Assembly (NCBI RefSeq): GCF_011386835.1
Contig: NC_088791.1
Coordinates: 9,734,998-9,798,997 of the forward strand
Length of the DNA stretch: 64,000 bases
DNA from: Chrysemys picta bellii
Lineage: Eukaryota > Chordata > Testudines > Emydidae
Direction of reading: 5' to 3'
Under the pieces are notes generated by a model. That model had not been told where the DNA came from. It made no database searches and worked only from the letters and a program-made list of their open reading frames with translations. Both the position numbers and the translations under genes were made by a program. Of the stretch, positions 1 to 64,000 are shown piece by piece; position 1 is the first letter of the stretch; every line of letters starts with the position of its first letter.

Positions 1-45
1 AACACACCCTTGGCCTTTCTTCATTATCCCTATTCATCCTTGTTT

Positions 46-182
46 GCAGTTGTTGTAGCCATGTTGGTCCCAGGCTATTAGAGAGACAAGGCAGGGGAGG
101 TAATATCTTTTATTGGACCAACTTCTGTTGGTGAGAGAGACAAGCTTTCGAGCTTCACAGAGCTCTTCTTCAGGTCTCACCT
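46..182 (-). mobile_element. Penelope-like element terminus, family 2
   Basis: On the minus strand this reads as a short retroelement end: a hammerhead-like core, then AATAAAAGATATTACC and a tail ending near GGCTACAACAACTGC. Related copies lie on the plus strand at 19664-19765 and 47362-47497. The architecture (CTGAAGAAG, stem, GAAAGCTT, AATAAA) is shared with the family 1 copies that flank a GIY-YIG-bearing Penelope body at 22587-23470, which is why I assign it to Penelope-like elements. No open reading frame is present and no clear target duplication was found. Confidence 0.65.
137..178 (-). ncRNA. Hammerhead-ribozyme-like motif in PLE terminus (family 2)
   Basis: Minus strand, 5' to 3': stem I strand GAGAC, CTGAAGA, an extra A, stem II GAGCT with a six-base loop and AGCTC, GAAA, GC, TT, then GTCTC, which pairs with GAGAC. 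All core positions fit the hammerhead consensus (position 7 may be any base) except the extra A before stem II. Stem III would be a single G-C pair with no loop, which fits action as a dimer. Penelope-like elements are known to carry hammerheads in their terminal repeats. Cleavage activity is inferred, not shown. Confidence 0.6.
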
Positions 183-538
183 TCAAATACTGTGAATGTA
201 GTTCTGTATCCTCTGATATTGTTATTTCAGTGAGTTATACAGGTTCTTTTGATCTCACGGCAGTTAGTAACAGGATACAGAAAGCTTTTGCCTTCAGGTC
301 ACCGGCTTTGAAATAAATCCAGAATAGGCCAACTGAAGGTTGTCGCCATTTGACAGCTGTTGGGTGGCCTATGTGAAATGGGCTACAATTAGACAGGTGT
401 CCAAGTCAGAGCTGGTTCTCTTCTCTTATCTGTCTCAACAGAGAGTGGAAGGACTGTTAAGGTGGTAATGGGGTACATTTTACCACTGCAGCCCACCCAG
501 TGCCCTGTTCTGTGCATAGGAGACATGACTGATTTTCT
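183..538. other. No recognised feature
   Basis: Apparently unique AT-moderate sequence. I see no coding signal, repeat family or RNA gene here. It ends in a CTTT-rich run that supplies the left target duplication of the next element. Confidence 0.5.
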
Positions 539-551
539 TTCTTTCTGTGTA

Positions 552-648
552 AAAACAACAAGGAGTCCGGTGGCACCTTAAAGACTAACAGATTTATTTG
601 GGCATAAGCTTTCGTGGGTAAAAAATCCACTTCTTCAGATGCACGACA
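552..648 (-). mobile_element. Solo Penelope-like terminus (family 1) with 13-bp TSD
   Basis: The 97-bp insert is flanked by identical 13-bp copies of TTCTTTCTGTGTA at 539-551 and 649-661. On the minus strand it begins GTCGTGCAT, goes straight into a hammerhead-like core and continues through AAATAAATCTGTTAGTC and the conserved GGTGCCACCGGACTCC segment. The same segment bounds the Penelope body at 22587-23470. This is a 5'-truncated insertion carrying only the element end. Confidence 0.8.
602..642 (-). ncRNA. Hammerhead-ribozyme-like motif in PLE terminus (family 1)
   Basis: Minus strand: GCAT, CTGAAGA, extra A, GTGG...CCAC as stem II, GAAA, GC, TT, ATGC. GCAT and ATGC pair as a perfect 4-bp stem I. 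Stem II is 4 bp with a long loop. The predicted cut is after the second T, before ATGC. The extra A after CTGAAGA is shared with all other copies. Confidence 0.6.
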
Positions 649-741
649 TTCTTTCTGTGTAGTGCTCCAAAGTCAATGTCCTTCACAAGTACTGAAATTA
701 AATGACTGTATGAGAGACAGAATTGGGAGTTGTTGTTTTTT

Positions 742-1350
742 TTTAAAAAGACACTTCAGATAGAGCTGGCTGAAAAATGGGGAGAGGGGGATTCCGTAGA
801 AAAAAAGTGATTTTATTTTTTCCAATTGAAAATTTGACTACTGAAAAATGTTGATGGGGAAACCAAAACATTTTGGCCTCAAAACCAAAATTCGTCTGAA
901 AACTGAAATTTTGATTTGGAAATGCTACCATAGTGTCTCAGGAGAGTTGTAACTCAGGTGTCTCATGTTCCTGTTCTCATCTATAGGTCAGGCTCCCTAA
1001 TTGGACTACATCTCCCATTATGCATCACAGTCTCCCCTCTTGAAGAAGGGAGCTGGTGCATCATAGGTGTCCCTGACCCTAGTGCATCATGGGAGATGTA
1101 TTCTGGCCTAGGAGCCCAGCCCATAGTGGAGAGTGGGGACATAAGGTAATTGAACTACAGCTCATGTCGGCCATTACAGCATCATATCCGAACTGAAATA
1201 TTTGGGGGTTTGGGGGTATTGAGTGTGTTTTGACAAAAATTTTGAAATTTTCCATGGAAAGTGGCAGTTGTTGTGAAAACACCTCATTTACCCGAAAAAC
1301 TAATTTTCAGTTGAGAAATGATTAAGACAAAAATATTCTGACTAGCCCTC
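742..1350 (+). repeat. Unclassified interspersed repeat with GAAAA-rich flanks
   Basis: An A/T-rich stretch full of GAAAA, AAAATTTTGA and similar words (742-930) is followed by a block with TACATCTCCCATTATGCATC and TGCATCATGGGAGATG, then GGAGCCCAGCCCATAGTGG, then another AAAATTTT stretch. The same order occurs at 42336-42640. I do not recognise the family. There is no coding frame, so it may be a non-autonomous DNA element. Confidence 0.5.
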
Positions 1351-1511
1351 ACTGCAGTGCTGAACCAGGAAGATCATTAAAATATATACACATGATTCCA
1401 GCTCCATTGATCAGAAGAAGGGGGGTTCTTGTGGCTAAAGCATTGGATTGGGGTTCAGGAAATCAAGGTTTAGCCTCTAGCTCCGCAACAGACTCCCTGT
1501 GTAATTTTTTT

Positions 1512-1705
1512 TTAATATGGAGATATACCTATCTCATAGAACTGGAAGGGACTGTGAAAGGTCATTGAGTCTAGTCTCCTGCCTTCACAGCAAGACCAAA
1601 TCCTGTCCCTGACAGTTTTTTGCTCTAGATCCCTAAGTGGCCCCCTCAAGGGCTGAACTCGCAACCCAGGCCAATGCTCAAACCACTGAGCTATTCCCTC
1701 CCCGC
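1512..1705 (-). mobile_element. tRNA-derived SINE with CR1-like 3' part
   Basis: Read on the minus strand it starts GGGAGGGAATAGCTCAGTGG (a tRNA-type A box), has GGGTTGCGAGTTCAGCCC as a B-box-like segment, then a unique middle and a 3' part reading GGAAGGTCCCTTCCAGTTCT-type sequence shared with CR1 3' ends. This design is that of the tortoise Pol III (Cry) SINEs. A second copy is at 4620-4808. Confidence 0.8.
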
Positions 1706-2524
1706 AAGTTGGGCAAGTCACATGGGACCAGATTTTCAAAGGTGCTCAGCCCCCAATTTGCTGATCTCTTTTGAAAATCTGGGCTTGACTGAGGGTGGTC
1801 TCTCTCTCTCTCACTCTGTGTGTGTGTCTGTGTGTCATTTCCCCATGTGCAGCTGTGTAATGCAGCAGTTAGCACAGAGCTAGACCGAGCAGACAGGAGA
1901 CTTGCTCTGCAAGGTTTCCTGCCCAGCAAAACATTATGACTTGTTCTAGCCATTGTCCATGACTGAAAAGTCAGTTCAAGGGCAAAAACGAGAAGCCAGA
2001 AAGCGTTTTTAAAACCAGCCGCTGTTCCCGAAAGCAAATGCAGGCTTCCATCAGCCATAGTCTAAGAGCACAAAGATTTGTATCCTGATCCAGGCCAATT
2101 GCTGAGCTAAGCTCAGAGGGAAAAGTTGCACCCCAGATTCTGGAGCTGGCTGGCAACCAGCAGCCACCCTTTACAAGCTGAGAATATTTGGAACACAGCT
2201 GCTTGCAGGCCACCCCCACTTCCCTGGTTTATGTGCCTATGGCAGAAGATGCAATGTTGGGCTACTCTGTTAGCTCCTCTTCAGCCCTGGAAGGCCCCTC
2301 CATCAGTGATATGGTTAGGGGCCTGTTAAGATGGGTTCCTGGCTCCTTGCTGCTCAGGGAAAGGGTCAAGTTCCAGCATCTTCCAGTGCAACGACGGTAC
2401 AAACAAAGTAAAACTTTCTGAAGCTTGGGAACAATGGGAGCTGCTGCGTGTTGAGAACTTTTGCAAATCTGGCCTCTGCTTGGATGATTAAAGGGGAGCA
2501 ATGCACAGCTGGTTGGAATTCTTT

Positions 2525-2615
2525 GGATGACATTTTTTTTTTCATTGAAAAATGGGGGCTGGCTGAAAGTGAAATTTGTCATGAAAAGAATTGGTTTTGA
2601 CAAAAAACAATGAGG
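2525..2615. repeat. GAAAA-rich interspersed repeat fragment
   Basis: Contains TTTTTTTTTTCATTGAAAAATG and GTGAAATTTGTCATGAAAAG-like words matching the flanks of the repeat at 742-1350. Fragmentary. Confidence 0.4.
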
Positions 2616-2639
2616 GTTTTCATTTTGAGTCTGGGGGCT

Positions 2640-2830
2640 TTCGACAAAATCTCCTGGGCAGCAAAATCAATCCTTTCCCAGCCAGCTGGAAAGCTGAGTT
2701 CTTTTGAAAATCTGGCCATAAGTGACTGGTCAAGTTCACCCTGGAAGAGCATAGCAGGGTCAGAAGCTGACCCTGTATCTCCTGAACCCCAGCCCAGTGC
2801 TCTAACCAGCTCACATTGTGTTCTGATCTC
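2640..2830 (-). mobile_element. MIR-like SINE, degenerate
   Basis: The minus strand carries the usual MIR layout in decayed form: a GAGCACTGG-type head near 2800, then the CCTGTGTGACCTTG-like core represented by CCAGGGTGAACTTGACCAGTC. Strongly diverged. Confidence 0.4.
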
Positions 2831-2879
2831 AGTGACACCAGTGTAATTCTGAGTAATTCCACTCACATCAATAGAAATA

Positions 2880-3565
2880 CACTAATTCCTCACTTAAAGT
2901 GGTCCCAGTTAACGTTTCGTTGTTACGTTGCTGATCAATTAGGGAATATGCTCGTTTAAAGTTGCGCAATGCTCCCTTCTACCATCATTTGTCAGCTGCC
3001 TGCTTTGTCCACTGCTTGCTAGCTGGTGGGGGCTTGGAACCAGGGTGGACCGGCAGCCCCCGTATCAGATCCCCCCATCAGCTCCCCGCTCCCCTAAGTT
3101 CCCTGTGCAGCAGCTGTGTCCCTCCCCCCACTGCCATGTGCTGCTCCTGCCCTCTGCCTTGGAGCTGCTCCCCGAGACTCCTGTGCGGGGGGGAGGAGGG
3201 AAAGAAAAGGGGGGCTCATGTCAGGGTGTCTCCCTTCCCCTGCTGCTGCACCCTGCTTACCCCATCTTCCATAGAGGGGGGGGAGGGGAGACAGACCAGG
3301 ACTCAGGACGGAGGGAGCTTGCAGCAGCTGCATCTCAGCAAGCTGATCTAATTAACAAGGCAGTGTACTTAAGGGAAATGCGCATATCTCCCTCCATTCC
3401 TGCTGCCTTCTGTAGAGAGAGAGTTAATCCTTGAGGGCTCAGCCAATTGCTTGTTCATCATTTGGCAGTGAGGGAAATATCCCACCCTCTGACTCCTCCA
3501 CCTCAACCAAGCTTCACAATCATCGTCACTGTGTACCAGTATTAAATTGTTTGTTTAAAACTTAT

Positions 3566-3627
<62 letters not shown>

Positions 3628-3780
3628 ATATAGTCTTTTGTCTGGTGAAAAAAATTTCCCTGGAACCTAACCCCCTCATTTACATTAATTCTTATGGGGA
3701 AATTAGATTTGCTTAACATTGTTTCGCTTAAAGTCGCATTTTTCAGGAACATAACGACAACGTTAAGTGAGGAGTTACTG
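2880..3780. mobile_element. Tc1/mariner-type DNA element with TA target duplication
   Basis: The ends are inverted repeats: CACTAATTCCTCACTTAA on the left and, read inward from the right, CAGTAACTCCTCACTTAA (16 of 18 identical). The dinucleotide TA flanks both ends (2878-2879 and 3781-3782). The 901-bp interior has no transposase frame, a GC-rich core near 3040-3310 and a compound microsatellite. It is a non-autonomous mariner-type element. Confidence 0.75.
3568..3628. repeat. Compound (TG)n(TA)n(CA)n microsatellite
   Basis: About 14 TG units, then 10 TA units, then CA units to 3628. The whole run is alternating purine-pyrimidine and the TG and CA arms are mutually complementary, so the tract can fold on itself. 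It lies inside the mariner-type element. Confidence 0.95.
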
Positions 3781-3835
3781 TACTCTGTAATTAGACAGAC
3801 TCTGGCCTCTTCTTGGGCTTCTTCTGTCCTTCCTA

Positions 3836-4072
3836 ATGGATTTTGTCTTTCTCTTCTCCCAACTCTGTTCCCTCCATTCCTCTAGGTGCCAGTGTCTTCT
3901 CTCCCTCCCACACACATGTGGTGTGAGAGCCTTCTCCTCTGCAGCTCCTGCTGTCTGGAACAGTCTCCCAGCATCTCTCGAGCATTGTTTCTTCAGTCTC
4001 CACCTATCTTTGACTATAAAACGTACGTTATCTTTTTTTCCATTGTTTATGCTGCCGTTGCTGGCCTTATGA
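3836..4072 (+). pseudogene. L2/Rex1-type LINE reverse-transcriptase C-terminal remnant
   Basis: The plus frame includes HTCGVRAFSSAAPAVWNSLP, the signature found just downstream of the reverse transcriptase domain in L2-clade and related LINEs, followed by a leucine-rich end. Only this short C-terminal part is left and the frame continues into unrelated sequence. The family match is from a motif alone, so the clade is uncertain. Confidence 0.55.
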
Positions 4073-4145
4073 CTGAATGTCACTGTTTTTGCACCACTGC
4101 TTTATGTAGCTCATTAATGTTATTATCTGCATTGGAATGTATTCT

Positions 4146-4350
4146 AGAGGGTCCGGCTGAGATCAAGGGCCCATTGTGCTAGGTGCTGTACATACACACA
4201 TTGAGATATGGTCCCTGGAGCTAACAGTCCAAATAGACAAAGACTGGGAGGGGGAGCAGAGGCGAAATGATTTACCCAAGATGATAGAGCAGAGATGGCA
4301 CTAGAACACAGGTTTCTTGCAGCCTACTTTGGTGCACTCTTCATTAGACC
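4146..4350 (-). mobile_element. L2/MIR-related repeat, minus orientation
   Basis: Contains CCCATTGTGCTAGGTGCTGTA, then GAGGCGAAATGATTTACCC and a TCTTCATTAGACCACCCTG end. These are reverse-strand words of an L2/MIR-type 3' tail and MIR body. Similar modules are at 27405-27490 and 48720-48965. Confidence 0.5.
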
Positions 4351-4411
4351 ACCCTGCAGCTTAAATCATATGTTGCCTTGCATTTAACTCCGAAACACAT
4401 ATAAGATACAA

Positions 4412-4525
4412 CTCTTTCCCCTCTGAAGCACCTGGCATTGGCCACTGCCAGAAGACAGGCTACGGAGCTAGATGGACCTTTGATCTGACCCAGTCTGCCC
4501 ATTCTTATGTTCTTGTTAATATGAA
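4412..4525 (+). mobile_element. CR1/L3-type LINE 3' end
   Basis: The plus strand includes CACCTGGCATTGGCCACTG, CTAGATGGACCTTTGATCTG and a tail ATTCTTATGTTCTTGTT that resembles the short 8-bp terminal repeats of CR1-like LINEs. No coding portion remains. Confidence 0.55.
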
Positions 4526-4619
4526 AGGTCCCAGTCTAGCTAACGTCTTATTGTATTTGTACCTTGGAAATCTGACTCCATCACTGTTCAAGTCATTGTA
4601 AAATGGCACAAACACTGAA

Positions 4620-4808
4620 TATATGGAGAGATACCTATCTCATAGAACTGGAAGGGACCCTGAAAGGTTATTGAGTCCAGCTCCCTGCCTTCACTAGCAG
4701 GACCAAGTACTGATTTTGTCCCAGGTCCCTAAGTGGCCCTCTTAAGGATTGAGCTCACAACCCTGGGTGTAGCAGGCCAATACTCAAACCACTGAGCTAT
4801 CCCTCCTC
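4620..4808 (-). mobile_element. tRNA-derived SINE with CR1-like 3' part
   Basis: Second copy of the family at 1512-1705. On the minus strand it has GGGATAGCTCAGTGGTTTGA (A box), GGGTTGTGAGCTCAATCC (B box) and a CR1-like tail ending ATCTCTCCATAT. It is nearly full length. Confidence 0.8.
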
Positions 4809-5249
4809 CTGAACAAACTGAATAGGTAGGAACCCAAAGAAAAGTTAAGATCACGTCCATAAGGCTTTTTCTATTCACATAGATCCTCAGAGGGGTTTTA
4901 TTTTTTCTATCCTTTTAAGCCCTGATCTGGATTCAACAGCTGATGCTCTGAACATTTTTGTAATTTCTATGAAATACTCTGAAATGACAGGCTTCTATCA
5001 GTTTAAAAAGGAGAAAACTAGATGTGATGAATTCATCTTCTGATGCCATGGTAGCCATTCTCCCAGGAGATTGGAAAATACATTTGTAAGGAGTATAGGT
5101 TGACAAATGCATTTTAAACTTTATTGCATCTTTTCTCCATTTAAAAAATAAATAAATAAAACCTCAAAGCCTGAATGTAGCGCTGATGAAACAAGAGGGA
5201 ATGAGACTGAAGATTTAAGCTTTCCCTTTATGTGTAGAAAAATGGCAAG

Positions 5250-5370
5250 GCAGTGTGGTCTAGTTGATAGGACATGGGATTAGGAGCAGGGTTCTATTCC
5301 TGTCTCTGCTACTGACTGGCAATATGACCTTGTGCAAGTCACTTTCTGTCTCTGTGCCCGTTCCCTCCCT
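5250..5370 (+). mobile_element. MIR-type CORE-SINE
   Basis: Plus strand: CAGTGTGGTCTAGTTGATAG head, CTACTGACTGGCAATATGACC and CTTGTGCAAGTCACTTTCTG core, then TCTGTGCCC. Truncated at the 3' end by or next to the following MITE. Confidence 0.75.
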
Positions 5371-5377
5371 ACCCTTT

Positions 5378-5678
5378 GGCCTGGTCTACACTGCAGGGAT
5401 CGATCTAAAATACATAACTTCAGCTACGAGAATAGCGTAGCTGAAGTCGACGTATCTTAGATCAACTTAGATTGATTTACTTCGCATCCTCGCAGCGTGG
5501 GATCGACGGCCACCGCTCCCCCATCGACTCCGCTTCCGCCTCTCGCCCTGGTGGAGTTCCGGAGTCGACGGGGAGCACGTTCGGGGATCGATTTATCGCG
5601 TCTAGACGAGACGTGATACATCAATCCCCGATAGATTGATCATTACCCGCCAATCCGGCGGGTAGTGTAGACATACCC
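5378..5678. mobile_element. Harbinger-type MITE
   Basis: Ends are GGCCTGGTCTACACT and, inward from the right, GGGTATGTCTACACTACCCG. The trinucleotide TTT sits on both sides (5375-5377, 5679-5681). An internal hairpin has arms ACTTCAGCTACG and CGTAGCTGAAGT. Family members at 25351, 55503 and 62016 show TAA or TTA duplications, as expected for PIF/Harbinger. Non-coding. Confidence 0.75.
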
Positions 5679-5829
5679 TTTGTCTGTCTAACTTGTTAGC
5701 TCTTCAGGGTAAAAGGCTATTTCTTGCTTTGCATGCATCAATGCCTGGGAGGAACTACAACTGGAAAAGGCTGTGGAGTTCAGTCAGACAAAGGAGGGGA
5801 GAAAGGAAGTATTACTGTCCCATCTTACA

Positions 5830-6020
5830 GCTGGAAAACGTAATGGCCTGATTTTCAAAGGATCAGAGTGCCCACAAATTCCAGCAAAGTTCGTGGGAGC
5901 AGCAGGCACTTCTAAAAATCTGCCCATAAGTGACTTATCCAGGGTCACACAGGAAGTCACTAGCAAAGCCAGAGATGGACCCCAGGTCTCAGTCCAGAGC
6001 CTGAACCATATTCTGGAGTT
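5830..6020 (-). mobile_element. MIR-like SINE, minus orientation
   Basis: Contains AAGTGACTTATCCAGGGTCACACAGGAAGTC, the reverse complement of the MIR core, then GACCCCAGGTCTCAGTCCAGAGCC, the reverse of its tRNA-like head. Diverged. Confidence 0.6.
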
Positions 6021-6029
6021 GAAACTCTC

Positions 6030-7005
6030 TTGCTGGGGCATATCTGAGGTTGTAAACAGATATAGAGGTGGCAAAGATTCTCTTTAGCCCATTGGTGGTG
6101 TCAGCAAGGGGCAATGAAGAAAGCAAGGAAAATTATCCTCCACCGTGAGCTGATAGTCTTGCATTAAAACGCTTTCTTGCACAAATGATGCGTGTCTGGG
6201 TGCACCACTGATTTAAGTGCCAAGGGGCAGGGAGGGCAAGGAATTTGCTCTTGTGCATTTTCTTGACTTCCCTGAATGCCTTTCCTGTGCTCCTCTGCTT
6301 AAAGGAGGGGGCCGGAGCCAAATAAACCTGTCTTAAATGGCAGTCCCCTTTTACAAAAAAAAATAAAAGAAAAAGAAATCTGCACTATTGTGTTTTCCTC
6401 CAGATGAATATTAAAAGATGGCATAATTGACAGCCCCAGCCCACTACAAATTCGGCTCCTGTTTGGAGCAAAAGTGGAACAAATTTAAGTCGTTTTCTTG
6501 CTGTGGGCATAAAAGGGACTGTGGGCCTCTAATCACTGCCTGTGGGGTTGACTCAGCCATCCATAAACTGCAATATCCACTCATTTATTCCTTTTCATTC
6601 AATTGACTCCAAATTGCTTCAAACAAGCGCCTCGGCTGCCGGGGAAGGCGCAGCGCAGCCGTGTTCTCATTAGAATGGACAGCGAGAGGGGTGAGAAGCG
6701 GGAGCCTTGTGCAGACTGGGATACAGATATATTTTTTGTTAGCTCTGCAGAGCAAGGGTGAGCGAGGGCACTTCCAGAAAGCGTGTCTATCTGGGGATAA
6801 GTCACAGTTTGCTGCTACGTGGAGCTCCCCCTCCCTTAAATTCATCACCGAGCCACGTTGACAAGGGGAAAGAGATGTAAACCAGCTTCTGCTTCCTCAG
6901 GATGGGTGGCACAGGAGGACACAATACTGTTCTTTAATGGGATGTTGCAAAGCCCTTGTTGTTTTCACTGGGAAGGTGCAGGGGACTGGACCGTGGGACT
7001 TTAAG
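6030..7005. other. Apparently unique sequence, no gene seen
   Basis: No repeat family or coding exon recognised. Around 6395-6620 the sequence is AT-rich and includes CATAATTGACAGCC, a TALE/homeodomain-like word, so a regulatory element is possible but unsupported. Confidence 0.4.
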
Positions 7006-7009
7006 GAGA

Positions 7010-8680
7010 TTCATAGATTCATAGATTCTAGGACTGGAAGGGACCTCGAGAGGTCATCGAGTCCAGTCCCCTGCCCGCATGGCAGGACCAAATACTGTCT
7101 AGACCATCCCTGATAGACATTTATCTAACCTACTCTTAAATATCTCCAGAGTTGGAGATTCCACAACCTCCCTAGGCAATTTATTCCAGTGTTTAACCAC
7201 CCTGACAGTTAGGAACTTTTTCCTAATGTCCAACCTAGACCTCCCTTGCTGCAGTTTAAGCCCATTGCTTCTGGTTCTATCCTTAGAGGCTAAGGTGAAC
7301 AAGTTTTCTCCCTCCTCCTTATGACACCCTTTTAGATACCTGAAAACTGCTATCATGTCCCCTCTCAGTCTTCTCTTTTCCAAACTAAACAAACCCAATT
7401 CTTTCCGCCTTCCTTCATAGGTCATGTTCTCAAGACCTTTAATCATTCTTGTTGCTCTTCTCTGGACCCTTTCCAATTTCTCCACATCTTTCTTGAAATG
7501 CGGTGCCCAGAACTGGACACAATACTCCAGCTGAGGCCTAACCAGAGCAGAGTAGAGCGGAAGAATGACTTCTCGTGTCTTGCTCACAACACACCTGTTA
7601 ATACATCCCAGAATCATGTTTGCTTTTTTTGCAACAGCATCACACTGTTGACTCATATTTAGCTTGTGGTCCACTATAACCCCTAGATCCCTTTCTTCCG
7701 TACTCCTTCCTAGACAGTCTCTTCCCATTCTGCATGTGTGAAACTGATTTTTTCTTCCTAAGTGGAGCACTTTGCATTTGTCTTTGTTAAACTTCATCCT
7801 GTTTAACTCAGACCATTTCTCCAATTTGTCCAGATCATTTTGAATTATGACCCTGTACTCCAAAGCAGTTGCAATCCCTCCCAGTTTGGTATCATCCACA
7901 ACTTAATAAGCGTACTTTCTATGCCAATATCTAAGTCGTTAATGAAGATATTGAACAGAGCCGGTCCCAAAACAGACCCCTGCGGAACCCCACTCGTTAT
8001 GCCTTTCCAGCAGGATTGGGAACCATTAATAACAACTCTCTGAGTATGGTTATCCAGCCAGTTATGAACCCACCTTATAGTAGCCCCATCTAATTTGTAT
8101 TTGCCTCGTTTATCGATAAGAATATCATGTGAGACCGTATCAAATGCCTTACTAAAGTCAAGGTATACCACATCCACAGCTTCTCCCTTATCCACAAGAC
8201 TCGTTATCCTATCAAAGAAAGCTATCAGATTGGTTTGACATGATTTGTTCTTCACAAATCCATGCTGGCTGTTCCCTATCACCTTACCACCTTCCAAGTG
8301 TTTGCAGATGATTTCCTTAATTACTTGCTCCATTATCTTCCCTGGCACAGAAGTTAAACTAACTGGTCTGTAGTATCCTGGGTTGTTTTTATTTCCCTTT
8401 TTATAGATGGGCACTATATTTGCCCTTTTCCAGTCTTCTGGAATCTCTCCCGTCTCCCATGATTTTCCACAGATAATAGCTAGAGGCTCAGATACCTCCT
8501 CTATTAGCTCCTTGAGTATTCTAGGATGCATTTCATCAGGCCCTGGTGACTTGCAGGCATCTAACTTTTCTAAGTGATTTTTAACTTGTTCTTTTTTTAT
8601 TTTATCTGCTGAACCTACCCCCTTCCCATTAGCATTTAGATTCCCTAAATACATCCCCTTAACATACGCACACACAAAGC
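7010..8680 (-). pseudogene. CR1 LINE ORF2 reverse transcriptase, 5'-truncated and frameshifted
   Basis: Two adjacent minus-strand frames cover the CR1 ORF2 3' half. The upstream frame (8675-7845) carries the fingers and palm: [55 protein letters not shown] (first catalytic Asp) and [20 protein letters not shown]. The downstream frame (7899-7099) carries [43 protein letters not shown] and VVKHWNKLP to the end. A one-base deletion just before the second catalytic DD pair splits the frames. The element ends in TCATAGAT repeats at 7010-7029, the CR1 terminal microsatellite. It is 5'-truncated near 8680. Confidence 0.9.
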
Positions 8681-8699
8681 GATTGTATATCCTACGGAG

Positions 8700-8815
8700 A
8701 GATGGCTTACAGCTGCATCAGAGTCGAGTTTAGGCCCAGTACCTAATGCAATGGGACCCTGGATCTCAGTCAGGGCCCCTAGATACTACTGGAATACAAA
8801 CAATAATCATAGAAA
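8700..8815 (+). mobile_element. L2/MIR-related 3' tail
   Basis: Plus strand: CAGTACCTAATGCAATGGGACCCTGGATC, then CAGGGCCCCTAGATACTACTGGAATACAAACAATAATCATA. This matches the same tail at 26480-26605 and 58110-58215. Confidence 0.5.
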
Positions 8816-10249
8816 TAGACGAGCGCCAAGTGGTTCACAGTCTGTGAGTCGCCCCTCGACATTTCCCGTACGTAGCTGAGTATCTTGGGTCTGCAGAGAC
8901 TGGCTGGCTATCCCAAGGAAACAGCCTGGACCATGAGAATTCCAGTTCTTCCTGCTGCAGGTCAGACTGGAATGGTCCTTCCTATGGGATCTGGGCTCTC
9001 CCGGTCCTGGTCCTGGCACAGTGATGGGCAGCGGCAACAAGGAAATGATCACCCATGACTAAAGAGGGGGTAGTAAGAGGAGTTCACTGAACTTTGCTTG
9101 ACTTCAGAAAAGCTTTGGATTGGAGCTGGGGGTGTGGGGGCAGGAGTGAGGTGTAGGGGAGGTGAGTGATTTTATCTAGATCCTTTAGCTCAGCCCTAGA
9201 CATGCCGGGTGTGACGTGCAGGAGTGGGGTGTGTTCCCATTATTGTTACGCCGAGGATCAGAGGGGGCACAGTCAGAGAAAACCCCACTGAGTTCATGTG
9301 GTCATTGGGGCAAAGGGCGTGGGTGTGAGAACTTGTGTTGCTGCTAGGAACGGGCGTGGGGCAGAACCTTGGCTTTAAACTTCGGGAAAGTTTGGATCTG
9401 AATCTTGAAACTTTTTGCTGCTCCTCTGATCTCTAGCCACTACTGTGCTTATTAACAGCACAGCCTGGAAACCTGTCCTATAAACAGCTCCTCTTCGCTA
9501 CCCTCTTCCCAGGTCCACCCCCTCCAAAACCTCTCCGAGCTGAGCATCCACGCAGGGAGAGATTTGCAAGATCAATCCCCTTGTTTTCTTTAACACTTGC
9601 CAGGTTCCATTGAGTTAAGCAGCTAGAGCAGAAAATACTGCATTGCACCAAAGAGACAGGGAGAGGGAGAGGGAAACCCCACCGTCTGACAGGCACCCTG
9701 CTCCTGGCAATCCGCCGCACAGGGCGATGGAGGGAGGCACGAGCGGCACAATGAGAGACATATGGCTCAACGGGCGAGGTTGTTTATTCCGTAGCGTTTT
9801 CACGGCAGGCCAAGTTGAAGGCTCCTGTCACGGCTCAGGCACCGCTGGCCTCCCCAGGCAGCAATGTAAACAAGAACCTTCATGTGTGCTCAGTGGATGC
9901 AGGGCTCCGAAGAGGAGATGAGCTCCTATTTCCTGGTGGCGGCTGCTCCTCCGTTGGGCCTTGCTCTGATCTTCCTCGGCCTCGCTGTCTTCTCTGCTTT
10001 TGTACAGACACAAAACTCCTGAGCTGGCACTGCCTCTCTCCCTCTTCTGCACTTTCTCTTGCTCTGACACACTCACCCCTACATTTGCAAGGCCAGATCT
10101 GCCCAGGTGGGGCTTACAAATATCCAGCCCCCAAAGAGTGGGCACTGATCCAATGACCAAGTCTAGCAGCCAATGAGAGCGTGGTCTCTCTTTCTCTCTC
10201 TCTCTCATTGGCCACTGGACTCCAGTCCCACCCAGCTGACGTCCTAGGC
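8816..10249. other. Apparently unique sequence
   Basis: No coding exon or repeat family recognised. Open frames here are short and have no domain signature. There is a GAGAGGGAGAGGG run near 9659 and a TC-rich run at 10186-10207. Confidence 0.4.
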
Positions 10250-10304
10250 TCATAGATTCTAGGACTGGAAGGGACCTCGAGAGGTCATCGAGTCCAGTCC
10301 CCCC
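10250..10304 (-). mobile_element. CR1 3'-end fragment
   Basis: TCATAGATTCTAGGACTGGAAGGGACCTCGAGAGGTCATCGAGTCCAGTCCC matches the last 55 bases of the CR1 at 7010-8680 almost base for base, so the two are the same subfamily. Severely 5'-truncated. Confidence 0.85.
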
Positions 10305-11030
10305 TCATCAAACAGTCCTGGGGCTTTGCTCTCCTGTGACCCCTTTTAGAGTTCTGCAGACCCAGCGATGGGAGAAAAAAACTGTAGCTGGGTGCCCCGG
10401 TGCCAGAGAGCTGCTTGATAAAAAACACCCCCCTTACCCCTACAGTTCATGAACCCCATCATCCTCAAAGGCACGTCCTCTTCAGTGTGCAGGTGGGGAA
10501 CTACAGCACGGACGGACAGCGTGTGTGTCGACACAGGGATAAAAAACCTGCCGCTGACCCCAGGCCCGCTGACTCAGCCTTGCGGGGCTGAAAAATCACT
10601 AGGTAGCCATTCAGGCCGGGGCTGGAGCCCAGGCTCCGGGACACCTGTGCGGGTGACTGTTTGCTAAATATCCCAGCGTGCCGAGAGTGAGCTCAGAGGT
10701 GCGTAGCTTGACATTAGTTTGTAGAATCAGCCGTGCTCGGAGTGGGAAATGGCGGCAGGAAAGGAGGGTGGAGAGGAAAAGCGATGCCTTGAATCCAAAG
10801 CGGCAAGAGGCAATAACATCTCCTGCAGAGATGGCAAACACAGAGGAGATGTTCCTGCAGAGCGCACGGTGACTGAGCCTGGAATCAGGGAAAGAACTGA
10901 GGGGGATGGCAGGGGGCGGAAGAAAGCAAAATATATATGTCTTCTTAACAGGAAATTAAGTGATTTTCTTAATTTTTTCTTTTTCTTTTCTTTTTTCTTT
11001 AGTTGCCATTATATATATCTAAAAACCAGA

Positions 11031-11046
11031 GGGGGGGGGGGGGGGG
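11031..11046 (+). repeat. Poly-G run (16)
   Basis: Sixteen consecutive G between CCAGA and CTGAA. It can form a G-quadruplex and is error-prone in sequencing. Confidence 0.9.
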
Positions 11047-11416
11047 CTGAATTTATGTGCGTGCTCCAAAGCAAGAAAAATCAGAGCTCCGTCAGAAAAT
11101 GGTGAAAGGAAAAAAAACATTTAGAACAGATTTGGGGGTGGACTTCCCAAGGGCCTAGGAATGGATCCAGCCCAGCGCTGAGAGGCAGATCCTATCTGGG
11201 TCAGCTGGGGACCAGGGCCCCCTGGTGCTAGACACTATCCAGATACAAATGACACTCCCTGTCCAGGGAACTTACTGTCAACATAGGATGATAGACAACG
11301 GATGGATATTGCGAGCTAGAGGAGGACGATGACAAGGGGATAGTGCTACCACGGTGGTTAGTATAACAATCAGCCGCTGCAGCCCATCTGAGAGTAACTC
11401 AGAGTCATTAATATCA

Positions 11417-11491
11417 GAGGGCTGGAATATCAGGGTTGGAAGGGAGGTCATCTAGTCCAATCCCCTGCACAAAGCAGGACCAATCCCCCTT
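11417..11491 (-). mobile_element. CR1 3'-end fragment
   Basis: ATATCAGGGTTGGAAGGGAGGTCATCTAGTCCAATCCCCTGC is the reverse strand of a CR1 3' terminus. It belongs to the subfamily of the 45265 and 54174 copies rather than that of 7010. Confidence 0.8.
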
Positions 11492-11574
11492 GAGTTGGTG
11501 GCTCAAAATTCAGGTCCTAGTGGAGCCCTGTCCACTTCCCACCTAGTATGGGAGAGGAAGGATGGTCTTTGTGG

Positions 11575-11775
11575 TTGCAGCCCAGGATTGGGAGCCTGGA
11601 GATCTGTGCTCTATTCACAGGTCTATGGTAGACTCTCTTTGAGACACCGAATAAGTCACGTCTCCTCTCTGTGCTATGCATTGTCCTCCCAATCTGAAAG
11701 CTGGGAGAACAATACTGACCCGCCTCTCTGCTGGGGCATGTGAATCTTGTTCTGTGCTCTGAGATCCCCAGGTGA
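11575..11775 (+). mobile_element. MIR-type SINE, diverged
   Basis: Decayed MIR order on the plus strand: CCCAGGATTGGGAGCCTGGAGATCTGTGC, CTCTTTGAGACACCGAATAAGTCACG, TGTGCTATGCATTGTCCTCC and GAGAACAATACTGACCCGCC. Confidence 0.5.
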
Positions 11776-12318
11776 GGTCTCCGTACAAGTACAAAGAATG
11801 ATTGGCTCCTTTAGTTGGCAGTCTCTTCAGAGACCCCAAGTACTAAATGGACCATAGAGGCTAAGAGGACTGGTGATTTTGGGTGCCTCCGTGTTTGGGA
11901 CAGCCTTAAAGGGCTTGACCTTGAGAGGGTGGGTACTGAGTACGTTCTGAAATTCAGCCCCTTTAAGGTGACTCAAGTTGGGCACCTGTAAAAGGAGGCA
12001 GCCAGACTTGTGAGTCACTGGTGAAAATCTTGGCCTGACCTCCCTTCTGTCGCCACTGGGCAGGGTTGAGGTATCTTGGCAGGCCACTGGGTGGAAGGTG
12101 TTGCATTGCCCTGTGAGTAGCTATTTTCAGTTCCCAGTGGTCTCAATCCAACGCGGAACGAGCTTCATACGTGAATAAGTCGAGCAGTTGCAAGGACCAG
12201 GGTTCAAACCCCCCACTCAGCACAAGGGTGGGGTTGGTTACATACGTGAAACCCTGCAGGGGGCTTGAACTTTGGTAGGCCTCAGAGAGTAGAGATGAGC
12301 TTCCCCAGGTCAGGGTGG
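11776..12318. other. Unassigned sequence
   Basis: No gene seen. A B-box-like GGTTCAAACCCC at about 12210 lacks an upstream A box at proper spacing, so I do not call a tRNA or SINE. Confidence 0.4.
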
Positions 12319-12326
12319 TGTGTAAC

Positions 12327-13163
12327 CAGTGGTGAGCTGGAACTGGTTGTTACATTTAGAAGCCGGTGTAGAACCAGTTCCTAAAGGGGTGGGTGGGTGG
12401 GCAAACTCCAGTCCGTGGGCCACCTCTGGCCTGCGGGACAGTCCTGCCCGGCCCGCCTGAGCTCCCCACCACCACCCACAGAGCCCCAGCGCGCCGCGCT
12501 GCTGGCGCCAGCACTCTGGGCAGCTCTGCAACTCCTGCCGCTTTGAGTGGCATGGTAAGGGGGGTGGGGCTGTGAGCTCCAGCGGCCGTGCGGCATCCTT
12601 ACACAGCAGCATGTTAAGGGGGCCGGGCTGGGGCTGGGAAGAGGGGTTGGATAAGGGGCAGGGAGCGGTTGGAGGGATGGAGGTTCTGGGAGGGCGGTCA
12701 GGGGATGGGGAACAGGGGGCTTTGGGTAGGCATTGGAGTTCCGGGGGTCTGTCGGGGTGGTGGTGGATGGGGTCGGGGCAGTCAGGGGACAGGGAGTGGG
12801 GCAAGTTGGGTAGGGGGTGGGGTCCTGGGGGGGCCGTTAGGGTAGGGGGTCTCGGGAGGGGGTGGTCAGGGGACAAGGAGCAGGGGGGGTTGATGGGTTG
12901 CCGGTTCTGAGGGGGGCAGTCGGAGGCAGGACGTGGGTTGGGGTTGGGCGGGGGAGACAGGCATGTGGGGCTTGTACTCACTGCGCGGTTCCCTACCGGG
13001 ACTTCGGTGGCGGGGGGGGGGCGGTCTTCACTCTCTCCAGGTGAAGTACCTGTGGCCGAAATGCTGCCGAAAACCCGGAGTGAGCAAAGACCCCCCAGCC
13101 GCCGAAGTGCCGCCGAGGACCCGGTAGGGAACCGGTTCTTAGGATTTTGGGAGCTCATCACTG
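12327..13163. mobile_element. hAT-type non-autonomous element, perfect 8-bp TSD
   Basis: Flanked by identical TGTGTAAC at 12319-12326 and 13164-13171. Ends are CAGTGGTGAGCTGGAA and, inward from the right, CAGTGATGAGCTCCCA. The 837-bp interior is G-rich on the plus strand (12600-13020, many GGGG runs) and has no transposase. Near 12385 it contains GGTGGGCAAACTCC, a word shared with the end of the hAT at 40301, which suggests a chimeric or nested origin. The long proline-rich frame on the minus strand comes from this composition and is not a gene. Confidence 0.85.
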
Positions 13164-13171
13164 TGTGTAAC

Positions 13172-14399
13172 ACACAATAGGAAAGTGCCTCTTTGTCCCC
13201 CTGCTAATGGTTGTGCCCCATAAGTGGTTTGTGAGCCTGCTACTACACAGAGCATAGTCCTTTAGATCACATGACAGAGGCTGGTGCTTTTAGTGTTGAA
13301 GGACAGTCCCAGCTTCAAACCCTTTTGAACCTTCAAATCTTCTCAGCCTTTTGTCGGCCCTAGTGGGGACAATTACATTTGGAAGACAAGTGCCAGGGAG
13401 CAATAGCTTCCCCATGGTGTTTGCTGCCCTCCGCTATGGCCCGTTTGTATTTCTATGATTTTATTTATCTACCAATGTTTGGGTTGCAAACTCCTTGGGG
13501 CTGGGACCGTGCGTGCATCCCCCCATCTGCACCAGCTTTGCAGGGACGTCCAACCTCTCCAGACGGGTGATTGCACAAACTCTTTCAGAAAGGTCAAGGT
13601 GTCACAGTCAACACTGTTACTATTCCCCTCAGCTCCTGTTCTGTCCGCGGAGCTGCAGGGGAGAGGTCTGGGCAGGAGGTGCCCAAGTCTGCCTTTCTGT
13701 AGCCATGGGGCTGAATCAAACAAGCCGGTTTAAAGACTTGCAGGTTCAGAGAGCACGTTTCCACTCCCTCGTCAAATACACGTTCTTCTTAACATGGTCA
13801 CCCTCAAGGGCCAGGCTTTATAGCCTCCATGGCCACACGTTGCCCCAGGCCACAGATTGGAGACCTCTGGCTTATTAATGAAGTATTACTTTTGGCCACC
13901 TAAGCCATCTCAGAACAGCCAGCTCTGCGGAGGTGCAAAGCTGGTTCCCTTGGCATTCATTTGTCGATAGGACCAGAAGATTTACAGCAGCTTTGCCTTT
14001 GGGGGTCTGATAGGGGAGGACAAGGGGGTCCCTGGGGTCCCATCCGAGGGTGGAATTTTGGCCCTCTATTTCCAAAGGCTTCGTTTTTTTTTCCCCTCTG
14101 CTCGTGTCTGTCGTACAACCGTTCTGTGAGTTTGCCCTGTTTTCCAGCAGGAATTAATTGCCTCGGCGGAGCATAAAGAAAACTCAAATGTTTTATTGCA
14201 AGATAAACGTGAATGTGTGATACAATTACTGTGAAGCAGCCTTTAACTGACTCCTACTCAAATACGTTCACTGAATAGACCCAGTACTTGGTTGTTCCTT
14301 TATTACAAACATTTCCCCCCCCTCTTTCCCACCACCACTTTAATAGAGAACTGTAGACTCTCCCACGTTCCAGGGTATTTCATGGAATGCTGTTGCCTT
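13172..14399. other. Apparently unique sequence
   Basis: No repeat family or exon recognised with confidence. Open frames are short and without domain signatures. Confidence 0.35.
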
Positions 14400-14404
14400 C
14401 AGAG

Positions 14405-14645
14405 GCTATGTGGGCTTGTGGTTAAATCACTGGACTGTGATCCAGAACACCTGGCTTCAATTTTTCGCCCTGCCATAGACTTCTTGGGTGACCTTGGGCA
14501 AGTCGCTTTATCAGTCTGTGCCTCCATTCCCCATCTGCAAAATGGATGGGATAACCCTACAAGGATGTGGTGGGAATAAGCCCTTTAATGAGTGTGGGGT
14601 ACCTAGATACAATGACGATGGGGGCGTATAAATGCCTAGATAGAC
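14405..14645 (+). mobile_element. MIR-type CORE-SINE
   Basis: Near full length on the plus strand: TTGTGGTTAAATCACTGGAC and TGTGATCCAGAACACCTGGC head, CTTGGGTGACCTTGGGCAAG core, TGTGCCTCCATTCCCCATCTGC, AAAATGGATGGGATAA and a degenerate 3' tail. Confidence 0.85.
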
Positions 14646-14795
14646 AAATAGCTGTTGCTTAGCTAAGAATTTACAAGCAAGTGTGAATGCAGGAATCCCC
14701 CCTCTCCTGCTCTGATCCTGTGGCTCTTTACAGGCGCTCAGATTGGTGATCATAAATGGCCCTTGTTGGCCTTAAAAAAAATAGGTGAAGTCAAT

Positions 14796-15688
14796 GAATC
14801 ATAGAATCATAGAAGATTAGGGTTGAAAGAGACCTCAGGTCGTCATCTGATCCAATCCCCTGCTCAAAGCAGGACCAACACCAACTAAATCATCCCAGCC
14901 AGGGCTTTGTCAAGCCAGGCCTTAAAAACCTGTAAGGAAGAAGATTCCACCACCTCCCTAGGTAACCCATTCTAGTGCTTCACCACCCTCCTAGTGAAAT
15001 AGTGTTTCCTAATATCCAACCTAGACCTTCCCCACTGCAACTTGAGACCATTGCTCCTTGTTCTGTCATCTGCCACCACTGAGAACAGCCGAGCTCCATC
15101 CTCTTTGGACCCCCCTTCAGGTAGTTGAAGACTGCGATCAAATCACCCCGCACTCTTTTCTTCTGGAGACTAAATAAACCCAGTTCCCTCAGCCTCTCCT
15201 CGTAAGTCATGTTCCCCAGCCCCCTAATCATTTTCGTTGCCCTCCGCTGGACTCTCTCCAATTTGTCCACATCCCTTCTGTAGTGGGGGGACCAAAACTG
15301 GACACAGTACTCCAGGTGTGGTCTCACCAGTGCCGAATAGAGGGGAATAATCACTTCTCTCCATCTGCTGGCAATGCTCCTACTAATGCAGCCCAGTATG
15401 CCGTTGGCCTTCCTGGCAGCAAGGGCACACTGCTGACTCATATCCAGCTTCTCGTCCACTGTAATCCCCAGGTCCTTTTCTGCAAAACTGCTTCCTAGCC
15501 ATTCGGTCCCTAGTCTGTAGCAGTGCATGGGATTCTTCCGTCCTAAGTGCAGGACTCTGCACTTGTCCTTGTTGAACCTCATCGGATTTCTTTTGGCCCA
15601 ATCCTCCAATCTGTCTAGGTCACTCTGGACCCTATCCCTACCCTCCATTGTATCTACCTCTCCCCCCAGCTTAGTGTCATCTGCGAAT
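14796..15688 (-). pseudogene. CR1 LINE 3' part, frameshifted
   Basis: Begins on the minus strand exactly at the FADDTKLGG catalytic box (near 15688), so the reverse transcriptase fingers are missing. The frame continues through [36 protein letters not shown] and [20 protein letters not shown] to [11 protein letters not shown], then loses frame near 15115. The rest of the C-terminus and the 3' UTR are still readable as DNA. The end carries CATAGAATCATAGAA repeats at 14798. It is the same subfamily as 45265-46095. Confidence 0.9.
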
Positions 15689-16890
15689 GAACAATGAAGC
15701 TATGCTGGTTTGCACTGGGTGGGAAGCTGGCTCAATATTAAACAGGTGCTGTCCCTTTGAGAAGCCAGGTGGCATTTAGCTGGTGTTTCCAGCCGACAGA
15801 CGGTGACTCATCTTGTCTGGGGGCTTCGCACCTGGAGAAGTCTGCGCGTAATTACAGCACACCGATCCTCTCCCGCCATGCTCTGTAAAGGAAGTGGGGG
15901 CAGGCTGTTTTCTCTCTCTATTTTGGGAAGAAAAAGTGTGTGTATGTGAGGGGAGGGGAATCCTGCTTCTGAAACTGACAAGCTCTGGAAGACCAGAGAG
16001 AAAAAATTGCAGCCGGGCCTGCAGGAGAACATTGCAGCTGCAAGCGAGATCCGAATTAGGCCCTCTCTGTGCAGCTCTGAAGAGAGCTCTCTCTCTCTCT
16101 CTCTCTCTCTCTGCGAGGGGAAGGAGCTGCCTTTCTCTCCAGTGATCTAGGGTGCAGCCTCATCGCTGCACCACAGGAGACCTCCAGGAGGCTTTAGGGA
16201 GGGATAGTTCATAGGTGGCAGTGGGTTCTTTTTCTTTCTGTCGCTTAATTTTTATGAGCCTCACTGGGTCAGGCGGGAGTCGGGGGGGGGGGGGGGAATG
16301 GCAGCAGCCTCCATTTCAGGAAATAGAAGAAAACATTTTAAAGGCCCCTATAACCAGGGTCAGTCATGGCAGTTGCACTCTGCTGCATTAGGCGCGGGGG
16401 GGGGGGGGAGAGGAGTGGATCTGGCCCAGAGGAGCTGTTGGGGGTGGGGTGGGGGGCTGTGCTTCTAGACACACAGGGAGAAAGCACCCCCGTACCCCTC
16501 TCTGCTCCCAGCCACCCACAGGCTCGCCTGCCTGGTCCTTTGGGAGTGGCGTGCATCCCCCCACCCCCGGTGGCAGTACTAGGAGGGAGCAGTCTCTCTG
16601 CTTGGAGCCGTGCAGGGACAGCTATTGTGTTCAAGAAGGGTGCAGTCCCTTCCCCCTCCCACGCAGCAGCGACACAGGCCCAACATTGCAGCACAAACCG
16701 TGGTGGACGACGGGCCATGCAGTCTGCAAAGCAGCTGAGCATGCAAGCAAGTCCCTTGGGAATCCAGGACCCTGTTCGATAGGGCTGCGGACACGGTGGG
16801 GACCCAGAAACAGGCCTTGCTCAGTAGGTTTGCAGCCTCCTCGCTGCTGTATCTGAGCACCTCATAGCGCTCAATGGATTTATCCTCACA
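15689..16890. other. Apparently unique sequence with simple repeats
   Basis: Contains a (CT)n run at 16085-16112 and a 15-G run at 16282-16296, with another G-run near 16396. No coding exon seen. The long frames near 16366-16742 are GC-rich chance frames on both strands. Confidence 0.4.
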
Positions 16891-16892
16891 GC

Positions 16893-17015
16893 TGCTCCGT
16901 AAGGTAGGAAACCCCTAGCCCCATTTTGCAGATGGGAAACAGACACAGAGGAAGTGACTTACCCAGACAGCCTGGGGCAGAGCTGAGAGTTCAACCCAGG
17001 GCCCCTGAGTCCCCA
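16893..17015 (-). mobile_element. MIR-type SINE, minus orientation
   Basis: CCCCATTTTGCAGATGGGAAAC, AGGAAGTGACTTACCCAGAC and GTTCAACCCAGGGCCCCTGAGTC are the reverse of the MIR core and head. Confidence 0.75.
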
Positions 17016-17040
17016 TTTAAATACAAGAGCAGCCTTTTAT

Positions 17041-18105
17041 CGGGAGGGTCAGTGGGCACCTGTTGACTTTAAGGGGTGTCTGGATCAAGCCTTCACTGAG
17101 TAGCAAGCAGCACAAGCAGCTCGTTGGAGTTGGTTGCTACCAGCACAGGGCTCACGTGTGGAGAGGGGGAGATGATCCTGGATGCCAGTCCTGTGGACCG
17201 GCTGCCGCTGGGAGCCGTGTAGCTGAGTTTTGGTGGACCAGCATCCAGAGTCATCTTCCTCCACCCCTGCTTCAAAAGCAGCCCCAGGACTTGTCACGGG
17301 GTGGCCTGCCCCTTAACCGGCCAGGTAGCCCTAGTCCATGATCAGGCCCAGCGGGGAAGGGGCCAGGTGATTCCTATGGAGGGCTGAAAGGGCTCAGATG
17401 AAGAGGAAAACCACAGGAGGGAGGTGGGCTTTTGTGGCTGGCTCCGGAGCAGGGGGAGGGACAAAGGGCCCCGGGCCCCCTGCAGCCTGCCTCAGTCAGA
17501 GGCATAGCGGTGCTTGTGTTACTGTGTGAGTTCTGTGTTTGAAAGAAGGGCCTGAACAGTGGTTCGGGCGTGGCATTGCTCCTTCCCGGGCTTGGGATTG
17601 CCTTACATCTCCTAGGACAGAGCCAAGCTGACCAAACCGATTACACACCCAGGGATTCCTTCAGGGTGTCTAACAAGGACAGTGCCTGCACTATTTGTTG
17701 GGTGACTATGGAGCCTATGGCTTCAGTCTTGGCCGGGGGGGTGGGTGGGGAAGCTGCTGCCGCTGAAGATCGCTCCTGGGACAGTCCCTCTTCTGGGAGC
17801 GAGTCCCGCCATAGCCCCAGCTGTGGAGCAGACTCCGTTTGGGGTATTGCCATTAAAGATCATAAATAAAATGGAACAAGTATTCCCCGGGGGAAATAAA
17901 CCCAGGTTCCCAATGATGCAGAGAGACAGCTGCTTTCCTTGCATTTATAACCATCCTGCGTGCCCAGCCGACCCCTGTTCTCTGAACCATACACAATGAC
18001 AGACACACGTCAGTCATTTCGCCTAAGCCTGGAGGAAATGTACATCCGGTTCAATACAGCAAGGCCCAAACACCCTAGCTCCCTTTTCTTTTTGTGCAAT
18101 CAGAG
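17041..18105. other. Unclassified sequence
   Basis: No gene recognised. The GC-rich part 17280-17560 could be an old repeat, but I cannot place it. Confidence 0.3.
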
Positions 18106-18109
18106 CAGA

Positions 18110-18340
18110 AAGGTTAGAGCACTGGCCTAGAACATGGGACACCTGGATTCAATTCCCGGCTCTTCTATGGACTTCCTGTGTGACCCTGGGCATGTCACTC
18201 AGCCGCTCCGTGCCTCAGTTTCCCATCTCGAAACTAGTGGTACTAATGCTTCCCTACCTCTCAGGGGTGTTGTGAGGGTAAATACATTAAAGATTGTGAA
18301 GCAGCATGTAAGCCATAAACATCATTCTTATTATTATTTA
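18110..18340 (+). mobile_element. MIR-type CORE-SINE
   Basis: One of the best copies in the window: GTTAGAGCACTGGCCTAGAA, GATTCAATTCCCGGCTC, CTTCCTGTGTGACCCTGGGC, TGCCTCAGTTTCCCATCTCG, GGTGTTGTGAGGGTAAATAC and ATGTAAGCCATAAACATCAT. Confidence 0.9.
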
Positions 18341-18345
18341 ACCGT

Positions 18346-19240
18346 TGTCCTGGGACCATGTAGACAGGATAACATAGAGTGAGATCAGCAAATCCATCTG
18401 CAGCCCCTTTGATCCAAAATGTGAGACATTTCCAATAAGCTCATGTACTACATGTAAGCAAAGCATAATAAAATCCCCCTGATCTCCTTCCTCTGGATAT
18501 TTGCTGTAAGGTCCATGGGAACCCAGTTCACCCTAGCTATCCAGACAACCAATCTAAGCAATCAGCAAGCCAACAAATTTGGCTCATTATCATTTTTCAC
18601 CACGGAATGTAGATGCTTTTTCCCAATACCTCTGAGAGCCATTGCAATAACCTCCCCCCATCTATATGTCTGTCTCGCTAGTCATTGCAGTCCCATTATT
18701 TCACAGCAGTGCTGTGGGGTTTTTTTATTCTTCTTCTTTTACAATTCCAGTATTGATGTTTCCTTTTCCCTCTTAGCTGAGATAATACCATAGCCAATAA
18801 CTTCCCCCTTAAACAAGCTCATGGTCAATAGCAATAGATCTAACAGGCTCCAACTGTCAGTCTCTCTGCTGTCCGCTTTGTTTTATTTTTCATCCTCAAA
18901 AGACGACTCTCTCCCCTCCTGCCTTGTTACGAAACCATCCTCCAAATTTCTGACTGCAGTGACCTTCCTTGGCTCAGAAGGACTGGAGGACATGCCTTTT
19001 TGGAGCCCATTCAAAGCACCTGCTAGCTGAGATGTTTCGGGGGCTGCTTAGTGTGTGCCGGGGGGTGAATGTGATGTGCCCACTGGCCTCCCAAACCTAC
19101 TAGCTCACAGGGTAAGGGATGGAAGCCGGGTCTCTTATGAGTAGGGGCTTCCCTCCTGGCCAGGCTGATTATAGCAGTGGAAGGCACCAGCTCTTCCTGG
19201 AGTGAAGATGTCTTGCAAATATCTAACTTACCCATGGGTA
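18346..19240. other. Apparently unique sequence
   Basis: AT-rich, no repeat family or exon seen. Confidence 0.35.
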
Positions 19241-19248
19241 AAGACTAA

Positions 19249-19329
19249 GGCCCAGACTTTCAAAGGTATTTAATCACCTCTCCCCGTCAATGGGAGTTAG
19301 GTGCCTAAATACCTTTGAGGATCTGGGCC
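19249..19329. mobile_element. 81-bp Harbinger-like mini-MITE with TAA TSD
   Basis: Almost the whole element is two inverted arms: GGCCCAGACTTTCAAAGGTA and, from the right, GGCCCAGATCCTCAAAGGTA. TAA lies at both sides (19246-19248, 19330-19332). A relative lies at about 36500-36577. Confidence 0.75.
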
Positions 19330-19663
19330 TAAACCCTCATGCCAGGAGCATCACTGCTTTGTGACATGGACTCCCAGGAAGAACACTGCAGCTTCAGTGA
19401 CAGTAGCTTCTATCTGTCATTGCCCGACTTGGTTTCCTCTGATGGGAACAGTATGAAAATACAGGGATTGGGAAGGGGGTGCTGTAATAGACTGACTGGT
19501 GTGCACCGCTGCTCACTGCTGGATGGAATCTCACCTGCTCAGGAGTGGACTGACTCAATTTCTCACTTCTGATCTTCTGCAGAAAGAGGGAAAGTTAATG
19601 GAGATCTCACGGGAATTCTTTTGATGCTCAGGAGGTATCAGTCGAACTTCTTTAATGGTCAAG

Positions 19664-19765
19664 CAGACCTGAAGAAGAGCTCTATGTAAGCTCAAAAGCT
19701 TGTCTCTCTCGCCAACAGAAGTTGGTGCAATAAAATGTATTACCTCCCCCATCTTGTCTCTCTAT
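19664..19765 (+). mobile_element. Penelope-like element terminus, family 2
   Basis: CAGACCTGAAGAAGAGC through CCAACAGAAGTTGGTGC, AATAAAATGTATTACC and CTTGTCTCTCTA. It matches 46-182 in the opposite orientation. The distal tail is lost. Confidence 0.65.
19665..19706 (+). ncRNA. Hammerhead-like motif, G12 mutated
   Basis: AGAC, CTGAAGA, extra A, GAGCT...AGCTC, then AAAA in place of GAAA, GC, TT, GTCT. Stems I and II are intact. The G to A change at 19694 hits an invariant catalytic residue, so this copy should be inactive. Confidence 0.5.
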
Positions 19766-19899
19766 AATCCTCAAGTGACGTGGGTGCAGTTTAGCTGATG
19801 ACTAGGGATGATCTGTTTGTGGCCACAGATTTGTGTGGTTTAGAAGTCGGTTGGGTGAGCAGAATGTCTGATCTACCATGTACGTCTCTGGACGACAGC

Positions 19900-20150
19900 T
19901 GGTGGGGCTCATTCCAAACTTGAAATGTTGAGGAATTTGTTTTTTGGGGGGAGGAGGGGGTGTTGAAAAATGTCAACAGCAACAATAAAGCAAACTGAAA
20001 TTTTCACACACATGTTTTGCAAAAATAGCCTATTGGTTTTGACCACCTTTGGCGCAGGTCAAAAAAACTCCAAAATTTGTAACTGATTCCTTTATTAGAC
20101 ATTATGAATTTTCCCCCAAATCTCCAGTTTTTTTTTTTTGACCAGCTTCA
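19900..20150. repeat. GAAAA-rich interspersed repeat
   Basis: TTGAAAAATGTCAACAGC, CTGAAATTTTCACACAC and AAAACTCCAAAATTTGT resemble the flanks of the repeat at 742-1350. Confidence 0.4.
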
Positions 20151-20484
20151 CTCTAAACATCCATTTAGTGATTGGAATTTGGGGGGATTGGTTCTTTTAG
20201 GAAAATTCTGTTAATGTAAAGCTGGATTCCCAGCCCAGGAGCCTGAATTCCTCCACAGCTATGCAGAGAAGCGATAGCACTGGGATCAGCAGTGCATGCG
20301 TCTCTTTCACCTTCACCACACCCCCAGAAAATGAGCCCCGGTGGCCCACTGCAGCACGATTTCATGGAGTAGTCACTCCTTGGCCGTTGTGCGGCTGTTG
20401 GCATCGAGAGTGCTCATTGTAGCTGTGGCTTCTGTGTTACTGACAGTTGTCCCCAAGGGAAGGGTGATCCAGCGGTTTGGCACG

Positions 20485-20690
20485 AGCGTGGGGTTGGGGA
20501 GTGTGGGGTTGCTCTGCCACAAACTTCCTGTGTGGCCTTAGGCAAGTCACATAGCGTCTGTGTCCCTCAGCCCTGTAAAAGGGGGATATAGCGCTGCTCT
20601 ACCTCCTAGAAGAGTTGTGAGGATAAATACACTAAATAGAGTGGGATGCTCAGACATTACAGTAATGGGAGCCATATAAGTACCTGAGAT
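20485..20690 (+). mobile_element. MIR-type CORE-SINE
   Basis: CTTCCTGTGTGGCCTTAGGC, AAGTCACATAGCGTCTGTG, AAAAGGGGGATATAGCGC and AGTTGTGAGGATAAATACAC in order, with the 5' head mostly missing. Confidence 0.8.
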
Positions 20691-20695
20691 AAGCA

Positions 20696-21290
20696 GAATC
20701 TGGACTGCAACCTACCAACATAATTCATTTCATCCTCCAAATGCTAACAAGCGTTAGTCTCTCCCAACCTGGCCAGGGTTGGAGCCAGTGACTTGAATGT
20801 TAAAGGCTATCCAGTCCATTATGACGCCCAGGTCTATCGAGGCCCATCCCGTAATTATGGGGTTTTTTGTTAACGTTTGTAATGTTGTTTGCGATGCGGC
20901 CAGGGGAATTCTCCCCTGAAACGCTGTGTTGCAGGTCCAGCCATCTTGAAGGCTTGCTATGTGCTAAAGCTATGCTATCATATTACTGACAATGATCAGG
21001 TTACTTCCCCTTAGAATGGCTGTGTTTGATGTTTCTATACACTGTATTATAAGCTAATTAATGCCTTTAATGATAATGGTTCTAGTGTAAGAAGCCTAAA
21101 GTATTATCTCTATTTATCTTCCTGTCACCCTCCTTTTATCAAACCATTAAAGGAGCCGGGGCTATGTAATGGAGCAATCAGCCACTGCTGCTCCAGTTCA
21201 CTAATCTCCATATGGAAATGGAAAGCACTTTGCAGATGTCAGGATGGACATTATAGCCAGAGCTGCTCCGGGTCCATTGCGTGCAATACA
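20696..21290. other. Repeat-free block, possible conserved non-coding element
   Basis: AT-rich and not repeat-like. 20980-21260 contains AATTAATGCC, TTAATGATAATGG and TTTATCAAACC, words seen in developmental enhancers. Conservation cannot be assessed from one sequence. Confidence 0.25.
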
Positions 21291-21590
21291 GGATCGGATT
21301 GGACGAATTTCCTGATCTGAAAAAGTCTCCAGAAAAATAGTTGAGGAATTGTCCCCATGTTTAATGCTGAGATTTTCTAAACAACAACAATAAAATCCGG
21401 GTTTTCATTCCAAAGGACGTTTTGTGTAGAAATTTAGACCGAAAAATGGTTTACATTAAAAAGGTCAACGTCAAAACAAAACATTTTGAGGGTCTCCCCC
21501 CCCCCAATGGGTTTTTCAGTTCGTGAATAGTTTCAAGATTCTAACTTTTTGTCCCAACTCAAGATGGGGAGGAAAATATTCAAACTCTCA
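21291..21590. repeat. GAAAA-rich interspersed repeat
   Basis: GAAAAAGTCTCCAGAAAAAT, GAGATTTTCTAAAC, CCGAAAAATGG and CAAAACATTTTGAGG. Same word set as 742-930. Confidence 0.45.
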
Positions 21591-21599
21591 AAAATATTT

Positions 21600-22580
21600 G
21601 TGAGATGGTATAACAAGGCTGGGCTTCCCCCCAGCTTGCCGAGGACTCTCTGCCAACCCACAGGTTCTTTTAGGCGGGTTTATTGTCCAGTCTTTAAACA
21701 AACAAACCAGTTCCTCAGCTCGCCCTTTACATTTTAGGCCACTCTGCCTCCCCTCCCAGGGAACTGGGGCAATCCTGCTTTTCCTGCTTCCAACAGCTTT
21801 CTAATCCTCTCTCAGCCAGTTCCCTTTCACTGGCTCTCTCCGACCCCCTATTGCCCCAGGTGCAGGCAGGCCCACCTCCTTAACTGGGACATTTGTGCCC
21901 TGTTCTGGCACAGGGGTGCTGGACCTACTTCAGTTACAGGGGCCAGCCACCCTGTGACAGACCAGAAGAGCATTTCCCACCCAGTTCCAATTACAACAGG
22001 TGTGAAGTGTACCCACACTGGTCAGTTGGGTTTAGACTTCACCCCACTCCCTTGCGCCTTGGACCAGGTTGCAAGTCTGCTAGAAGTTGGAGGCTAATTT
22101 TTCATCTGCAATGCACAGCTCCGGTCGTTCAGATTTAATCGGTGCTCTTTAATATCAGTTGAAGACGCACCTATTGTTCATTCCCCCAAACCACAAGTCA
22201 ACAATGTGGCTGCGAAAGCTGCTGCTGCTTCTTTTTTTATTTTAAATCCCCCACGAAGGAATGATCGTGGTTGGAGACCGTTCATTTCACTGGCACCAGT
22301 GCTGAAAAGAGCAGGATAACAAATGTTCCATTAGTGGAAACTAATGCACTCCACTTACTTGAGATGTACTTTCCAGGTCGTTCAATGCCCTGATGTTAGA
22401 GAGGCAGGAAATGTTGGCTGCAGACTGCCTGGCAAAAGGGAGAGGAAGCTGTTGAGTATCTGCAGCCCTGGAAGCATTGTCTAAGACACTTTTCATTGGA
22501 AAGAAGAAAATAAAGCCTATCTTGAGGCTCTGCACCAACCTGCATAACAGCTGAGAGGTCTAAAGGAGAGCAGAACCTCA
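21600..22580. other. Unclassified sequence
   Basis: A pyrimidine-rich block (21620-21960) ending CCACCCTGTGACAGACC might be an old retroelement end, but no primer-binding site, coding frame or second copy is visible. The rest appears unique. Confidence 0.3.
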
Positions 22581-22586
22581 TGTTGG

Positions 22587-23470
22587 AGACGTTTCAGAGG
22601 GGCGGCCGTGTTAGTCTGTTTCAGCAAAAACAACGAGGAGTCTTGTGGCACCTTAAAGACTAACAAATTTATTAGAGCATAAGCTTTCGTGGGCTATGAC
22701 CCACTTCTTCAGATGTACGGAGTGAAAATTACAGCAGGCAGGCATAAATCTACAGCACAAGAAAAGATGGGAGTTGCCTTACCAAGTCGGGGGGTCAATG
22801 ATTCAATCAGGGTGGATGTGTTCCATTTCCAACACTGGTCAAGAAGGTGTGAATGTCAACAGAGTAAAAATTACTTTTTGTAGTGCTAACGAGGTGGATG
22901 GCCCATACTCAACAGTGGATGGGAGATTACTTCTTGTAGTGACCCAGCCATTCCCAGTCTTTATTCAGGCCTAATTTGATGGTGTCACGTTTGCAAATGA
23001 ATTCCAGCTCTGCAGTTTCTCATTGAAGTCTGTTTTTTTAGGTTTTTTTTGTTGAAGAATGGCCCTTTTAAGTCTGAAATTGAGTGTCCAGGGAGGTTAA
23101 AATGCTCTCCCAGTTTTTTGAATGTTATAATTCTTGATGTCTGCTTTGTGTCCATTTATTCTTTTGTACATGGCAGAGGGGCATTGCTGGCAAATGATGG
23201 CATATATGACATTAGTGGATGTGCAAGTGAACGAGCCCCTTATGGTGTGGCTGATGTGGTTAGGTCCTGTGATGGTGTCACTTGAGTAGATATGTGGACA
23301 GAGTTGGCAACGGGGTTAGTTGCAGGGGATGGTTCCTGGGTTGGTGTTTCTGTTGTGTGGGGTTTGGTTGCTGGTGAGTATTTGCCTCAGGTTGTGGGGG
23401 CTGTCTGGAGCTTGTGCTCTAATAAATTTGTTAGTCTTTAAGGTGCCACAAGACTCCTCGTTGTTTATGC
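22587..23470 (-). pseudogene. Penelope-like retroelement, GIY-YIG region with inverted termini
   Basis: Both ends carry the same ~50-bp segment in inverted orientation: AACAACGAGGAGTCTTGTGG at 22630 and its complement at 23464. Between them the minus strand encodes a decayed GIY-YIG endonuclease region: TSTNVIYAIICQQCPSAMY followed by INGHKADIK, then GEHFNLPGHSISDLKG, then RETAELEFICKLDTIKLGLN. Known Penelope-like proteins end in such a domain. The segment between CPSAMY and INGHKADI, where the catalytic Arg of the family lies, is missing, and stops and frameshifts are frequent. The reverse transcriptase part is absent. It is dead. Confidence 0.8.
22677..22716 (-). ncRNA. Hammerhead-like motif at 3' end of PLE body
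   Basis: Minus strand: ACAT, CTGAAGA, extra A, GTGGG...CCCAC, GAAA, GC, TT, ATGC. Stem II is a perfect 5 bp. Stem I keeps three pairs with one A-C mismatch. It is in the sense orientation of the GIY-YIG frame, as reported for Penelope-like hammerheads. Confidence 0.6.
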
Positions 23471-24635
23471 TGTAGAAGGAAACCCATTTCTAGAGCATTC
23501 AGCTTTGCTGAAGAAATGGTTCCGAGAAGGTCTGTCTAAAGCTGGATTGAAAAGCAGTCGGTGTCAAGCTGAGATCTGAGTGGAGGAAATGTGAAGACGA
23601 GGCTGGGATGTTAGCAGTGATAAGACGAGTCCTCGCCCGTCTGCCCCTTGCCTGTTGCTTGCTCCTCTCCTTGGTGGGGGAGCTACGGGGAAGAGACGGA
23701 GTGAGGCAGAGCCTCGGGGGGAAAGGCCGAGTGGGGGCAGGTCCTTGGGGCGGAATGCGGGTGGAGCCACAGTCTGGGCACCGGTGGCCCCCCACTTCTA
23801 GGGAGCTTCACTTCCGGTGCTCCAAAGGCAGCAGGCTGGCGTGCCTCCGAAAGGAGGTGACCCACGCGTCCATGGCATTTGCCCTCCTGCGTGGCCAGTG
23901 TTTTCGGGGGAGGCTTAGCATCCCCAAGCCTCTTATCCACGCCACCCACGCTCAGCAGCAAACAAAACAGTGTCCACACCTGCGCTACGTGCCAGGACTG
24001 AGACATCAACTTAATGCCTAAATAGCCCTGGAAATTAACTCCCCTTTTTCCTCATCTTCTACCAACCTGCACATAGCGACTGCGGAAGGAAGAATTCACA
24101 AGCCCAAAGAGGCAAAGGCACCTGCTTGAATACATATGGCTAAGAAGGCCAAATATAATACACTCAGCATGGCCCATATGATCACTGTTGGCCCTGTAAA
24201 ATGTCCAGTAGTTGCGGGGAAGGGGAGTACAGGGGTTGTGTAAATATGAGCGCCAGAAGGGTTCTTCCTACTTTACACAGCACTGGTTCGACTTTGCTTG
24301 GAATAGCGGCACAAGATCAGTGTTTTTGACTCTTGTGTGTTTTTCTTAAATCCCCAGCTTCTGGAATCAGGATATTACTTGACAGTCTTGTCTTTCATTT
24401 AAAATAGTAAGTAAGTTACTAGGCCTCACAGTTGTGGAGAAGAGTTTGAAAATGTGAAACCTCAAGGCTCCAAACACAACAGGTTTTAGTTTTAAAATCT
24501 CATGGATTTTTTTAAGCCAACCTGATGATTTTTGAGGGCTGCGCTCATGATTTTGGAATGTTTGGGGTTGGCAATACTACAGGATTGTCTAGAGACCAAT
24601 TACCTCAGTAACCCAACTAGAAACATGTAGGGCCT
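23471..24635. other. Apparently unique sequence
   Basis: 23600-24010 is GC-richer with a 137-residue chance frame that has no domain signature and overlaps an equally long frame on the other strand. No exon called. Confidence 0.35.
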
Positions 24636-24644
24636 CTTTACAGT

Positions 24645-24890
24645 GGCAGGATGGTCCAGTGGTTAGGGCACTAGATTAGGGCTTGAGAAACCTGGTTTCA
24701 ATTTCCTGCTCTGCCACAGACTTCCTATGGGACCTTGGGAAAGTCACAGTCTCTCTGTGTGCCTCACTTCTGCATTTATACAATGAGGAGAACAACACTG
24801 CCCTACCTCCCAGGGGTGCTGGGAGGATAAATACATTAAAGATCACGCAGTGTTCAGATATTTTGATGATGGGAGTTTCAAAAACAGGTA
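24645..24890 (+). mobile_element. MIR-type CORE-SINE
   Basis: GGATGGTCCAGTGGTTAGGGC, TTCAATTTCCTGCTCTGCC, CTTCCTATGGGACCTTGGG, CCTACCTCCCAGGGGTGC and GAGGATAAATACATTAAAG. Near full length. Confidence 0.9.
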
Positions 24891-25350
24891 GGGCCTGATT
24901 TTCTGAAACTGCTGAGCACCAGTTCACAGGAATTCAGCCCCCTTTAAGATGTCTTGAATTGGGCATCCAAGATCACAAGTCACTTTTGGAAAATCCTGGA
25001 CAGCACGTACAGTTTTGGGCACCATATGGGAGGCCCCTGTCATCTCGTTCCTTTTAAGCAGAAGACGCCATTGAAATCAATGCCTACAAATCAGTGATAG
25101 GATGTAACCCATAGAAAAGAGATAAATATCCTAGAGGTAAAGGGCTGCATGGTGACGTTTGAATCCAGATCTAAAGTTTTTCAAAGTCTGGGTATGTTTG
25201 GTCCAGGGTTTTCAGTTCAGATTTGGGGAGAACAGCTTGGCTGATAAAGGGCCTGGAGAGAGTGGGAGGGTGTCAGGGACACAGCAACACACTCCGTTGT
25301 TTACACTGATATAACTAAGAGTGGATCTGTCTCTGTGGGTCAGTGTCTAA

Positions 25351-25614
25351 GGGCATGTCTTCACTACCGGCCGGATCGGCGGGCAGCGATCGATCCAGCG
25401 GGGATCGATTTATCACGTCTAGACGCGATAAATCGATCCCCGAGTGCTCTCCCGTTGACTCCTATACTCCAGCTTGGTGAGAGGTGCAGGCAGAGCCGAT
25501 GGTGGGGCGGCAGCAGTCGACTCACCGCAGTGAAGACACCGCGGTGAGTCCATCTAAGTATGTCGACTTCACTTAGATCGATTTCCTCCCTCCACCCCCA
25601 GTCTAGACCAGGCC
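25351..25614. mobile_element. Harbinger-type MITE with TAA TSD
   Basis: TAA lies on each side (25348-25350, 25615-25617). Ends are GGGCATGTCTTCACTACCGG and, from the right, GGCCTGGTCTAGACTGG. An internal near-perfect palindrome has 18-base arms at 25400-25417 and 25424-25441 around TCTAGA. Same family as 5378, 55503 and 62016. Confidence 0.85.
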
Positions 25615-25618
25615 TAAG

Positions 25619-26475
25619 ACTCCAGTGTTTAAGTAGACAGAAAGATGCTACAAAGAGGATGTGAACAATTGTGCTGTGATAAGACGAGAAATAAAAAATG
25701 CCATACATTTATACGGCACTTTCTACCCTAGAGGCCCCAAAAGTTCTTGCTGATCTTGTTGCCAGTGGCTGTGACTCATCCCCAAATAATGTTTAATCTT
25801 CATTTCAGTCAAAACACTCCTGATCTGGCTGGGAGTTTCGAGACGATCTGATTGAAGTGTGCCCGGGAAACAATATAAAGCATGAATACTAGGGATGGCA
25901 AAAATGATACGAACATGCCTAGTCATCTATTTACATCCGAAAACGTCCCTGGAGATAATTCCTGATTCTGATCTGCAAATGAGTTATAATGAGAAAAAGA
26001 ACATTGGCCAATGGGTGCCACTTTTGCAAACACCTGGTACGGATTGTACATTTGTCCCCATTTATTTCGCTGCTTTATTTGTTTTTCAGCCCTTGCATGT
26101 CTGACCAAAATATTAACTCTATCTTTGCATTTCTTCCCAGTGCTAATGCACCAGTTGTCCACATGCAACAGTATTTCTAGCTGATCCAAGGGCGTGATCT
26201 AAAGTCCATTCAGATCAATGAGAACTTTTCCAGTGACTTCAGTCAGCTTTGCATCAGGGCCAAGCGGTGCAGGTCAAAGTAGAGAAGGAATTTCTGCCCA
26301 AACAGAAATCTTTAATTACTACTAAATATATCCATCAGCTGGCAGGTTGCAATTACTGCTCCTGGCTAGCATCTATGAATTGTGCCGTCAGCTAGTCCAT
26401 GCTATAACACCCCTCATTTTTATTTCCTTCTCCTACCTTCCCACTGCCTGCATGTCCATTTCACTCACCTGTTAT
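25619..26475. other. Apparently unique sequence
   Basis: No repeat or exon recognised. Confidence 0.35.
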
Positions 26476-26479
26476 GTCT

Positions 26480-26605
26480 GTTAGCTCTTCTGGGCAGGGA
26501 CTGTCCTTTTACTATGTGTATGTACAGTGCCTAGCACAAAGGGACCCCAAATAGGTTGGGGTCTCTAGGCACTACCACAATACACGGCATAAATAATAGT
26601 AATAA
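26480..26605 (+). mobile_element. L2/MIR-related 3' tail
   Basis: TGTTAGCTCTTCTGGGCAGG, GTACAGTGCCTAGCACAAAG and TCTAGGCACTACCACAATAC. This tail is common in amniotes and recurs in this window on both strands. Confidence 0.6.
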
Positions 26606-26699
26606 GAGTATCGTTGCACAGCACTTTGCACATTCCCTGCACGAAAAGCTTTTTCTAAGGTCTTGATTTTGCTCTCATTCAGATTATGGCAGAACTCTG

Positions 26700-27146
26700 G
26701 GGATATGTCTACACTGCATTGTAAATCTGGACTCAGGCTCAGGTTTGAGTCCAAGCCCCCGTACCGTCCACGCACAAATCAGTCTCACTCAGGTCAGCAA
26801 GCCCACAGGACCTGGCTCCTAGAACCCGCCTGGAGGACAGGATGTGTGTGTCTGATCCCAAGTCCTGCTGAGACTCAAGCCCTGTCATTTTGCAGTGTGG
26901 ATGCAGCTCAAGCCTGCCTCAGACCTGAGTCAGAAGGCCTGTGTAGTGCAGTATGGATGCATCAGTGTGGTTTGGAGACCCAAGTCCAACAACTGTTGGA
27001 CTTGGGTCTCCAAACCACACTGATGCATCCATACTGCACTACAGGTTTACAATAGAGGGTGGATGCTCAAACATGGCCGTGGACACACCGAGTCCACAAG
27101 CATGGGTCCCACAGACCCGGGTTTACAAAGCTGTGCAGACAGACCC
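26700..27146. mobile_element. MITE with a perfect 49-bp internal palindrome
   Basis: Outer ends pair imperfectly: GGGATATGTCTACACTGC and, from the right, GGGTCTGTCTGCACAGC. The interior contains a perfect inverted repeat at 26943-26991 and 26994-27042. No protein is encoded. The ends resemble the Harbinger-type MITEs of this window, but the TTA on the right (27147-27149) has no match on the left. Confidence 0.6.
26943..27042. repeat. Perfect 49-bp inverted repeat, 2-nt spacer
   Basis: Left arm 26943-26991 starts GTAGTGCAGTATGGATGC. Right arm 26994-27042 is its exact reverse complement. I compared all 49 positions and found no mismatch. The spacer is AC. Confidence 0.97.
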
Positions 27147-27404
27147 TTATTGTTTTCAATAAGAGAAGGAACGCAGTCTAGGATAGACAAGGTGAACACC
27201 ACACATAAGGCAGGAGTAAAGGGGAGGGTGAGTGAGGGCAGGTGACCACAGTGGGAAGCATTCCTGGGGGTTGAAGGAGGAGAGAAAGGGTGCTTGGTGG
27301 AGGAGGGAGCTTGAATGAAGGGGCAAAGTTACTCTTTTTGCGCATTTTGAAATGTGTCTTTGCTGCGCCTGGAACAACAATTAGTATAATTATTTCATAT
27401 ATGT

Positions 27405-27490
27405 CTCACCGTAGACCTAGGAGCCCCAGTCCTGGACCAAGATCTCATTGTGCCAGGTGCTGTACAAACACAGAACTAAGAGAGATCCTT
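27405..27490 (-). mobile_element. L2/MIR-related 3' tail, minus orientation
   Basis: GACCTAGGAGCCCCAGTCC, CTCATTGTGCCAGGTGCTG and TACAAACACAGAACTAAG. Reverse of the tail at 26480-26605. Confidence 0.6.
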
Positions 27491-28725
27491 TGATGGGTTT
27501 ATTTTTGCCCCTTTTGAAATGCATTGGCCCTGATTCTCCCTACACCACTCTGGCAGCGGAAAGCAGTTTTACATTATATTACCTCCATTTTAAGATCCCG
27601 TTAAACAGCCAGAATGGTGTAAGAGGGGCCTTAATGTAAGAACTGAGCCTAGAAATAACCAAGTTTCCCCTGGTTTTTTATTTCCCTTTTCAGGCCTGAA
27701 ACCCCCCTCCAAGATAATGTCATTGGGAAGGGGGGGGGGAAGAACCATTTCAATGGAACACTATGATTGTGATTTAAGCCCCCAGGCGCTGGGAAATGCG
27801 GAGTTAAGGCTCCCACGGGCCAGTGTTATATGATCATGTAATGAAAGACCCTATGTCCTACCATAATGACTCCACAGACCAGGTCAGAGTTACGGTTGCC
27901 CGGGGAGCTTTAACTCTCCGCGGCTTGATTTCTGTGGCCTGGGATAACAACCTGATGGTGTCCTTGTCTCGCACTCGTGCGTAATGTAAGCACTGTAACA
28001 ATTATCCAGGGCTCTAATCATTTGAAGCTATTTGATGCAGCAAATAATATGCCATGTGACACCAGGCAATTAGTGGTCTAATTCGGGCCACAATGCCACA
28101 GACAGTGGTTCATAGAAGGATCCTCCATTTATCTGAGAGCCAGAGCTATCATGACAAGCACTATGGTACAAACACAATGCTAGGCAGCAGGCGAGGATGA
28201 GTGCATTGAAGGATGCCTGACTGCATCCGCGGTGCTATGGAAAGACAAGGGAACGTGTAGGGGATGGGTGCTGGGAGGGGTAAGAAGAGCTCAGCCGATG
28301 TGTGCTTTCTGCCTGGTCTCTGGTGCTGTCTCTCGCTCTTTCTCACTGTCCCCTTCACTCTCTTTCTATCCCCCGCTTGCTGCCTCTGAATTGAGCCCTG
28401 CATTGGGGACTGCACGGAGAACCACATCAGACCCCCTTTAAGCTCCCAGCTTTTTCTGTTTCCCAGTGTTCTGTCCTGGCATGTGAAACCTCCGGGTTTC
28501 CCAGCAGACACAGGGCGAGGTCGTTAATGGGCGTAACAGTGGGGAAGATAGGCACATTACAGCTGGCAGCCCAAATATAAATATAAGGATTGCTCACTGC
28601 ATTAAGTGCACCTGTGAACGGAGCAGAGTGCTGAGAATTAGGGAACCTAGGCTGAAATGCTGGGCCCATAGAAATCAATAGGAGTGATTGCTGTTGACTT
28701 CAAAGAGGCCAAGATTTCACCCTTC
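27491..28725. other. Repeat-poor block, possible conserved non-coding element
   Basis: 27820-28110 is unlike any repeat in the window and contains ATGTAATGAAAG, ACAATTATCC and GGCAATTAGTGG. No exon is supported. Regulatory function is a guess. Confidence 0.25.
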
Positions 28726-28734
28726 GACTCTATT

Positions 28735-28890
28735 CCTGACTGTGTCGCTGACTCACAGCGTGACCTGGGTAAGTCACTTCACCTGTTTGTGTGTCGCTCT
28801 CCCCATCTGGCACATGGAGCTAACATTGCTCACCCACCTTTGTAAAGTGCTTTGAGATCGGCAGGTGAAAAGGGCTTGCTTCATCCAGTA
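28735..28890 (+). mobile_element. MIR-type SINE
   Basis: GACTGTGTCGCTGACTCACAG, GTGACCTGGGTAAGTCACTTC and TTTGTAAAGTGCTTTGAGATC. Confidence 0.75.
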
Positions 28891-29063
28891 AATTCCCAAG
28901 CCTGCTTCCAGTGAAGTCAAAACTCCCAGGGTATGTCTGCAGAGCAAAGAAAACCCCCCAGCTGGCCCGTGCCAGTCAACTCAGGCTCACGGGGCTTGGG
29001 CTGCGGGGCTGTTTATTGCTGTGTAGACTTCTGGGCTCGGGCGCTGGAGCCTGGGCTCTAGGA

Positions 29064-29726
29064 CAGGGGTGCTGGAAGGGGGGGGGGCAAGAGGCCATGG
29101 CCCCCCACTTTTAAAAACCTTTTTACCAACCATAAGGGTGAGCGACGGGGGGAGGAGGTGGAGAGGAGCAAGTGCGGGGCAGGTTCTTGAGGGGAAGAGG
29201 TGGTGTGGGAGCAGGGCCTCGGGGGAAGGGACAGTGTGAGGGTGGGGCCTCGGGGAGAAGGGGCAGTGTGGGGACAGGGGTGGGGTAGGGCAGGGCCTCA
29301 GGGAGAAAAGGTGGGGTGGGAGCGGGGCCTCAGGGAGAATGGATGAGGGGGCGGGGCCTCAAGGGAAGGGGCGACGCGAGGGTGGGGGTTTGGGGAGAAG
29401 GGGCAGTGTGGGGGCGGGGCCTTGGGGAGAAGGCATGAGGGGGCGGGGCCTCGAGGGAAGGAGCGGCGCGAGGGTGGGGGTTTGGGGAGAAGGGGCAGTG
29501 TGGGGGCGGGGCCTTGGGGAGAAGGCGTGAGGGGGCAGGGCCTCGAGGGAAGGAGCGGCGCGAGGGTGAGATGTCAGGGGAAGTGGCGATGCGAGGGCAG
29601 GGATTTGGGGAGAAGGGGCAGTGTGGGGGCGGGGCCTCGGGAAAAGGGGTGGTGCGGGAGGGCGGGGCCATGGTTCAGGCTCCAGTTGTCCCCCCACACA
29701 CACTTTTAAGGACCTTCTGCCACTGT
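29064..29726. mobile_element. hAT-like element containing a 92-bp tandem repeat
   Basis: Left end CAGGGGTGCTGGAA; right end read inward ACAGTGGCAGAAGG. Flanks CTCTAGGA (29056-29063) and TGCTAGGA (29727-29734) match at 6 of 8, a plausible decayed duplication. The interior is G-rich with three tandem 92-bp units. No transposase. Confidence 0.55.
29339..29614. repeat. Tandem repeat, 92-bp period, three units
   Basis: Units begin at 29339, 29431 and 29523 (words ATGGATGAGG, AGGCATGAGG, AGGCGTGAGG). Each holds GGGCGGGGCCT and GGAGAAGGGGCAGTGTG. Degenerate half units continue on both sides. Confidence 0.85.
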
Positions 29727-29944
29727 TGCTAGGACCCTGTGAGATGGGAGGCTCCCAGAGCTCGGGCTTCAGGCAGAGCCTAGACGTCTGCACAGCCATG
29801 AAACAGCCCCGCAGCCCGAGCCCTGCGAGCTGGAGCTGGCAGGTTTTTCTCTGTTGTGTAGACATACCCCCGGTGGCCTCAATGGCAGCAGATCTCTGAC
29901 ATCATTTTTCAGCATGTTCCAGTAGCTCAGTGGAGAGTAACTAA

Positions 29945-30125
29945 GGTCAGGTCTACACTATACCTACATCGCTATAACCATGTTGCTCAGGGATGTGAAA
30001 AATCCACTTCCTTGAGCGACGTAGTTTAACCAACCTAGCCCTGGTGTAGACGGCACGCCCATGGACGTCGCTACCGCCTCTCACAGAGGTGGATTAACTA
30101 CGCCAATGGGCGAAGCTACTCGAGA
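29945..30125. mobile_element. Harbinger-like MITE fragment
   Basis: Starts after TAA with GGTCAGGTCTACACTATACC and has GTGAAAAATCCACTTCC and GGTGGATTAACTACGCCAATG inside, words shared with 35425-35697 and 62263-62691. The right end is missing. Confidence 0.6.
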
Positions 30126-31610
30126 AATGATCCTCCAATACCGGAAGCACCTCCAGAATCATGCCCCGTATTAGTTATTATTATTAAACATACTATTACA
30201 GTAGTTAGTTCCCCAGGTGAAGGGTTTTCTGGCTTTTGTTTTAATGGAGAGGATTCTCACAACCACCCACAAACCCTTTTGCAGGAGAACCGTCACCCAT
30301 TACCTCCTGGTTAGAATTCTCCTCCCCATCTTTCCGGGGAATCCCAGCTCCAGCAGACCAAGAAGCGCTTTGGACCCATGCTGCATGCGGGAATGTAGAG
30401 GGGCGAGTGGCTGCGGTGCAGTGGGAATGAAGCGAAGTCACTGCAGGCGTGTGGCTTAAGGAGGTGATAGGGAGGCAGATGCACATAAACAATGAGCAGA
30501 GAGGGACACAGGAGGGGCTGGATCAGTGGGGGGAGAGATCGCCACAAGTAGGTTTAAGGTTTAGTCATTTCTGCTGCATCTTGGCTCAGCAGGAGGGTGT
30601 GATTGTTAATTATATAAACCCATCTATACATACACCCAGCAAATAAGTCACGGACAGCATGGCAAATTGGCAATACACACACAATCCTTGGCATCGCTAG
30701 TCGCCTTTTGACCTATTCGCATCTGTGAAATCAAATGAACCCATCTGGGCTGCCTATTTAGAACCTTTGACCAATCTGATGCGGCACTGTCAGAGCGGCG
30801 GTGACCTTTGGCCAAGCAAAGTCCTGGCCTATCCATCCCAGCGTGGCCACCTGTTGACTGGCCCCATGATGTGAAAATGTCCAAGTGCCACTCTCTCTGG
30901 CTTATGAAAACAGCTTGAATTACAACATCACGAAAGCAATGCGCTCCCAGAATTAATCCACCGCACATCACACAAGTTTAGCCATGTCCATAAAATTGGA
31001 TTTGCTGATGGCTGAGGGGATTGGTATTGCGCTCAGCCTGACGCAGGTAGCGCAGGAATTTAGCTCTGCAAACAACAGAGGTGACAGTGACTAGGCACTT
31101 TTGGAGCAACAATGCACAAATCTCAATGAAACCTTGAGTGCTGAGAATATTCAAGACATTCAGTGATGCCGCTCCCACGTGCTAGGGAATAGATTGAAGG
31201 AAGCAGAGCTGGGAGTCATGTGTGAATGAGCGTACCGCAGAGCAGAAGAAGTTAGAGAGAGAGACACGTTAGCTTCTCCATCCTTAAAGGTGACCTGCAA
31301 AGGAAAACAAACGGAGGGGTTTGCTCTTTTATGCTTCTTTATGGTGCATCTTTAACAAAACCTTCTTTTCTCCCATCTGTTTCTCAGGGATTTGAGTTGA
31401 GCGGGAGCTAACAATAATAAAATAAAAGTTTTTAAAAGCCTAACTAAAATTCAGTACCCTTCTCTGTTATTCAGCTGTTGTCACTTGTGATGTTATAATC
31501 CTTCTAGTCCCTTCTTTTCCTTTGTGGGTCATCCTTAGGACTCAAGCTACTTTTCCCATATTCATCTTAAAGCACTTTATGACCATGAACTAGTTGGGCC
31601 TTTAAATAAC
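30126..31610. other. Repeat-poor block
   Basis: No exon seen. 30650-30970 looks unlike a repeat and includes TGACCTTTGGCCA (30802-30814) followed by CAAAGTCCTGG (30817-30827), both close to nuclear-receptor DR1/HNF4-type sites. Confidence 0.3.
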
Positions 31611-31614
31611 CCTC

Positions 31615-31740
31615 TGAAGCAGGGAAGTTATTACACATGGGGAAACTGAGGCCAGCCAGTCTAAGTGACTAGCCCCAAGTCACATACCAAGTCATAGGAC
31701 TAGACCTGCGGCATCCCTGATTTCCAGTAGCACATGTTTC
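31615..31740 (-). mobile_element. MIR-like SINE, minus orientation
   Basis: TGAAGCAGGGAAGTTATTAC, GGGGAAACTGAGGCCAGCC and GTGACTAGCCCCAAGTCAC. Diverged. Confidence 0.55.
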
Positions 31741-32208
31741 TGGGGGGATGCTTTACTGCTAGGACCACAGGCTGCACTGAGCTCACCCCAAGCAGTGACA
31801 TGGCATTTGTATTGCCATTTAAACCAATGATTCTGACCACATTCACAAAGCAGAAGAGCTGCCTCTAATCTTCATCCAGGCCGTGAACCAAATCAAACCG
31901 GAATCTCGGACTCAAGTTCAGAGAAGGACTTCTTTCTCCACTTGACTCCCCCATTCCACCCTGTAGTCCTCTCCCGCCACACCCTTTTCCACCGAGTGCA
32001 CTTCCAGTATAGGAGTAAGGATTAGGAGATAGATAATATAGATAATAATAATTAATAATAATGAATAATAAAGTAAGAGGCTAGGAGCCGATAACCCAGA
32101 AAGGCGATCAGAGCTGGAGAACTGAACATCAGAATGAGTTTTGAGAAGGGGATGGGAGAAGGAGTTTCTAGGAGACCGGTGGCCATGTCACAAAAACCAC
32201 AGTCATGG

Positions 32209-32545
32209 ATTCATAGATGTTAGGATCAGTAGGGGCAGGTTTGATCATCTTCCAGAGGTTCTCAAACTTCACTGCACTGCAACCCCCTTCTGACAAAAAC
32301 TAACCCCCCCTTCTGACAAAAACAAAAATTACTACAGGATCCCAGGAGAGGAGGGACTGAAGCCTGAGCCTATCCGAGCCCCACCCCCTGGGCAGAAGCC
32401 AAAGCCCAAGTCCCGCCGCCCTGGGCAGAAGCCCTTGGGTCCTAGCAAGTCTAACACCAGCCCTGATGACCCCATTAAAATGGGGTTGTGACCCACAGTT
32501 AGAGAAGTGCTGATCTAGTCTGACCTCCTGCATGAGCCAGAGATG
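32209..32545 (-). mobile_element. CR1-like 3' fragment split by a hAT
   Basis: ATTCATAGATGTTAGGATCAG...TTTGATCATCT (32209-32252) continues after the insert as ATCTAGTCTGACCTCCTGC (32513 on). Joined, this is a CR1-type 3' end. Confidence 0.65.
32253..32512. mobile_element. hAT-type MITE (Charlie-like ends)
   Basis: Left CAGAGGTTCTCAAAC; right end read inward CAGCACTTCTCTAACTGTGG. These are the classic vertebrate hAT termini. Length 260 bp, no coding. The target duplication is too decayed to be certain. Confidence 0.75.
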
Positions 32546-32639
32546 ATTGTTCCTCTTGTGGGCAGTCTCAGCGGAGGTGGCGGGGGAGGGAAATGACCCA
32601 TGGACACTGATCTCTCCTCGGTGTGATCCTACCAGAGCA

Positions 32640-33460
32640 GGGTTAAAGCTCATTGGTGAGTGGAGGTATAAGGGCCGATTTCAATGGTGCACCTGTTTTG
32701 CAGCTAAATAGAGGGACTGTGGTGCCTTCAGTGAACTGGCGGCTTTCAATCAGCATTGATCTACCTTATTATTAAATAGTTTTAATAGACGCGGCATAGC
32801 TGGAGAGCAAACCACGTAGAGAGCATTTCGGGTCCATCCTGTCCCAGGGGCATGGAGTGTGAGGCTATGGTGTACAGCCAGGCCCTTAGAGTTAAACACA
32901 TTGGCTGCAGCAAGGAGACCCGCTGTTAAATGGTGACAGCAGCTGACAGATGGATTCAGCTGCTGGGGCTGCCACCTCTGCCATCCAGCAGCAGATTAAG
33001 AATCTCTTAAAAATTATCCCGAGGAGCGCTCATCAGTGAGGCCGCGGCAGGGCATGTGAGGGAATCCCCCCTTTCGGTGGTGGTCTTTCCATTAGCAAAC
33101 ATGCTATGACACTAAGCGACGTGACTGGAGGCAATTGCATTCTGCCCACCTAAAATCAGAACACCTGCTGTGCCGTTCTAATGGTGGATCTGGCAGCCGA
33201 CTTCACTGCTTGTCCCAAAGTCTTGTGTAGCCTTGCTGCTGTTATTTTATTAGCGGTATTTCTAAGGGGCGCATCTCTCAGGTAAATACATTGTGTCCCA
33301 CTGCAGATTTAATTTGATTTTTCACCACTTCCTGGGCATTTCTTTTCAGACAAAGAACTGGACCAGGCCAGACAGCGTATGGGAACGGGAAACACTCCAG
33401 GTGTGGATTGTAGCCATGTAGAGTTTCTTTTTCACCTAAGCCCAAAAATTGGCTGCTTTG
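32640..33460. other. Repeat-free block, possible conserved non-coding element
   Basis: 32690-33260 shows no repeat signature and includes TTATTAAATAGTTTTAATAG and GGAGGCAATTGCATTC. No splice-bounded reading frame was convincing. Confidence 0.25.
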
Positions 33461-33469
33461 GTTCCTCAT

Positions 33470-34420
33470 CAACATTGCCAGGACAACTGCATCCCAAAAA
33501 TCTGGTGTGGGGCAAAAGTCAAAGCCATTCCGAAGCCAGGAAAATCACGGAAAGAGTCTAAGAGCTGTCAACCCATCGCTCTTGCCCGTGTCACATACAA
33601 GCTCAGGGAGAGATTGATTCTGGTGCACATCATTGAGATTATTGAACCACCTCTGCCCTTTGTCCGGGCTGGCTTCAAATGTGGATGGTGTACCCAAGAG
33701 CGACTTAGTTGCCCAACACAAAACATTGAAGATGCCTTTGAGAAGGGCAGGGGTGAGACAGTGGCCACAACCTTTCATGTGAACAATTGCCAGGACAATC
33801 AACCCCTTACGGTCCGTGTTGAGGATCGTCACTTACTTAAGCCAGTCGTCACTTACTTAAGAGTCAAACTGGACCATAGTCTAGCACATCATCCCCATCT
33901 AGCACACTTTGGAGGGGGGGAAGATCACTTCCACCAGTGCCTTGATCCGGAAGCCAGTAGGAACCTCCTGGAGAGCAGAGGGAAATGTTGGACAGACCTC
34001 AGTGCTGGCACTGGTATTCGCTGCAGTAGAATATTATGCAGCAGTTTGGGACAGAAGATGGCGTACGCGTGTCGTTGATGTGGAGTTGAACACAGCCTCT
34101 TGTATCATTGGCGGTTGCCTTAGCCACATATTAGCATTTATATGCGTTGGCTTATTGCTCCCCCAAAACTTTAACCAGGTGCCTTCGCCCTTAAAACTAC
34201 ATGCAGGGCTATGATGGATGAAAACAACCTGCCACATACAAGGCTGATAATGGTTCCAACAGGTACAAATAAGCAACGCACATCCCATCAGTCTTCCTCC
34301 AGAAGGAAACACATACACCTGCAGTCCCTGCAGACTCACCATGACTATCTTCGTGACATCCCTTTGCGGTGCCTGGTCGTACACTCGTACCTAGTGCTGC
34401 CGGCCCTGTGCCAATTTCAG
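33470..34420 (+). pseudogene. Non-CR1 LINE reverse transcriptase remnant (Jockey/I type)
   Basis: The plus frame from about 33480 reads KAIPKPGKSRKESKSCQPIA, then YKLRERLILVHIIEIIEP, then AGFKCGW and TQNIEDAFEKG, the fingers-palm part typical of Jockey/I-superfamily enzymes rather than CR1. The catalytic DD box region is deleted: the frame jumps from EKGRGETVATTF to VTYLRVKLDHSLAHHPHL, which normally follows it. A shifted frame continues with ALVFAAVEYYAAVWDRRW and VDVELNTASCIIGGCL, the thumb and C-terminal part. Several frameshifts make it dead. Clade is inferred from motifs only. Confidence 0.65.
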
Positions 34421-34794
34421 ATGAACAATGGCGTATCGGGGCCGACGGCTACGTCCTGGCAGAGCGGCAGCAGCTCTGGGACAGAGAGGCGGGCAGGCTG
34501 ACACCTTCAGAAGCTCTGATTTACACCCACCTGTTTGCAAGCTGTGACGAAGGTCCTGGGCTAGGCTTAACTGGGTGCTGACTGGAATGGCGGGTTCCTG
34601 ATTGATTTGCTCCTGCTTCAGCCCGATATCACACTGGTGGAGCGCTGCTGATTGCAACGGAGTTAATCCTGGTGTAAGAATGGGTCTCTTCACAATCCTG
34701 ACCCTTTCCTTGCAGCGTACAGAGGTGACTTGAAGCAGCTGCAACTGGTCAAATAAGAATTCCCCCAACACAGTGGAGGACCACTATCGGCGTG

Positions 34795-34980
34795 AAGACC
34801 ACCTCCTTGGGTGATCCACCAGGGACTGAAACTGGGACCTCCAAAGCTAAATACATGAACTGCTACAGCTTGAGCTAAAGAGACACCCTCCTGTAGCTGG
34901 GGCTGGAACAACTCAAAGCCTCTGTGGGTTGGCACAGCGGGGGGACCTGTAACACACACTCACCAGTGGGTTACATAAGC
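34795..34980 (-). mobile_element. tRNA-derived SINE, second family
   Basis: Minus strand: GTGTCTCTTTAGCTCAAGCTG gives an A-box-like segment, then GAGGTCCCAGTTTCAGTCCC a B-box-like segment. Two more copies are at 36758 and 36988. Confidence 0.6.
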
Positions 34981-35424
34981 AGCCCGGCACTATCACCAAA
35001 CGCAAAGTGTGTGCCCCTGATTGACCAGGAGTGGAAGAGTGCTTGCCCACGGTGCCGGCCATTACAGGGATTCGGTAGGAGGCTGCCATTAGGGAGACCA
35101 GTCCCTGGTGCTGCTCTGACTTATTTTGGGGGCTGTTTCGGCTCCCACAGCAGCACAGAAGCTGGGGTGTGCTGTGGCTCTCCAGGGGAGATGCAGCAAA
35201 GAATCTGCCCCTAGGTATGCAGGAATGGAGAGAGAGGGAGATCCTTGAGTTATGCAAGCATCTCATTGACTGGGCCATTGCTTGGGAGTTTAATCAGAAG
35301 AAGAAAATCAGGATTCAGCTTAATTTTCACATTTTTCCATCCCTCCTCTCCAAACTGGTAGACTTCATGGAAGCTGTTTTCTCTGCGTCACTGGAGACTT
35401 TACACCCCCCCTTCCCCCTTCATA

Positions 35425-35697
35425 GGCCTGGTCTACACTAGAAAACTACGTTGCTCAGCTGTGTGAAAAATCCACACCCTCAGCTGTGCAGTAAAGCCGA
35501 CCTAAGACCCCATGAAGACAGCACTAGGTCAACAGAAGAACTCCTCCGTGGACGTAGCTACCACCTCTCGGGGGTGGGGTGGATTAACTATGCCAATGAG
35601 AGAACCCCTCCCATCGGTGTAGATAGTGTCTACATGGAAGCGCTCCAGCGGCGCAGCTACCGCTCTGCAGCGGGAGTGTTTCAAGTGTAGACAAGCT
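35425..35697. mobile_element. Harbinger-like MITE
   Basis: GGCCTGGTCTACACTAGAAA at the left; right end read inward GAGCTTGTCTACACTTGAAA. Interior GTGGACGTAGCTACCACCTC. Non-coding. Target duplication not clear. Confidence 0.7.
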
Positions 35698-36490
35698 CAC
35701 AGTCATTTCCTAGGGTTGCTTTTCAGATCTGCCTATTGACATTCTCCCTCCCTCCCCGTCTTCCCCGTTTTTGCTGCCCCCACTCACACAATGCTGTAGG
35801 GCCCTGGTGTGACTTGGTTCTTTTTAACACTCCCAGTAGCGGGGAGACCCAGGGCTGTTTTGAAAGAAGGGAAAATAAAATAAACAGGGAGTGGGGTGGG
35901 AGAGGGGGAAGAATACATGTCAGTTTCAAACCCTGCTGCTGCTGTGGAATGCACATGGGTTTCCTTTTGCTTCACACACATCAACGCCTCTTATCCACCA
36001 AAGTTATTTCCCCCTGGAGTGAACCTATCAAAGATTTTCAGCCTCTCTGGAGAGAACAGTTCCAGATAACACTGGATTCCCTTGTCAATTTTTGCCTACC
36101 AGGCTCTGGCAGCATTTTATACCTGACACTCTGATCTTGACACTCACATAGAAAAAAAGCGTGTGTGTGTGTGTGTATACATCTTGTGCTGCTCCCTTCT
36201 GCTTTACAAGCGATGCAGCTGGCTTCAGACTTGCCTGCTGCAGGGAAGAAGGGAAAGCAATGTTTGGCATCTATATAGCTCTCCTATTCATCCATGGATC
36301 TTACAGTGCTTTACAAACATTATCATTATTATTCTATTTAGTATGTGCCAGGCCTCGCCAAATAACAAGTCCCTGCAGAACCTGGGGAAAGATTTTCAGA
36401 AGAGCTCAGGACCAGATCTCCAAGTACTCAGCACCTCCAGATGGGGCTGGATTCTCCAGAGAACTCAGCTCCTGTTTAGGATCCTACCTA
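35698..36490. other. Apparently unique sequence with (GT)n
   Basis: No gene recognised. A short (GT)n run is at 36158-36176. Confidence 0.35.
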
Positions 36491-36499
36491 AGGGCCAGG

Positions 36500-36577
36500 A
36501 CCCAGAGCCTCAAAGGTATTTAGGGATTTGACTTCCGTGGGAATTATGTGCATAAATACCTTTGAGGATCCAGCCCC
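36500..36577. mobile_element. Mini-MITE related to 19249-19329
   Basis: Arms CCTCAAAGGTATTTAG and, from the right, CCTCAAAGGTATTTATG. TSD not visible. Confidence 0.55.
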
Positions 36578-36609
36578 AGGTGTTCAAAAGCATTCAGAGT
36601 TGTGACACC

Positions 36610-36720
36610 CACTGATTTTCAAAAGTGGAACCGAGGCACAGAGAGGTTAAATTGACCCTAATAAAGCATGTCAGCGAAGGAGCAAGCAATAGAACCCAGG
36701 AGTCCTGAGCCCTCCATTAA
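36610..36720 (-). mobile_element. MIR-like SINE, minus orientation
   Basis: GGAACCGAGGCACAGAGAGG, TTAAATTGACCCTAATAAAG and AGAACCCAGGAGTCCTGAG. Confidence 0.6.
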
Positions 36721-36757
36721 AGACAAGATTGGTGGTTCACCATGTTTGCCATGTAAT

Positions 36758-36916
36758 GCCGACCCACACAGGCAGCAGAGATCAAACGTGGGATCTCTGA
36801 AGCTCAATGCATGATCTAAATTTTGACACACCTCTCTTAGCAGGCTCAGCAATCTCTCGAGGGCCTACCCACCATTAGAGGGGCAGAGAGTGCCACTCTG
36901 AGCGAGCAGGGGGTTA
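36758..36916 (-). mobile_element. tRNA-derived SINE, second family, copy B
   Basis: GAGATCAAACGTGGGATCTC, CTCTCTTAGCAGGCTCAGC and AGTGCCACTCTGAGCGAGC match copy C at 36988. Both lie in the same orientation about 70 bp apart. Confidence 0.6.
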
Positions 36917-36987
36917 CGTACTCCCCCTGGGCAGGGAAGTGCATCCCAGCTGAATTGCCTGAAATCCCACTATGGCCACCCCTTGCA

Positions 36988-37161
36988 ATCCTGACCCCCA
37001 CACGGGCATTGGCAGTGGAGATCAAACCTGGGAGGGACCTCTGGAGCTAAATGCATGAGCTGCAAGACGCAGCTCTCTTAGCCAAGGCTGGAGCAGGCTC
37101 ATCAATCTCTAGCCACCACAAGAGGGGCTAGAGTGCCACTCCCGGCAAGCAGGGGTTACAG
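36988..37161 (-). mobile_element. tRNA-derived SINE, second family, copy C
   Basis: GAGATCAAACCTGGGAGGG (minus: CCCTCCCAGGTTTGATCTC, B-box-like), CTCTTAGCCAAGGCTGGAGC and AGTGCCACTCCCGGCAAGC. Best copy of the family here. Confidence 0.65.
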
Positions 37162-37687
37162 CCGTATGGGACTCCCTTTTCCATATAAGGACCCCACTCC
37201 CACCTAGCCACAATCCCATTTAGTCATGTCGGAAGGGCAGGGTGGTTGTGATTCCCTGACGCCTGTCAGTTCATGAGCCATTGGTTCAGAACTGCTGGGC
37301 AAGGCAACCTCACCCTAGTACTTGGCACTGCATGGCGACATTCTCAATGGTTTCCTGGTTGTGACCTGATGGTGACAGCCCCCCTCAGCATTTTCTGAGG
37401 CTGGGGTTTTAGAGGGCCTAGGGTCCTTTCACATGACAGAATTAGCCTCAGGAAACAAGACCGTACCCCCAGGCACCCAGCATTGCTTTGTTCCGTCTAC
37501 CTGGTTCGTCAGGCCGCTGCTGGCTCTGAGAACAGATAGCCCGGAAGAGAGGCCAGCCTCTGGGGACAGCGGTTTCAACGAGGTCAATTCCAGTGCATCA
37601 GCAAAGGGGATCAGAGAGAGGAAGGGGAGGCAGGCTCGCTCGTATGCAACCTCTACAACAACATCTTGAGATGGAACAGTTTCTCTG

Positions 37688-37720
<33 letters not shown>

Positions 37721-39648
37721 GCTCCACCCCAGCTCGCACGCGACGTTTCTATTTACTGTCACCACGCAGATGTCACCCTCTACACTCAAAGCTAGTGTGA
37801 GAAAAATTACTTCGCTCTCCCCTATCCCCACCAAAGAGCTCTTAGCAGCTCAGCTCAGCCATGTCAGAGCCCGTCTGCCGCTGGGATCCCTTTCTCCTTT
37901 GGACCGGACAGCAGAACCCACCGTCCACCAGCGCGCACAGCGATTGCTTTTCAACTGCTGCTCCAGGGGCCCCTTGGGCAGATGTCAGTTTTATAGAGAC
38001 ATTCAGAGCGAGTCCATAGAATGGTCCGGGTGTCTGACGGAGATGCTGACCTGCGTCATTACAAGGCTCTACCTGGAGGGTTCAGAGCTCAGTTAGCCAG
38101 AACAATAAAACAAACCATTTCTAAGTAAGTGCAAAAATTTCCTCTGGCGTGTATGGCTGGAAAGTTGGCCATAGTAGTTGGCACAGCTCAGAAAATGGAG
38201 GCATTTGGCCTTCAACCTTGCGCTTCCAAGCCAGGCTGGGACAGGAGTTTATAAATCCCCAGCACTGATGTTGGCCCCATCGCAGGCCAAAAACAGCCCC
38301 AACATGATGCTAAAGCTAGACCAGGGCCCAACGGGCATAGCTCTGAGCTGGATCTGCATCACGCTGGTCTCAAAGCTTAGAAGCCTCCGGCTCTGGGAGG
38401 TTGATTTGATTTGTTAAGAGAAAGGAGCCAGAAGCAAATATGGAGCAGTATCCAAACTTTCCCCAAATTTAGTAGTATTTGGATTCCAGGTTGTGGTTTG
38501 GATCGGACCAGCTAAAACGGACCCATCTGGAACTGGCCCCATGCAGTCCTGAAGCCAGCCCCAACGTGATGCTAGGAACTGGTCGCTGGGCTATGAGGAG
38601 TCGGGATGTCCCACTGGGTGGCACGAAAACCAGTCCTACCATGACACATAAAGAAACCAGCTCCAATGTGGTAAGTGGTCCTATATGTTACCTGCAAAAA
38701 ATCTAGGGCACCTCATTTGTACCCTCCGGAGAGCTCAAGGCGTGACCCAATCAATTTAGGCACCCCACACCCTTTTCCTTCTGAGGATATAAGGCACCTA
38801 TTCTTATCCACTGGGCTCAGAAAGAAACCTGGTCAATTTAAGTACCCCCCTTTTCTTTGGGGCTTAGGGCTTTATGGGTCTGCCCAACCTTTTTTCAGTG
38901 AGACCCTTACACAGCTGCACACAAAATACATTTACTAAACAAATTTCTTATGCTCACCACTTCCAATATACAGACAAAATTCACCCGATGGCCAGTCAGG
39001 ATTCTCTCGTCTGGGGGTTCCAGCGATGCCTTTGCACGTCACGGTCGTGCAGAGAGGTCAGAGTTCTAGCAGCTTGATGTTAAATTCCAGTCTGGAGATG
39101 GTTCCCAAAGAGCACTGGGTTTTTTGGTTACATTATATAGGTAAAACTAGCTACCACCTTTAACTTCACTAAACCTATCACATTATTCAGTACCCCAGGT
39201 AACAAAATTTAACCAATCACGCACTGGCACCTATGTTTTCTCCTCCCTGCTCAACTCTTTTTACATTTTATCTCTCATGCTCAAATTGTAACTTATTTAT
39301 GACCTTCTTTGTTTGTGCAGATGGTCAGCAGAAATTCACTGGTCAGAGCTTATCTTATCTATTTTTCCCATTCTTGGGGTCTTTTTGTGTCCTCCCTAAA
39401 CTTCCCAGCGCCTGGGTGTCTCTACTTTACAACCCTGGTGTTATAACTCTTCTTGGGGCATTCCTAAGGTGGGGGCACCTTAGCAGCCGTGGAGCATTTT
39501 TTCCTTAATTTTAGTGGTGAAATCCCTGAATTTCACCCAAGTCTGGTTCAGTATGGGGGTGAGTTAAATCTCAGGCCTACAATAGGAGTGGTCACACCGG
39601 AATCTGGCCCCAACACGGCGCTACATCCAAGGTCAAAACAGAGCCAGG
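37162..39648. other. Apparently unique or unclassified sequence
   Basis: No exon supported. 38700-39500 is AT-rich and could be an old retroelement, but no coding frame or terminal repeats are visible. Confidence 0.3.
37687..37720. repeat. GCGCGC followed by (AC)n
   Basis: CGCGCGCACACAC continuing as CA to about 37720. The whole tract alternates purine and pyrimidine. Confidence 0.9.
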
Positions 39649-39656
39649 TCTGGTCA

Positions 39657-39822
39657 CAGAACCGGCGCTAGGCATTAGCAGACTAAGCAATTGCTTGGGA
39701 CCCCGAGCAGTTCAAGGGGCCCCCTATTCACTTTTTATTATAAGAACTTGCCTGGTTTAGTATTGGTGGGGTGGGGGGAGATATACTTGCTAAGGGTCCC
39801 CTATGGGCTAGCACTGGCACTG
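39657..39822. mobile_element. hAT-type MITE, perfect 8-bp TSD
   Basis: TCTGGTCA at 39649-39656 and 39823-39830. Ends CAGAACCGGCGCTAGGC and, from the right, CAGTGCCAGTGCTAGCC. 166 bp, non-coding. Confidence 0.85.
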
Positions 39823-40300
39823 TCTGGTCAGTTCCTCCAGGGTGCTGCAGGAAGGGGCATTGGTAGTCAGTGGAGGGCACTCTACTGAACCCAATGCCTT
39901 TCATGATGCCGTGGGGCACTATGGTGCTGGAAGACCCAGCTTGAAACCAGCCTCCAACTACATGTGCTCCTTAGAGAGTCTCCTGGCACTTTCTGTGAGA
40001 GCAGGGATAATAACGCCAGTGTCCTGGTCAAATTCCAACTTCAGTCATTACATTCTGCCTTCCGAAATCCAACTGCAGCTGTAATTTGATCCTGCTCTAT
40101 TTCCCACCCTACACTGTTGCGTAGCATTGTTCTATGTTGCGAAACAGCTGCTATGTTCCACCCCAGAGGTGGCTGCTTTTCAGTGACACATTCCCCATGT
40201 ATAGTTTCGGGAAGGTGTTACAGACAGACAAGTCATTATAACATGCTGAAATTAGTTCAACAAAGGGACAGAGAAGTAACTGGTAGCCTAGGCTATAGCA

Positions 40301-41111
40301 CAAGGGTGGGCAAACTACGGCCTGCGGGATTGCCCCCCGTGGAGCCGTGGGCCCCGCGCCGCTCCCCAAGCGACCGGCACCACTTCCCTGCAGCCCCCGT
40401 GCGTTACCTTTGCCTCCAGGCACCGCCCCCCCCCCCGCAGCTACCATTGGCCGAGAACGGGGAACCATGGCCAATGGGAGCTTCGGGGGAGGTACCTGGA
40501 GGCGCAGCAAGAGCAGTGCACGTGGAGCCCTCTGCCTCCCACTCCCCCAGGGGCCGCTGCGCTTCCTGGAGCGGCGCGGCGTGGGGCCAGGGCAGGCATG
40601 CAGGGAACCTGCCCTGGCCTCGGTGCGCACCACTGCCACCCCAGAGCCACTTTAAGTAAGTGGTGCCAGGCCGGAGCCCGAACCCCTCCTGCACCCTGGC
40701 CCCCAACTCCCTGCACTAAGTCCCCTGCCTGCACCTTGTACCCCTCCTGCACCCCAACCCCTGCCCTGAGCCCCCTCGTACACCCTACACCCCTCCTGCA
40801 CCCCAACCCTCTGCCCTGAGCCTCCTCCCGCAGTTCGCACCCCTCCTGCACCCCTCCCCTGAGCCCCCTCCTGCACCCCTCCCCTGAGCCCCCTCCTGCA
40901 CTCCACACCCCTCCTGCACCCCAAGCCCCTTCCCTGAGCCCCTTCATACACCCCGCACCCCTCCTCTGCCCCAATCCCTTGCCCCGAGCCCCTTCCTGCA
41001 CACCGCACCTCCTCCCACACTCTCTACCGCATCCCAACCCCCTGCCTCGACCGTGCATACAATTTCCCCACCCAGATGTGGCCCTCGGCCCAAAAAGTTT
41101 GCCCACCCCTG
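40301..41111. mobile_element. hAT-type non-autonomous element
   Basis: Ends CAAGGGTGGGCAAACTACGG and, from the right, CAGGGGTGGGCAAACTTTTT. Target duplication CTATAGCA (40293-40300) and CTATAGCG (41112-41119), 7 of 8. The interior from 40690 to 41030 is a degenerate C-rich minisatellite built on CCCCTCCTGCACCCCAACCC. The long minus-strand frame here comes from that repeat. Confidence 0.85.
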
Positions 41112-41119
41112 CTATAGCG

Positions 41120-42090
41120 CTACTCAGTTTCCTGGAGCACTCCTGATTGAATTCAATAGCTCTGTTTAAAACACACAATGGTCACAGATACAGGGTGGTA
41201 CCTTCAAGGAGGAGAGTTTTAATTGCAACCACTTCTAAAGGTTCACCTGCCCTGTAACAAAAGACAAGAAACCTCCACCGCTGGCTACTTCACTCTGCCC
41301 CCCCTTCCGGAGCGCCAGCATTCATCAGTTCCAGGAAGATCCAATAACACTCTAAAGGCTGGACGTGAAATTGGATTATCTGGGCCTCCGAACTGCGAGG
41401 AGGTAACTCCCCTGAAAGGCTGACAACAACCTCGCCACTTTGCAATTGCTGCGCGGACCTCTGCTGAACCCTGAGCGGCAAAGCACATGGTTAGTCCGTT
41501 TCCCCTTGCAGCTGGTTTGCTGTAAATTGATTACATGTGTCAGCTTACTTTTTTTTTTTTTTAATGTTGTGAATGGAGGCGCACTGCAGGTGTGTGTGAA
41601 CTGCAGTAGTGGCTCTGCTACCCTCGCGCCCTGTTATTCTATGCTTTGTGCTTATCAGCACTAACAATGAATCAGATGTGCCAAATCAGACAGAAAATAT
41701 TGCTTGATAAACCCGAAGTCCGTATGCAGGGTCTAATCTATCCCTCCATCAGCTCGCTTATCCTATCTACCAACAGGCACTGGGGAGACAAAGAGAGACA
41801 ACAGGTAACAATCACAGTATCATGGTAACCAGGAGAGAGAAGCTCAAGTGGCTTGTACGCTATCAGATGCCGGAGATGGGCGCATAGCCACACACACCGC
41901 TTCCCCGGGCTGTAAGCAATAACCAGACACAAAAGGGCACGTCACAGTGGAATAACAGCGTTATTATTATTTGTATTCATGTAGTGTCGGCAGATTCCAG
42001 TCAGAGCAGAACCCCACTCCTTTTCTTCAAAGCTATAAGTCGTCTGGCTATCTGAGAGACCCGGCTATGGCCCTCACCCCACCACAGCAC
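41120..42090. other. Apparently unique sequence
   Basis: No exon or repeat family seen. Confidence 0.35.
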
Positions 42091-42143
42091 CTGCATTTGA
42101 CAGAGAGTCCCGTGGCACCTTTAAGACTAAGAGATGTATTGGA

Positions 42144-42183
42144 GCATAAGCTTTCGTGGGTGAATACCCACTTCGTCAGACGC
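42144..42183 (-). ncRNA. Hammerhead-like motif, left arm of inverted PLE pair
   Basis: Minus strand: GCGT, CTGACGA, extra A, GTGGGT...ACCCAC, GAAA, GC, TT, ATGC. Stem I pairs with one G-U. Stem II is six perfect pairs. Confidence 0.6.
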
Positions 42184-42195
42184 ATGTAAATTCGT

Positions 42196-42235
42196 GCGTC
42201 TGATGAAGTGGGTATTCATCCACGAAAGCTTATGC
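42196..42235 (+). ncRNA. Hammerhead-like motif, right arm of inverted PLE pair
   Basis: Plus strand: GCGT, CTGATGA (the canonical core), extra A, GTGGGT, ATTC, ATCCAC, GAAA, GC, TT, ATGC. Predicted cut between 42231 and 42232. The best core in the window. Confidence 0.65.
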
Positions 42236-42335
42236 TCCAATACATCTGCTGGTCTTAAAGGTGCCACAGGACTCTCTGTTGCTTTTTACAGATCCAGACA
42301 AACACGGCTACCCCTCTGATACTTGCATTTGACAG

Positions 42336-42640
42336 TGAGGCACCACTGTCATGAGACTCCCATGATGCACCAGGTGGCTTAGTCAGAGGGGAGACCACCG
42401 TGCATCATGGAAGAGGCAGTCTAGCCAAGGAGCCCAGCCCATGGGCGAGAATGGGAACCTGAAACACCTGAACTACAATTCCCATGAGGCACCACCACAG
42501 GATAGGCCAATGCAGTTTAGTGTTGAACTGACTCTAAATAAAATGTTTTAGCTCATTTTAACAAACCAAAATTTTCCGGACAGAAAATCAAAAAAGTTTG
42601 GCAAAATCAAATTTTTTTCCCGTGGGAGTCAAGGTTCTCA
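42336..42640 (+). repeat. Second copy of the unclassified repeat at 742-1350
   Basis: CTCCCATGATGCACCAGG, GTGCATCATGGAAGAGGC, GGAGCCCAGCCCATGGGC and AACTACAATTCCCATGAGGC, then AAAATTTTCCGGACAG and a GAAAA-rich end. Same order and strand as the first copy. Confidence 0.5.
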
Positions 42641-42665
42641 GCCAGGCAGCATTATTAGACTATGC

Positions 42666-45046
42666 CAGGGGTCGGCAACCTTTCAGAAGTGGTGTGACGA
42701 GTCTTCATTTATTCACTTTAATTTAAGGTTTCGCGTGCCGGTGATACATTTTAATGCTTTTTACAAGGTCTCTCTCTATAAGTCTCTATATTATATAACT
42801 AAACTAGTGTTGTATTGTAAAATAAACAAGGTTTTCAAATGTTTAAGAAGCTTCATTTAAAATTAAATTAAAATGTTGATCTTACGCCGCCGGCCCGCTC
42901 AGCTCACTGCTGGTCTGGGGTTCTGTTCACCTAGGCCGGCAGTGGGCTGAGTGGGGCTTGCAGCTGGGACCCCGGCTGGCAAGGGTCCGGCAGCCAGAAC
43001 CCCAGACCGGCAGCGGGCTGTGCGGGGCCGGCGGCCGGGATCCCAGACTGGCACTGGGCTGAGTGGTTCAGCGCACTGACGCTCAGGGGTTCCATCCGCC
43101 GGCTCCTGCTAGCCTGGATCCCGGCTGCCGGACCCGCTCAGCCCACTGCCGGTCTGGGGTCCTGGCCCTGCCAACATACAGTGGGTACCTACCTTCTCCC
43201 TGGTTCTGGCCCATTCTCTTCCTATCTCTGCACTGAGCTGAGGGTGGGAGTGCACCGAGCACAGGGTTGGGGTGTAGGGTCTGGCCAGGAGCTAGAATGA
43301 GGGAGGGGGCTCTTACCTGGGCAGCTCCCATTTGGTGCAAGGGGTGCAGGTGGAATGTGGGGTGTGTGTGCAGGAGCTCCCGTTTGGTGCTCAGGGTGGA
43401 GGTGGGGATGTGGGGAGTGCAAGAGTCAGGATGTGGGGGGTACATGGAGTGTGGGGGGGTTGGGTATGTCGGGGGTGGTGCAAGAGTCAGGGCAGAGGGC
43501 TGGGGGCATGTGAGGGGGTGCAGGTGTCAGGGCAGGGGGGAGCTGGTATGTGTGGAGGTGCCAGAGTCAGGGCTGGGGTCATGGGGGCGGGGGGGTGAAG
43601 GAGTCAAGCAGAGGTCTGGGTGTGTATGAGGGGGGTACAGGGCTCAGGGCAGGGGCCTGGGGGGTGTACGGGGCACAGGGCTCAGGGCACGGGCCGGGGG
43701 GGTGTGCGGGGCTGTGGGGCTCAGGGCAGAGGGCTGGGTGCATGTGAGGGGGGGTAAGGGCTCAGGGCAGAGGGCTGTGTGTGTGGGGGGGTCAGGGCAG
43801 AGGGGTGTGTGAGGGGGGTCAGGGCAGGGGGCTGGAGGGGATATGCCCCTATTCCACCCCCCTTCCCCTAGCCCAGCCCCCACCATGCCCTAGCCCTGCC
43901 CCCACCCTGCTCCCATCCACTCCCTCCTACTTCCCGCCCCCTGACTGCCCCCCTCAGAATCCCCAACCCCCCCACTCCTTGTGCCCTGACTACCCCCTTC
44001 TGGGACCCCTGCCCCTAACTGCCCCCCAGGACTCCACCCCCTATCTAAGCCTCCCTACTCCTTGTCCCCTGACTGCCCCCCTAGGACCTTACCCCCCACC
44101 TGTCCCCTGACTGCCCTGACCCTTATCCACACCCCTGCCCCCAGCCAGACCCCCAGGACTCCCATGCCTATTCAACCGCTCCCCGCCCTCTGACAGGACC
44201 CCCAGAACTCCTGACCCATACAACCCCCCCCCGCCCCCTGCCTGCCCCAACCCTCCTCCACACCCCTGCCTCCTGACAGGCCCTCCCCCAGAACTCCTGA
44301 CTCATCCAATCACCCCCAGCTCCTTGTCCCCTGACCACCCCCTCCAGAGACCCCCACCCTAACTCCCCCCCAGGCCCCTACTTGCTCCCTGTCCCCTGAC
44401 TGCCCTGACCCCTATCCACCCCCCGCCCCCTGACAGACCCTGGGACTCCCATGCCCCATCCAACCCCCCCTTCTCCCTGACTGCCCCCTCCAGAGACCCC
44501 CCACCCCCAACCACCCCCCCCGGGATCCCACCCCCTATCCAACCCACCCTGGTCCCTGTCCCGACTGCCCCCACCCCTAATCCAACCCGCCCCGGACCCG
44601 GACCCCTTACCATGAGGCTCCTAGCAGTATGCTCTGCTCTGCGCAGAGCCAGACATGCTGCCCCGCAGGAGCGGGCAGCCCCGCCCCTCAGAGCGCTGCG
44701 CGCGTGGCGGCACGGCTCCAGGGAAGGAGTCAAGGCGGGGGAGGGGCTGGCGGCTTGCTGCGCTCGGCCGGGCGCTCCAGCCCGGGAGCGCGGACCCCAC
44801 GGCTTGCCGCGCTGGGAGAGTGGGGCCATTTGCCCACCCCTGCATTAGGGTGTGCCTGGGCACACCTGGCACACCCCGTGCGCACGCCTATGCTTCTGCC
44901 ACCTGCCCCCCGCGGGGGCGGAGGAGCAGAGGGCGCAGAAGAGCGGGCCGGGCTGGGCAGGATTTTTAATGGCACGCCGCTGCCTGCCAGGAAAAATCAG
45001 CTCGCGTGCCGTCTTTGGCACGCATGCCATAGGTGGCCGACCCCAG
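42666..45046. mobile_element. 2.4-kb hAT-type element with mirrored G-rich and C-rich halves
   Basis: Ends CAGGGGTCGGCAACC and, from the right, CTGGGGTCGGCCACC. Target duplication GACTATGC (42658-42665) and GACAATGC (45047-45054), 7 of 8. Interior 43220-43850 is G-rich on the plus strand and 43860-44600 C-rich. 44620-44830 is CpG-dense. No transposase is readable. TTTGCCCACCCCTGC at 44830 is the end word of the 40301 hAT, so part of the interior may be nested. Confidence 0.8.
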
Positions 45047-45264
45047 GACAATGCCATAGTGCAGCTGTTGACAGGGTTCTGTTCGTGGGACTTGAGGGTG
45101 ACCTTGATTTCACAGCGGGGAAGCTGTCGCTTATGTCATCTCTGATGCTTGTACAGATAGACTATAGCTAAGTGGAAGGGCAGTAGGAGGAGGAAATCGG
45201 AAATCATGGTGCATAGTCTTGTTTCTCTTTATCTGAGTCAGTGTGGGTGATTCATGTCTATTCC

Positions 45265-46095
45265 TAGACAAATTAGAAGATTGGGCCGAAAAAAACCTGA
45301 TGAGGTTCAACAAGGACAAGTGCAGAGTCCTGCACTTAGGACGGAAGAATCCCATGCACTGCTACAGACTAGGGACCGAATGGCTAGGTAGCAGTTCTGC
45401 AGAAAAGGACCTAGGGGTCACAGTGGACGAGAAGCTGGATATGAGTCAACAGTGTGCTCTTGTTGCCAAGAAGGCTAACGGCATTTTGGGCTGTATAAGT
45501 AGGGGCATTGCCAGCAGATCGAGGGACGTGATCGTTCCCCTTTATTCGACATTGGTGAGGCCTCATCTGGAATACTGTGTCCAGTTTTGGGCCCCACACT
45601 ACAAGAAGGATGTGGAAAAATTGGAAAGAGTCCAGCGGAGGGCAACAAAAATGATTAGGGGTCTGGAGCACATGACTTATGAGGAGAGGCTGAGGGAACT
45701 GGGATTGTTTAGTCTCCAGAAGAGAAGAATGAGGGGGGATTTGATAGCAGCCTTCAACTACCTGAAGGGGGGTTCCAAAGAGGATGGAGCTCGGCTGTTC
45801 TCAGTGGTGGCAGACGACAGAACAAGGAGCAATGGTCTCAAGTTGCAGTGGGGGAGGTCCAGGTTGGATATCAGGAAAAACTATTTCACTAGGAGGGTGG
45901 TGAAACACTGGAATGCGTTACCTAGGGAGGTGGTGGAGTCTCCTTCCTTGGAGGTTTTTAAGGCCCGGCTTGACAAAGCCCTGGCTGGGATGATTTAGCT
46001 GGGAATTGGTCCTGCTTTGAGCAGGGGGTTGGACTAGATGACCTCTTGAGGTCCCTTCCAACTCTGATATTCTATGATTCTATGATTCTATGATT
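45265..46095 (+). pseudogene. CR1 LINE 3' part, best-preserved copy
   Basis: An uninterrupted plus frame runs from [18 protein letters not shown] through [58 protein letters not shown] to LDKALAGMI and stop (45998). The 3' UTR ends TATTCTATGATTCTATGATT, the CR1 8-bp terminal repeat. The catalytic domain upstream is missing (5'-truncated near 45265), so it cannot be active. The intact C-terminal frame marks it as the youngest CR1 here. Confidence 0.92.
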
Positions 46096-46464
46096 TCACC
46101 CCCTTTACAGAGCTAGTTCCCAGCCATTTCTCTTTCATGAACGCATGCTGGGTAATAACACGAGAGGACTCCACGTTTTTAAAGCTAAACTGGACTTTTA
46201 TTAAGAGAACTATTAACAGGGACTTTGTAATTGCAGCTAGCATTCCTGGCATGCGCAAACAGCCTGATTTCCTGCTGTCTCCTCCAAACTCTTCCCTCCT
46301 GTGGCGTGTGCTCTTCCCGCCAGACTCCATGCAGGTTGCTACATCTGATGCTTCTCATTTTTGAACAGGGACTGGGGAGAGAGGTGATGTGTACACAGTG
46401 CATGCAAGTGACACTATGCTGGACTTGAGGAGAGGCCTAGAGCAGCCATCTCAGCCCATTTAAT
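46096..46464. other. Apparently unique sequence
   Basis: No exon or repeat family seen between the CR1 and the next hAT. Confidence 0.35.
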
Positions 46465-46472
46465 AGTGGCTA

Positions 46473-46743
46473 CAGGGCCGGCGCTTCCACTAGGCGACCC
46501 TAGGTGGTCGCCTAGGGCGGCAGGATTTGGGGGGCGGCATTTTGCTGCCCTTGGCGGAAATTCGGTGGCAGGAGGTCCTTCCACTCTGGGTCTTCGGCGG
46601 AAATTCGGCAGTGGGTCCTTCACTCGCTCCGGGACCCGCCGCCAAAGTGCCCCGAAGACGCGGAGCGGAAGGACCCCCGCCGCCGAATGCTCAGAGGAGG
46701 AGTGCTGCCGCCTAGGGCGGCAAAAACCCTGGCGCTGCTCCTG
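46473..46743. mobile_element. hAT-type MITE
   Basis: AGTGGCTA (46465-46472) and GGTGGCTA (46744-46751), 7 of 8. Left end CAGGGCCGGCGCTTCC; right end read inward CAGGAGCAGCGCCAGGG. 271 bp, GC-rich, non-coding. Confidence 0.8.
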
Positions 46744-46751
46744 GGTGGCTA

Positions 46752-47360
46752 AAATATGATAGGCCCAGTCCACTAAGTTCTGATCTGGATCTGAGCTGCT
46801 ACAACATTCTGGGAACTGCCCTTTGTTTGCTGAACTCTTGTGCGAGAGCCAATCACCAGACACGGAAACAACCCAAATGGAAAATATTTACTGACTAGTG
46901 TATGGAAAACAAAGTTCATTTCAGCAGCGGCTACGCTGTGGAGCTCACTGATTAATGGAGAAGATGGTTTAATCTAAGCAGCTGTTCAGTGAAGGGTATT
47001 AAGGTAAGAATACTGATCGCGAGACTCTTCCAGGGCAGGTGTTTGGATTATGATGGCAGCCGATTATACCAAGGTGGAAACTGAGACAAAGAGGAGTGAA
47101 GTGGCTGGACCTAGGTTATCCAGAAAGAACCTGTCCTACTACCACTCCACTGATTTTTAGAGCCCTGCAAACCTGAAAATATCCACTTTATATCCACAGA
47201 CTGTGTTTGCAGATTGGATGCGGATACAACATTTACTGTATTACTGCATTACATAGGTGCTTTAATTAGTGTTTAATTGCAGTGTAAACATTTGGGCTTG
47301 GGCTGGAGCCTGGCTCTAGGACTCTACCTTGTATTTAGCTGTGACACTGAGTACATTTCC
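46752..47360. other. Apparently unique sequence
   Basis: No gene or repeat family recognised. Confidence 0.35.
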
Positions 47361-47361
47361 C

Positions 47362-47497
47362 AGACCTGAAGAAGAACTCTGTGTAGCTTGACAGCTTGAC
47401 TCTCTCACCAACAGAAGTTGGTCCAATAAAAGATATGACCTCACCCACCTTGTCTCTCTAATGCCCTGGAACCTACATGGCTACAACAACACTGCAC
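47362..47497 (+). mobile_element. Penelope-like terminus, family 2, decayed hammerhead
   Basis: AGACCTGAAGAAGAACTC, AACAGAAGTTGGTCCAATAA, AAAGATATGACCTCACCC, CTTGTCTCTCTAATGCCC and ATGGCTACAACAACACTGCA. At the hammerhead position GAAA has become GACA and stem II is broken, so only the outline remains. Confidence 0.65.
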
Positions 47498-47640
47498 ACA
47501 GTTTGTTATGGAGTCAGGTACTGATAGTGGAAGGGTCAGGACAGGGCAGCCTTAATAACAAGGGGAAGCTAACCAAGCAAAACACGCCTGTGGAAGAAGA
47601 AAGCAGGGGGGGTTGAACCTTAGACACCATAGCAAATGGA

Positions 47641-47723
47641 GCAAAGAGTCCTGCGGCACCTTATAGACTAACAGATGTATAGGAGCATGAGCTTTCGTGG
47701 GTGAATACCCACTTCTTCGGATG
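47641..47723 (-). mobile_element. Solo Penelope-like terminus (family 1), TSD split by a later hAT
   Basis: Left duplication CATAGCAAATGGA at 47628-47640. The right copy starts at 47724 as CATAGCAAA, is interrupted by the hAT at 47733-48169 and its duplication, and ends as TGGA at 48178-48181. The insert matches 552-648. Confidence 0.85.
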
Positions 47724-47724
47724 C
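47685..47724 (-). ncRNA. Hammerhead-like motif with mutated core
   Basis: Minus strand: GCAT, CCGAAGA (U4 changed to C), extra A, GTGGGT...ACCCAC, GAAA, GC, TC, ATGC. Both stems are perfect, but the invariant U4 is lost. Confidence 0.5.
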
Positions 47725-47732
47725 ATAGCAAA

Positions 47733-48169
47733 CAGGGCCGGCTCTAGGATTTTTGCCGCCCCAAGCAGAAACAATTTTGGCCGCCGCCCCACCCCCGTTT
47801 TTTTCTTACCCCACCCCCGGCCCCGCCTCAGCTCTGCCCCTTCCCCAAATCCCCAGCCCTGCCTCCTCCCCGCAGGCTCTCAAACCTGGGAGGGAGGGGG
47901 AGCAGCGGCACGTGAATCAGCTGTTTCGCGCGCCGCGGCCGCTCGGGATCTCCCCCTCCCTCCCAGGTTTGAGAGCCTGGGAGGGAGGGGGAGCAGCGGC
48001 GCGCGAATCAGCTGTTTCACATGTCGTGGCGCGCGAGCGGCAGCAGGGAGGTGAGCTAGGGCGGCTGGGATACATTTTTAGGGACGGCATTCTGGCGCCA
48101 GAATGCCGCCCCTAAAAATGTGCTGCCCCAAGCACCAGCTTGTTTTGCTGGTGCCTAGAGCCGGCCCTG
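47733..48169. mobile_element. hAT-type MITE, perfect 8-bp TSD
   Basis: ATAGCAAA at 47725-47732 and 48170-48177. Ends CAGGGCCGGCTCTAGG and its exact complement at the right. 437 bp. Inside, a GGGAGGGAGGGGGAGCAGCGG segment occurs twice (about 47889 and 47980). Confidence 0.9.
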
Positions 48170-48435
48170 ATAGCAAATGGATTAGTCAGCCAAAGGCCCA
48201 AGACGAGCTGAGAGGTTCCTCCATGGAAAAGGAGACCTGAATGCCACAAAAACTCTCTCTGGAGTGCATGAAGCAGGCACTTGGGCCTAAAACAGGCATG
48301 AGTGTGGCGATAAATGTGGGGAAGAGGCATGTCCATCTTAAAGGTTTTTCTTTTGCATCATCTGCTTGGTCTGCTGAGAAGCATAATTTTACTTTTGCTG
48401 ACACTTTCCTGTTTTCCCCACTAATATATTATGAG

Positions 48436-48708
48436 GATGATTTGACAGAACAAGGAGCAATGGTCTCAAGTTGCAGTGTGGGAGGTTTAGGTTGGATATT
48501 GGGAAAAACTTTTTCACTAGGAGGGTGGTGAAGCACTGGAATGGGTTACCTAGGGAGGTGGTGGAATCTCCTTCCTTAGAGGTTTTTAAGGTCAGGCTTG
48601 ACAAAGCCCTGGCTGGGATGATTTAGTTGGGAATTGGTCCTGCTCTGAGCAGGGGGTTGGACTAGATGACCTCCTGAGGTCCCTTCCAACCCTGATATTC
48701 TATGATTT
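48436..48708 (+). mobile_element. CR1 3'-end fragment
   Basis: TTGACAGAACAAGGAGCAATG through the C-terminal codons and 3' UTR to ATTCTATGATT. Close to 45700-46090. 5'-truncated. Confidence 0.9.
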
Positions 48709-48719
48709 GTGTTACAGTC

Positions 48720-48965
48720 GTCCCTAGAGACCCCAACCAAGATCAGGGTCCCATCGCGCTGGGTGCTGCGCACATAGTCCCTGCCCAGAACAGTTTACTG
48801 TCCATTGACAAAGGAATATTTTTATCCCCATATAATAAATGGGGCGTTGACATCCAGATAAAATGACTTGCCCATGGGCATGCAGGAATGCTGTAGCAGA
48901 GGCAGGAATTCAACCTAGAGTTTTTTGCCTCACAGTCCAATGCTTTAATCACAAAACCATCCTTC
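48720..48965 (-). mobile_element. L2/MIR-related repeat, minus orientation
   Basis: AGGGTCCCATCGCGCTGGGTG, AAATGACTTGCCCATGGGC and CCAATGCTTTAATCACAAAACC. Diverged. Confidence 0.5.
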
Positions 48966-50990
48966 TTTTCTGTGCCCCCGTATGAAAGTATCCAGAGCAT
49001 CCTATCTGATTTAGCTCGGCTGCTTTATCCCCATGTATCAATTCTAAAGGTCAGGGCCACTGTACTTCAGGGACAATGAATAACCACAGAGAATCTCTGC
49101 TGAATGGCTCCTGTCAGCATTTTTCTTCTCCTTGGATAAGAACAGATGCATTTTCATATCGCTTATAAAGGGGATTAGGAGTCTTAAGAGATGGAGGGAG
49201 AATTCAAAGCATGCCTGTTGTTTGCAATGACTGTGGATTTCCGTTCCAATACAAATCTTATATTTATACAGCAACTTTAATCCCCAGGGATCCCAAACTG
49301 CAATATATACAGTATACAAGAGGGAACGCTTCGCCCACTACCCAAATGCATCCAGCTCTGGGGTGGAACACGGCAGCTTTTTAAGATCATGCAGGAGTGA
49401 AGGATGGGTTTGTATTCAGCTGAAACTGCAAGGGGGAAATTTTAGGTACGACTGAAAGGCAGGATTTCAAAGTGATAGCTGCTCAGCTAGCAGTTGGAAA
49501 AGGGCACCAGAGCTAAAACCTTCTTGGACTTTAAGCTGTGTGGGGCTAGGAGCATGTCTGACGTGCTGCAGCGGTGGCACATCTAGTCCTGTATGCTGAT
49601 GAGAAGGGAAGAAGTGCTGCGAAGAGGTCAGGGTGGAGCACCTTTCTTCTGCAGAGATAAACCATTCTAATTATCAGTGTTCGGCAGGTCTCTGTGTGGC
49701 AGAAGCCTTATCACACGGATCTGTTCATTTGGCAAATCTGCAAGTAGCATCTCTCCAGGGGAAAGGCCTCCTAACGGCGCTGGAGATATGGAATTCCTCA
49801 GCAAGAGATAAGGGGGAGATTGCATCGCAGGCGAGTGGCGGAGTTGAGTTACGAGCCCTAGGCCGTGTGCTGATAAGATCCAAATCCCCCTTAGCGTGGT
49901 TATTACGTAGCAGAGAGAGCTGGCTTCCCAGCCACAGAACTCTCCCTCAAATGCAAAGCTATTTGATGGTCTCCGGGGCCCTTTTCTAGGGGACCCCTCT
50001 GCCGAAGGGAATGAGACAGGAGTGGAGGAGGGAAGTAAAGAGGGGAGACAAAATACTAAAGGAATAATATTTGTACCTTGATCCAGTTCCTTTTACCCCC
50101 AATAGCATCCTAAAATAGATGTATCCAGCATCACTGCAATGCAGCTAGCGCTGGAGTGGTGGGGAACCACCAGCCAACACACACCACTAGAGAGAAGGGG
50201 ACATTTTTGGCCAAGGACACTGGAGTTGAATCCCTTCTCTTGTGACAACATCCTGTTGGATCTTTAACAACCCCGCAGAGCAGACAGGACCTCGACATTT
50301 GACCCTCTCGCCCCCAACCCCCGTGCTGTGAACTGCATTATATTTAATGTCTCTGTCGCCAAAGGATGAATTGACTCTTACAGGGGAGTGAACCTGCAGT
50401 CCCAGGGAGCCCAAACTATTGCTATTATTTATATAGTGCTGAGGGTATTCAGGGAGCCTTATAGGCAGCAGAGAGATAGGGCAGCCCCCCTGTCCTGGAT
50501 CACTTATTGGCTAATGATTGCAGTGGCCTTTTCCTAAGAGGTGCAAGGCACCTGCAATTCTAGGGCTGGGTGGGTGTAACGGGGTCTACGAACCCCATTC
50601 TGAGCGTAGACAGAGAGGGGAGAAGAACCTCGCCTGTTTACAAGCAAGCAGCTTGATCACACCCCCACACAGCTGCCAGAGCTGCCAATCATGGAGACAG
50701 GCACCCACAGCTGTAGCCAACAGAGGAAACAAGGCTTGCTATAAAGGAGAGTACAGTGAAGGAAAAGAAGGCAGAAAGGTGTGGGACAGGAAAGGGGTGA
50801 CAGCCATGCACCAGGCTGCTTCCAAGAAAGTAACCAAGGGACTTAAGCAGATTGCAAGCCATAAAATTGAAGGGCAGTTAGTCTTAATTAGAGGGGAAGG
50901 TCCAGGAATTGACCTGATTGAAGGAGGGCTAGCCAGGAGAAGCTGGGGCCCCTTGAAAGACAACACCGAGACCATAACAATGGGAAATGG
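48966..50990. other. Apparently unique sequence
   Basis: No repeat family or exon recognised. The 168-residue plus frame at 50518-51024 has no domain signature or splice context and is likely a chance frame. Confidence 0.35.
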
Positions 50991-50999
50991 CTTTCCCAT

Positions 51000-51375
51000 C
51001 CCGGGATTGTTTTTGAGCTTTTGAAAAATGTTCCTGCCCCGAATCAGAACAAAATGTCAACATCTAAACAATGTGACCCCAAATCTGGAAAAGAATCAGC
51101 TCAAGTCATTGGGAAGATATCATTGCGATTTTGATCTTTTCGTCATTTTTAAACTTTTTTTTTTTTAACTAAAAATTAACTTACACTTCTAAATGAAATG
51201 TCATTCTGAACCAATACATGGAACTTTTTAGTTTCAAGAATGTCACAATGGGGAGTTTCAACTTACTAAACACATATATATATATTTCCAAAACAGGAAA
51301 TTTGTCAAAAGTGACCTTTTTTTGCAAACAGTTCTCATGAACTGGCATTTTCCGATGAAGAAAACTATTTGTTGC
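51000..51375. repeat. GAAAA-rich interspersed repeat
   Basis: TTTTGAAAAATGTTCC, GAACAAAATGTCAACATC, AAACTTTTTTTTTTTTAAC and TTTTCCGATGAAGAAAAC. Related to 742-930. Confidence 0.45.
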
Positions 51376-52029
51376 AAAATCCCTGAATAGCTAAGGGGTG
51401 CCTAGCCCCTGTGCTGGCTCTGCACAACCAGAATATAAGGGATGCAATAATGATTTTATTGTTCCTTCTCTGGAGACCCTGAATTAAACACCTCTGGCAA
51501 TCTCAAATAATACAGCTCTTCCCAAACTCATGGCAATACCATCTTTAGCACACACTTCCCTCACCCCCCATCATGCTGACTTTTTGTCCTTGTTTTAGTC
51601 TTTTTGCTTTAAATTATATCCATTTCTATTGTGTAAATCCCATCCTTGGATATAGTGTTATATTGCTTATCGCCCTTGTGAGGTAGTACCCCCATTTTAC
51701 AGATGGGGAAAACTGAGACATGATGAGGTTGAAGTACCAGTGCTTTACAGCCATTCCTTAACCCTAACAACAGTCCTGGGAGGTAGCAATCATAAGCATT
51801 ATCATCCCTACTTTATAGCTGGAGAGACTAAGGCCATATCTATGCTACAGAATTATATCAATTTAAGTTACGTCGGCATTCAGCTGCTGCAGTTATTATA
51901 TCACTTGTGCGTGTCCACACTATGATCCTGGTGTCGGTGGTGCGTGTCCTCGCTAGGAGCACTTGTAGCGATGCAGAGAGCAGTGTACCATGGGTAATTA
52001 TCCTACTGTGCAACTCGCCACCATGTAGC

Positions 52030-52560
52030 GCAGGCAGGGCTTGGTTTCTAATTAGGCACAGTAGGCAAGTGCCTAGGGGCGCTGGCGTTCTAGGGGCACC
52101 TAAAAGTTAGAAGTGGATTAAAAGTTAAAAAGTTAATACATACAGCTCCCCCATGGGCAGCCAGGCTCCTGGCGTGGGTAGGAGGCCACTCAGCCTGTGG
52201 GGCTGGAGCAGGTTGAGTGTCTGAGTCAGCCTGCCTGGGGATGCTGTGAGCCGTAGGTGGGGCAGCTACTGGGAGTGTCTCAGCCCCTTCCCAATCTCAG
52301 CCACCCATTGCCTCTGCCCCATGCCAGGAAGGGGCGTGGCCGGCACCTCATTCACTTACATGGGCAGACCCAGAACACGACTGCCATGCTGGGCTGCAAG
52401 AGGGACGAAAGACACCCGGGGACCGCTTGCCGTGGGAAGAGCCACAGTCCCCTCCTGGCTGGGAGCGCCATGCATGGTGGAGGGTCTGGTGCCTTCCTGG
52501 GGAGGCTGTGTTTATATTTCTTTCCGTTTCAGCTGGAGGTGGGGGCATGGGAGGTGCTGA
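52030..52560. mobile_element. Possible nested hAT-derived segment
   Basis: CTTGGTTTCTAATTAGGCAC, AGTAGGCAAGTGCCTAGGGG and GGGGCACCTAAAAG have the look of hAT internal sequence and are out of place in the Harbinger element. I could not fix the right end or a target duplication. Confidence 0.35.
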
Positions 52561-52809
52561 AGATGTTCTGACTAGGGTGAGGTGTAAATCCAGCTCTGAG
52601 CACCAGGTATTTTGGGAAGGTTTTGCAATGCCTCTTGGGGCCAAAAGGAATCATGCAGAGGTGACGGGGAGCATGGGTTCAACTTCCCATAATGCATGTT
52701 CTCCCTCCCATAATTTCATCTGCATCCCATAATGTTTCGTATCTCTTTTCAAAATCGCCCACACAAACCCGTGTGTCTCTCCTCTCTGTCTGCCATTTGT
52801 GACAGAAGC

Positions 52810-53740
52810 ATGGATTTTGCACAGCTCTGTGCTATTGTGATTAGCATTGTGAGCCTGGGTCACCTGATCCTGCAGTATTTGTAGAGACACAAGAGGAACC
52901 GTGAAGAACATGATGATTCCTTAGAGCCTAGAGTGCTGTGGGACAGTGGCTGCAGAACTTTCAGATGTTCCAGGCCACATTCCTAGATCTGTGTGCAGAG
53001 CTCACCCCAGCCCTCCAGCGCAGTGACACCAAAAATCGGCACTCACAGTGGAGAAGCAAGTGGTGATCACACTTTGGAAACTTGCAACGTGCGATTGCTA
53101 CCGATCAGTTTGGAGTTGGGAAATCCACCGAGGGGGCTGCTGTGATGCAAGTGTGCAGGGCCATTAATCGCCTCTTGCTTCAAAGGACTGTGACTCCGGG
53201 CTATGTGTAGGACATAGTGGTTGGTTTTGCAGCAATGGGGTTCCCAAACTGTGGTGGGGTGACAGATGGCACATATATCCCCATCTGGCACCAGATCACC
53301 TTGCCACAGAATACATCAACAGAATGGGTTACATTTCTGTGGTAATGCAAGCACTGGTTGATCATCGGGGATGCTTTACCAACATCAGCGTGGGTTGGTC
53401 AGGGAAGGTGCATGACGCGCACATCTTTAAGAACACAGGGCTGTTCAGAAAGCTGCAAGCCTGGACATTCTTTCCCAACTGGTGGATTACTCCTTGCTCT
53501 CATGGCTCATGAAGCCATACATTGGCCACCTTGATAGCACCAAGGAGCGCTTCAACTACAGGCTAAGCAGGCAATGACAGCTGAATGTGCCTTTGGTAGT
53601 TTGAAGGGTTGCTGGCGCTGTCTACTCATGAGATTAGACCTCAGTGAAAAATATTCCAACGGTTACAGCTGCCTGCTGTGTCCTGCATAATATCTGTGAA
53701 GCAAAGTGGGGAAAGTTTCTGCTGGGGTGGAGGGCGGAGG
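52810..53740 (+). pseudogene. Harbinger DDE transposase (HARBI1-like), decayed
   Basis: ATG at 52810 (MDFAQLCAIVISIVSLGHL). After a few frameshifts the core reads FGVGKSTEGAAVMQVCRAIN, then GGVTDGTYIPIW (first catalytic Asp, near 53275), GWSGKVHDAHIFKNTGLF (second Asp, near 53411) and MTAECAFGSLKGCWRC (Glu, near 53582), ending AACCVLHNICE. All three DDE residues survive but in different frames, with in-frame stops. The domestic gene HARBI1 shares this fold, but this copy sits inside a transposon and is broken, so it is not HARBI1. Confidence 0.8.
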
Positions 53741-54173
53741 TGGATTGGCTGTCTACTGACTTTGAGCAGCCAGGCTCAAGGAGGTTTTGAAAGACCAGTA
53801 GCCGGCTAGTAGCGGGCCAAAGTAGTGTGTGTTGCTGTAGTTTGCTCTACCTGTCCTTGGTCTTCTGCAGCCCTGTATAAACTCTTTGGTGAATGCTGTG
53901 TGTGTAGTAATACAACATGGCCAATGCACCTATCAATACTGTCTATGAATGATGTCAGCACCTCCCAGCATATATTGTGAACTAATAAAGGTTAATTATG
54001 TTTCCAAAAACAGAGCTTTGCTCTATAACAATGCAAATAGAAAAACATTTATAACTTAATACAACTTAATAAATTAAGGGAAAAGAACTTACGAAGGGGA
54101 AAGAACAGTCACTTCCATTCCAGATACATATACACCCACTGTGTCTTTCACAGGTCAGTGTACGTGTGACTGT

Positions 54174-54301
54174 CATAGAATCATAGAGTATCAGAGTTGG
54201 AAGGGACCTCAGAAGGTCATCTAGTCCAACCCCCTGCTCAAAGCAGGACCAATCCCCAACTAAATCATCCCAGCCAGGGCTTTGTCAAGCCTGACCTTAA
54301 A
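54174..54301 (-). mobile_element. CR1 3'-end fragment
   Basis: CATAGAATCATAGAGTATCAG, GGGACCTCAGAAGGTCATC and CAGGGCTTTGTCAAGCCTG. Same subfamily as 45265. It lies inside the Harbinger element and so is younger. Confidence 0.9.
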
Positions 54302-54309
54302 CACTGTGA

Positions 54310-54830
54310 ATGTCTTTAATGTCCCCAGGGATGGAGTGGTAGGGGTCGGGCAGTGGCTCCTGATGCCAGGCAAGATATGGCGTGGGGAGGTCCCGGGATG
54401 CAATTCTCTCTGGGCTGCAGAGGGAGGTGAGCATGGGATTGTTGAACCTGCAGGACCATCAGAGTCTGTTTGCTACCTGAGAAGTGCAAGGATCTCCTGT
54501 TGCACATCGCTGTCCTTTTCCTGCGCCTTTCTCCTCTCCAGTCCATCCCTGTCCATGCTGCCTGCAAGGGTGATACTCCAAACCCTGTGCTTGTTGTGTG
54601 AAGCAGCAGAGGCTTGCAGGATCTCTTGGAACATGTCATCCAGAGCCCTCTTCCTTCTTCTCCTTATGTGGATCAGACGCGCTGCCAATGGGGATGGAGA
54701 GACCCTCAAGGCCATATTTGCAGCTGCTGAAGATACAATACGCTACAGTACCATTGTCAGTGTCTTCATGAGATAAATCGAAACTTAGGATACTGAACTT
54801 GCTCCCCTTGATCCGCACAAGTTGTCAGCA
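54310..54830 (-). pseudogene. Harbinger second ORF (Myb/SANT-type accessory protein), C-terminal remnant
   Basis: The minus frame at 54715-54473 reads LIHIRRRRKRALDDMFQEIL, ERRKAQEKDSDVQQEILALLR and QQTDSDGP, a basic then charged helical region typical of the C-terminal half of Harbinger Myb-like partners, which help carry the transposase to the nucleus and DNA. The DNA-binding Myb part upstream is not readable. It runs opposite to the transposase, as is usual. Family assignment is from motif style and context. Confidence 0.5.
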
Positions 54831-54944
54831 CTACAGTCTCACTTCTCCTTGGGATTTATACAGCACGGCGGCAGTCACAGCAGCCATGGTTAGTATGGCC
54901 TTGGGGCAGGATAGCTCACGGGTATAAGTATATGTGGAATACAG

Positions 54945-55262
54945 ATGGCAGTGATTTTAGCTGATAGCTCACTCCTGAAGGTAATGGAGGCTGAAGGGGA
55001 ACAGCTCCTGCAGGCATCAGGGTGCTGCCCGGGACCATATGCTGCTAGCTTGTGGGCGTCTGGGCTTCCTGCTGAAGTAGTTGCTGTGTGGCGTGGGAAA
55101 GTGTCCTACCGTGGCAGAAGAAGTAAGGCAGCTCTCCCCAGAAATCTTCAGCAGAGGATTGGAGACTACCTGCAGGAAAGTTTCATCAAGATATCTATGG
55201 AGGATTCACGGGACATCCCTGTGCATATAAACAGAGTGCTCCGCGGGGCCCCCTCTGCCTAA
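54945..55262 (+). other. Uncharacterised 105-codon frame in the Harbinger element
   Basis: Plus frame MAVILADSSLLKVMEAEGEQ to DSRDIPVHINRVLRGAPSA. Its length and acidic-amphipathic ends look protein-like, but I know no family for it. It could be a chance frame opposite lost Myb-type sequence. Confidence 0.25.
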
Positions 55263-55502
55263 CTTTAGAGGGGGATGAGAAGCAGATAGCAACTCTACCT
55301 CCATTGGTTGTCTCACTACTTCTTCAAGCACAAGTAAAAAAGATAAAAATCAACAGATGTGTCCTGCTACTTTGGGGGTTATATCCCTATAATTTCAAAG
55401 CAAGCAGCACCCTTACCAAAGATTCCTTCTCCAGACTGTAGGGATTGCCCAGGAGTCAGTTTAATGATGCTGCTCCGGGGTATGGATTTGTCACAGCCCT
55501 GA

Positions 55503-55800
55503 GGCTAGGTCTACACTACGGGGGGTGGGGGTTGACCTAAGATACGCAACTTCAGCTACGTGAATAGCGTAGCTGAAGTTGCGTATTTTAGGTCGACTTA
55601 CCTGGCTGTGAGGACGGCGGCGAGTCGACCGCTGCCGCGCCACCGTTGACTCCGCTTCCACCTCTTGCCACGGTGGATTTCCGGAGTCGACGGCAGAGCC
55701 GTCGGGGATCGATTTTATTGCGTCTTCACTAGACGCGATAAGTCGATCCCCAATAGCTCGACTGCTACCCGCCGATCCGGCGGGTAGTGAAGACGTGCCC
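55503..55800. mobile_element. Harbinger-type MITE nested in Harbinger element
   Basis: Left end GGCTAGGTCTACACTACGG; right end read inward GGGCACGTCTTCACTACCCG. Flanks TGA (55500-55502) and TTA (55801-55803). A perfect hairpin has 19-base arms at 55542-55560 and 55568-55586. Closest relatives are 5378 and 62016. Confidence 0.8.
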
Positions 55801-55854
55801 TTAGTGACATAATTAAGCAGACCTAATTTTCTAGTGTAGATCAGGCCTAAGGGA

Positions 55855-55955
55855 CTTGACCAAGGTCACTCACACAGCAAGTCCAGAAGGAGGACTAGAA
55901 CGCAGAAGTCTTTGGATTTTAAGGCCAGTGCTAAAGTCCCTGGACCACACTGCTT
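55855..55955 (-). mobile_element. MIR-like SINE, minus orientation
   Basis: GACTTGACCAAGGTCACTCAC, ACAGCAAGTCCAGAAGGAGG and CTAAAGTCCCTGGACCACAC. Confidence 0.65.
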
Positions 55956-56072
55956 CTTAGAGACACCACTCATAAGTATCTAGGTATTCCATAGACAGAC
56001 ATGTCTTAGACAGAGAAATGTCTCACCCAAGACCACACAGCAAGCCTGTACTATACATCAGAAGCTCTAGCT

Positions 56073-56505
56073 CAGGGGTGGCCAACCTGAGCCTGAGAAG
56101 GAGCCAGAATTTACCAATGTGCACTGCCAAAGAACCATAGTAATACGTCAGGAGCCCCCCCAATAGCTCCTCCCCAGCGCCTCCCGCCCACCGGCTGCCC
56201 CGCCGATCAGCGCTGCCTCCTCCTCCCACCCCGCACCTCCTGATCAGCTGTTTTGTGGCGTGCAGGAGGCTCGGAAGGGGAGGGGGAGGCGCGAGGGCAC
56301 TGCAGGCTCAGGGGAGAGGCCGGGAAGGGGTGGAGTGGGGGCAGGGCCTGTGGCAGAGCCAGGGGTTGAGCAGTGAGCACCCCCCGGCACATGGGAAAGT
56401 TGGCGCCTGTAGCTCCAGCCCCAGAGTCGGTGCCTATACAAGGAGCCGCATATTCACTTCTGAAGAGCCGCATGAGGCTCCGGCACTACAGGTTGGCCAC
56501 CCCTG
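56073..56505. mobile_element. hAT-type MITE, perfect 8-bp TSD
   Basis: CTCTAGCT at 56065-56072 and 56506-56513. Ends CAGGGGTGGCCAACCTG and its exact complement. GAGCCGCATGAGGCTC near the right is a near-palindrome. 433 bp, non-coding. Confidence 0.92.
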
Positions 56506-56513
56506 CTCTAGCT

Positions 56514-57365
56514 AGTGTCTATTGGCGCCAATCAACATACTAGCTAAGTTCCTGGCTGCCAGGCCTAGCCCTCACTGCTTGTCTTCTCCCTGTAACCAAA
56601 TCAAGTCTCCTTGTGACGAGGGGAACAATATCTGCAGGCAGCCTCCGCACCTGATAAGGTTACCACCTGTAAGAGCTGAGATTTGACACACAATAATAGC
56701 TGCGCGGCAGTAATTTACAAGGAAGTAATTCCCACTGAGGGATTCCAGTGACCTTATAAACTGAACGAGTGGAGCTTGTTGGCTCAGGTCTTCCCAGGAT
56801 GGAATTAATTCCCTGTGGTGCTCTGCAGTCCATTTGGTGCTATTGTGGCTATATAAGCAGTACAGATAAAAGGCTATTTTACCCGTTGTATTAAGTTGTG
56901 TTACGGTAGCAACTAGATTAGAAGTAATTGCAACTACAAAAATTAGCTCAACTCAGAGAAGAAAAAAAATCGTTCCCGGAGCCAGTGTTTGGTTCTTTCG
57001 AATTGCACAATCCCTGGCATGCTTCTGCAGCTGACATGTTTGAATGCTCTAATGAAATCATAATCCACTGGGGGTTTTCACAGTGACTTGTGATATTAAA
57101 TTTCTCACTATACTTGGCCCTTAACGGTCCAATTTCACTTTACACAATGGATTCGGGTTCTTTTAGTGCCTGTGTCCATATTCTGCTTTCTGAAAATCAA
57201 TTACAGTCTGCATTTCTAAATTCTCCTTATAATTTCAATTGGATCGTGTGCTCTTCTCTGCTCCCTGTCCAGTACTGTGGTGTAGCATTCGAATGTGCTG
57301 TTCATTACAACTTCAAGGCAGTGTTGGATGATGTGAGGGCGACATGTTGATTTCAGATAAGAGGC
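56514..57365. other. Repeat-free block, possible conserved non-coding element
   Basis: 56880-57340 is AT-rich, without repeat signature, with AACTAGATTAGAAGTAATTG and CTCTAATGAAATCATAATCC. The 86-residue frame at 57090-57350 lacks coding features. Confidence 0.3.
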
Positions 57366-57463
57366 GGTATTGTGGGTAAACCCCTGGTCTGCATTCCAGA
57401 AGCTCAGGGTTCATTTCCCAGCAATACTGTAGCCTTCCTGTGTGACCTTATGCACACAGATTT

Positions 57464-57963
57464 GGCCTGGTCTATCCACACGTTTCGTACTGGTGTAACT
57501 ATTTTGTTTATTGTGAAATAGTTGTACTAGCACAATCTCTAGTATGAACGTTACAAAGGTAACTTATAGCAGGAGAACGTATTCCTCTGCCCATGCGGAA
57601 ATAAACTACCCTGTTTCCCCGAAAATAAGACAGTGTCTTATATTAATTTTTGCTCCCAAAGATGCGCTAGGTCTTATTTTCAGGGGATGTCTTATTTTTC
57701 AATGAAGAAGAATACGGTACACATTGGTGGATGCCTTATTATCGGGGAGGTCTTATTATCGGGGGGATGCCTTATATTACAACGAGAGGCAAAACTGTAA
57801 GTAGGCCTTATTTTCGGAGGATGTCTTATTTTCGGGGAAACAGGGTATACCGGTGTAACACACCTTTATACTGGTATAACGGAGTCCATCCTAGGGACCG
57901 TTGTGCTGCTATCTCTATAAAGGAACCGTTAAAGCAGTACAACTGTCTAGTGTAGACAAAGCC
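57464..57963. mobile_element. Harbinger-like MITE inside a MIR
   Basis: GGCCTGGTCTATCCACACG at left; right end read inward GGCTTTGTCTACACTAGAC. Flanks TTT and TTA. Interrupted at 57609-57845 by a mariner-type MITE. Confidence 0.7.
57609..57845. mobile_element. Tc1/mariner-type MITE, TA TSD
   Basis: TA at 57607-57608 and 57846-57847. Ends CCCTGTTTCCCCGAAAATAA and the matching complement TTATTTTCGGGGAAACAGGG. Short internal repeats of TCTTATTTTCGGGG or TCTTATTATCGGGG occur six or more times. 237 bp. Confidence 0.85.
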
Positions 57964-58109
57964 TTAGATTACCTGTGCCTCAGTTCCCCAGCTGTTATGT
58001 GAGGATAAATATATTATAGATTGTGAGGTGTTCAGATACTGCGATGACGGGGGGGCCATAGAAGGACCCCAAAATAGCTTTCTCCTACCCTTTGTCTCTC
58101 GTGTATTTA

Positions 58110-58215
58110 GAGTGGAAGTTTAGACTGTCTCTTACAACGTGTATGTACAGGACCTAGCACAACAGGGCTTTGATCATGGTTGGGGCCTGTGTGTAATACA
58201 CGTAATACTAATGCT
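58110..58215 (+). mobile_element. L2/MIR-related 3' tail
   Basis: GTATGTACAGGACCTAGCAC, AACAGGGCTTTGATCATGG and TGTAATACACGTAATACTAA. Confidence 0.55.
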
Positions 58216-58383
58216 GCCACCCTAGCTATGCCAGGACTCTACGGGGTGAGTTGGGCTGTCAGGGTCCACTCTTGGGAATGAAGGGGAGCACCCTGACTCA
58301 AAAAGCATCGTTATATGTCCCACAAACTATTTGTCCGCAGGAAGAGCCATAGCTGCTCCATCCTGAACTCCAGCAGCCCCTAC

Positions 58384-58788
58384 GGTTACGTCTACACTGC
58401 AATAGAAACCCGCAGCATTGAGTCTCAAAGCCCCGGTCAACGGACTTGGGCTCCTGGGGCACAGGAGGCGGGGCCGGCACATTGCAGTGTAAATGGCTCT
58501 CGGATCCGCGCCCCTCATGGGGTTTCAGAGCCCAGCCTGAGCCTGAACATCGACACTGCAAGTTTTAGCCCTGCAGTCCGAGCCCGAGTCAGCCGACCTG
58601 GGCCAGCCACCGCTGTGCTGTGGGCATAGGTGCCGGAACAAGGGATGCCGGGGGTGCTGGAGTGTATGATGGAAGTGGTTTCCATCATACACAGAGTTTA
58701 CAGTTTGGTTCTCTAAGGCCCTCTCCCGCTATACAAATTGTTCCAGCACCCCTGGCTGTGGGTCTTTTATTGCAGTGCAGAGGTACCC
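58384..58788. mobile_element. MITE interrupted by a small hAT
   Basis: GGTTACGTCTACACTGCAAT at left; right end read inward GGGTACCTCTGCACTGCAAT. The interior has AGTCTCAAAGCCCCGGTCAA. TSD unclear. Confidence 0.65.
58625..58754. mobile_element. 130-bp hAT-type MITE, perfect 8-bp TSD
   Basis: GCTGTGGG at 58617-58624 and 58755-58762. Ends CATAGGTGCCGGAACA and, from the right, CAGGGGTGCTGGAACA. Contains the palindrome TGTATGATGGAAGTGG / CCATCATACACA. Confidence 0.88.
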
Positions 58789-59374
58789 GAAAAAGCCACA
58801 CCAGGCAGTGTGAATGAGCTCCTCACTTCCTGCATGGCCGACCGGTGTAATTACCACTGCCTGTACGTGTTCTGAATGTGGGTCCTAATTAGATATAAGT
58901 GGCAAAGAAATAAGCTGTAAATGCTGATGGGAGCTGCTGCTGAAGAAATATACCCTGGAATAAAAGAAATTGGGGTCATCACCTGACTCTACTTATTTAA
59001 TGCGAGTTGTTGATTAACTTGTGTTTACATGAGTGGTCACAGCTCCTGCCGCCATAGGAGGTTTCTATCTTCCTCTCAGCAGACTGGCTGAAATGAATCG
59101 ATTCATTGGCTTTAATTGCCTGGAGTAACTCTGGGTCCCTCGGCAGTGGCAGGCAGCAGCGGTGATGGTAATCCCACTTTGTACTGATGTGCAGCTTTGC
59201 TCACGATGGGAGGATCTCCATGGACTATGTGAAGGTGGGGAGGTAGAATAATACCCATTTCACAGCTGCAGAAACTGAGGCACGCTGAGGTTAAAGGGCC
59301 CATTCCCACTGAAGTTAATGGGAATTGTGCCATTGATTTAAATAGGCTGAGGGCCTAAATAAGGAGGAAGGCTG

Positions 59375-59660
59375 ATAGGGTGATTAAGGTACTGGATTGG
59401 AACTCAAAAGACATAGATTCAATTCCTGGCTCTGGCATAAACTCTCTGTGCGACCTTGAATGGGAAACTGAATTTCACCATTTGAGATTACCACACCTGA
59501 GCATCCCATCTGTAAAACAGTACAAAATAGTACTTCTGTTTCCCCACTCGCTGTCTTGTAAACTAGGGAGTGTCTCTTTAATTGTATGTATTTGCAACAC
59601 TTCACACAATGGGGATCTAATCTTGGTTTGGGCCTCTAGCTGCTGCTACCAACATTAAAG
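59375..59660 (+). mobile_element. MIR head joined to L2/MIR-type tail
   Basis: GTACTGGATTGGAACTCAAAAG, GATTCAATTCCTGGCTCTGGC and CTCTGTGCGACCTTGAATGG, then TTGCAACACTTCACACAATGG and GGCCTCTAGCTGCTGCTACC. Confidence 0.65.
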
Positions 59661-61025
59661 AATAATAAATGGTTTGCCAAGTCACAAACAGCATCATTGG
59701 CAGAGTCTAAAGGAGCAGCCAGGTCTCCTGACTCCCATCCCTTGCTTTAACCATTAGACAATGCTGCCCCCCACCCCTTAATTTAAACAAAGTACTGTGA
59801 AGGAAAAACCCCTCACAAGTGGGAAAATGAGGATTTAACTCCTCTCATGCCAGTCCCTCTCTGAACTCCCTACGGTTTGTTCTGACACATACACGGTGCC
59901 TTGAGAACAGATTTTCATTTGGTCACCCAGTTAATTATGTGTATGAACCACATTGACATTGTCTCTCTCATTTAGAACATAAGATCCTTGGGATAAGGAC
60001 CATGTCTTACTTTTCACTGAGGTCCCTAACGCTGCTCAATAAATCCTAATAAAAATACTTAGGGCCAAGGACTTAACTTTCATTGGAAGCGGTAATTCAG
60101 CAATACCCTTTAACTCCCTAGATAAGCTTTTACCAATCAGTTAAACTACTAAATACCTCAGTGTGAGTTGTCCTGCCACTTTGTTTTACAGAATTAACCT
60201 GTGGAATTCTCTGCCACAGGATATAACTGACACAACAATGTAATGACGGAACACACAACACCTGTCTTGAAAACTGCCTAATCCCTACTCATTCTTCTTA
60301 AGGTAAGGTTGCTGCCTTGTAGGAACTTTTTCCTAGCATGCTTTTCAGGGGGCTGGCACTTTAAATGGAGCAAGGCAGCTGACGCTTTAAAGCAGCCATT
60401 TTGTAACTTCATCTCCTCTAGCTGGTAAGTGCTCTTAACTCCTGTTATGTTTTCCCCTTCTTATTCCTGAGGAGATGGCACATTCCCACCAAGGCCAAAA
60501 GCTTTGTAAGATTATGTGTATTTATAGGGCAAACGGGTGCATCCGTGGTGGGCCCAGTGGTTTGATCCAGTATGGCCATGGGCAACTACATAATTCACTG
60601 CAGCCGCTACCTTGCTCCAGAATTCAAACCAGACCTTTTGGGAAGTTCCAGGTTCGTTTAAATCATTTCCTTCGTCTTTGCCAATGCCTGGCTAGAAGAA
60701 GAAATTCCAAAGTACAGTGAGAGGGGCTGTTCTCTTGATGTGTGTCTCCTGACTCTGTAGGCCCGAGAGGACCGATTCTCCTCTCCTTTATGCAGCTCTA
60801 ACTCTATTGAGGTCAATGTGGGACAGTGTCTTCAGCTGGTGTAAATCATTATCGCTCCATAGACTACAATGGACGTGCCAACTGCAGATCTCTGGCCCAA
60901 TGGATTTATACTTGGAGAAAACTGAGCTCAAAGGTTTGGAGAAACAGCTTTACTCTAGGGTAGGGGTCCTAACATTTTGATGGCTCATACCACTGCCAGG
61001 CCTTCAAGGCCCTGATCCTGTGAGG
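59661..61025. other. Apparently unique sequence
   Basis: No exon or repeat family recognised. Confidence 0.35.
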
Positions 61026-61029
61026 CAGA

Positions 61030-61125
61030 CCTTGTAGTGAGGAAGAAATGTCCAGTGGTTAGAGCACTAGGCTAGGACTTGGGAGACTCAGGTTCAGTTC
61101 CCTGTTCTATGATCGTTCTCATGGC
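61030..61125 (+). mobile_element. MIR-type SINE head
   Basis: GTCCAGTGGTTAGAGCACTAG, GACTTGGGAGACTCAGGTTC and AGTTCCCTGTTCTATG. The core and tail are lost. Confidence 0.7.
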
Positions 61126-61129
61126 AACC

Positions 61130-61975
61130 AGGATTGTTGGTCATCTCATTATCCCCTGTCTCCAGCATGAGGGAGATTTGCATGTGCTTAACTGGGTGTC
61201 AGCTCCCTAATTCTGGGAGCCTGTTAGCCTATCAAATACTCTTCTCTGCCCTATACCAGCCCTGTCTTCGCCTTGCAGGTTAACAGTAGATGCACCTGAG
61301 TCCCTTTGAATCGCTCTCCTGTGATATCCAGCTCCTGACACTGGCTAGCCACAAAAATCCCAGTTGCTCTGCCCCAAAGCAGCAGTGTGACTTGGTTTAC
61401 TGGTTTTACCTTAAACCCCTGCTCCTGTAAACTGCACAGCACCTGTGAGCAATTATAATCAAACAAAAGTAGGTTTATTTAAGAAAGAATGGAGAGTTAA
61501 CTAGAACCGAGAGAGAGTGGTGGAAACAAATGGTTACACCACACAACAAAATCATAAAACATGAATCTGAGTCCACATTTATCCATAGTTACCTTTCCTA
61601 TCTAATAAAGTAGGTTTCTCCCCCTCCCAAAATTCAGTCTGCTGGCTTCACAGAAACCAGGATCCACTTTTTCATTGGAGCATCCCTGCTCCCCAAGTTG
61701 TCCCCTCAGTGAAAGGCCACCTCATGCCTTTTCCCTTTCTCTGTTATCCTGAGACAGTCTTTTGTCTTTATTCATGTTCTTTTTTTTTACTTCCAAGACG
61801 TTTTGACTGTTTGCAGTTATGTCTGATGTTTTTTCCTTTGTAAGTCTTGAGATGGGGCAAGGCTAGACCACTGAGCCTTGCCTGCATCACTGGCTAAACA
61901 GGGCGGGGTGACAACTCTCTCCTGCTTGAATGGCCCACCACTGAGACACATTATTCCCGGGTGACTAAGGCCAAG
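61130..61975. other. Unclassified sequence
   Basis: AT-rich. No coding frame or terminal repeats seen. It may be a decayed retroelement. Confidence 0.3.
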
Positions 61976-61978
61976 TCT

Positions 61979-62513
61979 ACACACAAAAGTTACATCAATC
62001 CAGCTGAGTCACTTAGGGCTGGTCTACACTGGGGGGGATCGATATAAGATACGCAACTTTAGGTATGAGAATAGTGTAGCTGAAGTCGATGTATCTTAGA
62101 TCGATTTACCTCAGGTCCTCACAGCGCGGGATCGATGGCCGCGGCTCCCCCGTTGACTCCACTTCCGCCTCTCGCTGTGGTGGAGTTCCGGAGTCGACGG
62201 GGAGCGCGTTTGGGGATCGATTACTACCCGCCGATCCGGCGGATAGTGAAGACGTACCCTTATTAGAGGTGTGAAAAATCCACCCCCCTGGGCGAGGGAT
62301 GTAGTTATACCGACCCTAACCCTCCCCCCATGTAGATAGCACTATGTTGGCAGGAGAGCTTTGCCCGCCGTCACATAGCTGCCAACATAGCTACCGCCTC
62401 TCGTGGAGGTGGAGTTATTAAGCCGATGGGAGAGCTCGCTCCCATCGGCTTAGAGCGTCTTCACCAGCCGTGCTACAGGGGTGCAGCTGCAAATTTGTAG
62501 TTTAGACCTGCCC
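61979..62513. mobile_element. Harbinger-like MITE containing another MITE
   Basis: Starts after TAA with GGCCAAGTCTACACACAAAAG. After the nested element it resumes GAGGTGTGAAAAATCCACCC and ends near GTAGTTTAGACCTGCCCC. Family of 29945 and 35425. Confidence 0.6.
62016..62259. mobile_element. Harbinger-type MITE, TTA TSD, nested
   Basis: TTA at 62013-62015 and 62260-62262. Ends GGGCTGGTCTACACTGGGG and, from the right, GGGTACGTCTTCACTATCCG. 244 bp. Confidence 0.85.
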
Positions 62514-62515
62514 CT

Positions 62516-62691
62516 AGTTAAGCAGACTTAACCCCCATGAAATCGTCCGTCAGTTTAGCTACTGCCTCTCGGGGAGGTGGATTAACTACGCTGATGGGAA
62601 AATCTCTCCTGTTGCTGTAGCGAGTGTCTACACTGAAGGGTTGCCGCAACAGCAGCTGTGCCACAGTAGAATTTCAAGTGTAGACAAGCCC
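62516..62691. mobile_element. Harbinger-like MITE, 5' part missing
   Basis: CTGCCTCTCGGGGAGGTGG, ATTAACTACGCTGATGGG and the right end AAGTGTAGACAAGCCC followed by TAA. Confidence 0.6.
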
Positions 62692-62889
62692 TAACTTTTA
62701 CTCCAAGTCCATAAAGGATCCTGTCAGTATAGTTCTATTATTCCTTAAATATTGCCCATATACACATCTTGCAAGGAGTATGACTCTTTACAAGTTAGGA
62801 GCTTTCTGGAGATACCTCAAATGCTACTTTTTATGGATAAATATATCCTGCAAGACACGTGTTTGGTGTAGTGAGTTTGTCAGGCCCGA

Positions 62890-63290
62890 GACCAAAGTTG
62901 TTTGCAAAGAACGGGACCCTTTTCAAAGGAGCCACTGTATCGCATGCTCTGCCAAAGACTTCCTGTGTGACCAGAGCTGGCTCCAGGGTTTTGGCCGCCC
63001 CAAGCAGCCACCAAAAAAAAAAAAAAAAAAAAAAAGCCGCGATCGCGATCTGCGGCGGCAATTCGGCGGAGGGTCCTTCGCTCCTAGCGGGAGTGAGGGA
63101 CCGTCCGCCGAATTGCCGCCGAATAGCTGGACCTGCCGCCCCTGTCCTGTGTGTGACCTTTGACAAGTCGCTTGGTTTCTCTGTGCTTCAGTTTCTCATC
63201 TGTACAATGGAGATATGAGCTTTTCCCTACCTTATACGGGGTGTTGTGAGGATAAATATAATAAAGGCTGTGAAGTGTTTTGATAGCTAC
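62890..63290 (+). mobile_element. MIR-type SINE split by a hAT
   Basis: GCCAAAGACTTCCTGTGTGAC before the insert continues as CTTTGACAAGTCGCTTGG, TGTGCTTCAGTTTCTCATCTG and GTTGTGAGGATAAATATAATAAAG after it. The joined order matches other MIR copies. Confidence 0.85.
62972..63149. mobile_element. hAT-type MITE inside a MIR
   Basis: TGTGTGAC at 62964-62971 and 63150-63157. Left end CAGAGCTGGCTCCAGGG. A 23-A run is at 63013-63035, followed by inverted GCCGCGATCGCGATC-type and CGGCGGCAATTCGGCGG / CCGCCGAATTGCCGCCG segments. Confidence 0.75.
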
Positions 63291-63404
63291 TGATGTAGCT
63301 ATATGAAAGCTCAGTGTAATTATTCATCCTATGACTCCAGCTACTTATACAACCCTCATTACCGCTGTATCTAAGCATGTCATAGTCCTTTATGGATTTT
63401 ATCC

Positions 63405-63560
63405 TTCCCCATGAAGTATTCTCTCCATATTACAGATGGAGCACGGAGGTACAGAGAGACTTATCTAAGGTCACACAGGAAGTCTCTGTTAGAACTGGGA
63501 ATTGAACCTGGGTTGCTAGATTCCCAGTCCAGTGCGCTACCCACTAGATCATACTGCTTA
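63405..63560 (-). mobile_element. MIR-type SINE, minus orientation
   Basis: CATATTACAGATGGAGCACGG, CTAAGGTCACACAGGAAGTC, GGGAATTGAACCTGGGTTGC and CAGTGCGCTACCCACTAGATC. Confidence 0.85.
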
Positions 63561-64000
63561 TGGCCTTTCAATAGCAGTGACTTCTATCGAAATCAGCGGG
63601 GCTTCAGAGGTGCAGGGGTCGACCCGTGTGGATCAGCTGGCAGGAATGAGGCCTCACTGGGGAAGAGAGACTCAGCCAACATAATAAGGAATAAACAGCT
63701 TCTTGGGTTAAAAAAAAGTCTGCGGATCTGTTGTGATAGATGAGGTTTATGTACTGCACCAACGAAGAGTCGGAGAACGCTCGCTACACCCAGCCATGAA
63801 CGTTGCACAGTGCAGCAGTCATAAGTTTGAAAGTCTTTTAAAAAATTATTGATTTTCTAATTAAAACACTCTACCGTACATAAAGTTAAAAGCCATGCAT
63901 ATATATACCCATCACGAAAAGCAAACATCTAGATTTAACGCGGCATAAATGTACTAATCACCAACTGTTTAATATAGATCAGTAGCACATAAAAAATAGA
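63561..64000. other. No recognised feature
   Basis: AT-rich end of the window. No repeat or exon seen. Confidence 0.4.

Follow-up and report, generated by a model that had tools for sequence, protein, structure and literature searches.

The short recurrent segments of the window (the whole stretch of DNA analysed, 64,000 nucleotides of contig NC_088791.1 of Chrysemys picta bellii) are hammerhead-shaped ends of a very abundant retroelement, and their arrangement in head-to-head, one-tailed pairs is a clue to the element's insertion route. The reading we consider probable combines a minimal type I hammerhead, located in Penelope-like 3' ends, with two-site priming of both strands, ribozyme cleavage being optional. 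All eight segments of the preliminary description were found at the positions and on the strands it gave, and are listed here with their surroundings:

137-178, minus strand: family 2 hammerhead motif with a CTGAAGA core and stems GAGAC/GTCTC and GAGCT/AGCTC; tail motif AACATGGCTAC, 108 nt 3' of the core C
539-550: 12-bp target duplication TTCTTTCTGTGT, flanking the 602 copy on its 3' side
602-642, minus strand: family 1 hammerhead motif, single insertion without tail
649-660: 12-bp target duplication TTCTTTCTGTGT, flanking the 602 copy on its 5' side
19665-19706, plus strand: family 2 motif with a broken GAAA box; tail motif searched for, none found
22677-22716, minus strand: family 1 motif, tailed copy, one stem I mismatch
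23409-23482, plus strand: family 1 fragment, head to head with the 22677 copy, 96.9% identity over 64 nt
42092-42103: target duplication TGCATTTGACAG, left of the pair
42144-42183, minus strand: family 1 motif, tailless arm of the head-to-head pair
42196-42235, plus strand: family 1 motif, tailed arm of the head-to-head pair
42301-42322, plus strand: tail AACACGGCTACCCCTCTGATAC of the right arm (42196 copy)
42324-42335: target duplication TGCATTTGACAG, right of the pair
47365-47405, plus strand: family 2 motif in a decayed state, in a tailed copy whose tail motif carries 2 substitutions
47628-47636: 9-bp duplication CATAGCAAA, flanking the 47685 copy on its 3' side
47685-47724, minus strand: single copy of the family 1 motif, with U4C (CCGAAGA); tail motif searched for, none found
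47724-47732: 9-bp duplication CATAGCAAA, on the 5' side of the 47685 element, with which it overlaps

By eye, the fragment at 23409-23482 and the 22677 copy probably belong to one insertion, of which the fragment would be the tailless arm; no target duplication was seen around these two. A common start module, AACACGGCTAC (0-2 substitutions), was present in four of the eight window copies, at +100/101 in family 1 and at +108 in family 2.

The hammerhead layout was examined with a strict test written after the segments had been seen: a 4-bp stem I, CYGANGA, 0 or 1 extra base, a fully paired stem II of 4-5 bp (G-U permitted), GAAA, GC, U, H and the stem I partner, with C permitted at position 4, as needed by the copy at 47720 on the minus strand. 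Five of the eight window copies passed (core C at 173-, 638-, 42179-, 42200+ and 47720-), or four with U4 required, and there was no match in 200 dinucleotide shuffles of the window. The shared layout claimed earlier therefore stood for these five, and did not for 19665 (AAAA for GAAA), 22677 (one A-C mismatch in stem I) or 47365. The extra A said to follow CUGANGA was present in all five strict matches; a viroid precedent for an extra nucleotide in the hammerhead core is indicated by the title of a published work. CUGANGA and UU proved not to be common to all copies, 47685-47724 having CCGAAGA, and UC before the cleavage site, and the GCAU/AUGC stem I ascribed to family 1 had to be amended for 42144 and 42196, which have GCGU/AUGC with a G-U pair. 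Stems I and II were formed in the minimum-energy folds of seven of the eight segments (z-scores -0.5 to -2.7), the exception being 47365 (z +1.9), rightly called decayed. Folding energy alone would therefore not convince. The Rfam hammerhead models, proposed earlier as a check, gave no match at the gathering threshold, nor at E up to 10, an outcome that speaks against a hammerhead; these models lean on helix III, which may account for it. A PDB search by sequence also returned no match. Genome-wide, the CTGANGA form was matched 27,125 times (control, 15), with a pattern that leaves out the stems, and the CCGANGA form, a class without U4, 33,803 times (control, 22); U4C was thus carried by over half of the counted copies (33,803 of 60,928). 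Chance is excluded by counts so far above the controls.

The stems covary, as had been proposed: six of the nine pairs change on both sides, with a score of 0.430 vs. 0.153 in shuffles (0/500) and at most 0.131 when the pairing was slid. The sample comprised the eight window copies and 14 chosen from 60 locus copies, all from one genome; two of five measures did not stand out (32/500 and 303/500), and the signal came mostly from one split, family 1 vs. family 2. Within family 1 one pair also switches from G-C to A-U, and the A-C intermediate is present. A closed helix III was absent, again as described, with only AGCU between A14 and H17; according to a review, this is likewise the case for Penelope hammerheads. 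AGCU being a 4-nt palindrome, two copies could, judging from these letters, share a joint 4-bp helix III; dimeric action of such ribozymes is already in print (review, title).

The assignment to Penelope-like termini was supported by three loci, L028, L031 and L061, in which an open stretch matching reverse transcriptase and GIY-YIG closely precedes the motif. These three stretches, chosen among the upstream open stretches listed, were the ones searched for domains, and all three matched: RVT_1 at 1e-9 to 1.6e-5 (above the cut-off in one of three) and GIY-YIG at 1e-5 to 1.7e-4 (one match above the cut-off, the other two within 0.3 bits of it), with the reverse transcriptase and the C-terminal GIY-YIG in one frame. 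In L061 the open stretch ends 68 nt ahead of the core. Inverted pseudo-LTRs, an optional 30-40 bp tail, short target duplications and 5' truncation were all found, as in Penelope-like elements, which supports termini of endonuclease-bearing members of this group; minimal hammerheads of such elements lacking helix III are already published, and the present ones join them. Some 100 nt separate the motif from the tail motif downstream of it, close to the 3' end of the insertion. The 3' limit of a copy lies either past the tail or, in most cases, in a T-run some 35 nt short of that point. At the other end, 45 of 67 assigned arms of subfamily T3 (50 listed pairs) end 7 or 8 nt ahead of the core C and one at 9, while the 20 assigned arms of subfamily T1 were less sharp, spreading over 8 to 20 nt; TATA boxes begin at -36 to -40 by hand count.

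Close head-to-head pairs numbered 4,134 genome-wide (control, 0); close tail-facing pairs, counted with a pattern that differed in stringency, numbered 13. The first 5.44 Mb of C1 hold 149 exact-core copies, and of the neighbours among them under 400 nt apart, 19 of 19 were head to head. A single target duplication of 10-14 bp surrounded 19 of the 22 pairs read and none was found around the other three (cross comparison of pairs gave at least 10 bp in 3 of 462); the window pair sits in one of 12 bp (42092-42335). Exactly one arm was tailed in 21 of the 22 pairs, with one S/S and no T/T. The 2,653 tailed arms counted genome-wide comprised 1,328 left and 1,325 right arms, and two-tailed places numbered 24, vs. 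352-426 expected under independence, at least some of the 24 being mixed or nested by eye. Not every tailless arm reached the T-run: by eye, those of the window pair, L025 and L040 stop earlier. Palindromes are a known class of artefact in assemblies, but that the pairs were made by assembly is extremely improbable, the same pair showing different flanks, a common target duplication and unequal 3' ends.

A route by self-priming, in which the 3' end of the first cDNA loops round and is extended along its own strand, has been suggested for the Penelope palindromes of Adineta. It would agree with the 10 of the 22 pairs whose arms show no difference over the 60 nt compared; the head-to-head orientation is usual in the available account of PMC3846280, where self-priming on an antisense template was put forward. 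A fold-back arm cannot extend further 5' than its template arm, yet arm lengths were mixed: by eye, among nine pairs with one arm clearly shortened, the tailless arm was longer in five (L018, L025, L043, L057 and L065) and the tailed arm in four (L033, L039, L041 and L060), a comparison that omits L010, L015, L019, L040 and L064 as decayed, unclear or not shortened. The halt of the copy at the U-run would also be unexplained. Snap-back with a fixed first arm is disfavoured by the mixed lengths, while self-priming in which either arm may come first would fit them; as the origin of the pairs, self-priming is judged quite unlikely.

As for the hammerhead itself, retention because dimeric self-cleavage cuts unit-length RNA from tandem transcripts is doubtful. 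The 27,125 matches to the full core and the dimeric cleavage reported for related ribozymes (review, title) speak in its favour, but the still more numerous U4C matches do not, nor does the low activity given by CUGA-turn mutations in a type III ribozyme (available part of PMC9901934); ribozyme mutants of the Anolis element insert normally in vitro, and in Anolis RNA-seq ends were not found (PMC11167929). The 60 loci had been chosen for the whole motif and so cannot reveal 5' ends made by cleavage; only partner arms can, and by eye none of these starts at the cleavage site, the similarity of the window fragment at 23409-23482 starting about 4-5 nt ahead of it. Ribozyme cleavage was discarded on this ground as the origin of the 5' ends, and pairing kept for cleavage is less well supported, because of both the U4C majority and the partner arms. 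The stems may instead owe their retention solely to a hairpin role in protein binding or translation control, the ribozyme likeness being a relic in U4C lineages; this is a serious possibility, if one somewhat short of even. Among the first 100 copies listed for subfamily T2, pair 4 of stem II was A-U in 67 of the 80 with CCGA vs. 1 of the 17 with CTGA (Fisher's test on 96 of the copies, p 3.9e-9, taking them as independent though some share an insertion), from which we infer that stem II was re-paired on a U4C background. The other core letters are intact in U4C copies, which argues against a mere hairpin, though the search patterns demanded them. Decay of CpG was also considered as the source of the T2 CTGA copies; with 3 CCAA beside 17 CTGA among the 100 listed, decay alone fails to explain them.

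In the reading preferred here, two-site priming with optional cleavage, transcription would be driven by the TATA box from a predicted start about 8 nt upstream of stem I, so that the RNA from which the short copies derive would carry the ribozyme at its 5' end. The two target strands would be cut about 12 nt apart by the protein of the element, and both 3' ends would serve as primers on one and the same RNA, with cDNA synthesis beginning at the tail start site for one of them and at the U-run start site for the other. Against a shared RNA stands that the partner was the single closest arm in only four of the 22 pairs read, at least one arm from another pair matching equally well in the other 18. 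The two cDNAs would reach the RNA 5' end or halt in the ribozyme and then be joined, producing the palindrome; cleavage could be dispensed with, the RNA structure being kept in lineages whose core lost U4. The Anolis protein PAc is described as cutting and extending both strands and as starting internally, at two sites between which the tail lies, with start sites alike on both strands in vitro (available part of PMC11167929). Without a strand difference in start site, one-tailedness is not predicted by PAc. We tentatively suggest, at slightly less than even confidence, that a two-primer reaction (tail site plus U-run site) is obligate on a single RNA and makes nearly every pair one-tailed, the 5'-end hammerhead acting structurally, independently of cleavage, and setting where the cDNAs end or meet.

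With short inverted pairs in their thousands in one genome, the completion of insertion becomes a counting problem, the one-tail bias constrains any model of Penelope insertion, and the U4C lineages with re-paired stem II offer a natural test of ribozyme shape vs. cleavage. The steps after the first were left for validation by the in vitro study (available part of PMC11167929), and the role of the Penelope ribozyme was termed a mystery in the portion of the review consulted. No earlier account of the one-tail count or of the re-paired stem II was found in the literature listings searched and in the parts consulted of the review and of the PMC papers cited here.

The minimal hammerheads of Penelope elements (Cervera and de la Pena 2014; Lunse et al. 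2017, known from the review and titles) are, like those described here, of type I, without helix III and located in the pseudo-LTR; they occur in metazoan genomes in thousands of copies, and dimers were proposed for them. PAc, from a Poseidon-type element of Anolis, resembles the present element, going by the available part of PMC11167929, in its hammerhead at the ORF start, in the cutting and extension of both strands and in two 3' start sites with a 30-40 bp tail between them. It differs in showing no strand difference in start site in vitro, whereas 21 of 22 pairs are one-tailed here, and in a hammerhead that is active with protein, whereas over half of the copies counted here are U4C. The Penelope elements of Adineta vaga, as far as the available part of PMC3846280 describes them, share the inverted pseudo-LTRs, predominantly head to head, with a tail optional on one, and have target duplications of 8-10 bp where present; they are, however, few, in contrast to the thousands of short pairs in one genome and the measured one-tail bias found here, and fixed-order self-priming is less favoured for the present element than for the Adineta vaga families.

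The eight hammerhead-shaped segments of the preliminary description (starting at 137, 602, 19665, 22677, 42144, 42196, 47365 and 47685) were all confirmed at their coordinates. Five showed a strict hammerhead layout in a test devised after the segments had been seen; dinucleotide shuffling of the window, repeated 200 times, gave none. Of the other three, 19665 had an altered GAAA box, 22677 had a single mismatch in stem I, and 47365 was generally decayed. The extra base described ahead of stem II was present, as a single base, in all five strict matches, and the CUGANGA core attributed to all copies was replaced by CCGAAGA in 47685. Stems I and II were contained in the minimum-energy fold of seven of the eight segments, with modest z-scores, and were absent from that of 47365. 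The proposed Rfam hammerhead search gave no match, even with E up to 10.

Covariation was analyzed in 22 copies, the eight from the window and 14 chosen to span the subfamilies out of 60 element loci of the genome. Pairing cells reached 92.9%, and the covarying stems originally suggested were upheld: both-side changes in six of nine pairs, and a score of 0.430, compared with 0.153 in shuffles, none of 500 reaching it, and a maximum of 0.131 when the structure was slid. Since the further pair types (reached in 303 of 500 shuffles) and the number of pairs altered on both sides (reached in 32 of 500) did not stand out, this support rests on the cells and the score. The double changes mostly corresponded to one split, between stem-sequence families 1 and 2. 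Subfamily T2 (6,106 copies genome-wide, control 0) is a separate compensatory case within family 1: in the first 100 copies listed, core and stem II pair were CCGA/A-U in 67, CCGA/A-C in 13, CTGA/A-C in 15, CTGA/A-U in 1 and others in 4 (Fisher p 3.9e-9 on 96 copies, each arm of an insertion being counted on its own). The A-C pair would be ancestral in T2, and re-paired once U4 of the core was lost.

The motif was abundant in the genome (2.37 Gb, 9,732 contigs): CTGANGA followed by CGAAAGCTT within 11-25 nt gave 27,125 matches (13,518 + 13,607; control 15), and its CCGANGA counterpart 33,803 (16,872 + 16,931; control 22). In a tortoise genome, 139,606 Penelope copies were tabulated, according to an excerpt of PMC11315351. 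Unmended open stretches upstream of the motif in loci L031, L028 and L061 (434, 458 and 477 aa) matched RVT_1 (1.6e-6, 1.6e-5 and 1e-9, respectively) and GIY-YIG (1e-5, 1.7e-4 and 1.4e-4, respectively), several slightly below the curated cut-off, in agreement with the Penelope-like termini first proposed. Of 10,494 candidates for the GIY-YIG family in the genome, 150 were scored, and 87 of these matched.

Other repeats were also observed in the window. A tRNA-like sequence (24645-24716, +; RF00005, 32 bits) overlapped a 183-nt repeat (24661-24843; other copy 18112-18294), together probably a tRNA-derived short interspersed element. A second repeat family with inverted internal arms, CTTCAGCTACG...CGTAGCTGAAG, occupied 5396-5683, 25347-25557, 55528-55805 and 62035-62222. 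The mir-1677-like (28648-28724) and mir-2076-like (26948-27036) hairpins, far under Rfam cut-offs, are probably inverted repeats.

Copies ended either after a tail (the 3' extension past the T-run) or about 35 nt sooner, within the T-run; by eye, some tailless arms, including that of the window pair (42144/42196), stopped even before it. Among the 60 loci, a script found 22 unique head-to-head pairs: 21 combined a tailed with a tailless arm, L019 had no tail and none had two. A target duplication of 10 bp or more flanked 19 of the 22 (absent in L015, L019 and L040) vs. 3 of 462 cross comparisons. In the window, the duplications were:

42092-42103 and 42324-42335, 12-bp target duplication of the window pair, tailless arm left, tailed arm right
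single copy 602, 12-bp duplication
single copy 47685, 9-bp duplication

By eye, the tailed arm of L040 apparently lacked only the stem II hairpin (stem I to GAAA), as if skipped by the reverse transcriptase.

Genome-wide there were 4,134 close head-to-head pairs (control 0), with the tailed arm left in 1,328 and right in 1,325 (controls 0); altered tails or spacing could account for the third or so falling in neither count, tailless pairs being another possibility. No two-tailed pair was seen by eye among the 100 places listed from the tailed-arm searches, and a looser pattern not requiring the ribozyme found 24 places tailed on both sides (control 2), against 352-426 expected under independence (for 5,000 to 4,134 pairs). 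Tail-facing close pairs numbered 13 (control 0), with a pattern of different stringency from the head-to-head count. At C12:43141727-43142030, three tail-facing junctions were spaced regularly at 127 nt, apparently because element tails form a small tandem array there. Contig C1 carried 149 exact-core copies in its first 5.44 Mb, and all 19 neighbours less than 400 nt apart were head to head.

The 5' ends were read in 100 arms from 50 listed pairs, ties being assigned to T3; the listing permits short centres alone, favouring short arms. They lay 7 or 8 nt before the motif reference base (core C) in 45 of 67 T3 arms (at 9 in one, nearer in 21), 8 to 20 nt before it in T1 (n=20) and 6 to 12 nt in T2 (n=7); six arms matched no subfamily. 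Upstream sequence continued for hundreds of bases in other copies. By hand count a TATA box started at -36 in T3, -38 in T2 and -40 in T1, about 28-32 nt ahead of the commonest arm ends, the usual distance from TATA box to start site.

In the favoured model, the RNA would begin immediately ahead of the ribozyme. The element protein would cut the two target strands about 12 nt apart, and both cut ends may prime, one per start site (tail start and U-run start). We infer that two uses of a single RNA would account for one-tailedness: the U-run start is located upstream of the tail start, and would leave the latter free if used first. In 4 of 22 pairs no other arm was as similar as the partner; in the remaining 18, at least one arm from another pair was equally similar. 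A fold-back with fixed arm order was disfavoured by the mixed identity of the longer arm, split 5 against 4 by eye in the nine readable pairs.

In Anolis, insertion in vitro does not need ribozyme cleavage, and RNA-seq revealed no ends at the cleavage site (PMC11167929). Copies with U4 changed to C are probably poor ribozymes, because CUGA-turn mutants of a type III hammerhead had low activity (excerpt of PMC9901934). The sequence AACACGGCTAC (0-2 substitutions), common to both families and present in four of the eight window copies, lay 100-101 nt after core C in family 1 and 108 nt in family 2, in agreement with the AC-rich start site of the Anolis Poseidon-type element PAc (PMC11167929). 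Helix-III-less minimal hammerheads of Penelope-like pseudo-LTRs (review, in excerpt) and inverted pseudo-LTRs of which one may bear a tail (PMC3846280, in excerpt) had already been published; as far as literature searches reach, the measured bias towards one tail and the re-pairing of stem II in U4C copies are apparently new.
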